Shown here piece after piece: positions 1 through 64,000 of a stretch of 64,000 nucleotides of DNA. Origin of the DNA: Owenia fusiformis (lineage: Eukaryota; Annelida; Polychaeta; Sabellida; Oweniidae). The DNA is taken from the NCBI GenBank assembly GCA_903813345.2, contig CAIIXF020000002.1, positions 34,798,109 to 34,862,108 on the forward strand, read 5' to 3'. The position numbers and the translations under genes were made by a program. Under the pieces are notes generated by a model, which saw only the letters and a program-made list of their open reading frames with translations, did not search any database and was not told where the DNA came from. Position 1 is the first letter of the stretch; each line of letters opens with the position of its first letter.

Positions 1-504
1 AAGAAGACATGCCTTTCACATTAAAAATGTTCGTATTTTACAATTACTACAAACATATCAATACACTAATCACCAATTAATGTTTACAAGGTAAATGGTA
101 AATATATTTCTCAATAAATTAAAGAGAAAATCAGATCTAGCGAGCAAGCTAAACAACTTCTTTTCAATTTTAGAATATTTTTGGCTCTTATCATGTTTCA
201 CGTCACGTCGTCTATTTTCTAAAAATCCCAAAGCGCATAGTTTATCCAAAAAAACAAAAGCTTTTTCCAATAATGTATCATTTTTCTATCTTTATGGTTA
301 CCATTTTTATTATTTGGCAGAATTTAAACGCATTTCTCCAAATTTTGCACTTTTAATCCTTCATAACTTCACCAATTTATAACATATCGCGAATCTTTCG
401 AGAGATATTGTATTTGAGATCATAAGGAATAGATTGGTATGACAATTGTACATATTGATTGCAATCTTGTCACCCCATATAGATCTGATTCTGCCTTTAA
501 GTTA

Positions 505-600
505 TATGGCCGATTGCCATGTTATCGGAAGGTTGTGGGTTCGATTCCCGCCGAGGTGAAGTAATTTTTTCACATCAGCCCGTCCTATGTTTCAGATTGA
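505..600 (+). repeat. tRNA-derived SINE remnant
   Basis: A perfect RNA polymerase III B box, GGTTCGATTCC, lies at 538-548. It is preceded by GGCCGATTGCC, which resembles a tRNA D-arm. No cloverleaf can be closed, so this is not a working tRNA gene. The tail TCCTATGTTTCAGATT recurs at 61421-61436, which supports a dispersed family. Confidence 0.55.
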
Positions 601-1641
601 CCAGTTATATTGCCTATTGCCATACCTTTCTAATGGTTGATAACATCTATACCACATACAAATCAATATTTCTTTCCAATGGTACATTAAATGCTAGGTT
701 TGCTGTATAGACAAATAAAATAGAAAGTGAGTTTACAAACGACACATTTTATGGTATCACCCTGTAGTAAGATGCTAGCCAGCTTTCAATACGCGAATTT
801 CGTTCAATAGATTACATTTACAATTTAATACCAGAATAGAATATGAGGATGGGACGTCATTAGCAGTAATCAAACCAATTCCAAATCGTTCAAAATTTCC
901 ATTTGTCACGTAATATTGGAAAGTGATTTAGTTAGGTTTGCGAACTGCAACGCAAGAGAACCGTTACATAGAACATTATTAGACACCGTGTCTCCTTTTT
1001 TAATGAAGTTGTGACATATTGTTATAGTCTCCAACTTTTTGTGGACGGCGTTCGGCGGTTGATGTTCGGTGGTCGGCGTCTGCAACAAAAGGCAGGTTGT
1101 AACATTTTGCATGTTAATGCCTTGTTATTCACTATGAGGGATGCATTGTTTACTTCGTGTTCTGTTTATGTCATTTATACTATATGTTTTCTCTGAACTT
1201 GATCTACAGGCTTAGTACATTGAGAATAAGAATTGTTGACAAAATATTTTCAGGGGATTACAATTCAATGATAAAGCAACATTCAAACGTTTGTGTAGAC
1301 CCTTCCCATGCGAGTAGGATCGGTAATTTGACACGTGGTACTGTCAGAATCCTATTATTTTATAATTACTAGCTACAAGGGTAGGACAATTGTTTCACTA
1401 GATTGCTCCCAGGGTAGGGAATTTCAGTCCAATTTTTCAGTCCAATTTTTCAACAACCCCAGTGACCAAAAACATTATTATTTTTACTGGACGTTATTTT
1501 TCATCCCGAACATTGTCTTCTCTCAATACATTGCTACTTCGACAACACAAAGATATGATACGTATCAGAATGTTTATGTTCTATTTTTCAATTAGGATGT
1601 AAGCTAGTCTACACATCTTGCATCATTAACATATTTGAAGC

Positions 1642-1774
1642 AAAGGAGGAAATACCCAGAATTCATAGATGAGGCCACCTCCATTTTAAGTAAACTTATG
1701 AACATCGAGAGGACCCTGGTTCAGCTTTACATAGAGAGAGGTTTACCTATGGATTCTGGAGTGTCTCCCTCTTT
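1642..1774. mobile_element. foldback MITE, copy 1
   Basis: The ends are imperfect inverted repeats. The left end is AAAGGAGGAAATACCCAGAA, and the right end read in reverse starts AAAGAGGGAGACACTCCAGA. The centre contains CTTTACATAGAGA. A second, shorter copy with the same ends and centre lies at 5019-5113. The open frame across this copy (1635-1844) is therefore a by-product of the element and not an exon. Confidence 0.6.
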
Positions 1775-2263
1775 GATAGCAACTAGACCTTGGTCCCAAC
1801 AAGTCGCGGGTGAAGTCCACGACATATCAGAGTTCATAATTTAATCGCGATCATTTCTTACTCATTTGACATTTACCTACTCTACATTGGTATACACATT
1901 ATTCACACAATACTTTAATCTTAGCTCTGCCAAAGAATTACAACGGATGCAACCCCGTGGAAGAACTTGTAATTCTAGAAGTAGAAGCTTCAGTCGGGCG
2001 AGACTAGCGATACATTCAGTTTGATAATTACAGTACACACATTTACGAACCTTACACGACCGCCAAATCGGGTAAGTAATTTCAAAGACAAGTTATGTGT
2101 CATGTGCTATAAAGTCAACATTTGGAATGATTGAAACATTATGAATATTAAACAAAAAATATTATTAATTATCATCTTAAAATGGTGATTATAGTCATGA
2201 TTACCATACCATCTGAAAAATTATTACTGTACATTCAAAAAATTGTTTTAGGGACCAAGAATC

Positions 2264-5200
2264 ATGGATTATAAAAATCAAGGTCTTCTCCATGACATGT
2301 TTGTCCGCCAAGCTCTGGCCACTCCTGACAATGTAGCAGTTGTGGCAGATGGCGGGACTTCTATGACGTTTGGAGAGTTGAATGAAGCTACGGACGTTGT
2401 GTCGACTCATTTGCGACATATAGGTGTCGCCCCAAATACATGTGTGGGAATTTATATGTCTCGACGTATTGAATATGTCATTTCGTACATTGCAATCCTC
2501 AAAGCTGGTAAGGAAAATATTTACTCTGCTTTGTATAATAATTTTCACTCTGTTCCAAAGTAGTATTCATTGGCAGGCTGTCGACATCTCAAATTCCTCT
2601 GAATATTTCTTTTTAAAACAGCTCGCCATTAAATCCTCGTCACACTAGATTTTTTCTAAATATGTTATTCAAGTAATTTGTGTGTACTTTACATTTTAGT
2701 AAGTTCAGATAGCGCAGTGGTAGCTATATCACGTTTTGTCATTTCATAATTATGCGATTCGAACTTGAAAATATAGTTTATCGACATTCACTCATTGACC
2801 TACTTGTACTAATTTGATCAAAAGTTGAAAAGTGCATGGTTCAAATTGCAAGCATTCAAAGCGTTATGAAGAGGCTTATGGTTTGACTATTTGGTTCAGC
2901 TCGGGGTATATGATATCTAATATTTTCAGACTGATTTTTTATCTCTTCTTTGAAATACACGATATGGTCTTTTTAGTCTTTACCTATTTTGAACAAACGT
3001 TTTTTAGTTCTAATGCCGCATCGGCCATATCTGGCAATAATACCACAATGTGACATACTATTTGACCATCACATTGCACCTGGTCCCAACTGGTCATCTT
3101 CTTCGCCTTCTTGTGAAGGTGGGTTGGGCATGATGGTCACAACCCACTGTCCCAGGGGGTAAGATTTGTGTGTACAAGCTTTCTTCAGCATTATTTAACG
3201 TTGTATTGTATCATATATGTACTCTGCTACAGGTGGTGGCTATATGCCGATGGACCCATCGTATCCCAAGCACCTAGTGGATGAGATAGTGAAGGACTCT
3301 ACTCCTGTAGCTGTAATAGCTGAACAACAACTATCACAGAACATTGGTTAGTTTGAGACTGTATAGATGATTTGTCTTACAATGGAACAGTTTGCCTTCG
3401 TGATTCGTTATGGGCCCTTTGAACTCCTCGTAAAGTTAGGTTGAATTTAAAAAAATGAATAGCTCAAAAGTGGTCTAACAATAACTAAAGAATGTACATT
3501 TGCTTTGCAGAATGTATCCTATTCGGACATAAAATTGCCACTACTAGTAATAACGAGTGTACTTTTTTTCCAGATGACTCTAGAACCAAAGTTATTGTAA
3601 TATCTCCTGGATGGATTGATGAACTGAAGAAGACGAATGCTTCTAATGAGCCATTGACCACATCTCCTGGCACAACATTGGATGACCTCGCCTATATTGT
3701 TTATTCCAGTGGAACAACAGGGAAGCCAAAAGGTAAAGAGATTCAGCCTAATCACTGATCAGAGACGTGTATAAGTCATGAAATGCAAGTGTTGAGCTAA
3801 TTTCAAATTTTCAAGACAATCCTTACGGTATGTAAGACTGAGGTGATAATCAGTCCGTGATTTCAAAGTTGAAACCCCATTTAAAATGGCGGAACATAAA
3901 TTCGACACGACTTCTTCCATAGAAAGTCGACACCGGGGGTCGACAGAAATATCATATTTACATTACAACCATGCCCATTAGTTCTGGACACAAAAATACG
4001 ATCAATGTCCGTCTGTCTCACTTCTTCGTTTGTAGGCATCCAATGTCCTCATCGTGGAGCTGTGTTCTCCTACCACTACAGACACACGCAATTCCCTTAT
4101 GGTGACCATGAGAGAGAAGCATGCAATGTCTTCTTCGTCTGGGAAATGCTGAGACCACTGCTGAAAGGTTCGTGCAGTGCTATTCAGTAATGTTCTCTGC
4201 CAATAATTGTCATTCCTAAATTGTAGCTTTTATATCCTGTATATCCTCACACCCTCGAAATCTTTGTCAACAACTATAAGCGCAGGCCTCGCACTTAATG
4301 CACAGAAAAACTGATGCCAATTCATTTTATAGGTGTGGCCATGTACATTATCCCAGACACAAAAATATATGACCCTAAACTGCTTTGCGAATTCCTAATG
4401 ACGAATGAAATAACGCGGATTCTGTTCACGCCCTCACTTCTGGAAGCTGTGTTGGAATATGACGGAATCATCATTTCGGACTATCTCAAGTCAATGAGGT
4501 AAACTGACATTTATTGACTGAGACTTACATTGTACATAATGATTTTGAAAGAAATTCGGCCGACTTTTGACACAACCTTAAACTGAATCGCAAGGTTTTT
4601 AATAAAACTGACATACTTCATGAAGTGGCGAATTTTGCCGTAGATCTAGATATGATGCATATAGATTACAGGATTATAAACCATGGATTCACAGAAATCT
4701 GAAGTCATGAATAAACAGCCCGCATAAGTTCATGTATAAAATAAGAGCTATATATGGACCTTTTTCAGAACTATAATATTCTGCGGGGAGGTGGTGACAG
4801 TTGCCTTGTTGGAGAGATGTCTCAAATTGCTTCCATGGGTTCGGTTCTTAAACCTCTATAGCATCAGTGAATCACATGACGTCACATACGCTGATCTTTC
4901 TAACTGGTTAGTACTTACTTAGTATCATCCTCCTAAGCAGGTGTCCAGAATCCGTACCATCTTCTTCCTTCAGTAAAAAGGAAGAATATATTCCTGCGTA
5001 CGGAGGATGACTTATCATAAGAGGGTAATATCCCAGAATTCATAGATGAACTATGGAGATTTATCTTTACATAGAGATAGCTCATCTGTGAATTCTGGCA
5101 TATTTCCTCCTTTGGGTCGGTATTGAAGCTGTTGACAATTCTTCCGAGTAATTGTTCAGGTCCTTTTATGTCATGATCTGATAAATTTAATGTCAGCAAA

Positions 5201-7060
5201 TTAACCAAGCTTGAATTTCGAAAGCAAGTGAACTTATGAGACACATTGAAAAAAGACCTGTACAATGAATACTGCATTTGAAGACCATGGACGTCACCAT
5301 GGAAATAGATGCTCATGGTATAACGTTACTGCAGACTCAGCTATTTTCGTTATTAGGTATAAAAGTGACGTTGACCATGCTAAATCTAAAAAGTTCTGTC
5401 CAGTTGGGAAGCTGATACCGGAAGTGAAGATGGTGATTCTAAACGAAGCATTGGAGCCAGAGCCGCTTGGAGTATCTGGAGAGGTTCGTAAGTTGATATA
5501 GCCCATTGACTGATATAAGGCGGGTCTCATATTCACAAATAGGCCTTCTTTTTTAAGAAATGGTTACGGTCTCAATTCTTAAAAATGTCCCTCCCTCTAC
5601 CTATTGTAATTGTTCAGATGTACACCTGGGTTCTGTCCTATTATATGTATTTCTTTGTTTCGCCCTGTGCTCTAAAATGTCGAGGCTCATTTTGTCTGGG
5701 TCTTATCAAGAGACTGTCTTTGCTATAAATGGAAGCTTGATATTTCCCTATTGTTTCAGATGTTAAAATTCCCTTAATTATCATTGTCATATGAGGTGGG
5801 GCTATTGGTGAATGTGGCGCATTTGACAGTCGAGATTTCTTAATTATATCACATTTTATTAGATCTACATCGGGGGACCAACGCTTGCAATTGGTTACTT
5901 GAACCGTCCCCAGCTAAATGAGCAGAGGTTCATAAAACGGCCTATAGGTGTCTCTCCTAAGGTTGGTGAAAGGCTGTACAAAGCTGGCGATTGCGGTTAT
6001 CTTCTATCGGATGGAAGCTTTGAAATATGCGGCAGGTTGGATTCCATGGTGAAGATAAGAGGCTATTCTATTGAAACACAGGTAACAACAATAACTGGTA
6101 TTTATGTCAAATTATTCACTTTCTTAAACAACTGATTCATAATTAGGTCTGAATGTCTTGAATTATCATTGTCATCCAACCAAACATCAAAATAATCAAA
6201 TATCATATAATTTAAGCGCTGATAATAAAACCAAATAGCAAAAATATGATGCCAATGTAACCAATAGTATCGTTAAAACAACGAACATAACAGAAACTAT
6301 GATTTGTATATAATTATTTATTTCGAAGGCAGTAGAAGCGGCAATTCTTGAGCTGCCCATGGTGAACACTGGTGTGGTACTTGCACGAGGGGCCGAAGGA
6401 GAGGATAAATATTTGGTAGCTTACGTTGTGCCAGAGGGACAGACGACAAAGAAAGAGATCAGAGCAGCACTGAAGCTGAGACTGCCGTTTTACATGATTC
6501 CATCTTATATAATATTCCTCACAAGGTATTTGCTGCTTCTTTTTTCTTCGTTCTCTCCCATCGCCTCCTTCCCCACTCCTCTGCATCGCCTCATCTTCTC
6601 TCACTCCTTTCATACCCGTCCCTACGCGTCACCCCCACGTCTCGTCCTACATTCCCATTCTCCTCACCTCCTTCGCACTCCGCGTCTCCTCTTCCTTTCC
6701 CACTTATCCTTTTCTGATTCAAACTCACATCTTCAAGAGAATCCCTAAGAAAATGCCTTTTGAGTTGCTCTGTTTGCAAAGGAAATGAGATAATCTAAAG
6801 TTTTAATAAACTTTTAGAATTGAGTGTTTGGGTCTTTGAACTCGTCGAATATTGACATCTTGATTTCATATGCCTTTTATTGATGAAAACAGCGATCGCT
6901 TTTGACAATTGAAATATCAATCATTAATTTTGTAAATTTCAAATACGTTTTACACTGAACATTGTCTCGTCATCTCTTTGTAGTTTGCCCGTATTGGCAG
7001 CTTCTGGAAAACTGGACAAGAAAGCGCTTCCTCCCCTCGATGCGTCCAGTAACAGTCCAA
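2264..7060 (+). CDS. adenylation (AMP-binding) domain, exons 1-10
   Basis: The core motifs appear in order: MTFGEL (A1), LKAGGGYMPMDP (A2), AYIVYSSGTTGKPKG (A3), GEIYIGGPTLAIGYL (A6), YKAGD (A7), GRLDSMVKIRGYSIE (A8), LPFYMIP (A9) and ASGKLDKK (A10). The A10 lysine, which acts in adenylation, is residue 508 of the model. Two motifs depart from standard NRPS. A4 reads NVFFVWEM, with valine 204 where amino-acid-activating domains have the aspartate that holds the alpha-amino group. A5 reads LYSISE in place of the usual YGPTE. Both suggest that the substrate is not an ordinary alpha-amino acid. Confidence 0.88.
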
Positions 7061-10000
7061 TGGAAACAGAAGGACTCCCAAAGACTGAAACAGAGAAGGA
7101 GCTGGTCCCGATCTGGTGTGATGTTCTCGGACTTATCTCGATAGACACACAGGAAAGCTTCTTTGACCTCGGAGGGTAATACGAGTATTCCCTAAATGTA
7201 TAAAATGTAGATTGCACAGGAGTTACTTGGAAAATAATTCAATTATAGTTGGTCTTGTATGACGGATTTTGGACACCTTTGCGCATGGCTCTGTATGTCT
7301 GTATTTGTATGATTTAAATATGTTCCTATGTATGAGTTTGAAACAAACAAAATGTTGATTTTCAATGTTTTGACATATTTATACAACAGGTTATAATCTC
7401 ATAGTTATCAATGAATTATTTTATGGTGTCGTAGTCACCAGAGAAATATATTTGTAATTTAGACACTCCCTAACTGCAACTAGGCTGCTCAACAAACTGC
7501 TGGAGAAATTCAACTTGGAATTATCAGTTTCTGATCTCTTCAACTATTCAACCATATCTGCCATGGGAAGACTCATTGATAGTAAACGTGGTAAAGCAAC
7601 TAGTGACGAAGTGAATATTGCGCGGGATGACGTTGATCTCCTGAAAGAGGTTGATAGACACGACCAAGCTGTAGTGAAGTAGGTGCATCTGCTGTATTCT
7701 TATGCAAATGCTCAATTCCTAATTATAATATCTAAAAAAATTGTTTGAGCAATGACTTGTTTTTGAAATTGATTTAATTCTGATGTCTTTATGGTTGATT
7801 TACTATTGGTTGGCATTTAAATGTTGCAACGGATGTCTTTTTATTCATTTAATTTTTATTTGATTGATCAGTACTGTCATTTACCATTCAGCCATTTGTT
7901 GCAGCATGGATATACAACTACGTGCGTTTTGGAGATCCATCAAGTATGGCGATAGGTGGAACACGGGACGGGTTCTCCTCACTGGTTCCACCGGCTTTCT
8001 TGGCGCTTTTATTCTTCGTGATTTACTACTTCGTTCAAAAGTAGGTTGCGTTGAAAATTTTATGTTCTCAATTTAAACTACATAATGTCGATATTCCTTT
8101 AAAATACTCCTTAATATTACTCGGAATGACTTGAGGTTCGAATTAACGCTTTCCAGACGCAGATCTTTTGTTTGGTACGTGAGCAACCCAATGTTGACGG
8201 CCATGATCGAGTTAAACAAACTTTGGAACAGTTTGGCATTCTCAATGGAGACAACCTGAAAACAACAGAAGATCAAGCACTCCTCCAAAAACAATTTGAT
8301 TCTCGAGTTCAAGTTATAAACGGTTTGTCAGTTAATTGATTTTGACCTGTGTCTAAAGTTTTGAAAAACTGATAATGTCAAGTAAAACTAAATTGTTTAG
8401 TTTCTTGTGAGTGCATATCAGAATATAGACTCATAGTTGTGACCTTTTATTTGAAGATGACAATGTTACAACTAATAGTCTGCAAGTTTGCAAGCCAAGC
8501 AGTCACGACACGTGTCTATAAAAAAGGTCTAACATTTAATTCCTCAAAATTGTACTTTAGGAGATGTAGCTCTTGTTAACCTTGGTGTCAAAGATGATAT
8601 GTACGCATACCTTACGACTGAGATTGATTTCATAGTACACGCCGCAGCATACGTCAACCTAATCTACCCATACGAGGTACTCACTTATTTATGGTGGGAA
8701 GGCTTATATAATGATATAATTCTATCATACAGATTCCTTATTCTACTGGGTCTATCCTAATTAATACAGTAAATCAAGTTGGTTATAGAGTGTTTGATCT
8801 ATGACAGGGATATATAAAATGTGTCATTTTAAAATGTTTTTTTTTCTGAATAGTATTTCAAATTCATCATTGATCCGCATTTTATAGTTAAATATGACAT
8901 AGCAGTATTGCCTTGAGCTCGTGACTTTAGGACATCTCTTGACTTTAGAAATGAAAAATCAAAACTATTCAAAAAAGAAAAAATCGATGTGTAATAATAA
9001 CATGCATACCAATGTGTTTTGTAGGCACTTCATGGTCCAAATGTTTTAGGAACACAGAATGTTCTTCTTTTTGCGTGTACCAGTAAAATAAAACCTCTCC
9101 ATTACATCAGGTGTGTACAAAATACGATAGACTATCTATGGAATATAAATTTAAAAGGCATTGGAAAGTTTTAAATCTTTATATAAAGTACAAGTTGCCT
9201 CCACACAGTATGAATCCAGAAAGGAAACAACACATTAGTGTTCTTAAAAATCGTTCAAACTGAAGTCAAATTATATCCAAAGCTGTTTTTGAGGTTTTGC
9301 AGAGAACATCAATCAATAAAGAGGTTTTATCAAGTTGCCCAATGGGGAAATTTGGGTTACCATTATTGAATCATCGTGATGAAGCTATTAAATCTTAATA
9401 TTAATTTATTACATATTTATCTTAGTACGGATGCAGTTTTCCCGAATGGCTTACTGAATTGTAAAGAGGACGATGATATGCGACGTTATGCTACGAAACT
9501 TACTGATGGCTATTCCCAATCAAAATGGGTAGCCGAACAATTAGTACAAAGGGCGATCGATAGAGGTCTTCCTGCTGCAATTTATAGATTGGGTAATTAT
9601 AAATTAATTGTGTTCTCAAGATTTTCAGCTTCCTACAATAATAATCTATTTTTGCTGGAAAAATAAGTGCTGTTGTTTTTGACACCCTGTAAATATACCT
9701 GGATTGAGTATAATAACCACTTATAGGAAACCTGTCTGGTGACAGCGTCTCGGCATGCTGGAATCCCCAGGACTTCACATTACTTATGATCCGAGCATGT
9801 CTACAAACTGGAAGTGCACCCATCGTAGATTGGAATGTTGAGATGACCCCAGTCGACTTCGTGTCCACCTGTATTACAAAATTCACACAGAATATCATGG
9901 CAGCGATGGGGAAAATATTTCATATTGTCAATACAAAGCCTTTAAATTCTAGGTTAGTACAAACATGACATATTGTACAATTTATTGGCAATTCCTGTAT

Positions 10001-13000
10001 GATGGATACAGATTTCTCCATAGGCGTGATATATTTCAGTAGGCTAAAGAAGAATCTTTGGACATGTTTACACGTGACGCAAAGTCTCTGCAAAATCCTA
10101 GCTATCGGAAAGGTTAAACCCCTGGGGTTAAACAACACGTTTTTCAAAGATCTTCTTCGGAAACGTATAGGCCAAAATGCCCTAATACGTCACTTCCGCT
10201 GAATAGAAAAAAGTAGTATTCAAAAATAAATGTAGTCCCAACACAATTGTGATCATGACGAGTCAGTAAGCTAGTATGTAGGCACAGTTGTAATCTTTTT
10301 GCAATGGCAACATGCCATTTCTTCTGAAAATGCGTTTATTTGGGTTATCTGAAGGAAAATTTCGAGTCAAGTGGCGTATTAACTTTGCCTTCATTTTTGT
10401 GAATTTCAATTTGTGTCTGCAGAGAGAGGGGGTGGTGTCACAATTGACCAATTATTTCAAAAAGTAGATGATTGGCCCCTATTGAGTTTAGTGTCAAGAT
10501 GTAGCTTAGACATAGCTTTAGAACCTCAGATAGGCCAGTGAGGCCACATAAATCCATAACTCGAGATAAAAAGTCAGGCGTTTGCCATTTTGCCCATTGA
10601 CTAGTATGGTGACGTGAATTAGGGCAGTTTTGCCTATTAGTCACATGTGAAAGTGACCAAAAATTTTTAAAACTACTCAGAATCGCCCAGAATTGAAGTT
10701 TATTAGTGTGAAACATATTTTGGACGGAGGCAAAAAGGGGAATTTTCATGAACAAATTTAATGTTTTTGCTGAATCAGCAGTTTTCGCTTTTTACCCCAA
10801 AAACCACTGATTTTGACGATATTTGGCTACAATTTTGTCCTAAGTGACCCCTAAATGTCATTTGTTGTCGTAAATGGGGAAGCCAACGAGTTGCTATTCA
10901 TCATAAAGATTGAATTTTCCATCTTATGGTTTCCAGTATAGAAAGAAGGTAGATATCGGGGGTGCAGTCAGAAATTGGTGAGTTAAGTGTCAATTTTTGA
11001 TGTATTTGTTCACTCTGAATGACTACATTCGAGCTAAAAATATCTCAAAAGTCCCAATTCTCTAGGCCAGAGTCAAAACTGATCAAATTTGTCATCATTT
11101 TTCAAATCAGGAGGTTGTTGAATGGAATAAAGTATGAAAAAGTGATGATTTTAGTAAGATTTTGCCAAAAAGTGGGCCAAATTTGTCCAATTTTCTGGTT
11201 CATGGTTCAGTGATTTTGGCTAAAAATCGCAATATGCAATAAAATACTCAATTTCTTGACACGATACTGAAAAATGTCACCATCAGGCAGTGGATTTCAT
11301 GATGTAAATGAAAAACTAGTCAAATTTAAAGGAAAACCATTGGGTTCTTGGAAAAATGACCCCAGGGGTAATGAAGTAGCCATATTTTTCATAATTACTG
11401 TCAGAATATTCTTAAACTGCACAAAACTACTTGAAAAACTCTAGTAAATTGGAAAAACGCAATTTAAAGCCAGAAATCATCCAACCATGTGGCTATTAGG
11501 CCAAAATGCCCTAATACGTCACTTCCGCTGAATAGAAAAAAGTAGTATTCAAAAATAAATGTAGTCCCAACACAATTGTGATCATGACGAGTCAGTAAGC
11601 TAGTATGTAGGCACAGTTGTAATCTTTTTGCAATGGCAACATGCCATTTCTTCTGAAAATGCGTTTATTTGGGTTATCTGAAGGAAAATTTCGAGTCAAG
11701 TGGCGTATTAACTTTGCCTTCATTTTTGTGAATTTCAATTTGTGTCTGCAGAGAGAGGGGGTGGTGTCACAATTGACCAATTATTTCAAAAAGTAGATGA
11801 TTGGCCCCTATTGAGTTTAGTGTCAAGATGTAGCTTAGACATAGCTTTAGAACCTCAGATAGGCCAGTGAGGCCACATAAATCCATAACTCGAGATAAAA
11901 AGTCAGGCGTTTGCCATTTTGCCCATTGACTAGTATGGTGACGTGAATTAGGGCAGTTTTGCCATAGAACTATCTCCCCGAAGTATTAATTTCTTTCATT
12001 TGATGTCATCGGCCCCTGGAAAACCAGTTTAAAGACGAATAGTTATCCCTGGGGTCAAATTACACGTTCATGTACACGTTTTCTAGTGAAATCAAATAAC
12101 GTCTACATTAACTAACGAGACATGATACTAAATCATTGTATTAATTTATTATTGTAGCTGGTTGTTTGAATGGTTAAGTGCACACAATTATACAATCAAA
12201 CTCCTACCTTACTCCGACTGGACAAAATGGTGAGTAAATAGAAGTATCGAATTCGATAAGGTTTAATTTATTATGACCTGTCAAGAAAGGGGAAGCTTAA
12301 ATCGAGCAACCCTTACCAGTATCCAGTTAACTAGATGACAATGTACATGCATATACTGCAAGGAAGTGCTTTGTTAAATTCCCGGGGTTGAATTACATTG
12401 GCGAAGTATGTCCTGTAAGGAGTTGTTTTATGTTCAATATTTCAGTGTGCAGAACGATGATAAAGTGGACAATGAATTTAAAAGACTTCTGTGCGGCATG
12501 ATGAAGTAAGAACAGTTTACAAGTCATTCGGGTTATGGGTTCCATATTTCGTATATTTTAAGTTTTTGGCCTCCAATCCGAAGGAAATCAGTTAACATTC
12601 AGGCCATACAAAAAATTCCTTTTAAATAGTGATCATCTACTAGGTATAGCAAATCCCCCTGAAATTGGTGATACTACCATTCAAAATGTGTTCAGTAAAC
12701 TAAATTACTGGTGTTCAGTACACGAAAAGGCATTCGTTGAATTTTTATGATTGTGAAATAATCAATTCTAAACAACCGATTTATATTCAAATTAACAAAA
12801 GTTAGTGGAAGTGATTTGTGTGTATGCCAAAATGGTGAATCTAACCAACCTAGAAAATGAACTTAAGAGAATATAGATTTCAAACATTACTGACTAAATA
12901 AATAAACTTATATATTATTTTTACTTGCATAGATATACAGGTAAAACTTGTCACATTCATGTTTGCTATTTCCTTAAAGCGACGAATCTTATCTGTCCGA

Positions 13001-13217
13001 GTTGAGCACATATGACAACACCAACTTTGCTACAGCAGTACAAGGATTTGGTTTGGAATACCCACAAATCTCTCGGAGTTTGATTGAAACGTACATAACA
13101 TCCTTGGCACAGAAAGGAGTGATTCCAAAACCTACGAAAAACATTTTTAAAGGTAGGCTCGCATACCTTACTACCATGGGCTTTCAAGAAGCCCATACTA
13201 ATCAGTTCTCGTCGTAA
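2264..13217 (+). CDS. NRPS-like adenylation / carrier / thioester-reductase protein (about 1056 aa, 20 exons)
   Basis: By family this enzyme activates a carboxylic acid as an acyl-AMP, loads it on a phosphopantetheine arm and releases it by NAD(P)H reduction. Exons inferred from splice sites and phase: 2264-2507, 3233-3346, 3574-3732, 4036-4167, 4333-4498, 4769-4906, 5357-5483, 5863-6081, 6329-6525, 6984-7175, 7463-7678, 7905-8040, 8157-8322, 8561-8676, 9025-9110, 9426-9592, 9727-9952, 12158-12229, 12446-12505, 12980-13217. All phases join without a stop. The order A-T-R resembles Lys2-type reductases and the animal genes often named gramicidin or tyrocidine synthase-like. The start ATG sits just after a 3' splice site and directly before the domain's first conserved segment. 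The substrate is unknown. The last exon could instead splice at 13152 (AAAG|GTAGG) to an exon I did not find. The donor after 5483 (GAG|GTTCGT) is weak. Confidence 0.88.
2705..2770 (+). repeat. degenerate tRNA-like SINE head in intron 1
   Basis: AGATAGCGCAGTGGTAGC around 2708-2725 matches a polymerase III A box as found in many tRNAs. A weak B-box-like GCGATTCGAACTT follows near 2754. The arms do not pair, so this is a SINE remnant and not a tRNA gene. Confidence 0.35.
5019..5113. mobile_element. foldback MITE, copy 2, intron 6 of the NRPS-like gene
   Basis: The left arm AATATCCCAGAATTCATAGA and the right arm GTGAATTCTGGCATATTTCC are near-perfect inverted repeats around a short centre containing CTTTACATAGAGAT. 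The family matches the copy at 1642-1774. It is non-coding and would form a stable hairpin. Confidence 0.65.
6531..6720 (+). other. long pyrimidine-rich tract at the start of intron 9
   Basis: For about 190 bases right after the donor at 6526 the plus strand is almost entirely C and T. This is unlike the AT-rich introns around it. No exon or transposon ends are visible. It may be a polypyrimidine expansion able to form unusual DNA structure or to bind pyrimidine-tract proteins; both are inference. Confidence 0.5.
7061..7678 (+). CDS. peptidyl/acyl carrier (PCP) domain, exons 10-11
   Basis: The carrier motif FFDLGGHSLTATRLL is split by the intron between 7175 and 7463, exactly inside GGH. Serine 565 of the model is the expected phosphopantetheine site. 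The preceding segment TEKELVPIWCDVLGL and the following SVSDLFNYSTISAMGRLID match the usual carrier helices. A working enzyme would need a 4'-phosphopantetheinyl transferase encoded elsewhere. Confidence 0.88.
7905..13217 (+). CDS. C-terminal thioester reductase domain, exons 12-20
   Basis: This is an extended short-chain dehydrogenase fold. VLLTGSTGFLGAF (around residue 658) is the NAD(P)-binding glycine motif. FIVHAAAYVNLIYPYE and GTQNVLLF follow in the usual order. YSQSK gives the catalytic Tyr832 and Lys836. YRLGNLSGDS and NPQDFTLLMIRACLQTG are typical of Lys2/CAR-type release domains. Exon 20 ends in frame at a stop at 13215-13217. The final residues after the donor-like site at 13152 show no family similarity that I recognise, so the exact C-terminus is uncertain. 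Confidence 0.85.
10168..10634. repeat. 467-bp element, copy 1
   Basis: This block recurs at 11497-11963 with a constant offset of 1329; I saw no difference between the copies. Each copy ends in imperfect inverted repeats: the left end GGCCAAAATGCCCTAATACG matches the reverse of the right end, GGCAAAACTGCCCTAATTCA. ATAG lies beside the outer end of both copies, so the whole 1.8-kb unit may be one insertion with a 4-base target duplication. The 862 bases between the copies show no protein domain. Confidence 0.7.
11497..11963. repeat. 467-bp element, copy 2
   Basis: Second copy of the block at 10168-10634. The near-identity implies a recent duplication, gene conversion, or terminal direct repeats of a non-autonomous element. 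It lies in the intron between 9952 and 12158 of the NRPS-like gene and leaves the coding frame intact. Confidence 0.7.
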
Positions 13218-13234
13218 GAATAATACAACATCCA

Positions 13235-13516
13235 CAGGCGTAGCCAGGGGGGGGTGGGGGTGCGATCCGCGGCACGCCCCCCCCCCCCCCTAACCAAGAA
13301 AAATATAAGCATGAGATAGCAGAAGAAAAGAGCTTTAGGATGCTTTTTATTTGAACGTTCTAGCTCAATTTTGAAGAAAGTTGCATCAATTTTTGGAAAA
13401 AATTCAAGATTAATCTTATTTTTTGGCTTGTTTATGCCACAATCGCACCCCCAGACTGAAAACTAAAAATGTTTTGCGATCGCACCCCTCCTCATTGAAA
13501 GCTGGCTACGCCCCTG
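13235..13516. mobile_element. non-autonomous DNA transposon with GTAGCC-type terminal inverted repeats
   Basis: The left end CAGGCGTAGCCAGG and right end GCTGGCTACGCCCCTG are inverted repeats about 280 bases apart. The flanks ACATCCA and ACATCAA look like an imperfect 7-8 base target duplication, as hAT-type elements make. The interior contains a G run followed by a C run near 13250-13290. It lies just past the stop of the NRPS-like gene and may be part of its 3' UTR. Confidence 0.6.
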
Positions 13517-13578
13517 ACATCAAAGGCTACAGTAAAATCTGTGTACATTGAACTGTCTTGCGTTTGTAACAAATGATA

Positions 13579-13652
13579 AATAAATGAGGCCTGGGTTCAA
13601 TAGATGACTTCTTGTCTGAATATGGAATACGTAAAGTCCTATTTGAAATAAA
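13579..13652 (+). terminator. candidate polyadenylation signals of the NRPS-like gene
   Basis: AATAAA occurs at 13579-13584 and again at 13647-13652, about 360 and 430 bases after the stop at 13217. They are the first canonical hexamers I noticed after the stop. AT-rich DNA yields such motifs by chance, so support is modest. Confidence 0.3.
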
Positions 13653-14022
13653 GATGGAAGCACGCGTCTAAATGCATCTGCTCTCTAACCAGCCACAGCT
13701 TTCACTATTTCTGGTTAATGATAACATTATCATTTCAAAACAACCGATTCATATTACAAATTTAAGAAAAACAAGTGGATCTGCAAGTCGTTAAAGTAGT
13801 GCCTTATGCCTAATGTGATAGAAGGAGAGTGATAATATGGCTGAAACAGGTATGGGTGCTTACTATTATTGATTATGAGGGGACGAAACAAACTGAGAGA
13901 AAGTCAGGGCGATAATATATTGATTTTGGAGTTGACAGTGGTTTACAAAGCTAAGCTCTACTCCAAATGCACTAACATTTATGGATATATAAATCGATGT
14001 GTAGCTTATTATTCTTTCCCCG

Positions 14023-14101
14023 TACCCTTTGCATCTGTCGACTTCACCTTTTAAAAGAGAGCTTCGTCTGTAGTTTGTAACTAGACTCTGCGCGCAGGGT
14101 A
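14023..14101. mobile_element. short deletion derivative of an ACCCT-ended element
   Basis: It starts TACCCTTTGCAT and ends TGCGCGCAGGGTA, which are imperfect inverted ends. AAAAGAGAGCTTCGTC and AACTAGACTCTGC inside it recur in the 378-bp copy at 22576-22953. This copy lacks most of the interior. Confidence 0.5.
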
Positions 14102-14817
14102 CTTTCCCCGGATAATGGTCCATGCTCCTACGCAGAGAAAATCGTGATCAGGATGTTTCGATTGCATCTAAATAAATTGTGAGGTGACATCGAGGTATAT
14201 CATATTGCAATATGTATCCTTTGATCATGCTATTTTAGGTTTGATATCGATAGACTAATACTTTCAATGCCTCGGACTGCAAAGTCGATATTTTTGTGTA
14301 CCAATCAACCCTAACAAAATACCAATCAACGGGCCAACGTGCAATAGTTTACGGAAAATACATCTATATTCTTCATGCATTTCGTAAAAACTGAAGTTCT
14401 TTTGCAGTAAAGCCTGAAAGCGGTGGTCTTAGCCATATTAAGTTTGAAGACCATATGCCAAGCTATTTTGGCCCAAACGCATGTTCAAAGTTATCTTGTG
14501 CTAGAAGCAATTTAAAGATTAAGAAGGTATCAAATTTCGGCTGACTAGGATTCTTTAACACAATGGTATGACCTTACAGGACCTTTTAATGTTAATGCTG
14601 ACAGCTTTATGTTCAATTAGGTAGATGAGTTTAATATGGGAGCTACTATATATGCTTTGAAAATAACATGACAGAGAAGCATTAAAATAGAATGCATATA
14701 TATTTGCCAAAGAAATCCAAAATATAGAGACGATTTGTGTCTAAAATTATGTATTTCCATATATGGTATTGGTCTATTGATAACTTGAAATGTACGTTCT
14801 TTTACGTTTGATTGGCT

Positions 14818-15317
14818 NNNNNNNNNNNNNNNNNNNNNNNNNNNNNNNNNNNNNNNNNNNNNNNNNNNNNNNNNNNNNNNNNNNNNNNNNNNNNNNNNNN
14901 NNNNNNNNNNNNNNNNNNNNNNNNNNNNNNNNNNNNNNNNNNNNNNNNNNNNNNNNNNNNNNNNNNNNNNNNNNNNNNNNNNNNNNNNNNNNNNNNNNNN
15001 NNNNNNNNNNNNNNNNNNNNNNNNNNNNNNNNNNNNNNNNNNNNNNNNNNNNNNNNNNNNNNNNNNNNNNNNNNNNNNNNNNNNNNNNNNNNNNNNNNNN
15101 NNNNNNNNNNNNNNNNNNNNNNNNNNNNNNNNNNNNNNNNNNNNNNNNNNNNNNNNNNNNNNNNNNNNNNNNNNNNNNNNNNNNNNNNNNNNNNNNNNNN
15201 NNNNNNNNNNNNNNNNNNNNNNNNNNNNNNNNNNNNNNNNNNNNNNNNNNNNNNNNNNNNNNNNNNNNNNNNNNNNNNNNNNNNNNNNNNNNNNNNNNNN
15301 NNNNNNNNNNNNNNNNN
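14818..15317. other. assembly gap, 500 N
   Basis: Exactly 500 unknown bases. The round number suggests a scaffold placeholder, so the true distance is unknown. Open frames reported across it are meaningless. Confidence 0.99.
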
Positions 15318-18300
15318 GAGAGGGAGGGGGTAAATGGTCTTGATGCACGACTTAGAACACAAAGTTTAAGCTGAATCCAAAAATATTCATATATTATTAT
15401 TCATACAGTATTATATTATCTTTGATATCAATTTATTGACATTGGCAGGACCAATGTGTACTAGAAATTTGAATATGACGAACCTTCAAAACCGTATTAA
15501 TCATGGACTTATACTTTTGTAAGCCCGTGATTATTAAGAGTTTCATTGTTTTATCTTGCGGGATTTGTTCACAGAGTAAATTTCAGAAATGTGAATTTCA
15601 TTAAAGGGAGAATCAGATATAAGGGGATTGGAGAGCGAGGTGGGGGTACAATGATGTAAACAAAGGTGCATCCCCTCCATAAATAGGGCAACCGAGGCCT
15701 ATAAAATGCTAATCACTGTTTCTGGTTGCTAATCCGTATATCTGGTTCTTTTGTATGATAAGTTATCACTTTTATTTATGAGATACATCTTAAATATTCA
15801 AAACAAAACATTATCACTATGGTGCTAAACCTGTATTTTCAGTATTTTTGCTAATTGTGATGAGAAGTATGTTCAAATGAATATGAATACAGTACAAAAT
15901 CTATAATAGAAAAATAAGATATTTTTAATTTGTTGAAATGATATCATGAATTTGAGCTATTACCCTTCGATAAAACAAAATGGGTACAATCAAGTGCAAA
16001 TTCAAACTTTAAATAGATTTAATTCCCTTTTAATTGTCGATTTTTGTTATCTTATAACATTTTACACATTTCAAAGTTGTAAACAGGCAACATTTTAGTT
16101 GCTATTTATAATGTACTCGTAATTACATTTTAATAGACGTACACTCAAAATAAATTAAATTAAATTCTCAAAACTATAAATAGCATATTATCTGATTGTA
16201 TTTAAAAAATGTCCTATTTAGTATAATATCTTTATATTTGACATTAACAATTTGGTCGTGGGGGTTTGCTACAGCAGGTTATAGTGTCCCGTTAAAATGT
16301 TTTCTCCAGAAATATCTTTGGCGGGTAAACGGGATAATTTCATTGGCTGTTCAAAATGATTGACAGACCACCAACGTCTTTGGTTTCAAACTTTGAAATG
16401 ATGAAGTTTAAGCAGTTCTAGCTAGTATGAAAAAATAAACACGGGTTCTATTTCAAGCAGTCAGATAATATTAATATTATTGATATTAATTTGCGTCATG
16501 TAAGCATATCGTATTTATTAAAATCAAGGCCGTTCCTCTTAGCAAAACCCAAGTGACTTTAGGTCAAGACGTTTCCTTGGAAACCCACGAGAAACCTAGA
16601 TCCCAAATGGTGGTTCCTCAAGTGATGATGACGTCAAGAGTCCGGAGTTGTTAAAGTGGGGACCGTCTCAGTTATAAAACTGCAGAATGCGTTCATTTTA
16701 TTTAAATTCTGTATTTCATGAATTGTAGGTTTGTACTTTATCCGAGTCGAGTCGTAGATCTCGAAACATTAAGAGTTATGCCATTCTATGATTTCCTATC
16801 TGGACAATTGACAGTTTTCAGTCAAAATAAGTAAGTAATACGTTTTCGAAGTGTACCAAAATGCTCTCGGAAATATCTAGTATCTTTTTCAAGAATATTC
16901 CCCACCTATCTATAAATTAAATTCAGAATTCAGCTCTCACACAACATGAACGTGACTGCACTGAGATACCTAACACTATTAACACGTTATCGTATGTTCT
17001 CAAGGGTCAAAGTGACCGCTGGCAAAATACAAATGAAAGTAACATTATATAAGTCAATTACAGGTATGATCATTAGATACATTGACTGTCGTTCAACTTT
17101 GACCAATCTCATTTTCTTTTCTTTTGAATTACAAGCAATTCGACATAAGAGTTGGCGAAACTGGTAGTGTAAATTAAGAATACCTGGAGATGAGGCTAAT
17201 TACTAAATCATTTATACTGTGTGAGTTTGATACCACCCCCATGTCTGCAGCTTGAATACTGCAGACTATGCGGTACTAGCTCTTACCAGAATCAAGAATA
17301 GATCTTAGTTTAGTTTCCACATCTTGCAAAATCAATTCTTTAGTTTCAAACTCTCAAATGATGTTTCTGGCTCTTCTTGTTTGAACATCATTTACGTTGA
17401 CTAGTTCACTTGTTTTCACACTATATATGAGGACCGTTAGCATTCTTTGATTGAATCTGGAGTTTCGTCCGTTCAATTTGGAGTTCTTCTTACAAAGGGC
17501 CCTATGTAAACGCTACTAGCATGTTGTACCAGGGAGCCTGAACGTCATCCAAACACATACTACACTCGAGCTTACGATCTCAAACTACATTACTTAGAAA
17601 CTGGTACTGGAATTGCACTTAATGGAGAACATAACCAACCGGAACAGTTTATGATTTGGAATACAGGACTGACTCACATTCTATGACACCTTTCCAGGAA
17701 AAATTATGAAAAAATGGAAAACTTAACGAATATAACTATTTGGGAATATAAGTTTTAGTACATGCACTAGTACTCCGTTAGATTGACTCATTTATCTCTC
17801 TAAACAGTTTGTGTAATTATAATGGCTAAAAGTAGCGATCATGAAGAAGTTTAAGGCCCATGGAAGCAATGCGTGGAATCTCAGTATTATGGACCTTTTA
17901 ATGATGCAATATTATGCAAATATTTCAGCAATGCAAAAATGCAAAAATTGAGTTTGAAATTATTAATGGGATTTTCACGGCACAAAAAATTGAATGTTAA
18001 ATGAGCATTTCTCGGATTTAGTAATGAGAACTAGTGTTTGATTGATGTAAATTGCATATCTTATAAATAACTCAGGAATGGAGAACAATACAGCTTGCGG
18101 TAAAAGCATCTCTTTGAAAGAACATACGGATTATTACCATAGCAACCAATTATTTCTATAGCAACACTGTCAATGGGAGTGATAAATAGAAAGGAACTAG
18201 GATCAGGAAGTAAGTATTTTAACAAATTGATATTTCGATTAGTTTTAATAATTGAACGAAGCGAATCGAAGGCAATACTCATATTATATATTTTATAGAC

Positions 18301-19254
18301 CTCTGCCCCGTGCCCCCCCCCCCCATGTCGTCTTCTTTACAGAGTTCTTTGTCGAGAAGCTAAGGGAGCCCTTGTGGCCTTGGCTTTATTTTTTATTGTT
18401 ATTGGCAATTTTTCGAGAACTTCTGATCCGGAGTGTTGCCAAATAGTCATTCAGCCTGACTACTGCAGCAGCAAGGTCGACTGGGGGTCGGTTATGACTT
18501 TTGCCTTCAGTTCCAATAGCTACACCTAGGTGAACGACTCAGCTGGAAGAAGACCGTTGCAAGTGCAAGTTAAAATAAGGCCTCTGCAGATTAATTGTTT
18601 GTGTAGCAACGCGGGTGACCAGTGTTTTATTTTTCCTATAGCAAAAGGACAAGTTCCTCAAAAGACGACATGGTCTAATCGTGAAAACCATGGCTTTCTA
18701 TTAGCTTCTTTCTCGAAGGCCATGGATCATATTCCATAAAGCAGAGCGATGTGTTATGAGTATCAGAATGAGAATTCGAATGTCTCTGTGATTGTGATTG
18801 TGAAGTTAAAACATATGTTTTTAGAAAGGTGCATTTTAAAGTGTTCAGAATGTAACGTAAAACGGATAAAAATTTCAGAAAATAGTTATAGCTGACGTAT
18901 TTTATAACTTTTGAAAGTTTACGTTCTAGTTCCATACAATTCTCAGTTTCACTTCTGAGTCACCCACGGGCACGGATTCCTTGGGCATCATACTCCAAGT
19001 CCAACTATAATCTAATATTCTATTCCTGTTGTCGGCAACTGAGAATTACAAACTGTCATCAAATAAGTGTGATCACTGGACCGTAAATGTTGATCTGATG
19101 GGGGGGGGGGTGGTTAGGCCTACCTGCCCCATAAGTTTGATCTGAGTACTCCATGCATGATGGATATAACAGAATTATTTTTTTTTTACATTGTTAAAAG
19201 TTATCTTTCTAAATTTAAATTATAGAAAAATATAAGAGGTCGGAGGGATAACCC

Positions 19255-19315
19255 CCAGGGTGTTGAATTACTCCCCGTGACACGATATGACAACCCCGGG
19301 ATGACAACACCCTGG
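19255..19315. repeat. short perfect hairpin
   Basis: CCAGGGTGTTG at 19255-19265 is the reverse complement of CAACACCCTGG at 19305-19315, with a 39-base loop. The arms may be the ends of a decayed foldback element. No function is indicated. Confidence 0.4.
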
Positions 19316-21947
19316 AACTTATGATAAAATCGATAATACATTGATTTTTTAGAATAGGTTCTTATAATCGTCTAATATTTACTGAATATATTATGAAAGA
19401 AGTCTCCACGGACAAAGTATTGTGATTGAAATATGAATCCGTCCCCAGCATCACGTTCGCTCAGAATGATCGGTCCCTCCTTGCTGTATCAATTAAAATA
19501 GTATGACGGCAGGTCAACCGAAACGATTTGAACACGATATGACTTACACAGGTGTATAACATATGGAATACCTCCTAAACGATATATAAGGTCATATTCA
19601 AACACATCGGCAATCTGATGTACGGTTTCAAACAAAACGTGTCCCAAAAAGATAAAAATACAATTCAAGTTTCGAGACTAGGGTCAAAGTAGGTCAATGG
19701 ATGAGGAGAGATAAAGTTTTCGAAAGTCGGTATAAGTTACATTTATTGGATTTAGGACAATCTGTGGATTTATGGACATATTCAACGTTGTTGGACACAC
19801 TAGGAATTCGATTGACTTTATTATATCGAAGTTTCAGGGAACAAAAATAAACGAAAAGGGAGAAATATCGTGTTATCCTCAGATAATGTTTTGCATGTAC
19901 AAAAACCTGGCAGTGGCAGGGCATTCAATGAGAATATGAGATTATTTTTAATTGGGATGAACTAATAATGTCGCTGTGACTCCCCAGATATTTTTTACTG
20001 ATTAATACAAAATAAATGGATTAATTTTATTTGGACTTTATATAGTCTAGTCTTTATACCAAGGCTGAACACGATAATACATGTACATGTAGCCGATATG
20101 TACTGCCTATTGTTAAACTGACCAATCTTCTTGCATATCAGATGATTGGTGTATCAATACAAGAGCAGACTTACAAAGAGTGCAACACTACTTCACTGTT
20201 ATTTTGATTTCAAGTTTCGGCTAGATACTCCCTATCAAAACTTCAATTTGATTCAGAATTGAATGTGAAATAAATTGGATATTTTCTTGAATTGGAAGGT
20301 GTTCACATATAAACAACTATACATTTTTATGGAGAGAAAAGTTTTTTATATGGATGTCAAAAGAGCCATGTGTAAACACGTAAAGTTTGATGTTTTAATA
20401 ATGATCAAAAACTTTCGAAAGGTCAGATAAGCCATGAGTTCTTCATATTAGCGTGCATGTATTTAATACTGATCAAACTTTCTTGCAAGAATCAATAGTT
20501 CAGTTGATGACTTATTATAGTAACTAACTAGTCCTATTTAACTTGTATCGATTTTGAATTGGATCATTGTGGATCATTGGCTCCATGTGTACAGAACTAT
20601 TCAGTAAGGCCCACTGGGAAACAATGTAAAGTGTTGAATCAAGGCCAGGGACCATTCAAAGCCCAACAGAACCCACTCTAAGGACTATAGGAGTAGAACA
20701 AGGAGTTCACGATTTCTGCGTCCCTAATGGGAACTAAGCTCTGACATTGAGCTAATTCAGGATATGTAAACAACGTTCATCAGGTTCCTGACCGATATTC
20801 TGACAGTTTCATTCAAAAATTTGAATTAAGAATTCACACATAGTGAACTCTAAATACCAAATGAATAGTGGAAGTAATTCGAGATCAAAGACTAGTGAAT
20901 TGATATCCTAGTGGATTTAACATACAGAGCGTCCATCAGTATATATATTTCACATTGGATTAGAAAATAGCCAACTGGTGCCGTTAATGTCCTACCTGGA
21001 TTTCCATTGGATCCTAATGTAGATAATATGCCATCAAACGGATCAAAACTATTATTGGATAACTAATTGCCGTAATGGCTTATGAGTGGGTTTGATGCTA
21101 GATTAGAACGAACTTTACTATATCCAGATGTTGAGAAGTTACAAATAGAAATGCAGGAATTATTTGGGAATTGCTATTTTCTGCATCAGAGGATACACAC
21201 GTGAGAAACCCCACAGATGAAATTTCATATTTTCACGTCATGGTAGTTATGTCTTAAAATTAACTTGAGAGGAATTTCCAAAGAATGAATTTAATTTTGA
21301 TTGCTCTAAAAAACTCGATATCTTATCCAGATAATTATACAGGATTTTTTTTACTTTTTGCATGGAGAGAAAAGAGAGGCTTGGTATTAAACTATTTTAG
21401 TTCCTATAAATCAGACCAATGCTTTCAATGCTACAATCATATTTCGATTATTTTATTTCATTTTTTATACAATTTAAAGTAGACTACTTCACATGATTTG
21501 CTTTCATTTTTTGATATTAACTCCTGCTATTAATTACTTTCAACTCAGTCAAACTTGAGTTTTTAATATAAACATTTCTATTTCAAATTTTCTGTAGAAT
21601 ATCTCAAGTATTCGTGACAATTAAATTCATCTTTCAAATTCATTCTTTGTTATTGGTTTCTTTTCTATTGAGAGGGTGCAGCGTAGTATGGAATATAAAG
21701 GGTAAATACTTCAATATGAGTGAATATTGAATAAGAATATTAGTAAATAAATATGTAATATGTTGCCACTGAATATAATAATATGAGGGTCTGGAAATAA
21801 GGAATATTGCATATGAATACCAAAGGTTAAAAGATATTAGATTTATCTGAAAAAGTTGAAAATATGAAAAAGAAGTATGTAAAATATGAACCTGTCCACC
21901 CATGCTGCACTCCTCCCCCTATAACATTCCTATTGAAGACATTAAGA

Positions 21948-22315
21948 CATGACCACCATTATATTATACATACACCCCCTCCATAAGTTTGGCAACTGAA
22001 AATCATCATTACATGACCACCATTACATTATACATACACCCCCCTCCATAAGTTTGGCAACTGGAAATCATCATAACATGACCACCATTACATTATACAT
22101 ACACCCCCTCCATAAGTTTGTCAACTGGAAATCATCATTTAATAGCATGTTAGAGCCTGATAATGGATGAATCTTAAATTTGTTTCTTTATTACCATAAT
22201 TTTAGAAATTTATAACTTTGAATTTAAAATGCCAATCATAAACAGGTATAAACTTGTGATTCATGAGTGAAATGGACTTCCCAATGCCAAACTTATTTAG
22301 GGGGATGTATATGTA
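21948..22315. mobile_element. inverted-repeat element with tandemly repeated left end
   Basis: Three head-to-tail copies of a 64-65 base unit (21948-22138) each contain CCCCCTCCATAAGTTTGGCA. The right end, near 22280-22310, holds the reverse form TGCCAAACTTATTTAGGGGG. A single related end, CCCCTCCATAAGTTTGGCAA, occurs at about 27475 just inside intron 1 of the ARHGAP6-like gene. This looks like a MITE whose left terminus has amplified. Confidence 0.5.
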
Positions 22316-22575
22316 TAGATGCACTGATACAGGTAAAGAATGGTATAAGATACCTCTGTTGTGAACCTTCCCCTAATGGTTGTTGTATTATGAACATGTC
22401 GAACCAAGGCTACAAAGTAATGTCAGAGAAAGTGCAAACATGGGGGAATATATCAAGATTGCAATATGTAAAGAATGAATGAGATCATTTTGATTTGTTC
22501 TGGGAGGAAGTGGGGGGAGGGGGTATAATGAGAGCGTAAGATAGCCATGTTTGTTAAAGGGAATGTGGATGATGA

Positions 22576-22953
22576 TACCCTTTGCATTCGTTTGACTTCA
22601 CTTCTTAAAAGAGAGCTTCGTCTTCACTCTTTCAAACTAAAATAAACCTGTGAACTCACCGCGCCAATCAGTGTTCGTCGGCCAAAATTGACCGACGTCC
22701 TATATATGGTCATTCCTTCTGACGTCATCGTTGAGCCCGGAATTGACCAATGACATGCGCATATTTAATTAGAACGCATCTTTGCGTTGTTTCTTCAAGC
22801 TCGCTGACTGGTGGAAGAAAGGTCAGCGCGTAGGTCAAAAATTATTTATTACACAAACTGTCACCGGTACCCGTCGTGGGGGCGGGGCTACTAAACTGTG
22901 ATATGGTCTCTACAAGGCAGAGTGTAGTTTAACTAGACTCTGCACGCAGGGTA
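22576..22953. mobile_element. 378-bp ACCCT-ended non-autonomous element
   Basis: The ends TACCCTTTGCATTCG and TGCACGCAGGGTA are imperfect inverted repeats. Both end regions are shared with the 79-bp derivative at 14023-14101. The interior is less AT-rich than its surroundings and encodes no visible protein. Confidence 0.5.
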
Positions 22954-23255
22954 GGATGATGATTGAGGTAATATTTCTTTATTCTATAAGGAGGGCTGGG
23001 GTGAAATTGTGCTATATTTGGGATTATCAAATTAAATAATGAATTATTGAAATTTAGACAAATAATATTTGAGGTCATCTTGTTTGTTCTTGGGAAGGGG
23101 TGGAGTATAAGTTAGATAAGTAAAGCTGAAGTATATTATTTGAGAAGTCATATCAATTTATATGTGTTATCTCACATTCATATTTGGGCAAATTATTTAT
23201 TCTTTTAAATTGAGGGGTAAGAGGGGAAAATATTGGTATTTTGACACAACCCCTT

Positions 23256-23316
23256 GTGTTATCATGTAAATAGTGTTATCATGTAAATAGTGTTATCATG
23301 TAAATAGTGTTATCAT
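23256..23316. repeat. 17-bp tandem repeat, about 3.6 copies
   Basis: The unit GTGTTATCATGTAAATA is repeated three times exactly and a fourth time in part. Simple local slippage is the likely origin. Confidence 0.85.
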
Positions 23317-26243
23317 AGAAACCCTTAAAGAGAATGAAATATTTTCAACTTGCCAATGACAATGATACTTAATTCTGCAAATATTTAATTGTGATAATTC
23401 TGATTCTTAAAATGAATTTTCTTGAGTGCCAGAGGATGGTTGATTAAAAAAGACAAAGCTCCCTTTAAAGAGACAGAATCAAGCTATTGGTAATTTTTAA
23501 AATTTTAATTCTTCCTCCAAATTATAATTTTCGCTGATAAGTTAATGATAAGTGGTAATTTCAATTGTTCATGTTTTTGTATCTCCATGACATAAAGTAG
23601 ACAGAGGCTGCTAAAAATACTTTCATTCCCTCCAAAAAATATTGTTTGGCATTTTAAGTTGATTACTAAAAAGGAGAGCAATACAGTGTTCTCAGTAGGA
23701 TTTTTCCCCAGTTATGTTAAATTCTCATTTTCACAAATTCAGCCAAAAAATGGTAAAAATATGCCATATTTCATTTTTCCTCATTTTCAAGCAGGCGTAA
23801 TGATTGGGAAATCACTGAGATAATTGGAACATCTGAAAAGTAAAAAAATTGAGAAATACTGAAAAAATAAAGTTTGGCATCTTGATTCATGAAAATAAAA
23901 TTTCATTTGATTGAAAGGAATATATTGTACTGGTAGAACAGTACGAAAGATACTAAAAATAACAAGATATTTTATTGACTTATTACAAGGCATATGTTTT
24001 TATAAAAACTGTACTCTCTCTGAGAAAGGTACTGTATACGCCATAATGAAAATTCCATAAGTTAAAAACATCTCTTAAAGTTGTTCAGTGTTGATTGTTA
24101 CGCTCATTTAAACTTGACCAAGAACGGAACATCATCGGGAAAAATGTAAATGGGGTTCAGAATTAGAGTAATAAAGAAAAATTTACCCGTTTTACCGCAA
24201 ATATTTAGCTTCTCTTACCACATAAACCTATAAGTTGTGTTTTATTAGATTCCTCTAGACCTCGCTGCACTTTTATAACCTGTGATTTTATCAGTATTTT
24301 TATGAGAAAAATATATCATTTCTCTCTTTGGATTGATCCGTAATCTATGATGAATCTATTTCGGACTATTAAGGATACATTTATTGAGACGTTATCATAG
24401 AATCAAATTCTACTGAAGATATAAAAACTCTGGATTAATCATTTTAAGATGAGTATTTATAACAATTGAGTATTGCAAAAGTGCGTGCACTTAGGTTCTA
24501 CTTGCACCCCTGATAACCTCAAAATTCCTAGTGAATCTCCCAACATGTCATTGATAATATTACGCTTAAAGTAATTTATTCAGTTAAAATGAAAAAAGAT
24601 GATGGAGAAATTTGATGCGAGGGTCTTTGTAGAAGATAAATTCTAGCAGGAGTGTATGAAGGTCAAATTCCACAAATGATTTCTGCTAAATATTTAGCTG
24701 AGTTCTGACATCTGTATATACACATTCAGTTCAGAGTACTCAGCTCAAGTTTTCTTGTAAACCCATGCAGATTTCACTTCATTCCACTCTCAAATTCAAA
24801 CAAAGTGACTGATTTCCTCGCATTTTTATACAGTTATGAGTGTTGACTCAATGCTCATGTTGTTTATTCCTTGCTAATTCCACTCCTTTTATTTTAATTT
24901 CCTATTTTGAAACTTACCCATTTTGACATTTTTCTTATGGGCATTCTACTCATAATGGCTAACTTGGTCAAATGGTTGCAGACGTTTACACATTAAGCCC
25001 ATATAAAACATGACCCATATGCAATATATATAGGGTACATAATGAATGGATCATCATGAATTATAAATGAAGTTTACTTGAGCTCTTCAATAAAGAAAAA
25101 ATACTTTTTTAAATCTCATATGAAAGTCATAGGAAATTCCAAATATAAGTAATGCCCTCCACTTTAGTTGTACTCTATTCTAATGAGACACTATTAAAGG
25201 AAGATTCTACACTGCGTGTATCTTTTCCCAGGTCAACTGCACATGTTTGTACCACATGATAAATGTAGCGAAAGGGTTGAATTATATTTCTCTTTATTCA
25301 ATAAACTCACTCACATAATCCTGGCTTACATGTGAGATTTATTGAATTTATTAATTCCCATGTATAAAGTTTCACAAAGTCAATATCTTCAAATTTGAAA
25401 TAACAAGAATAGAATCAGAAATATAGAAACTAAAAAAGGAGTATTTTAATCACTGAAGTATACAGAAATATGTAAAACTTCCCAAATTTACAGAGAAAAG
25501 ACATGAACTGTGCATGATCATGCCAGCATTTTAAGGACAAGAATGAATGTTTTTCACTTGGTATTAAACCCAGTGTTGATCTTGCAGATTTTTTCCATCT
25601 CCCTTGAATTTAATAACCCCAGCCAAAATTTGACATTTTTTACTCAATATAATTTATTTCAAATAATTCATGTATTTGTTTTGATGGGTTACTCATAATT
25701 CAACTAAATGTTGTATGGTTCACATCAGTTTGAATTTATCTTTATATTTTGAGTTAAAAAGTAATAATTTATGAAAATAGTTCATTCTCTATAGGGGTTA
25801 ACATGTGGATTATGTTTCAGGTTTTAATATCATATAAGAGAACTTGACCATTCACTTTTAACAAGTTTTTGGCAAGAAAGGAGGTTTGAGGATTATCTCA
25901 TGTGGTGGTCACTTATAAAGTGAATATAACATCTACGACTGAAAGTTGAAAATATGACGATTTGTACATAGAGATACATTACTATATGGATATATCATTT
26001 TATGTTTACTTTACAAAATAAGTAACACATGAATCCATAACAACGTCATCAACATAAACGAAGGATAAAAGAAGTTGGATATATTTTGACCTATACATTT
26101 GGCTTGATATATACATGCAGAATAAAACATAAAGAACTAAATGAAAAAAGGATCGCATATAAGGATTAATTCGCGGCATCACATGCTGTAATTCACATGA
26201 GAAATGTTACACGAAACATTAGGATAATGGATGTATAGGAATC

Positions 26244-27419
26244 ATGGAAGGAGTAACAGTAGAAATGAATAATTCCTGCAGTTTGATTGGTCAGGATGGG
26301 TTTGACGATCCAGGTGGTGGATACACCCGAGATCATCTCATGAATGCGATCGACAAAGTTCGTAAATCACCAAGAAAATATGAAAATATTGGAATATTAG
26401 ATTTAGGTGACCAAGACATAAACCCAGAATCACCAACAATGTTACAAAATAACCAATCCCCAAGAGTAACAACCCCGGGTAGATCACCATATCAAAATGG
26501 TCAATCACCTTTGAGCCCATCACGTGTTAAACGGACGGATAGCTATATGCTAGCAATGAATGAAGGGCTCAAGTCGAGGCAGCGTGTTCGAGAGAAATTC
26601 AGATCCGCTGGACATATTGACGATATTAAAGAATCAGGGAATAAATCATCTTCAAGATCGCTCAAGCGGAACACAAATGTAAAATATTTGAGGGCCCAAT
26701 CTGAAGGGGGTCAAACTGTAGACCAAAGTATACAAAATTCATTTCTCAACTTTCTTACCAAAAATAACAGTCCAAGGGAAGAAAGTTTGAGTAAAAAGAG
26801 TCCAATGAAAAACAGTCCACTTGTGAGTCCTAGGATATTTAATAACAGTTTAAATCTGCCTAAAACTTCCAACTTATTGGATGTTCCCCCTAGACTTCCT
26901 GCACGTCGCAGTAGTACCGGATCAGCCGAAGTCAAGCAAACAGGACGTAAACAGTTTAGAGATAGAATTAACTCCACATCTTCCGATCATGGCCCTATAT
27001 TAGAACTAAATGATATTCCCGAAAATGACCCACCAATTACCCATAGTGCACCTCCAGTCACCCCAAAGACGCTACGCAGGTTGAAACCAAACATCTCAAA
27101 ATTTACAAACTCTTTGGGAACTCTTTTCAGGAATCGAAGTAACAGTACTAAATCTGATTCGGATATCAGTCACTATGACAACCATTGCCATAGCGATGAT
27201 GATGATGATGACAATGATGATGTAATTGATGCAGTAGTAGATAATGATGAAGATGATTATGGCTTTTTAACACTGTCTAAACCTGTTACTAATGATTCTT
27301 CTTCAGCCATGAACAAAAGCAAGTCTCCGAACCCAACTCGAAGGATATTACCCAAAAAATGGCGAAGCAAAGTTGCAAAGTCATCTCCTAGCCTCGACAC
27401 ATGTCTATGGAGCTCAGAG
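26244..27419 (+). CDS. ARHGAP6-like: exon 1: disordered N-terminal region of the ARHGAP6-like protein
   Basis: The exon encodes 392 residues in phase 0 and ends TGGAGCTCAGAG before GTAAGA. It is rich in Ser, Asn and Pro, with repeated SP sites such as [11 protein letters not shown] and [11 protein letters not shown], and proline-arginine stretches such as [10 protein letters not shown]. Near residues 316-345 an acidic run contains [10 protein letters not shown]. No folded domain is apparent. SP motifs suggest proline-directed phosphorylation and PxxP motifs possible SH3 binding; both are inference. Confidence 0.85.
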
Positions 27420-30400
27420 GTAAGACAATTACTATATATATTTGAGGGGGTGATTGGGTTAACATGTTACACTCCCCTCCATAAGTTTGGCAACTACATT
27501 TGGATCACTTATTAAAATGTATTGTGATTTAGAGAAAAATTAATCATTAACATTCTTTGAATTGCAATCCAGTGAAAACTTGCAGTTGTTAATTTTACAA
27601 AAGGGAGTGTACGAGCAAGGAATAAAGGGAACAAGCATGAAATCACGAGTTTCTTTTACATAGAAAGTTAAGCCATTAATTCTTACATATGAAAAGAAAA
27701 TATGTTTTGATCAGTAATTATTTTTTACAAGAATCTATTGAGAAATATATTTTCTTTCATCTCCTCTACAATTGCTTATACATTTTATTTCACATGTACT
27801 GCAATCAACAATTTATCCTTTTACAGATAATGTTGTGGTTACATGATATTTGCCATGACACGAATATGAATTTTTTACAATTAAATGACATTTGTGATGT
27901 GAAAAAACATAAATTAAATGTTTCAACATATTTATAAATGTATAAAGTCGATGTATAAAAGTGTTTCATGCAAAAATACAGCTCACTTAAATAAGAAAGC
28001 TTAATTTTTGGGGTCAACATAACTGTTATGAATATATTTGTCAAATTAATCATGAAAAGAGTTTTGGAAATTGAATAATGAAGATCAACATGGGATCTAA
28101 AGGGAATCAGTAAAGTCCCTTAAAAAGTTTTTGGCCCTTTTTTTAAACTCAATTCTCGTTGGACACTGGAAGTTGTATCAAGTCCTTTTGGACCCTTTCA
28201 TGCAATAATATAACTAATATCGTATAAATAATATATGACTTGTTTATAAATCCTGTTTCATGCAATATATATAGGTTATTTACTGGGAGGGATTGAATAT
28301 GGGTTTTATTCCGAGGGACAATATGATATTGACTGAAGGGTAATATGATATTGACCGAGGGAGCGCAGCGACTGAGTGTCAATATCATATTTCCCAAGGT
28401 CAATATCATATTTTCCAAGGAATGAAACCCATATTCAATCCCGACCAGAAATAACCTATTTATTCCATAATACATTCCTCTAAAATGTTACATTTTGAAA
28501 ATACTTTTATCAATTAGCCAAGGTTAAAAATAACAGGAAAACCAAAAATAGGTTAATACGTTCCAATACGATTTTTTTCCCGGGGACAATACGATTTTTT
28601 TCATGTAATACGCTCCAATACGATTTTTTTCCCGGGGACAATACGATTTTTTCATGTAATACGATTCAATACGATTTTTATTCCTTCATATTTCCCTGGG
28701 AAAACAGCAGTATTATGGAATAAATATATTTCTTTTATTGACAATTGACGATTTGCGATCACCGAATGGCTTCTATCTTTTAGTGACGTCACAATTAGGC
28801 CAGCCAGCTTTAGATGCTTGATTTTGAGAGATTATCTTCTATATTTCATGCTTTATTGATTAATTTTTCACAAACGCATTCAATTTGACTAGATCAACAT
28901 TCATGCTAAGCATATGCCAAGTCTAAGATCTTACTGACATGATTTAGATAGCGGTTAAGCGCCCCCCGATTTTAGGCATCGATGTTTAATATGAATTTCA
29001 CCCAAACTTCGCACATATATAGATAAACTCATGATCTAGTCAAATCGGCATACCTGGTAAATATCCGACCCATGGTTTTCATTAAATAAACGACAATATG
29101 TTTAGCTCAAAACTGCCACGTGTCCGCCATTTCATGATTCCATCATTTCTAGTATCATTTCTATGTGACGTCACACCATAAGACTAAACACATGACAACA
29201 GTATCCATAAACAAAATTCCTGAATTCTGATCGCAAAAGGTCAATTGTATCAAAACATGACACATCACAATAGTCTATGTACAAACTAAACTGTCTTGAC
29301 TCAAGACAATACTACACTATTAACTAAATGCTAGACTACATTAATAATATAACTCATATACTATAAATAATATGACTTGTTTATAAATCCTGTTTCATGC
29401 AATAATATAACTAATATAATATAAATAAATAATATGACTTGTTTATGAATCCTGTTTCATGCAATAATATAACTAATATAATATAAATAATATGACTTGT
29501 TAATAAATCCTGTTTCCAGGACAACAACACATGGAGCAGTGTTAGCGGCAGAACAGTTGTGCTAACGTCTACCAGTCTTCTTGCGCTAACAGAGCTTGAG
29601 AGGTTAGCGTTGACCAAGATAGCATTAGCGCAGCTCCAGGCACTGCAGTTAGGGTGTACGATCACCATCCCTAAAGGTAGGTGATGGTTTAGATTGTCCA
29701 ATGATTTGTTGTTTGATGAGAGTTGCCATAGCAACATATGTATACAGTCCGGTAAATATCAGAGAAAACCAAATAATTTCCCTGGTCTTGAAAATTGATT
29801 GGTAATAATGAATGAATTTGTTCATATTTTTACATTTGATGCAAATATTTACATATTGGGGCATTCAAAGTTAATTATTTGTTTAATATTTTGATGAAGG
29901 GCCAAACTTTACCTAAAACACCCACTGAGCCATGGGCCATTGAGCTCATGTGCATTAATACATGCAGTTGAATTTGGGAACTCTTCACTACATATTATCT
30001 CTAAAGTCACAATTAAAAACAAAATCTTTGTCCAGTCATTCATTTTGCATTTTAAAACTTTTACTCAAATCTCCCTTGATTTCTTTTTATACTAAATCTG
30101 ATAGGTGGTCTCTGACTCACTATATAATGGATGGTAAAGTTAAATGCATTGAACCTTAAATAATGATTGTGCACTTAATATTGAAAATGGTAACCTATTA
30201 CCCAATACTGTATAATGCATTAATCAAAATGCAATGTCTTAATTTACTCATTCACCAAATGCTGTCACACCCATGCCAAGACATGAGACATGTCAGTTTA
30301 TACATGTCAGTTTATACACATACAGGGCAAGCTTTACTGATACATCTGTCTTCTTTAAAATGTTTCTTCACTTTTTATTTCGTTTATAAGTCATTAACAA

Positions 30401-33400
30401 GCACTTTTAAAATGCGATATAAGTTGTAATAACAAGTTGTCCATCCACCACATGCTGATCTAAGTTAACAAATGATGCGATTTGTGAGCAACAATCAGCT
30501 TTCTTTATGAGTATGTAAAATAGATAAATTTGCAAATGTGACCAAGTAGAGGCATATTTGGAAATATATATATTACCCAAGATATTGTTTTGTTCATCCA
30601 TTTGTTAAAAAAATATGGGGACTTTTTTAATACTGTAAATAACATTTTCCCCAAAATACTGATTTTATTCAAACACGAAGCCAGTATTTTGTAAATTATA
30701 CCCAAATATTTGAACATTTAAATATGACTCCAGATCTGCCAGTAATATGACCCTTGTAGGTGCTTTTGAACTTGTTGACCTTTGACCTTGATTTAAGGTA
30801 TTGTTGACCTTTGACCTTGATTTAAGGTATTATGATGCCCAGCCAAAACAATAACTTAAAACTTGGAATAATATTATGATTAACCCAATAGAACCTAAAG
30901 TACATACATTATTCCAGTTTTACTGGGTTACCTCCGAAATACCTAATAATAAAGAAGCTCTCACTACTTGAGTTTATTTCCCATAAATAAGAGAAACATC
31001 CTTGAAAACACATTGCTATTTCTGAGAACTTTGTTTAGATTTCCCTTTTGAGTGGAGAATGTGGGATTTCTCTTGAATTGAGCCAATGTTGTATTTTTAG
31101 CTATCAGACCTTGAGACAGTTAAGTATATTTTAGAGATTGAAGTATAAAGTGTTCAGCCTTGAAAACTTGCTACTGAAATATTTTTTGGTATTATCCTGT
31201 TAAAATGCATTCAGGTCTAACACAAATAGACAAAACAGTTGTACAATTCAATTAATTTCTACTTAAATCTTCATCCAAATGTAATGGGAAATCCTTATGT
31301 AGTTTTAAGGTTGATAGAATTGCTTTGGTCTGTTAAAACATTTCTTTAGAAAGGAAACATTCTACTACTGAAGGAGTGCATGCAATTAAAAAACTGGTGT
31401 ATTCCAGAACCATGCAATTAAATTGATATAATGGTGATGTTATTTGAGATCCAAAATGATGAAAAGTGTAGATTCTTTGAAATGATCAATTTGCAATTGC
31501 AGGCCCGTAGCCAGGATTTGCCAAGGGGGGTTCATGTTTTGAAAAATTCCAGGGGGGTTCACTTGTGACAATTTTGGTCCTAAAATGGCTCGAACTACCC
31601 CATGGCTACGGGCCTGATTCGGATGTATTAATAAATTACAGAATGAATGAACACATATCTATTACTAAAGCTATATTTTGAAAGTCCTCAGAATGAAGGA
31701 CAAGGTCAAAAGTACCCAATTTTCTTGTATTAATGTCATACAAGGTCAATTTTTAAAATGATTTTTATCTATGGTGTGAATATATACAATACCATGTGGC
31801 ATTTTTTGTTTATATTTGTAAACTAAGAAACTAAATTGAGCCACAAAGATTTTGAAATTGGTATTTATTATTCGTGTCAATTTATGGTAAGTGCAGCTTT
31901 ACTTTGTTTGTATTAGACAGAATTTAAGAAACTTTCATATTTTTCTAGATGATGAGCAGAAATCTGAGAAGAGGACGACATTCTCCTTGAAGAAGAGAAC
32001 CCAGTCTGCTCATCTTGGAGGCCTCATTGATAATATTAAAGATAACTTTACTAAAGATAAATCAAAGCAATCAAAAGGTAAGAACTCAGTCTGCTCACCT
32101 TGGAGGCCTCATTGATAATATTAAAGATAACTTTACTAAAGATAAATCAAAGTAATCAAAAGGTAAGAACCCAGTCTGCTCATCTTGGAGGCCTCATTGA
32201 TAATATTAAAGATAACTTTACTAAAGATAAATCAAAGTAATCAAAAGGTAAGAACCCAGTCTGCTCATCTTGGAGGCCTCATTGATAATATTAAAGATAA
32301 CTTTACCAAAGATAAATCAAAGCAATCAAAAGGTAAGAACCCAGGATGATAACCTTGGAGGCCTCATTGATAATATTAAAGATAACTTTACTAAAGATAA
32401 ATCAAAGCAATCAAAAGGTAAGAACCCAGTCTGCTCACCTTGGAGGCCTCATTGATAATATTAAAGATAACTTTACTAAAGATAAATCAAAGTAATCAAA
32501 AGGTAAGAACCCAGTCTGCTCATCTTGGAGGCCTCATTGATAATATTAAAGATAACTTTACCAAAGATAAATCAAAGCAATCAAAAGGTAAGAACCCAGT
32601 CTGCTCATCTTGGAGGCCTCATTGATAATATTAAAGATAACTTTACCAAAGATAAATCAAAGCAATCAAAAGGTAAGAACCCAGGATGATAACCTTGGAG
32701 GCCTCATTGATAATATTAAAGATAACTTTACTAAAGATAAATCAAAGTAATCAAAAGGTAAGAACCCAGTCTGCTCATCTTGGAGGCCTCATTGATAATA
32801 TTAAAGATAACTTTACTAAAGATAAATCAAAGTAATCAAAAGGTAAGAACCCAGTCTGCTCACCTTGGAGGCCTCATTGATAATATTAAAGATAACTTTA
32901 CTAAAGATAAATCAAAGCAATCAAAAGGTAAGAACCCAGTCTGCTCACCTTGGAGGCCTCATTGATAATATTAAAGATAACTTTACTAAAGATAAATCAA
33001 AGCAATCAAAAGGTAAGAACTCAGTCTGCTCACCTTGGAGGCCTCATTGATAATATTAAAGATAACTTTACTAAAGGCAGAAACCAGGATGGTATCTTCG
33101 GTGGGGGGGGGGGGGGTCATTGGCAGTATAAAGATAACTAAGATAAGTTAAAATAGAAGTTAGTCTTTCATCTTATAATGTCTAAATGAGATCAAATATT
33201 GTATTGAAACAAAAGAACATTCTTGAAGAACAAAACTACTGTACATGAATTGTATCAAATGTAATAGTATACAAATAGTGACTGCCATTGTGCGGCTGAG
33301 GGAATAGTACATTGTAGAGGATATTCCCAAGGGGAAATCATTTACACTATTGCTCGAAATTAGGCAGTCACTATTTGTTTTATTATATACCCTATACTGA

Positions 33401-36400
33401 CTCTTGTCCCGTTTCCTCTGCGAAGGCCAAAAGGCTTAGAAAGCCCCCTCCCCGGGTCCATTGTTAGCATTATAAGCTGTGACGTCATCAGATGCTCAAC
33501 AGAAATGTTTGCCTCTGAGACTCTCACTTGACAAATTCAATCGCGTTTAACATGCGGAATAGATTATCATAACACTTGAAATCACACAGACGTATAGTTC
33601 AATAGTTCAAATGTATATTCCCGCTGACGTCACATTTGAGGGAATATAACTTTCCGAGGGAAATAGTAAATCTATTTCGGAACACGTGACTAGGTATTGA
33701 CCAATCAGGATTAGTGTTACATATTGGGTATATAATAATACTTGATATTCAATCAAACTGATTTTTACTTTTAGTATACATGTATGTAGCTTTATTAATT
33801 TTCTCAAGTCATTCTTTGCATGTTTTATGTTTCAAGATGGTGGTCCAGGGTTGGTATTTGGCATCAGTCTTGCGAAATGTATCGCCAATGATATCACCCA
33901 GAGAAAACGACGCTCCCTTTCATTGAAGGAACGACGGGAAAGCATTGATACGGGGCAGACCCCAAGAAGACAAAAGTAAGTTGTTTATGATCTAACTAAT
34001 AATGGATTGCTATTTGGGAATCATGTTTAAATCAATATGATTCAAAAGGTATAGTCCCTGTTATTCTGATCCTAAGTGACCCCAAAATGTTTTTTTTGAT
34101 TCATGAAGACCTCCTACAGACTTTGATTTAAATCTTTTCTCTGATAATATCAAAACTGTAAAATATTGCTCATCTTTTAAAGGAACATTGCGATTTATAG
34201 AGGATAAAATGGTTAAAAATAACATTTTTCTGGCTATAGACATGATTGCCTGGTCTAACACCTTCTCTGGTGAACCTATTTTTGAAATATGCATGAAGGT
34301 CCATTCAAAGTCGATGTTTGAACCTTTAAAAAGCCAAATTTAGACTGAGGATTGAAAAGGTTCTCAGAACTTATATTTTTTACGAGGAGTAAATGGTGAT
34401 AATGTTCTTTTTTTATGATGCGAGGAAGTCAAAACAAAAAATTGTTAAATTACAAAATAGGTTGGGTAAAGGATATGTCAAAGTCGTTTGATCTCGTTTC
34501 GGAAGCAATATTTTGACATTTCCTTCGCCTAGAATTCCTTAAAGCAGCTTGGCAAGTTCCAATTGTAAAGATTAATTGACACCAGCTATATGAGCAATTG
34601 TAATATATATGAGATAATAATATTAAAAAAGTTTATTTCAAAGTATATTGATAGTTACAAATCATTATAAATTAAAAACAAATTAGGCGTAATTAAGAAT
34701 CAAAGTTATATTGATTCAAAGACTGCCATTTTGATTGAAATAGGGGAGGGGGGAGGGTTACAGCTGCAATGAATATGCGTGTGGCACTGGAGAAGCACAA
34801 ACACTGAATTAATAGTGTCAACTGTATATATATATATTATGTTACAGAGTTTTATCCCAAAATGATGTTATTATTGCTTATAGCTCTCCATATTCAGTTT
34901 AAATGATGAGATGAGATTATTGAGCACCCCTCCATTGTAGTGCTTAGATGTGATGAAATTAATTCAAGAATTTTTTATTTTGCTCTTAAGTTTTTCGGTA
35001 TTGTGGTTAATTTAAGTTTTTTACCAGTAGCCAGCATTAACTATAACAATATAGCAATGGATTTTGTCTATTTATAATTCTATTTTTTAATATCCTCCCA
35101 CAGGAAATCGAAATCTCTTCCAAAAAAACTAAAACATGTCAGTATACCAGCTCACCTAGTAGCTTATGCTGAACGATATGTTGAAATGTGGTCACAATCG
35201 TCACCTACTGTAGATGAAAACAGGTATAAGGAGTGAATACTAGACCCAGTTAGCTTGGTTCAAATACTAACATCCTCTCATGAGGGAAAATATTCCCAGC
35301 AGTGAATTCTCAACCCAATTATATGCATTAAAATACTAATATGTTTTCATTTCTAGAATTATTAGAGTTATTTAAGAACATGAACTCGTTTACATGTACC
35401 GTGGTACATTACTTCCAATATTAACAAACCACCTTTAAAGTTTATTCCCCAGTTCTTTTCAGTTTTCAGCCATCCTTGGGGGTTGGTCATTTTATATGGC
35501 TATCCCATTACTTGGGGATTGATCATCTCATAGGGTATCCCTTTGCCTGGGGATTGATCATCTTAGAGAGGTATCCCATTGCTTGGGAATTGATCAGCTT
35601 ATAGGGGTATCCCTTTGTTTAGGGATTGATCATCTTATATATGGCTATCCCTTTGCTTAGGGATTGATCATCTTATATGAGTATACCATTGTTTAGGGAT
35701 TGATCATCTTATATGAGTATCCCTTTACTTTGGGATTGATCATCTTATGTGAGTATCTCTTTGCTTGGGGATTGATCATCTTATATGAGTATCCCTTTAC
35801 TTGGGGATTGATCATCTTATAGGGGTATCTATTTGCTCGGGGATTGATCATCTTATATGGGTATCCCTTTTCCTGTGGATTGATCATCATATATGGCCAT
35901 CCCTTTACTTGGGGATTGATCATCTTATATATCCCTTTACTTGGGGATTGATCATCTTATATATCCCTTTACTTGGGGATTGATCATTTTATATATGGCT
36001 ATCCCTTTGCTCATAAAGCTGTTTTACAAACATAATGTTTAGCTCAATGTTACATGAGCTCATAGCAGTGTTTTATTATTGCCTAAATCTCTACTAAAAA
36101 TGTTAACCCCTGCCCCATGATACCACTAGATGATTCTAATCAATTTTGCAACCCATTTTACATCCAGCCTATCTTTATGAAATGCATGGCAAGCTAGTTC
36201 CTTTACAGCCTGCCTTTTAACCATGTTTACAGATTTGCTTATAAGTTCCCAGTTTTGATATTATGTTGTTTCTTTTTTGCTGCATTTTAGCCAAACCATA
36301 ATGTTGATTAAAAAGGTTTAATTTTATACATTCACTTAGGTTAAAGAAAAACAATACGTTGTGGAGTAAGATGTGTTCTTATGTTTTCTTTTATATCATC

Positions 36401-39400
36401 TATGAGAATTTCCAGTATTTAACCTTTTCGAGATTTTTACTAAAATTGCTCCCAAAGGCTATTTGGTAATACATGTATTTATCAAAATTGCACAAACTTC
36501 TTAAATGTATGTCATGCATCTACTTATACCACCATAGTGTATGTTTCTGTTGTAAAATTGCAAAAACTGGCCAAAATGAATAATGCTTTGAACAAGAGGT
36601 TAAATGATAAGGTTTTGAATTCATGCCTCAAATTGTGGTTGTTTTCAGACATAACAGTGAATCTGCCAGCTCGCTGGAAAACCAGTCAGCAAAAGAGAAG
36701 AATGCTCCCTCTCCAGGTCTAAAACATGTAAGTAGCTCTACTAACTAGTCTATATACAGTAAACCCTGTATATACCTCCCCAGATCTTAAACATATAAGA
36801 AACTGTACTAACTAGTCTATATACAGTAAAACTTGTATATAAACCTCTCCAGGTCTTAAACATGTAAGTAGCTCTACTAACTAGTCTATATACAGTAATT
36901 TTTTCACATTTGAGAGTTGAACCATGATACTTGGCGAATCAATGTAACTTTTGATCAGCTTTCAAATGATATATAACACATACTATGATGACACTGGTAT
37001 ATGTCTGCCTAGGGGGGGGCATACTTCGGGACACACTGTATATATACAATAAAACCTTTTGAATCCAAATGCCACGGGAACCAGCCAAAAGTGTTAAGAT
37101 TATCAGGTGCTCCTATTTCAAGGTTTTCCTAATATGTGTGTCTATCGGAACTGAGAAAAATGTGACCAAGAAAAAGTGTTCACATTGAGAGCTAGGTGTT
37201 CTGTAGTTCCTATATAGTAAAACCTGTCTAATTCAAATTCCAATGGAACTGGCCATAAGTGTTTGGATTTACAGGTGTTTCAAGTTGCAAGTTTTTTGTT
37301 CGGATTGGAGAGGTATTCAAATATACAGGTTTTACTGTAGATTGTATTTAGAGGTGTTCAGATATACAGGTTTTACTGTATGAGTGTTATGTAATGGAAG
37401 GTTCTAGATTTAGGGTTTATCTCAAAGGATGTATATAAAATATTAGGGATATTATAAGCAATATTTTTTCTGGTCGAATGTGACCAGAAACTGCAATATT
37501 TTTTATCGGCCTAAATTGAGATTCATTATTTTAACATGCAGTATCTCTCCTTTAAGTCACAAGTAATAATTGACCTGAAATTCACACCTTCATTCACAAT
37601 CAGCACCATCTATATTTGAGGCTATATACTTGACACTGAAAGTTAATTGGCTTTTTGAGTTTTAGCTCCCCCAGGCAGGCTTGCCATCTTGAGTTCCAGA
37701 TTGCTTTCGAAACATTCTCCTTTGGCTGGGGCAATAAAACCTAAGCCATAACATGACGAATAAAAGTGCATATAAAAACTAAAATCTGATTATCTAAACT
37801 TTAGCGTAGAATGGTGGCATTATGTTATATAAGAGGTCAGGTTGGCCTACCTTCAATTATATAGATGATTTACCCCTTGAGGATTATCGAAAACACAATC
37901 TCCTCGAGCTTGGATTTCAATTTGTGGAATATTCTTAAACTTAGAGGAATCAGCAAGGATTATACCAAGCAGACTCAGGATTTGGTGTTTTAACTGTAAG
38001 GAAATTGTACAAAAAATTGGAACCTGATGAAAGAAATATTTTAGTGATTGATTATTTGAAATTGTTTGAAAAGGAGGCTTTCAGAACTGGTTATCTTCAA
38101 CCTGAATTTTGCCCTTGACATATAAGAAATAAACCATCTCTTAAATGGATTTTTTAACCAACTGTGGTACTTGAAATGTAATGTGTCGTCTTATCTGCAT
38201 ATATACTATACAGTACTACTATACAGCCAACAATAGTGGATTAAATTGTCATGTTTTATATGGGGTATTTACGTCATTGTTACATCCAAGAGAACATTTT
38301 TCTATTCCTTTCTCGGTTATTGCATACTAATTCACACATTTTATCTTTAAGTTCAATAAAGTGTGTGATTTTTTACAGTTATTTATGTGTTATTGTAAAG
38401 ATGACCTATTTCTTAACTGAATTTCTCCCAAATTACTCTATATCTCACTCTATTTCACTTTTAAACATTAATCGTGTATTATTTTTCGCAGGGGTATGCT
38501 CCTAATATCTGGTGTTTATATTGAAGTCTAAATTAGCAGGACTACAGTATAGTAGTTCGTTTTCACTTTTAAGTTGCTTAGATTCTCTCAAATATCTCTC
38601 TCTGAATTGCCTGATTTCCTAGGTGTTCTGGGCAATTTAGAGTGTTGTCGACATGTCTGTCCTTGCTAATTCCACTCTTACTTATCTATTTTTCATTTTG
38701 AATCCTGGTCACCATGACATTGAATCTTGGGTAGGGGAATTCCTATTAATGTTGGCTTTTGAAAATATTTGAATCTGGAAAAGCTTTATAATGGAGGAAT
38801 CAGGTGTTAAACCTTTCTGAGTTAAATATTCTTTCCTTGTATTTATAGTGTAGACATATAGTAGTCTATATCAAGTTCTTGTATTTTATAGTCTTGCCTT
38901 GAGTCTCGTATTCTGTAATTATCCCATCGAACGAAGTTCGGAGGGATATAGGGAACGCCTCCGTCCGTCCGTCTGTCCGTCCGTCCGTCCGGGTGATAAC
39001 TCAAATACCGTTGGCCCGATTTTGTTCATATTTTGTACACATATACCCTATGGGGGTAGAAGTTCTGCTCGAAAGCCGATTTTCAAAATGGCCGCTCAAT
39101 TCAAAATGGCGGCCATTTTAGTGCCGATTTTACAGTAATTTAGGTGCAATATGTAAAACTGTAATAGCAATATGTTTTAAATGTAAAAAAATTATGAAGG
39201 ACATTAATAAAGCTATAAATGTAGACATTAAAGAAGCACATGGCAGCAATCTTGAAAAATGGCGGCCTTTACTCGTTATTTAACGATTTTTGCTATAACT
39301 CGAAAAGTAGTGGAGCGATTTTGTTCATATTTGGTATGTGAATACTATAAGCATTGCACACTGCCTAAAGACACTTTTGGTAGAATCTTGAAAAATGGCG

Positions 39401-42400
39401 GCCTTTACTCGTTATTTAACGTATATTACTATAACTCGAAAAGTAGTTGAGCGATTTTGTTCATATTTGGTATGTGAATACTATAAGCATGGCACACCGT
39501 CCTATAACACTTTTGGTAGAATGCGGCCATTTTGAAAAAAAATTTGAAAAATGGCCGCCATTTTAACGTATTTTACTATAACTCGAAAAGTAGTGAAGCG
39601 ATTTTGTTCATATTTGGTATGTTTCATATTTCATATGTGAATACTATAAGCATGGCACACTGTCTAATGACGCTTTGGGTAGTAGGTGGCCATTTTGAAA
39701 AATGGTCACCATTTTTATGTTTTTTACTATAACTTGAAAAGTAGTGAAGCGATTTGGTCATATTTGATATGTGAATACTCATGAGCCTTGCACCCTGTCT
39801 CATGACACTTCAGATAGTAGGCAGCCATTTTATAAAAATGGCTGTCATTTTTACATTTTTTACTATAACTCTAAAAGTAGTGGAGCAATTTTGTTCATAT
39901 TTGATATGTGAATACTTTAAGCATGGCACATTGTCTAATAAAACTTTGGGGAGTAGTCAACCATTTTGAAAAATGGCCACCATTTTTATGTGTGTTATTT
40001 TACAAGTACATGTATGCGATTTTTCAAAGATTTTATAGGTGGCTACTTAAAATCATATTATTTCTTCTGATGACAACTTGGCTAGTGAGCAACCATTTTG
40101 AAAATGGTGGCCTTTCTGGTGTGTTGTTTTATGATGTTTGCTATATATTTCGTTTGTAAAAATGCCAGCCATTTCTGTTCGATGGGAATCGCTACGCTTT
40201 GGCGTTGCCGTTGTTCTGGTTTAATATTGGGTGAGAGGATCATTGGGATGTAAAAGTAAATATTTACAAATTTTATGGAAGCGTTCTGTAATTAATATGA
40301 TTTTTCAATTATTGAAATTTGGTATTTGAATATCCCTTTAATTTAACTTCAATAGAGGAATCATTTGCTAGTGAATTTGTGAATCGTACAATCCATAAAT
40401 TAATGTAAAAAATAAGTTGAAACTCAAAATAAATCTGACCACAACACTACAGCAAGTGCATGTTTTGAGCAGATTGTTAGTTGTAATTAACAAATGAGTT
40501 TGAGGTGATGGATTGCTGAACAATGGCCTCTACCAGGTGAAACTAAGATTTACCTCCCATCTGGCTTTTCCATTCAAATCTCTCACAAAATTTGAATTTG
40601 CAATTCTAAATGCGCAATATATGCGAAGTATTTACCTATAATGAAGCATATGTATAGTGGATGGACACTCCAGAGATGTTGACATTATTTAAAGCTTCAT
40701 TTAATTTTTAGAGTTGAAAAATATCGTATTTTTATGACTATTTTTGGATGTTTCTAATTGGCAGACTTAATGTCTACGTGATTGCCATCAGCTTACACAG
40801 CCAACAAGTCTTGCTAACCTGCACATGCTAGACTTGCTTAAAATGATCTGTGTTCCAACAAATTGTGGAAATCTAATGAAATGGTGCGAACAGACATGTA
40901 GTCAATGCTCGTAATTGCATAGAATTGACAGAAAATTAAACAGTTCGTTATTTTAAGAGAACTGACTGAAAAGGACCATGACCATAGAGTCATAGACTGT
41001 TGCGTTATGCATGGGTGGAATGTCATTCAGACTGTAAGGTTTTGGTTGTGAGGTCACCAACACATGCGTCAGTGAAATAACCCTGACTTTAATGGAAAAC
41101 TGTACTCCCTCTGGTTACTGTCATTAATTTTACAGTTAGTCATTTGACCAATCAGAGAGCAACATAAGCCCTAGACAAATATGTCAACTTATCTAACAAA
41201 CATGTATCCAGAAAGTTTTGGTTGATTAATAATGACCAGCCCTGATGTCATAGTGAGCTCAGATGTTTGTCAATAATGTAAGAGTATGAGGTGAACTCAT
41301 TGGGTCTTGCAAAGAGTAAAGAGGTTATCACGTGGGTCAATGAAGTAAGCCACAATTAATTTACTGTAGCTCATTGCCTTATAGGAACTTCTTAGAAACT
41401 TTAAATGGGGCTATTCAATTGAATCACAAATTCTGTAAGAATCATGAATAACTGCTGCATCAGGTCATCTTGGATTTAACCCAAAAAGAACTTTGAAATA
41501 TTACAATTGATTTTCAGTTATTGAAATGAGTTTTTCTAGCTGCTTTTTGAAAAAATGTTTTATTTGGGGAAAGGTGGTTGTCTATGGAAAATGTAATTAT
41601 GTTCTGGGGCATTTTGGAAATATTGAAATGGGCCCTTGTTTAGCTAATGGCACACTCGATCAGAGATTAGTTTTAGACTAACTCCTGAATTGGTCAGACA
41701 ATTTCACTGTTTAGCAGCCCCACCCCCAGTTCTGGTGACCATCACACCCTGAGTTATGAAACAATTCAAACCCATTGTCCTTATATTTTCTTGCAGAAAG
41801 GAATGTGTTTCAATGATTTCAGAAATGAATCTTTAAGTCAAAAGAATGCAAAGAGTACATAACCTTCATTGCTGTAAAATATATAATATTTTATGAATCG
41901 GAAATAGACCCTACCCAAGGGTTGAAGAAAAAAATGGGAAAATTCAGAATAGATAATTTGATATTGCTTATTGTCATCATTTCATACAGTGAAAAGTAGC
42001 TTGGAAATGTTTTCATTTTGGAAGAAATAATTTGTTAAATCGTACCTATAATGCATAATCCTAATTCTATGATGCATTGTTTAGTACTCAATTGAACTCT
42101 ACCGAGCATGTTTGACCTCAGAGATGTTTCTTGTCTGGTAAGATAGATATGTTGGAGTTGGAATCTAAACTAGCTAGCTGATATAGCATCTGCTTCAAAA
42201 CAGTCTTCCAAGTTTCTACAATCAAGCAGCTTATTTTATTAAATGGCTATATATACAGTAAAACCTATACAGTTGAACACCTCTCTAAGCGGAACATCTC
42301 TAACTGTGAACACCTCTCACTCCTAATTTCGTAACCAGGGAACACCTGCTCTGGTCCATTTTTTGAGTTTTTACTGTTCTTGCCAGAAAAATTATTTCAG

Positions 42401-45400
42401 TGTTTCTTGACCAGCATAAATACGCAAAAACCCAATATGTATGAGGATAATTATATATCATGAGGATTAATTATTATTCGAACACGACTGTATTCACGCC
42501 TTCTATTAACTGTCAACAAAGTCAACATTTCATCCGGGTATATTCGCGAACAATGACCCTGGTAATATGTGTAATGTGTGATCATGAGGATTAGTTATTA
42601 TTAAATCATTATATTTCACTGTTATATTATTATCAAAATACATGTAGGTGATATTCATAGCTTTGATGTCTTGAAAATGATTGCTGAATATATCCAGCAC
42701 AACAAAACGTTTTGTTCTTATGTTTTCAGGTGCCTTTTAGTTTACCCTCCATGAAAGATATGCAGAAAGTAGCAGATATAGATCATTCAAGTTTATTAGA
42801 AGCTCTATCTCTATCGTCATCAGCAAGAATTGATAGCTTAAAGCGGGAACGTCCAAGTTTGACTATACCCACAACCCCCCATGTACCACAATTTGTCAAG
42901 TCCTGTCTTAATCATATAGAAAACTATGGTAAGTTTATTTTTCCCTTTTGTGGCCATTAGCAGCAGGGAATGGGGGATTTTCTCCAGTTAGGTTGTTCGC
43001 ACCAAAATTGACTTTCGTCAATTGATGTCTTGTTTCAATAATTTTTTTGTCTGTTGTTTTCAGTTGTTTTGAATGTTATCAGATATTCTTAAGACAGGTA
43101 TGCATCTTAGGTTAGGTTGAATTAATAGTATGTTTTTCTTCTTACACCTGATATATTTATTGTACGATTGGTACACTCAAGAATTCATTAAAAATAAACC
43201 ACGATTCTGGCATATCACTTAGGATTTCATTTGTTATCAATAGAAACATCATTCCAAGACTATCATGGACTCGGTGCATGATCACATTCAATAACTTGAT
43301 CTGAGTGTAGGCGTGAAATGATACGGCCATATTACCCAGCATGCATCAGTAAATCAAATGCTGTCCAGTGCAAATAATGTAATTAAGATCCAGGGACTCA
43401 GAACTTTGGCAGAGTACTGCCATTGCTGGGGTGAAAACATATAGGTGTGCAGGGATTTGAGACTATTTTCCCAGAATTCCCAGCATGTACTAGAGATAGA
43501 TTAATGGTATCTGCTGGGTGGTGAAGTATGTAGGCAAACATCATCTGGAATTAAAGGAGAGATTATTCAGTTCATTGTTATTAATCAGAGATTTTCTAGA
43601 AAAGTGTGTTTCATAAAGTTTTGCTTTGGCTAATAAAGAATCATATCATAAAATTACTTGAAGCTCATTGCTCAAAAACGAATCCATTTGCTCTGTTTTT
43701 AAATAAAAATTAAAAATGTTTTTTTAGCATGCTTTTAGGTGAATACTGGTGAAGGAACAATTTGTCCTATGGGCTTCTAAATGTTAAAGGCCCCATGTAA
43801 ATTTTGAAAAGGTTACAGGTGTCAGGTCTAGAGGTGGGAGGCTGACAGTAAAATCTTACCCTCTGATGATGTTGAATGGTACAGGGTGTTCATGAAGTCT
43901 CTTTGTACTTTACAGAGATTAGACTTGTAAAGATACTTTATGGACACCTTGTATTACAGTTACTGTTGAGATCTTAATAATCTCATTCAGGTAACTTTAA
44001 TGGGGTTTTATTGGAATTTAAATATGAAATGAGTGTCAGCTTTGAATAGGTAGATGTTGCCATTCAAATCCTCAAAACCAATAAGATTGGGTTGCTGTTT
44101 TTGTATGACACATTCCGAGACTTCTAATTGGAAAACTATATCTATGATTCATATGCATTAACATTATTATGTGTTTTTCCATATTTTATTTTGTCATCTC
44201 CACAATGTGCTCAGTGTCTGTAACAAATGGCATGTGGTGACATTTTGCATATTGATCCCTTGTAGTAATGATTAGTTGGAAGTACATCATTATCCAATCA
44301 ATGTTCATCTGATTTGTGAACATAATAGTACACAGAGGCCTTTCCCCACATTTAGATTATTTCTTATTGAAAGAGAACATTATATAGATGAAACCCTCTT
44401 AGGAACTCTACCATGAGATTAGATACTTGGCTAATCTGACCACATCTGACCACATTTAATAGTGTATTATGCTTGGAAAGAGAGAAAGATAAAGGGAGAA
44501 TGGGTCATGCAAACTTAGTTGATACTTGAGTTTATTTGGCCTGCTCCTTGAAATAACTGATAAATACGTCTTGTTTTTATTTTGACCTTTACTAGTAAAG
44601 TATGGACTTAACTTAGTCAATGCTTTTTAATCATGCCTGAAGTTTTAGCTTAGTCAAAACTTATTCCATACAATTTATCTTAAAAGAACACAAATGCCTT
44701 TCATCTCTTGGTTTTGTACAAAATATGACATTACATTACATTCATGTTTGTTTACTTTATTCCTCCCAAGTCCTCTATACTTCATTTGACTTCATGTTCA
44801 AAGAATAACCACGTGTTATTTCCCCCAGGGTAGCACAGGATTGGTAGCTTTGATATAAAAATCTGAACCCTGAAATCGACAGATCAACATAATTAAAAAA
44901 CATAAATATTTGTGTATTGACATGAGCCATTGTATAAATCTAATATTTATTTGCAAAATATGGTGAAAATGAGAATAGTTGGAAAAATCTTTGAATAAAA
45001 CTAGTAGTTTTCTAAGAGGCTGCATATTTCTGCCAGGGTATGAATTTAATAAATACATCACAATTTACATTTTCAAACAATACAAAGGCTTTTTGATACT
45101 CTAAGAATTTAAGAGACATTATAACATTATTAGACATTATTTCACTTCTGTTGTTTCTTTTTTCCAAAGTAAACCAAATCAAGAACTCATAAACTGATGA
45201 TATGTGCTTGACATACTTGTCTGAAGAAGTGACTCATTCTACCAGAAAATGCTTAAAATAGTAACAAGTGCTCAACAGTAGTTGATCTACTTTACTTTTT
45301 TCTATAATTTGCGTATATACATAATCTCTTTCAGTGATCCATTAAGAATGGAACACTTAATTTCATATGATTACCATAATTTTATCCATTGTGCCATTTT

Positions 45401-48400
45401 TTAGTATTTTGTAAGACATTTAAGATGGGATGCACTGAACTTGGCAGATTGGCTGGTTATCAGAGCAGCTCGTAATTGCTTAACTATCTGTTGAATTGTG
45501 TAATACTCCCTGCTTGTTCAGTAATACAAACATCTCACTCTTTTTTGTTGATGCCCATCTGCATGGCATTCTGTGTTACCTGTTTTTTCTTGCAACTAGT
45601 ATATAATATTTTCTGTTATCATGCATTTTGAGGTCTCTAATTTAAATGTTTGTTGATTTATTTTAGGTTTACAGACTCTTGGAATCTTTAGAGTGGGAAG
45701 CTCCAAGAAAAGAACTAAACAGGTTAGTTGTTTTATAAACAGGTCAGTTGTTTTGCAAACGGGTTAGTTGTTTTGCAAAAAGGTTAGTTGTTTTGTGAAC
45801 AGGTTACTTGTTTTGCAGACAGGTAAGTTGTTTTGCAAATAGTTGTTTGACAAACAGGCTAGTTGTTTTGCAGACATGTTAGTTGTTTTGCAAATAGTTG
45901 TTTTGCAAACAGGTAAGTTGTTTTGCAGACAGATTAATTATCCCACCGAACGAAGTTCGAGGGGGATATAGAAAAGCCGTCCGCTGGATATGACAAGTAA
46001 ATAAAATCAATTATAATCTACCTATATGATGTAGATATCCAAATGTTGGTCTGAATTTATCTTTGTGGAAAGAATGTATGCTTCAGTTGCTCTTTAACAA
46101 AACATGTGGGACAGTGTATCTATATATTACAAGACGTCCGTCCGTCGGTTCGTCCGTCCGTTCGTCCGTCCGTCCGTTCGTGTGTCCGGGCAATAACTCA
46201 AATACCGGTTGACGGATTTCATTCAAATTTTATAGGCTTATGCCTTATGGGTGTAGGACCTCTGCTCGAGAAGGAATTTTCAATATGGCCGCTTAATTCA
46301 AAATGGCGGCCATTTTTCGGAAAAAATATAATCTTTATTAACTCAAATACTAGTGGATGGATTTGGATCAAATTTTATATGCTGTTGCATTGGTACAAAG
46401 GAGCTTTGCTCAATAAGACATTTTCAAGATGGCCACCAAATTTCAAAATGGCGGCCATTTTTCGTAAAAAAACGTTATCTTTGATGACTCAAAGACCATG
46501 AAATGGATTTGGTTCAAATTTTAGATGCTGATGCCTATGGACATTAGAGCTCTGCTCAAGAAAGGATTTTCAAGATGGCAGCTAAATTTCAAAATGGCTG
46601 CCATTTTTCATAAAAGAACGTAACCTTTGATAACTCAAATACCAGTTGACGGATTTGGTTCAAATTCTATATCCTGATGCCTAGAGACAAAGAAGTTCTG
46701 CTCAAAAATAAATTTTCAAGATGGCCACTGAATTTCAAAATGGCCGCCATTTTTCGTAAAAAATGTAATTAATGATAACTCAAATACTAGTGGATGGATT
46801 TGGTTCCAATTTTATATGCTGATGTTTAGGGGAAAAGGAGATCTGCTTCTATAGAAATTTCAAAGGCGATAGCTGAATTTCAAAATGGCTGCCATTTTTC
46901 ATTAAAAAAGTAATCTTTGATAACCCAGATACCATTGGACGGACATTCTTTGCTAAAGAAGAAATCTAAAGATGACAGCTGAATTTCAAAATGGCAACCA
47001 TGTTTCATAAAGACATAATCTTTGATAATTCAAATACCAGTGGATGAATTTGAAGTTGTTTTATAAACAGATTAATTGTTTTGCAAATAGGTTAGTTGTT
47101 TTGAAGACAGGTTAGTTGTTTTGCAAATAGTTTAGTTGTCTTGCAAACAGGTTAGTTGTTTTTTGTGGCATTGGAAGAAATTAGCATTACAACAACAACA
47201 ACAACATTACCCTAGTCACATCATCTTCAAGGCCCTTATTGTGAAATCCTCGTAAATCATATTTATAAATTATCCACTTTGTATGTAAACAGACCCTCCC
47301 TGCAAATAATAAACCCTGAAAAGTTTAAAGTGGTAAAATCAACTTCATTGAATAAAGTATTGCAGCTCCATCTTTCATTGAAGAGTGCATGCTATCATTT
47401 AGTGTCATCAGTACCATATAAAATATGAAAAACATAATCAAAATTGCATTTAAGACTCGCCATATTTTATAATTTAACATTTTAAAATAAGTGTATCTTA
47501 AAAATTTTACATTTTAAATATATAGTTTCAAAACTGAAATGATAATGTATAAATATGTTTTTTCAGCTCCGGGAAGAGTTTGACAGTGGGAAAGATGTTA
47601 AACTAAATGAGGAGCACAATCCCCATGACATTGGGGCCTTGTTGAAGGAATACTTTAGAGATCTACCAGAACCTCTTCTTACAAGAGAACTCTATCCTGC
47701 CTTTGTTTCTGCATCAAGTAATGTCATTATTTAGAATTAAAATATCAGAACTGTCATATGTAAAAATGCGAAACCTAATTTAGCAATAAAGTATTATGTA
47801 TATGTAGTTAGCTATGAATAATATACTGGAGAAAATGCTTGTGAAAACAAAAATGTGGAATGGGAGACTTGTTTTGGAAATACATGTAGTTTTGGTGCCT
47901 GCATTATCTTTAATGTTGAGCATATTAAAATTAAACTACATTGTATTCATTTTTATAATACTAAATAGATTTTTTATTTCTTGTCACGATTTCAGGACTT
48001 GATGATAATCAATGTAGGAAGTGTCTTAGGTGTTTAGTAGAGCTGCTCCCCGTTGCCAATAGAGACACTCTACATGTCCTTCTGAAGTTTCTACATAAAG
48101 TCAATGAACATTCCTCAGATCACATAGATGATACAGGACAAGAGGTGAGTCTTACCCAGCATTCCTCAGATCACATAGATGATACACGACAAGAGGTGAG
48201 TCTTACCCAGCATTCCTCAGATCACATAGATGATACAGGACAAGAGGTGAGTCTTACCCAGCATTCCTCAGATCACATAGATGATACACGACAAGAGGTG
48301 AGTCTTACCCAGCATTCCTCAGATCACATAGATGATACAGGACAAGAGGTGAGTCTTACCCAGCATTCCTCAGATCACATAGATGATACAGGACAAGAGG

Positions 48401-51400
48401 TGAGTCTTACCCAGCATTCCACAGATCACATAGATGATACAGGACAAGAGGTGAGTCTTACCCAGCATTCCACAGATCACATAGATGATACAGGACAAGA
48501 GGTGAGTCTTACCCAACATTCCTCAGATCACATAGATGATACAGGACAAGAGGTGAGTCTTACCCAGCATTCCCCAGATCACACATATGATACAGGACAA
48601 GAGGTGGGTCTTACTCAACATTCCTCAGATCACATAGATGATACAGGACAAGAGGTAAGTCTTACCCAGCATTCCTCAGATCACATAGATGATACAGGAC
48701 AAGAAGTAAGTCTTACCCAACATTTGTCAGATCACATAGATGATACAGCACAAGAGGTGAGTCTTACCCAACATTCCTCAGATCACATAGATGATACAGG
48801 ACAAGAGGTAAGTCTTACCCAGCATTCCCCAAATCACATAAATGATACAGGACAAGAGGTGAGTCTTACCCAACATTCCTCAGATCACATAGATGATACA
48901 GGACAAGAGGTGAGTCTTACCCAACATTCCTCAGATCACATAGATGATACAGGACAAGAGGTGAGTCTTACCCAACATTCCTCAGATCACATAGATGATA
49001 CAGGACAAGAGGAGAGTCTTACCCAACATTCCCCAGATCATATAGATGATACCGGACAAGAGGTGATTCTTACCCAACATTCCTCAGATCACATAGATGA
49101 TACAGGACAAGAGGTGAGTCTTACCCAACATTCCCCAGATCATATAGATGATACCGGATAAAAGGTGATTCTTACCCAACATTCCTCAGATCATATAGAT
49201 GATACAGGACAAGAGGTAAGTCTTACCCAGCATTCCTCAAATCACATAAATGATACAGGACAAGAGGTGAGTCTTACCCAACATTCCTCAAATCACATAG
49301 TTGTTTAGGACAAGAGATGAGTCTTACCCAGCATTCCTAGGATCACATACATGATACCTTGATTTCATTTTTACTGGTCATCTTTTTCAACATAATTTTC
49401 AAGGTATTGACAGTCCCAAATGCATCTGTGGTTTTAAACAACAAACTACAAAGCATCTAATCTTCAAATGCCCTCTGTTGAATGTTATAAGAGAGAAACT
49501 TTGGGGGGAACTCAGGAACATGCCAGAAATGAACATTTTCTTTACAGGATGCTCTATAGAGCAAAAGCTGAATATCTTAATGTATGGCAGAGATGGAGTT
49601 AGCATAACATGCAATTCTTCAATATTGAAGCATTTTACATCCTTTTTGTGTGAATGCATTGATATAATTATATAGTTTTAACACATTCCTGCCATGCATA
49701 CATATATGTTGGTAGTCATTTTGTTGCTATTATGTAAATTTGAATAAACTTTGTATTAACAGGGCCAATAATGCTGATTTCAGCCTCGGCCCTGTCATTT
49801 GTAGATAATTTTGTAAAGTAAAATAAAGAAACCATAAAAAACTAAAACATACATGATACCGGACAAGAGGTGATTCTTACCCAACATTTCCCAAATCACA
49901 TAGTTGATACAGGACAAAAGGTAAGTCTTACCCAGCATTCCTCAGATCACATACATGATACCGGACAATAGGTGAGTCTTACCCAACATTTCCCAAATCA
50001 CATAAATGATACAGCACAAGAGGTGAGTCTTACCCAACATTCCTGAGATGATACAAGATGAGGGATGGGTTTTATCCAATTTTCTTCAGTATTATCCAAC
50101 ATTCTACTTTCCTTGAACACATAGAATTTCCAAGTATTTGTTAATAAAGATGAGGAGATTAATGTTCAAACTTCATGAAATACTGCATATTTTCTATCAG
50201 ATAGTTTTAATCGTGGTTTAGTCATACTGTAAATTGTTTTTACTTTTTCAGGTGCCAGGCAATAAAATGGGGGCCAGAAATCTAGCAACACTTTTTGGGC
50301 CAAATATTTGTCGCAAACAAAAAGGTGGCGCTGATAAAGAGTTCAGAGTTGAGGGAATCGAGATGGCAACTGAAAGCAAAGAAATCATACAGATTGTTGA
50401 GCACATGATTCTAAACATTGATGAGCTGTATGAGGTAAATGTTGTTATGTTGCTAGGTTTAGGTTTATGTTGTTATGTTGTTATATTGTTAGGTTTATGT
50501 TGTCATGTCTTGATATTTAATCTTGGATATATTCATAAGAGAACATTTTCTTCTCCAGTACGCAATTGTTTGAAGTTTTAAAGTTTTTAGTAGTTTTTTT
50601 AAAATCATGTCCAATGTACCTTCGTATTTATTTTTTATCATGTTCAAAAAAAGGGGTAAGTTTTTTTATCAAATTGAGACTCAAATGAATCCATTGTTCT
50701 ATGGCCTGTATAATAACAGAGTATATACTGGATAGCGATCCCAAGGTAGTAGACTAATATGAATCTATCTAGCCTTATAATAAAATGTGTTGTTAGGTGC
50801 CTGCAGAGACCCATAATGAAATCCTGCAGTACATATTGGAGAGTGATCCTGAGGTAGTAGACTAATATAAATCTATTGTTTAATAGCCTTATAATAAAAT
50901 GTGTTGTTAGGTGCCTGCAGAGACCCATAATGAAATCCTGCAGTATATATTGGAGAGTGATCCCGAGGCTGTAGACTAATATGAATCTATTGTTTAATAG
51001 CCTTATAATAAAATGTGTTGTTAGGTGCCTGCAGAGACCCATAATGAAATCCTGCAGTACATATTGGAGAGTGATCCTGAGGTAGTAGACTAATATAAAT
51101 CTATTGTTTAATAGCCTTATAATAAAATGTGTTGTTAGGTGCCTGCAGAGACCCATAATGAAATCCTGCAGTATATATTGCAGAGTGATCCTGAGGTAGT
51201 AGACTAATATAAATCTATTGTTTAATAGCCTTATAATAAAATGTGTTGTTAGGTGCCTGCAGAGACCCATAATGAAATCCTGCAGTACATATTGGAGAGT
51301 GATCCTGAGGTAGTAGACTAATATAAATCTATTGTTTAATAGCCTTATAATAAAATGTGTTGTTAGGTGCCTGCAGAGACCCATAATGAAATCCTGCAGT

Positions 51401-53477
51401 ATCTATTGCAGAGTGATCCCGAGGTAGTAGACTAATATAAATCTATTGTTTAATAGCCTTATAATAAAATGTGTTGTTAGGTGCCTGCAGAGACCCATAA
51501 TGAAATCCTGCAGTATATATTGCAGAGTGATCCCGAGGTAGTAGACTAATATAAATCTATTGTTTAATAGCCTTATAATAAAATGTGTTGTTAGGTGCCT
51601 GCAGAGACCCATAATGAAATCCTGCAGTATATATTGGAGAGTGATCCTGAGGTAGTAGACTAATATAAATCTATTGTTTAATAGCCTTATAATAAAATGT
51701 GTTGTTAGGTGCCTGCAGAGACCCATAATGAAATCCTGCAGTATATATTGGAGAGTGATCCTGAGGTAGTAGACTAATATGAATCTATTGTTTAATAGCC
51801 TTATAATAAAATGTGTTGTTAGGTGCCTGCAGAAACCCATACTGAAATCCTGCAGTATATATTGGAGAGTGATCCTGATGCAGTAGACTAATATGAATCT
51901 TTTGTTTAATAGCCTTATAATAAAATGTGTTGTTAGGTGCCTGCAGAGACCCATAATGAAATCCTGCAGTACATATTGGAGAGTGATCCCGAGGCAGTGG
52001 ACCATTTACTTAAGAGAAAGGGATCTCAGTAAGTAACATTAAATAAAATACTAGAGGTTGTCAGGCTGTCTCTTTTACAAAATGCAAATATTCTAAAAGA
52101 ATTCGAAAATGTTCTTGTTCTGTAAAATGTACGCAAATCAAGTTTGATTTTAAGTAACTTTTGTGTATCAATTTCTTTCATTTTTTCGTCAGTGATGAAT
52201 CATTCATTCAATTATACATTCATCCCAAAAAAGATAAAGTATGCAATGTGTCACACACAGTTCTAATCCTTACCTATGTAGTACCTGGACTGAGAATTTG
52301 GTATCTCACAATCTGAAGTTTTGATTTTTTTTTTTCTATATTATATTCTATATATTATTTTATATATTGCTTACATCAGTTTGATTGTAACTTTAAAATG
52401 CCACTCACTTTGAAGTGTTTGAAATATAAGGTTGCTTGTATCACACAAAAGAATTATGTTGTCAATAAAGAATTGGAGTTGTTTGCTTACTTCGACATGA
52501 TTATTATTTGGTCATGAATCTTAAATGTCCAATCAAACATGGTTCGCAAGGGGAGTCTTATATTATTACGATATAGACTACTTGTTTTTGACAAATTGTA
52601 ATAACATATATTTATCATGTATGTGTGTATTTAATGTTATATTTACACTGTATCAACTAAGTAGGGCCAGGTAAGAGGCCAAGCTGTAAAGGCACAGACT
52701 CTGTATCAGTTAAATATTTTTTAACTCATTGATTATTTCAGGATTGAAGTTGACTTGGACACTTCCAGCAGTATGTGGGAAGGAAGTGACAGCTCCTCTC
52801 TCCCACCTAGTTCACCAAATCCCACAGATACCATGGAGTTCCACCTGCCCACACGTGGCAGTGAGGGATCCATGACGTCACTGGGCTCTCAGAAGACAAA
52901 CAGACCAGTGTTCACTTTAGACAGAAGCCCAGTGGCGGAGGTGACTGTTGAGACACCATCATTAGTGGTGCCATCTATAGACCAATCAAAGCATAGATTG
53001 AGTACCCCCGAGCCTGGATGGCTTAGCGGGGGTTCAACTCCTAGGACACCTAGCCCCACATTTGGTAGTCATGCTCGATCACCGAGCCCACGACCTTCAC
53101 CTCTCCCCTCGAGGTCATCAAGGTCACCTTTACCAAGTCCAACCCCTGTGAGGACAAGATTAGGGCCAAAACCACCAAATTTACAAATTCTCCCAGATAC
53201 AATGATAGACAAACGAGGCTTAATAGGCCCAGGGGGTCATTCCCCTGGCCCAGAGTCAATGTACCCTACCCCTCCTAGCAGTGCTAGTAGTACTAGTTCA
53301 CCAAAATTTCGGCGGAAAAGTAACCCACATAATTTCATTCAGCCAACTTCTTCTGCACAGCGCCCCCTAGGTGTGGGTATGCTGGGTAGAGACCCAGAGT
53401 GGCAGCAAGAAAGGTGGCGCCACTGGGAAGAGTTAACACAAGGTGAGGAGAAGCTAGAACAGGAAACACTCGTCTGA
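26244..53477 (+). CDS. ARHGAP6-like: ARHGAP6-type Rho GTPase-activating protein (1121 aa, 13 exons)
   Basis: By family it speeds GTP hydrolysis on Rho-type GTPases and acts on the actin cytoskeleton. Exons: 26244-27419, 29520-29676, 31949-32077, 33837-33975, 35104-35223, 36649-36727, 42730-42928, 45667-45722, 47567-47717, 47996-48144, 50252-50434, 51937-52028, 52742-53477. The lengths sum to 3366 bases and all phases agree. Order: disordered N-terminus (1-392), a conserved WSSVSGRTV / CTITIPK segment (exon 2), basic linkers, the segment [14 protein letters not shown], the RhoGAP domain (about 645-846) and an S/P-rich tail. The ARHGAP6/36 subfamily is recognised from exon 2 and from [20 protein letters not shown]. 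Human ARHGAP6 is about 970 residues; the extra length is mainly N-terminal. Six introns carry arrays abutting a splice junction. I chose the first ATG of the long exon-1 frame; an extra upstream coding exon cannot be excluded. Confidence 0.92.
28272..28457. mobile_element. long foldback element in intron 1
   Basis: The left half GGATTGAATATGGGTTTTAT is mirrored by ATGAAACCCATATTCAATCC on the right. The outer arms are AGGTTATTT and AAATAACCT. The whole 186 bases can fold on itself, and the interior repeats AATATGATATTGAC-like blocks in both directions. No coding capacity is visible. Confidence 0.65.
28457..28726. mobile_element. inverted-repeat element with internal ~54-bp repeats
   Basis: The ends TATTTATTCCATAATAC and GTATTATGGAATAAATA are perfect inverted repeats. 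The interior holds repeated blocks with CAATACGATTTTTTTCCCGG and TTTCATGTAATACG at roughly 54-base spacing. It abuts or nests with the foldback element to its left. Confidence 0.6.
29520..29676 (+). CDS. ARHGAP6-like: exon 2: conserved ARHGAP6-family segment
   Basis: It encodes [20 protein letters not shown], then [16 protein letters not shown] and CTITIPK, which align by eye with the WHSVSGR ... ITIPK segment of vertebrate ARHGAP6. This segment is a strong subfamily mark outside the GAP domain. Its 3' splice site is the last of three tandem copies of the preceding intron sequence (29340-29519). Confidence 0.85.
30776..30820 (-). promoter_or_regulatory. duplicated nuclear-receptor DR1/ERRE-like site in intron 2
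   Basis: TGACCTTTGACCTTGA occurs at 30776-30791 and again at 30805-30820. Each copy contains a perfect DR1 (reverse strand AGGTCAAAGGTCA) overlapping an extended half-site (reverse strand TCAAGGTCA). The unit is a 29-base tandem duplication. HNF4, RXR-heterodimer, COUP-TF and ERR-type receptors bind such sites in animals; binding here is inference. Confidence 0.45.
31500..31616. mobile_element. 117-bp MITE with CAGGCCCGTAGCC ends, intron 2
   Basis: The ends CAGGCCCGTAGCCAGG and CCATGGCTACGGGCCTG are near-perfect inverted repeats. The interior has two GGGGGGTTCA blocks. The ends resemble those of the element at 13235-13516, so the two probably belong to related families. No clear target duplication is visible. 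Confidence 0.65.
31949..32077 (+). CDS. ARHGAP6-like: exon 3 of the ARHGAP6-like gene, edge of the 85-bp array
   Basis: It encodes [20 protein letters not shown] followed by [20 protein letters not shown], a basic linker. The last 78 bases of the exon are the first copy of the 85-bp array. Only the donor at 32078 (AAAAG|GTAAGA) keeps the frame into exon 4. Confidence 0.8.
31999..33076 (+). repeat. ARHGAP6-like: 85-bp tandem array containing an exon end and 5' splice site (~12.7 copies)
   Basis: Each unit contains CCTCATTGATAATATTAAAG and ends CAAAAGGTAAGAAC, so exon edge and donor are copied together. Because 85 is not a multiple of three, reading past the first donor shifts frame and meets a stop within unit 2 (after VCSPWRPH). 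Use of later donors would therefore give non-productive transcripts. Copies differ by few bases (for example AGCAATC or AGTAATC), which implies recent amplification or conversion. The array ends in a G run near 33100. Confidence 0.9.
33272..33740. mobile_element. nested inverted repeats in intron 3
   Basis: CAAATAGTGACTGCC at 33272-33286 is mirrored by GGCAGTCACTATTTG at 33363-33377. TATTATATACCC at 33381 is mirrored by GGGTATATAATA at 33726-33737. These look like the ends of two adjacent or nested short elements. The interior contains no protein-coding frame. Confidence 0.5.
33837..33975 (+). CDS. ARHGAP6-like: exon 4 of the ARHGAP6-like gene
   Basis: It encodes [20 protein letters not shown] and then [20 protein letters not shown], which matches by position the FG.PLSQVIAND segment of ARHGAP6. 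The exon ends CAAAA|GTAAGT in phase 2 and joins exon 5 (35104-35223). Confidence 0.82.
35475..36014. repeat. minisatellite of ~33-36 bp in intron 5 (~15 copies)
   Basis: The unit contains GGGGATTGATCATCTTATAT and GTATCCCTTTGCTT. Copies vary in length and sequence. It begins about 250 bases after the exon 5 donor and so does not overlap a splice site, unlike the other arrays in this gene. The minus-strand open frame across it (repeated MINPQVKGY) is only a shadow of the repeat. Confidence 0.85.
36711..36895 (+). repeat. ARHGAP6-like: three-copy array containing the end of exon 6 and its donor
   Basis: CTCCAGGTCTAAAACATGTA at the exon 6 edge recurs, slightly changed, at about 36777 and 36846, each time with a following CTAACTAGTCTATATACAGT. 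The unit is 63-70 bases. Each later copy also carries CAGTAAAACYTGTATATA, like the end of the CAGTAAAACC MITE family found nearby. The third copy keeps an intact CAT|GTAAGT donor; the second has ATAAGA and is dead. Confidence 0.75.
37041..37200 (-). mobile_element. CAGTAAAACC-family MITE, diverged copy
   Basis: Read in reverse, it matches the copy at 57014-57194: both share CCAGCCAAAAGT, TCAAGGTTTTCC and GTGTTCACATTGAGAG in the same order. The terminal repeat is partly decayed (ATAAAACCTTTTGAATCC). Confidence 0.55.
37217..37383. mobile_element. CAGTAAAACC-family MITE, short copy with duplicated tail
   Basis: TA-flanked. It begins GTAAAACCTGTCTAATTC and ends ACAGGTTTTACTG at 37337, with a second GATATACAGGTTTTACTGTA tail ending near 37380. 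TA flanks and these ends fit Tc1/mariner-type or pogo-type non-autonomous elements. Confidence 0.6.
38923..40187. mobile_element. GTCCG / ATGGCGGCC repeat element, intron 6
   Basis: The ends CCCATCGAAC and GTTCGATGGG are perfect inverted repeats. Near the left end is a run of GTCCGTCCGTC. The body is about seven diverged monomers of roughly 125 bases, each with ATAACTCGAAAAGTAGT, GATTTTGTTCATATTTGGTA and an AAAATGGCGGCC-like box. A second member lies at 45942-47052. No transposase is visible, so it is non-autonomous or satellite-like. Confidence 0.65.
42257..42365. mobile_element. CAGTAAAACC-family MITE remnant
   Basis: It begins ACAGTAAAACCTATACAGTT and continues with AACACCTCTCTAAGCGG and GAACACCTGCTCTGGTCC, as in the family copy at 57014-57194. 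The right end is lost or unrecognisable. Confidence 0.5.
42730..50434 (+). CDS. ARHGAP6-like: exons 7-11: RhoGAP catalytic domain
   Basis: The domain runs from [16 protein letters not shown] to about [18 protein letters not shown] gives the arginine finger, Arg675 of the model. [18 protein letters not shown] and [10 protein letters not shown] are the other two hallmark helices. All catalytic features are present, so an active GAP is expected. The exon 10/11 join reads DDTGQE-VPGNKM, where vertebrate ARHGAP6 has a similar DGQEVTGNKM. This join carries the 51-bp array. Confidence 0.92.
45667..45722 (+). CDS. ARHGAP6-like: exon 8: arginine-finger exon
   Basis: This 56-base exon encodes [19 protein letters not shown] (first codon shared with exon 7) and carries the catalytic arginine. 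It ends AAACAG|GTTAGT. Its last bases are copied in the 20-bp array that starts here. Confidence 0.88.
45717..47165 (+). repeat. ARHGAP6-like: 20-bp array starting at the exon 8 donor, split by a 1.1-kb insertion
   Basis: The unit, roughly ACAGGTTAGTTGTTTTGCAA, repeats about ten times in 45717-45940 and five more times in 47053-47165. The real donor ACAG|GTTAGT is the first copy. Two later copies, near 45822 and 45911, read ACAG|GTAAGT, a better match to the splice consensus than the real one. Reading past the first donor shifts frame and meets a stop within a few units. Confidence 0.8.
45942..47052. mobile_element. GTCCG / ATGGCGGCC repeat element inside the 20-bp array
   Basis: It begins CCCACCGAACGAAGTTCG, like the element at 38923, and carries a GTCCGTCCG run near 46136-46190. 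About six monomers each hold ATAACTCAAATACCAGTGG-like and TTTCAAAATGGCGGCCATTT-like boxes. No matching right terminal repeat is clear, so this copy may be truncated. It sits within the 20-bp array and is younger than it. Confidence 0.65.
48109..50052 (+). repeat. ARHGAP6-like: 51-bp tandem array of an exon end plus 5' splice site (~28 copies, split by a LINE)
   Basis: Unit: CATTCCTCAGATCACATAGA, then TGATACAGGACAAGAG|GTGAGTCTTACCCAG. The first copy is the end of exon 10 with its real donor. As 51 is 17 codons, the frame stays open through about 20 units (repeated [17 protein letters not shown]) to a TAA at about 49159. Most copies keep a good donor (GTGAGT or GTAAGT); a few are damaged (GAGAGT, GTGATT). 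Any downstream donor in the open part adds a multiple of 17 residues to the RhoGAP domain. Confidence 0.92.
49359..49846 (+). mobile_element. 5'-truncated LINE 3' end with 14-bp target duplication
   Basis: ACATACATGATACC flanks the insert at 49345-49358 and 49847-49860. The insert encodes the C-terminus of a LINE-type reverse-transcriptase polyprotein: [20 protein letters not shown] (a CxC...H...C zinc-like motif), ending at a stop near 49672. A 3' UTR follows, ending in an A-rich tail with AATAAAG. It shows a 3' end, A-rich tail and target duplication, as target-primed insertion leaves. It is too short to be active. Confidence 0.85.
50700..52000 (+). repeat. ARHGAP6-like: 114-bp tandem array containing a 3' splice site and exon start (11 full copies)
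   Basis: Each unit reads TAATAAAATGTGTTGTTAG|GTGCCTGCAGAGACCCATAA and on through the start of exon 12. Acceptors end near 50796, 50910, 51024, 51138, 51252, 51366, 51480, 51594, 51708, 51822 and 51936. Only the last copy continues into real exon 12 (GCAGTGGACCATTTACTT). The other ten read GTAGTAGACTAA or a close variant, so the frame stops after about 22 residues, and an AATAAA follows about 35 bases later. The minus-strand open frames of 246 and 200 residues are shadows of this repeat. Confidence 0.92.
51937..53477 (+). CDS. ARHGAP6-like: exons 12-13: post-GAP helix and S/P-rich C-terminus
   Basis: Exon 12 encodes [20 protein letters not shown] and then [11 protein letters not shown], the conserved helix after the GAP domain. 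Exon 13 is long, rich in Ser and Pro ([17 protein letters not shown]), and closes with a conserved-looking [14 protein letters not shown] segment. The protein ends in ETLV, which fits a class I PDZ ligand (T at -2, V at 0). The stop TGA is at 53475-53477. Confidence 0.9.
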
Positions 53478-56422
53478 TTATAATTTTAAAAATATTTTTA
53501 GAAACTTGGTTTTTGGAAAGGTTCATGGATAACCATGCAGCTATTACTAATTAACCATGATTTTATAATTGAATATTAGTAGGTGTATTTATTATATAAC
53601 TGACATTGTAGCCCATGGGACATGTAGACAGTGACTGTGAATTACAGGGAATATCCATTATAATATTCATAATCAAAAATCCACCAAACTGAAGATGTAC
53701 CTTTTACACAGAATGTAATTGAATGCAAAAATAATTTTAGTAATACAGCATGTTATGCTTTAGGGCATGTATTTGTGAAACACGCCACTTTGCAGAAAGT
53801 CTTGCCTTTGTAATCAATACTACAGGTTTATATATATATGTCGAAGTATTGAGAATGCTTACAGACTATAACTAGGTGTAATTTAGTTCATTATCATATT
53901 TAAAAGGTGTTATGTAAGTCAGTATCAATTAGATGTGCATATCATGTATCATTCAAATGTAAAAGTGATTCAAGATTCACCAATTCATTCTCAGGCCTTA
54001 GGTGGCCTTAAAGTTCATTTTAGAGAACATGTTTTTATATACATGTGACTTAGTACTTGTTTAATCCTATGCAATATGTGTAACAGTGGTAAATGTTTTA
54101 TCGTTAGCATATTCAAAATACTGTTGAATACACATGGTCAAATAGTGAGTTTTAATTGAAGTCGAATTGTGTGTGCACGAGGGGAATCTGTCCATCTTAT
54201 GTATTTCTTGTTTATTTTTGTTTTTGTTTAAATTTTTGTAATGTAAATTTTTAAGTAACAGTATATTTTAAATTATGGGATTTTTATACTGTTTTTACTC
54301 TTGTTCAAAACCATAGTTGTGCCTTGTGTTTTACATGGTGTACCTGGAAAGGTGTGTACATTTTTATTCAAAATAACTTATATGTTTACGATGCAATGAG
54401 AGAAACAGTGTACATTTTAAAAAAATTTCACCAAATCATCAATGTCCAGAAAATGGCAAAGATGGCAAATTAAATAGCATCAACCTAAATCTAATTGCAG
54501 TTCCACTACTCACTGTGATGGATGTATACTTTTTATGAATAGTACGTACTGTATGTATATGTTTACCAAATTACCGTACACACAAATGATAACCCATTAG
54601 AAGTATTAAGAATCGTTTTAGAAAAAAAAGAAAAGGATTTGTGACTTTAAACTTGTACATTAGTAATATTAAATTAATTTTAGGCCAATATTGTTTTCCT
54701 ATTTTATGATGTAGGTATTCATTGTCATTTGTCAATCTTATATTGCATACATCTACAAACCATTTTACACTGCAAAATTACAATAGTTCATTGTAGAAAT
54801 TTTGGTAGGGTTAAATTGCAATAATATTTAACTGTGACATAGTTTTCAAATATAAGTATTATGAAGTAAACTATTAGCCCATATACAGCCATGGTGTTCA
54901 AGGTCATGTGACCATTTCAGCTTGCTCTGGTCATGTGATCTCTCACAGCACTTTGGTTTGTGACAATTGTAGTGTGCAAATTTTATCTGAATACCTCCAT
55001 TTTGTTTTAGCCTTGTCATACAGTGCAAAGAAAGTGAAGCCAGTGAATACTAATGTATGTAGTGAACACAAAGTATATGTGAAATGAGCACTTGATTACA
55101 GTGAAACCTGCATGAAATAAACACTAGCTCCCAAAAACACAAATCTTTTATTTTTACAAGTAAAGGCTTTGTGTTATATTTATCTGAAGATCATTTATCA
55201 GATGTGCTAAGGTCTAACGAGGTCTGAATTTGATTGTTAAACAATTGAGATAAACTCCTGTAGACCATGATACATTGAGAGAGGTCACCTCACCTAACAA
55301 GCTTTGTATAAATACAGATATCAACAACATTATATTATTTCAATGCAAGATTATATTATATATTTATTTGTAATATTTGTAAATGCATCAACTAAATGCA
55401 TCAACTAAATGCATCAACTATGTTGCAATGTAATATGGTTTGTATATCATCTAATACAGTATTATTATCTAACCGTAAACCATGTAATATTATCATACAT
55501 AAATGAATAACAGAAATGAAATAAATAAATAATGTACATTAAAGAAAGATACATATAATTCTGTGTTCTTTAATTATCTGTAATTATCATTAATGTTCCA
55601 ATATTAACATATTGAGGTAGGCAGAACTTTAGATTAGCATATTTAACCTCATTGTTCCAAATTGGTTATAGCAGGGGGAAGAAGGAGGTACGGATGCTGG
55701 ATACCTGCTTGGGAGGATGATTTAACCTACATTCTTTACATTTAAACTAAGTTTCATCTAATGTTGCAGCTTACATTACAATACATACCCCAGGTGTAGA
55801 ACATTAAGTTAGGAGTAGGAGAGGTAAATAAACAGTTTAGATACCAGCTGACAGGATCTACCTAAATGACCCACAAAAGTAGCTTTCATGGGTTTTAATG
55901 GCAGTTACAATGTGACAAAATGCCAGGTACTTACCACAGCATAATATTCAGTGAATGCTTATACTATTGGATGGTCAGATTTTGATCTATCATAACTAAT
56001 TGGACAAAGGATTAACATCAACTCAGAGTGTAGTTTGTGCTCTATTATTTAAAAAGCAAAGCTGGAATATTGCAAAGGATCAGAGAATAGAGTAGATGCA
56101 AGGTAAAATACATAGGTTTTGGGCTGATATAAAGATGGCAGCACTAGCAGAATCAAAAGAATTATAGATGAACATGGATCGATTACCAGTATTTCTATTG
56201 ACCTTAGCCTATGGTAAGATACTATCATAACTCCTTTCGTTTGATGTTAAAGAAGGTCAAGGTCATATTTGCATGGATTAGGTCATCAAAAAGGTAACTA
56301 AAACCATGAATTAAGAACTACATTTTCGGTACATTTTCAGCCTTATCAATTATATTGCACCTTTTCACACAAACAACTCTCTTCCACAAAGAATTACAAG
56401 AGCCCTTGTAAGAGGAAATTAG
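53478..56422 (+). other. 3' UTR of the ARHGAP6-like gene and intergenic sequence
   Basis: This is AT-rich with no exon support. Possible polyadenylation signals are AATAAA within TGAAATAAACACTAG near 55110 and within GAAATAAATAAATAATG near 55525; I cannot choose between them. A 13-bp tandem repeat lies at 55381-55419. The rest shows nothing I recognise. Confidence 0.4.
55381..55419. repeat. 13-bp tandem repeat, three exact copies
   Basis: The unit AAATGCATCAACT occurs three times in a row. It is a small slippage repeat with no further signal. Confidence 0.85.
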
Positions 56423-56424
56423 TA

Positions 56425-56861
56425 CTGTAGATTGGGTTAATTTGGCGCTACTTACTTACATGTAATTTTGGCGATTTTGCCATTTTTAGCATATTGGCGG
56501 CTATTTAATTTGGCAGATATGCAAAAAATGTTAAACTTACGCGCTGTTTGCGAATTACCATGTAAATGGGCATGTTTGGCTATGTTCATTTTTTCTTTTG
56601 AGGACTATACCGCGCTTTTCCTTTCTAGTTTTCCCTGAGTATTAATGAGTGACTGACCAGTTCTGAGCCAATTTATGAAAGACATTTTTTCATATTTTTG
56701 GAAAAAACTAAACCGAAAGTGACCAAAAAACACTGGACGAAATACCCTAGATAATTCCCGGGGATTCATTCTAAATTTTGGCGAAGATTTGTATTGGCGA
56801 ATTTTTCAATTTCGCCAAATTCGCCAAATTAAAGCGGGCGCCAAATTAACTCAATCTACAG
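56425..56861. mobile_element. TA-flanked inverted-repeat transposon, deleted copy
   Basis: The ends CTGTAGATTGGGTTAATTTG and CAAATTAACTCAATCTACAG are inverted repeats flanked by TA. The copy at 61445-61959 has the same ends and an interior about 80 bases longer; the deletion here removes part of the open frame seen there. TA flanks fit the Tc1/mariner/pogo superfamily. Confidence 0.75.
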
Positions 56862-57013
56862 TAATTGTTAATGACAATGTGCTGATTCTTGCTTCAGATT
56901 CCCCCAAAATTACAAAATGTATCACTGACATCTATCTTTTTGTAATTCAAACTTTAATAATATAATAGTGAATGACATTGTCTTTTTAACACATACAATG
57001 ATTCAGCAGTGTA

Positions 57014-57194
57014 CAATAAAACCTGTATATCCAAACACCTCTCTCATCCAAACACCCCTCTCATCCAAACATCTCTCAATGTGAACACCTTTTCCATGGA
57101 TTCAAATATTGGGAAAACCTTGAACTGAGAACACCTGCTAATCCAAATACTTTTGGCTGGTCCCATTGGCATTCTGATAAGACAGGTTTTACTG
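57014..57194. mobile_element. CAGTAAAACC-family MITE, best preserved copy
   Basis: It is flanked by TA on both sides. The left end is CAATAAAACCTGTATATCC and the right end ACAGGTTTTACTG. The interior has repeated CATCCAAACACC blocks. Relatives lie at 37041-37200, 37217-37383 and 42257-42365. It lies just beyond the stop of the RWDD2-like gene. Confidence 0.65.
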
Positions 57195-57233
57195 TACTGT
57201 TAAAGTAATGTTAAAAGGGTTTCCATAGTAACA

Positions 57234-58729
57234 TCATTCATTCCCAACACCAAAATAAATATGAAACATGTGACCACAATTGTGTTCCTCCATAAACGTC
57301 CTCAATAAACCAAGGTCCATGTGGTAGTTTCGATCACCATGACAATTAAATTCTTTCTCTTCAAAAACATCAAATTTATGCAACACTTTTTTATCATCAT
57401 TTTCAATCGGAATATCCTCCTTTTCCTTGATTTGTAAACGCTTCCAGTTAAGATTTCTTAATCTCTGCCAATATTCTTCAACATTGCGACTATACCCCTC
57501 AACACATATAACTCCTGGCTTTCCTGGCATAGAAAATCCCACTAACTCTAACTCAGAGGCCCAATTGATAATATCCCTTCGTTTACTTTTACTATAAATA
57601 TGATGACTATAAATCCAAATTCTTGTAAATGTTGTATCTTCCTTTTGAGCATTTTTTGATTGCTTCACACTAGCGCCATCTGTTGACTCTTGGTCGAGGT
57701 AGCTCCTGGCATTGTCTTGTAGAAATTGAACAATGCTTCCAATCATAGTTTCTCCAAGATCTAGAGTATCAATGAAAGATGCGATGTCCTCCCTGAGTTG
57801 TTGTTGGCTGGTGCGGCTGAGCTGTTTTGAGCGGATGAACACATTGGGCTGAACTGCAGGATATTCATGTGGCAACTGGCATACTAACTCCATCTGCCCC
57901 TAAAACACATATCAAAGCATGTACATGTACAATGATGTAAGTATATGAAATGATAGGTACAACTTAGAAGCACATAGATAAAACTACGAAGATCTCAATA
58001 ACAAATTGCTAATATCTTAGGTGATCACTGTACAATTCCCAAGTGTAGTATGTAATAATGCTAGAAGTATCTTAACCCACATAATCTTGTCCAATTCCTT
58101 GACCACCTTTGTATGCACACTTCAATAGTTAATCCATTGCCATGGTAACAGATATTTCACAAAGTCTTAACACCCTTCTCTCGTAACAGCTATATATGCA
58201 TGAACATTTAGACATTTGTTATCAGATGAATTGTCAGATAAATAAATGCCTCAGTTTATTACCAAAAATGTTACATAGTCAATTTATTTGTTGCCATATG
58301 GCAAAAATCAAAAATCGTGAATGGTGAGTGATATTGTGCCCATGACAGCCACGTTGACATAACTTTACCCGCATTCCGGCGAGTAATGTCAATCTGTCGA
58401 ATATTTCAGTCAAGCCTTCCCCACATTTATTGTGACAGGTCATTTATTCAAAGCTTTTTGAAATCGCACGACCTTTAACACACCTTTTCTCCATTTTCAG
58501 CTTCAATTTCAAGGTTTATAGTCAGACCAATTCTTGCGGAAAGGAATTCATAGTCAACATTTCCATCAAGAAACTCTTGTATTTGCACTATGGAGTCCTC
58601 ATCATCCAATGTAAACTCCCCAGGGTTACAATACATGCTTCCCAAAAACTCCACTTCAGAAACTTGGATTTCTAACATTTCTTTCAAATGTTCGGTCTTT
58701 TCCATTGTTGATACACCTGTGTCTCCCAT
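57234..58729 (-). CDS. RWDD2-like: RWD domain-containing protein 2 (RWDD2A/B-like), 303 aa, two exons
   Basis: Exons on the minus strand are 58729-58484 (82 codons) and 57899-57234 (221 codons plus stop). Both borders are in phase 0: GAAAAG|GTGTGT and TTTTAG|GGGCAG. Residues 1 to about 135 form an RWD domain, with LEIQVSEVEFLGSMY, VCQLPHEYPAVQPNVFIRS and an ensuing helix with LREDIASFIDT. Residues from about 150 to the end match DUF1115, including FTRIWIYSHHIYSKSKRRDI, GKPGVICVEGYSRNVEEYW and HMFHIYFGVGNE. The length is close to the vertebrate RWDD2 proteins (about 290-320 residues). The family's function is poorly known; RWD domains usually mediate protein contacts. The start ATG opens the only long frame upstream of the RWD domain; a second ATG lies eight codons on. 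Confidence 0.92.
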
Positions 58730-58885
58730 GTGAACTTATACAACTGTACTTCAAACATGCAGAGAGCGAGTGATTTTAATTACATATGCGTATGTAAGCC
58801 TTAATTACAGTGTAACTCTAAATTAATTAATTTTTTAAAACTTTGTTGACACCAATCCTAGTGGCGCTCTCTGGTGTGATACACA

Positions 58886-58893
58886 ACTTCCGG
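58886..58893 (-). promoter_or_regulatory. ETS-type site upstream of the RWDD2-like gene
   Basis: The minus strand reads CCGGAAGT here, a full ETS-family core, about 155 bases before the start codon. Such sites are common in promoters of widely expressed genes. No TATA box is evident. Its promoter role is inferred from position. Confidence 0.35.
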
Positions 58894-58952
58894 TTAAAAA
58901 TGAAAGTTTTAAAACTTTTGATCCGTTTCGATTATTCGACTAATCTGGTAAG

Positions 58953-60418
58953 TATTGCAGACCTGTTAACATGGAAACACGTAAAATGAGTGACTTACAA
59001 ATGTTGAACACCTTTTTTCAACTTGTGAACACCTTGGTGCAAATCTGAATACCTTCTTTTTTGGTCCAAATTTTTAACACTGACTTGGTTCAAATTTTAT
59101 TCCATAGAGTCTGTATTCAAATTTTGGACACCTCAAATTTCACAAACTCCATCAATGGCTGGGGGAGCAGAAGTTGCGTATTTGTCACGCATTTGCTGAA
59201 AAATTTGAAGTCACGCCAGTTTTTATTGCGTGACAGAGTATGTCACGCAAAGGACCTTATACACCCGCCATTGGGATCTCCCCATGGGAAAAAAATAATT
59301 CATCTGATTTTTCAAAATGAGTATTCTGCTTCAATTATTACACTTATATGCACACTAGTATCTTGTTGACCTATAATTAGCACTGTATTGATGTATAGGC
59401 CACTTATTAGGGTCATAATTCAATCATGAAGTGTAGAGGCATAGATTCCAAACCAGGAAGTATTTTTGTGTCTGTCAAAATCCATTTACATCCTACGCAT
59501 CCCTGCATCTTATCCAAATATGTTACTACATGTACATAATGAAATATAATAGTATAATCTTTGGTTTTACAAACTTGTATGATATTTGATAAGTGTAAAA
59601 GTTGTTTTTGGAGCATTTTTCTATAGCCATTTTGTAGGGAAAAAATTATGAAAAAATGTACAATCTTTTAATTTTAAGTATGACCTGAATCAATTGCAAA
59701 CTTCATATTTGCACATTTGATGAGATAAACCATTTGTGTCGTATTGTGAAATTATTAAGTTTGCAATCGATTCAGGTCATAGTGTATTTTTGGTATTTCT
59801 GTGATAATCAATTGAAACCAATGGCCTCTATTGGGATCTGCTGATATCCTCATCTTAAGTTAATGGTTCACAGCCCCATGTAAGTCAATACAACCTTACT
59901 GAACGAAATGATCCCTATCTCAGCTTATGTGTGTCCGAGCACTTTAATATTTTCCAAGGTATTATATGACATTTTATTCTTCATGTTACACCTACTAATG
60001 ATTCATTTTGACCATAGGGATATTTGCCAATAATTGCACCTTGTCCTTTGCATTTTACCTGATTATTGTCCAGCAAAAATATTCCTGTAGAAAAATTTTC
60101 AAAAATGATCGGCAATACACCACAAAACCGATCGACGAAAGAAAACGAACGCATTTCGTTCGGACTTTTCATGCGGACCGTATATGTCACGTATTTTGCC
60201 TGAAATATTTCCAACCCCCCCTGTTGACAGATCGCTAGCGTAGTGAGCGTTAAAAATTTGAGGTGTCCAAACTTTGATTATAAATAAAATTTAAACCAAG
60301 GTGCTCAAATTGTGGCCAAGCTGTTCAGATTTGGACCAAGGTGTCCAAAATTTGAACAAAGGTGTTTAACATTTGCAAGTCACTCATGTTAGGTGTTCCC
60401 AAGTTGACAGGCTTGCAT
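58953..60418. mobile_element. element with ~180-bp terminal inverted repeats
   Basis: The left arm, with GAGTGACTTACAAATGTTGA and TTTTGGACACCTCAAATTT, is matched in reverse by the right arm at about 60235-60418, with GAGTGACTTGCAAATGTTAA in reverse. The arms are diverged. A GCGTATTTGTCACGCATTTG block follows the left arm (about 59175) and recurs in reverse at about 60600, outside the right arm, so elements may be nested. No transposase is visible. Confidence 0.55.
59680..59780. mobile_element. 101-bp foldback element nested in the larger element
   Basis: ATGACCTGAATCAATTGCAA on the left is mirrored by TTGCAATCGATTCAGGTCAT on the right with one mismatch. Both ends abut AGT. It is non-coding. 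Confidence 0.65.
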
Positions 60419-60660
60419 ATACAATGCACATGAACATTTCGAATGAAAAATCTGCATTCATCAATCGGATGTTCTTCTCCTGAAATTTTTTTGCTTGACA
60501 ATAATCAGAAAAATGTGTATTTGCGTGATATGTTCTGTCATGCAAAAAGAAAACGGGCGTGACTTCAAATTTCTTCAGCAAATGCGTGACAAATACGCAA
60601 ATTACAAGCCCCACAAGACAGTTGGATGGCCTGGTATTGTAAGGTTTAAGGTGAAGGCTA

Positions 60661-61382
60661 AGTAAATCAAAAGTACAAAATGGCAGCCATATTTTTTTGA
60701 TAAAGACACATGGTTTTAAAATCTGTTTTCCTTGTATATGAATATATATTTTGACTAAAGAGACATGTCAAAGTGATTATCACACATAAACATATTTCTC
60801 CTACATGTAGGTATATGGGACCCTAAAGCTAATATGAAAACTATGAAGTGAGGTAAATTTCAAGGAGTAGGGGTGCTTCGGTGTCACATTTGTAAGACTC
60901 CAAAATTTCCACAAATCATCTTACCTTACCAAGGAAATCAAAGGAGCATGAAAATATGTACTTAACTGAATTGTTAGAGTATAATAAAGCTTGAACCATT
61001 GTGAATTCTAAATATTTCTACCATTCTTTTTGCTGGGACTATTTTTTAGTCCAGAGTAATCCTCATTCATGTATCCATTTATAAAGCCTAATTTATGTAT
61101 CTCTCATGATAATAGATAAAATAAACTAGTGATGTATTAATGCGATATCAGATCTCACTCATAATGCAGTAGATCTGCAACACTATTGTTGCAAATCCAG
61201 CAGGAATGCAGTATGGCCCAATCAGGGTGGATGAAAATATATTTTTTCTATTTCCCAAATTAGCATCATTTACATGTGGTTTAACTCTTTTGGAATTTGT
61301 TGCATTCACGTCCCCGAAACTACCCTATCAGTATATGTAAGTCACTTCTGATATGTAATCAGGAGGTCCCAACCAGGGTGGA
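60661..61382. other. non-coding interval
   Basis: I see no gene, repeat ends or RNA signal in this AT-rich stretch. Confidence 0.4.
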
Positions 61383-61436
61383 GTGACTTTTTCACATGAA
61401 CCCTTAGAATAGGATTTGATCCTATGTTTCAGATTA
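61383..61436. repeat. SINE tail fragment
   Basis: GTGACTTTTTCACATGAACCC and TCCTATGTTTCAGATT match the tail of the SINE remnant at 505-600. The tRNA-like head is missing. Confidence 0.45.
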
Positions 61437-61444
61437 ATTAAGTA

Positions 61445-61959
61445 CTGTAGATTGGGTTAATTTGGCGCTACTTAATTTGGCGACTTTGCCATTTTTGGCA
61501 TATTGGCGGCTACTTAATTTGGCGGATAAGCAAAAAAATGTTAATGCAATGTTAAACTTACGCGCTGTTTGCAAATTACCATGTAAATGGACATGTTTGG
61601 CTATGTTCATTTTTTCTTTTGAGGACCACTGGCGATATTCACCACGTTTGTACATTTTTGTGAGATCATCCTTTACATTTTGCACCTTGATCGATGCTGC
61701 TTCTATACCGCGCTTTTCCTTTCTAGTTTTTCCCTGAGTATTAATGAGTGACCGACCAGTTCTGAGCCAATTTATGAGAGACATTTTTTCATATTTTTGG
61801 AAAAAACTAAACCTGGAGTGACCTCAATACACTGGACGAAATACCGTAGATAATTCCCGGGGATTATTCTAAATTTTGGCGAAGATTTATATTGGCGAAT
61901 TTTTCAATTTCGCCAAATTCGCCAAATTAAAGCGGGCGCCAAATTAACCCAATCTACAG
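61445..61959 (-). mobile_element. TA-flanked transposon fragment with HTH-like reading frame
   Basis: The ends CTGTAGATTGGGTTAATTTG and CAAATTAACCCAATCTACAG are perfect inverted repeats flanked by TA. On the minus strand, the frame at 61784-61434 includes SSKEKMNIAKHVHLHGNLQT and ARKFN, which resembles the helix-turn-helix at the start of pogo/CENP-B-type transposases. The frame then runs into the terminal repeat, so the catalytic part is absent. The element is an internally deleted, non-autonomous copy. Confidence 0.65.
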
Positions 61960-62133
61960 TATATGTAAGATTGTAATAACATAAAAAGACAATGTTAGAA
62001 AATCAAAAAATCAACCAGATTACTGTAATTTAGTGGATCAGGCTTAATCTTAGTGTATGTATTTTCAGAGTTAACATATTATATTGTAGACCTAAGTATG
62101 ATGTGCAGTTAGGGACAACAGGAGGGTTGGAGG

Positions 62134-62962
62134 ATGTCTGATTCCATAACAAGTGACTCAAGCATCCAAGAAGACATTCCTGACAACCACCAATCAGCAA
62201 GGTACATGTTATTGTAACGACCCTCAATAGCAAGTTGCTACTATGGCCAAGCTGTAGTGGCTTATGCCTGTACTGATTTATAGCTCATTTGGTAGAGCAT
62301 CAGACTTTGGATCCATGGGTCCTAGGTTCGATTCCCACACAGGGTATTGAATTTAGCACACTTTCTTTCAATTTCTTTATCTGGCTTGTTCCACCATACC
62401 AGATGTCTCTGACTATACTAGATATGGTACTCGTTAGTAATAGTAAGTCATTCCCCTGGGGCACCCTCGGGTCATTACGTAATCATGGTAATGGCCATAA
62501 CTATGCCTCTTGAGTTTCTTTAATTTCAATCATTAATGAGTCTGATATTTTATTATAAGTTTAAAATGATGGGCTTTCTTATAATTTCTGTCAAATAACA
62601 GAAATATATTTTCAAACTTGACATAGGACCTTTAATGGATCACATGTAGTTTCTTGGTAAATGAAACATGTTGTTACAAATGTATTAAGTTCATTTTTTC
62701 TGACAGTTCTATAAAAAAATATTTGAAAAATCTCCATTCATTAGAATTTGAGAGGGTGTTGAAATTGAGGAAACCAATGGCAAATTTGTAAAATTCAAAC
62801 TTTAGATTGGGCCTTTAATGGATCATATATGATTTATTATTTAGAAGTGAGAACTACCTGAGTAGTTACTACCAGGAGAGTTTTGAGTCAGCATCCACAC
62901 TTAGCATCAGCAGCAGATTCAACAGTCAGCAGAGTGATTCAAGCTACAGTCAGGGAGACTTT
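62134..62962 (+). CDS. N-terminal two coding exons of an unidentified Ser-rich protein (continues past the window)
   Basis: Exon 1 is 62134-62201, ending GCAAG|GTACAT in phase 2. Exon 2 is 62845-62962, starting after TTTAG and ending GACTTT|GTAAGT in phase 0. The join is in frame and reads MSDSITSDSSIQEDIPDNHQ-SARSENYLSSYYQESFESAS-TLSISSRFNSQQSDSSYSQ-GDF. The 61 residues are rich in Ser, Gln and Asp and look disordered; I recognise no family. Support comes from two good donors, a good acceptor, matching phases and codon-like composition. The gene must continue beyond 64000 or after a long intron. Confidence 0.55.
62274..62400 (+). repeat. tRNA-derived SINE in intron 1 of the unidentified gene
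   Basis: TAGCTCATTTGGTAGAGCA at 62281-62299 is a full polymerase III A box, and GGTTCGATTCC at 62327-62337 a full B box, with tRNA-like spacing. The acceptor and anticodon arms do not pair, so this is a SINE head and not a tRNA gene. The tail after about 62345 is AT-rich. Confidence 0.6.
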
Positions 62963-64000
62963 GTAAGTATATTCAATTTACATCATTTTGCATCTGGTAT
63001 ATCAAGTTTCATCAAGGACTTTAGAAACCATAGCTAGAATTACTTACCATAAGTCTGTGGTTACATGTACACACATGTACACACATGTTTTCATAGGTTA
63101 AAGGCCCACTTTGCGTATTTTCAATGTTTTTTGGCAAAATAAAGACTTTTATATGAACCTTATCTTATATTTTATATGAGAACCTTATCTTTCATTTGAC
63201 ACCAACAACAGCTCAAACGGACCACCTCAAAGCTCACAATAATTAATCAAAAAATATTTTCGATTTGTCAAGCTTTATATATAAAGTTTTAATCAATGTC
63301 ATTGAAAGATGGCGAAGTTGTTTGTATTACATGATACATTCATTTTTATAGAAGTGTTGCCATCTTTTAAATCAAAAGTAATTAAAAACATGCACCTTTT
63401 TAGCATGTGCATGCATGTATAATGATCTCTGAACTTCTTTTTTCTATGTGTGTTATTTTTTTCTTGGTTCAATATTAAAGCAAATCAAACTTTGTGTCGT
63501 ATTTGAGCGAGTGTGTGAGTAATATGTTTCAATGATAATTATTTTATTTTTTCTTCTAAATTAAGTATAGTTGGCCTGTTAATTCACCCATATCACAATT
63601 CCACAGAATAAGAAATTCCAGTAAAAGAGAAATACATGTAGAAATAAAAAGACTAAAGCACTTCGATGGAAAACAAATGCACGAAAAACCAATAAACTGA
63701 ATGTAAATACATTCCAGTTTTCATGATTTACCTAAGATATTATTATAAGGCAGGGGTTGAAGAAGCGTAGAGTATTTTAAACTGTTAGAAAAGCAGGTAG
63801 GTGTAGTTTAATTTGGTAGTCTGTGAACATTTTATAGTGTTTCCTTATCTGCCAATATGCCTATCACGTTCTAAGTGTATTGAGGAAATCTTGAATTGTA
63901 ATGAATGGGAGCAAGGACTCGTATAGATGGCAGTTAATTACTAGGTTGTTGTTCAAATCTGGCCCATTTGTTTGTGTGTAAATATTGCTGTTTTAAAACT
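62963..64000 (+). other. intron or downstream sequence of the unidentified gene
   Basis: No further exon with adequate support is visible. A short ACATGTACAC repeat lies near 63065-63088. The rest is AT-rich with nothing I recognise. Confidence 0.4.

Follow-up and report, generated by a model that had tools for sequence, protein, structure and literature searches.

Why should a single gene carry tandem arrays abutting a splice junction in six of its introns? The gene that raises this question lies in a window of 64,000 nucleotides (the whole stretch of DNA that was analysed), and an earlier note on it had proposed either a process that duplicates DNA at exon borders or selection on alternative splicing. 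To these can be added repeats of the kind called mirages in amphioxus, in which the unit lies across an exon-intron boundary. The gene reads as 13 coding exons with GT-AG borders, and its spliced frame is open over 1,121 residues. A single RhoGAP domain (residues 653-808, E 2.1e-45 in Pfam) is encoded by exons 7-11. Exon borders were taken from this open frame, from the domain and from the alignment with RacGAP1, the best PDB match of the product, which is gapless over the join of exons 8 and 9. We take the gene to be ARHGAP6-like, the human protein having the same spacing at the exon 10/11 and 11/12 joins and a similar C-terminal end; the name comes from reading the sequence alone and from this likeness, which is not a test. 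The G+C content of the window is 34.8 percent and GC3 is 0.37-0.43, a composition that does not resemble amphioxus, so the animal may belong to a different group.

Tandem copies of the gene's own border sequence were found at 6 of its 24 splice junctions, namely the acceptors of exons 2 and 12 and the donors of exons 3, 6, 8 and 10 (Table 1). Coordinates and unit lengths were obtained with TRF, which returned 40 rows for the window; 8 lay outside the gene, and the 32 inside it were merged by hand to 17 arrays by joining overlaps and split halves. In a TRF-independent test, each junction was aligned with at most 3,000 bases of the intron adjoining it and compared with 60 first-order Markov samples. 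Exactly the six array junctions were flagged, so that both methods confirm the arrays that the earlier note had described in introns 1, 3, 6, 8, 10 and 11, while none of the remaining 18 junctions exceeded its 60 samples, as an older, decayed mirage might. Five arrays span their junction and, when cut into units, proved to repeat coding sequence together with the splice signal, as had been claimed. These five have the unit across the exon-intron boundary that marks a mirage, and the sixth, at exon 2, stops 3.5 bp short of its junction.

Table 1. Coordinates of the features discussed, in positions of the window
Feature	Position	Strand	Junction	Unit and copies	Basis and remarks
AMP-binding/reductase gene, at least 19 exons	2262-12505				AMP-binding, AMP-binding C-terminal and NAD-binding (male sterility) domains (Pfam)
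ARHGAP6-like RhoGAP gene, coding exons 1-13, 1,121 aa	26244-53477	+			Open spliced frame
Exon 2 acceptor array	29343-29516	+	29519/29520	62 bp, 2.9 copies	TRF; ends 3 bp before exon 2
Exon 3 donor array	31996-33076	+	32077/32078	85 bp x 12.7	TRF; unit = 82 nt of exon + GTA
Exon 6 donor array	36708-36898	+	36727/36728	67 bp x 2.8	TRF
Exon 8 donor array	45717-47162 (45717-45936 and 47054-47162)	+	45722/45723	20 bp	TRF
Exon 10 donor array	48107-50049 (48107-49357 and 49847-50049)	+	48144/48145	51 bp	TRF
Insert in exon 10 array, about 490 bp	49358-49845	+			Flanks compared; 13-14 bp flanking repeat CATACATGATACC
Exon 12 acceptor array	50720-52002	+	51936/51937	114 bp x 11.3	TRF
Exon with RWD and Prp3_C domains	57234-57899	minus			Pfam

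Copy numbers ranged from about 3 to 29 across the six arrays, the unit counts for exons 3, 6, 8, 10 and 12 including some partial end units. Introns 3, 10 and 11 consist mostly of array (57, 67 and 81 percent, respectively); in introns 1, 6 and 8 the share is 11, 3 and 18 percent. The claim that amplification had multiplied the splice sites held, for sites that are putative, at exons 3, 8, 10 and 12. At exon 3, the donor is kept in 12 of 13 units, the 13th being truncated, and a decayed unit extends beyond the array to about 33150 (score 19 versus a maximum of 15 in 500 shuffles). The two halves of the exon 8 array contain 12 and 6 units, 8 of which fit the donor pattern. Those of the exon 10 array contain 25 and 4, with GT kept in 26 of the 29, and the 11 units of the exon 12 array provide 11 acceptors with one common 15-nt context, the authentic acceptor being the last. 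At exon 6, the claim did not hold as well, since only one of the two extra copies among its 3 units keeps GT. The other copies of the exon 2 array lack AG, and no acceptor was multiplied there. An 8/30-bp array at 50439-50517, which starts 4.5 bp inside the exon 11 donor and excludes the donor itself, is a possible seventh border array.

Other DNA seems to interrupt the arrays of exons 2, 8 and 10. For exon 2, a lone copy of the unit near 28198-28262 suggests a separation by about 1.1 kb. The halves of the exon 8 array are separated by a repeat-rich insert, also of about 1.1 kb. This stretch holds one of two related elements (38921-40190 and 45940-47050, ends placed by eye; the second sits within the exon 8 array), which have in common the start ATCCCANCGAACGAAGTTCG, a stretch rich in CGTC/TCCG and, by TRF, 136- or 146-bp arrays. 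The exon 10 insert has an A-rich 3' end and, judged by eye only, is retrotransposon-like. Its flanking repeats resemble a target-site duplication, which is weaker evidence within a tandem array; its open reading frame had no Pfam match, and tblastn against plasmids found none. A short palindrome-ended element, CAGGCCCGTAGCCA ... TGGCTACGGGCCTG, was also spotted by eye at 31502-31617.

A common origin of the six units was rejected. Only 1 of the 15 pairs of units (exon 6 with exon 8) was more similar than 99 of 100 shuffles, which is near the chance level and bears out the statement that the unit sequences are unrelated. The placement of the arrays was compared with two nulls. In the unit null, one unit per array was placed randomly but never wholly within an exon; for the 17 arrays, 1.00 junction matches were expected and 6 were seen (P=1.9e-4), and for the 11 arrays of at least 100 bp the expectation was 0.87 (P=6.5e-5). 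In the more lenient whole-array null, where entire arrays were placed and at most one junction could be touched, 2.29 matches were expected versus 6 (P=0.017, and P=0.006 for the 11 long arrays). The junction tolerance of 4 bp was chosen after the arrays had been seen; counting strict spanning only gave 5 versus 0.93 expected (P=0.0013), and a tolerance of 5 bp gave 7 versus 1.02 (P=1.9e-5). Chance placement in the ARHGAP6-like gene was thus rejected under both nulls, weakly under the whole-array null, and these nulls together with the junction alignment support separate events of one kind, at borders above chance. The earlier judgement that chance is hard to accept is therefore upheld for this gene, by tests that are all post hoc, the gene having been picked for its look; among tens of thousands of genes, a few near P 1e-4 would not astonish.

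The excess over the unit null could point to a mutational process that favours exon borders, such as duplication tied to transcription and splicing, with hot spots throughout the genome of the species, although we know of no mechanism for it. That both donors (four) and acceptors (two) are affected, by unrelated units, would fit such a process, and so would the presence of mirages in several amphioxus genes according to extracts of two reports (PMC3087553, PMC3902484). It is opposed by the lenient null, with its P of only 0.017, by the choice of the gene after the fact and by the neighbouring AMP-binding/reductase gene, where TRF found border arrays at 0 of 36 junctions (Fisher P=0.003 versus 6 of 24). 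This comparison is limited by introns that sum to 7.3 kb in the control and 23.9 kb in the ARHGAP6-like gene, and the RWD gene lies outside it; one control junction exceeded its 60 samples (15 versus 13) and, carrying no TRF array, was scored 0 in the Fisher test. Altogether, we hold border hot spots to be unlikely.

As for the neighbours themselves, the product of the AMP-binding/reductase gene is an animal adenylation-reductase protein with an open frame. An identical 466-bp direct repeat (10169-10634 and 11498-11963, starts about 1.33 kb apart) is located in an intron of this gene. The exon with RWD and Prp3_C domains we take to be RWDD2-like, and an open reading frame near it, at 58475-58735, had no Pfam match.

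Alternatively, the arrays might be maintained to regulate splicing, with the extra sites serving as decoys or poison exons and, at exon 10, producing RhoGAP isoforms extended in steps of 17 residues. Exon 10 is the best case for this, as its 51-nt unit preserves the frame and a full-length frame is obtained from 19 of the 29 units, that is, from 18 extra GT donors. The common context of the exon 12 acceptors, the 8 of 10 extra copies there that are readable as a 57-nt in-frame cassette and the donors kept in nearly all exon 3 units would also agree with such a role. Elsewhere, extra sites bring stops, which speaks against it: an early stop followed from all 11 extra donors of exon 3, the single one of exon 6, all 7 of exon 8 that fit the donor pattern and all 10 extra acceptors of exon 12, and at these four junctions the open 1,121-residue frame is obtained from the exon-proximal site only. 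Likewise, the Pfam score of the RhoGAP domain dropped from 158.0 bits with no exon 10 copy included to 153.1 with one and 150.2 with four, which favours the exon-proximal donor weakly, since any insert lowers the score. Judging from these reading frames, the spliceosome probably uses the exon-proximal site.

Variation among the copies was then considered as a sign of constraint. Among the 23 full-length exon 10 units there were 7 silent, 13 missense and 1 stop variants, where 5.3, 14.8 and 0.8 were expected. Each of the three arrays examined showed an excess of silent changes (together 13 of 36 versus 8.8 expected, P=0.08); the 'intronic' row for exon 12, inflated by the authentic last unit, was not used. 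The codon pattern does not depart significantly from the neutral expectation and so does not support coding use of the copies, though the silent excess leans toward constraint and to that extent favours a regulatory role. In 2 of the 3 arrays tested, donor sites were conserved no better than other positions of the unit, the donor 9-mers varying as much as other sites in exon 10 units (0.048 versus 0.036) and exon 8 units (0.099 versus 0.061). At exon 3, 0 of 72 donor positions were changed versus 23 of 948 elsewhere, an outcome with a probability of 0.17 at the background rate. Selection on alternative splicing, which the earlier note had offered as an explanation, is thus left unsupported by neutral-like codons, donors unconserved in two of three arrays and stops at four junctions, and we give a regulatory role rather little credence.

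Both ideas could be combined, with border hot spots in a non-amphioxus lineage and with certain arrays, foremost that of 51 bp, offering a ladder of alternative donors through which a RhoGAP loop would grow by 17-residue multiples; we regard this as quite improbable, but if it were true, length polymorphism of an array would become length polymorphism of a protein. Wrong insertion or multiplication of repeat copies by the assembler is extremely improbable, even though one gap of 500 N shows the window to be a scaffolded draft and near-identical copies are easily mis-sized, given the scattered substitutions between copies (mean pairwise difference 3.0 to 6.4 percent in the exon 3, 10 and 12 arrays) and the inserts that split arrays, so that wrong copy numbers are possible and arrays invented outright are not likely.

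We therefore return to mirages, and consider it probable that the gene contains six independent neutral minisatellites of this kind, with the exon-proximal copy doing the splicing. Under the mechanism of duplication that we infer, each array would have started from a small tandem duplication that happened to span (in five cases) or touch (in one) an exon-intron border, and would have grown by unequal exchange or slippage to its present size. The gene would tolerate the arrays because the copy adjoining the exon still carries the genuine splice site and all others are spliced out as intron, while a duplication wholly within an exon would usually harm the protein. Afterwards, the arrays would homogenise, decay and gather inserts. 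No significant gradient of identity was found along any array; the exon 12 array has an identity of 0.84 in its intron-side unit versus 0.96-1.00 inside, and the exon 10 array one of 0.67 in its end unit, which runs into the insert. Against neutral mirages speak the frame kept over 19 donors at exon 10, the lean toward silent changes, the unchanged donor positions at exon 3, the missing gradient of identity and the crowding of six arrays into one gene, with none at the 36 junctions of its neighbour, which exceeds what would be expected of a uniform process. Either way, with five ladders of splice sites in one gene it can be tested how the spliceosome selects one of several near-identical sites placed at graded distances, and the arrays also make it possible to ask whether exon borders duplicate more often than other DNA.

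Among known systems, intron gain by tandem genomic duplication, of which a case is reportedly known from potato (PMC4974935), is alike in that sequence around a splice signal is duplicated and unlike in that the ARHGAP6-like arrays create no new intron. The Rogers model of such gain is cited in the portion of PMC3087553 that was available; a duplicate supplying both intron ends was not found by the junction alignment, the repetition being confined to one end in all six introns. In human genes located within segmental duplications, variable internal tandem repeats lie at exon-intron boundaries, according to an extract of PMC2812944. These are also minisatellite units that alter exon or intron length, but they belong to recent primate paralogues and half of them lie in coding sequence, whereas the present units read best as intron.

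The closest likeness is to amphioxus, and the statement of the earlier note that no system of this kind had been described is wrong, as excerpts of PMC3087553 and PMC3902484 make clear. As excerpted, the first reports tandem repeats across exon-intron boundaries in Adh3, where mirages were named, and in two globin genes, at both 5' and 3' borders, with units of 10-160 bp and, in one gene, haplotypes of 6 and 3 units. It describes concerted evolution in which centres are homogenised and edges excluded, RT-PCR that suggests normal splicing despite the mirages, and the proposal that they are seeds of new introns. The second, in the passages at hand, likens PGBD5 repeats to mirages and cites troponin C. 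Amphioxus huntingtin scaffolds contain tandem repeats too, the excerpt of that report (PMC2206037) leaving mirages unmentioned. No mirage outside cephalochordates was seen among the matches listed in our literature search, which does not prove absence; should the present animal prove not to be an amphioxus, mirages would not be peculiar to cephalochordates. As in Adh3 and BflGb6/BflGb9, so far as the excerpts go, units in the ARHGAP6-like gene span the border at donors and acceptors, keep AG or GT in many extra copies and vary in length from case to case, and the gene differs in having six arrays at once, with up to 29 units. The kind of array is thus already known, and what this locus adds is their sixfold occurrence within a single gene and, perhaps, a further animal group.
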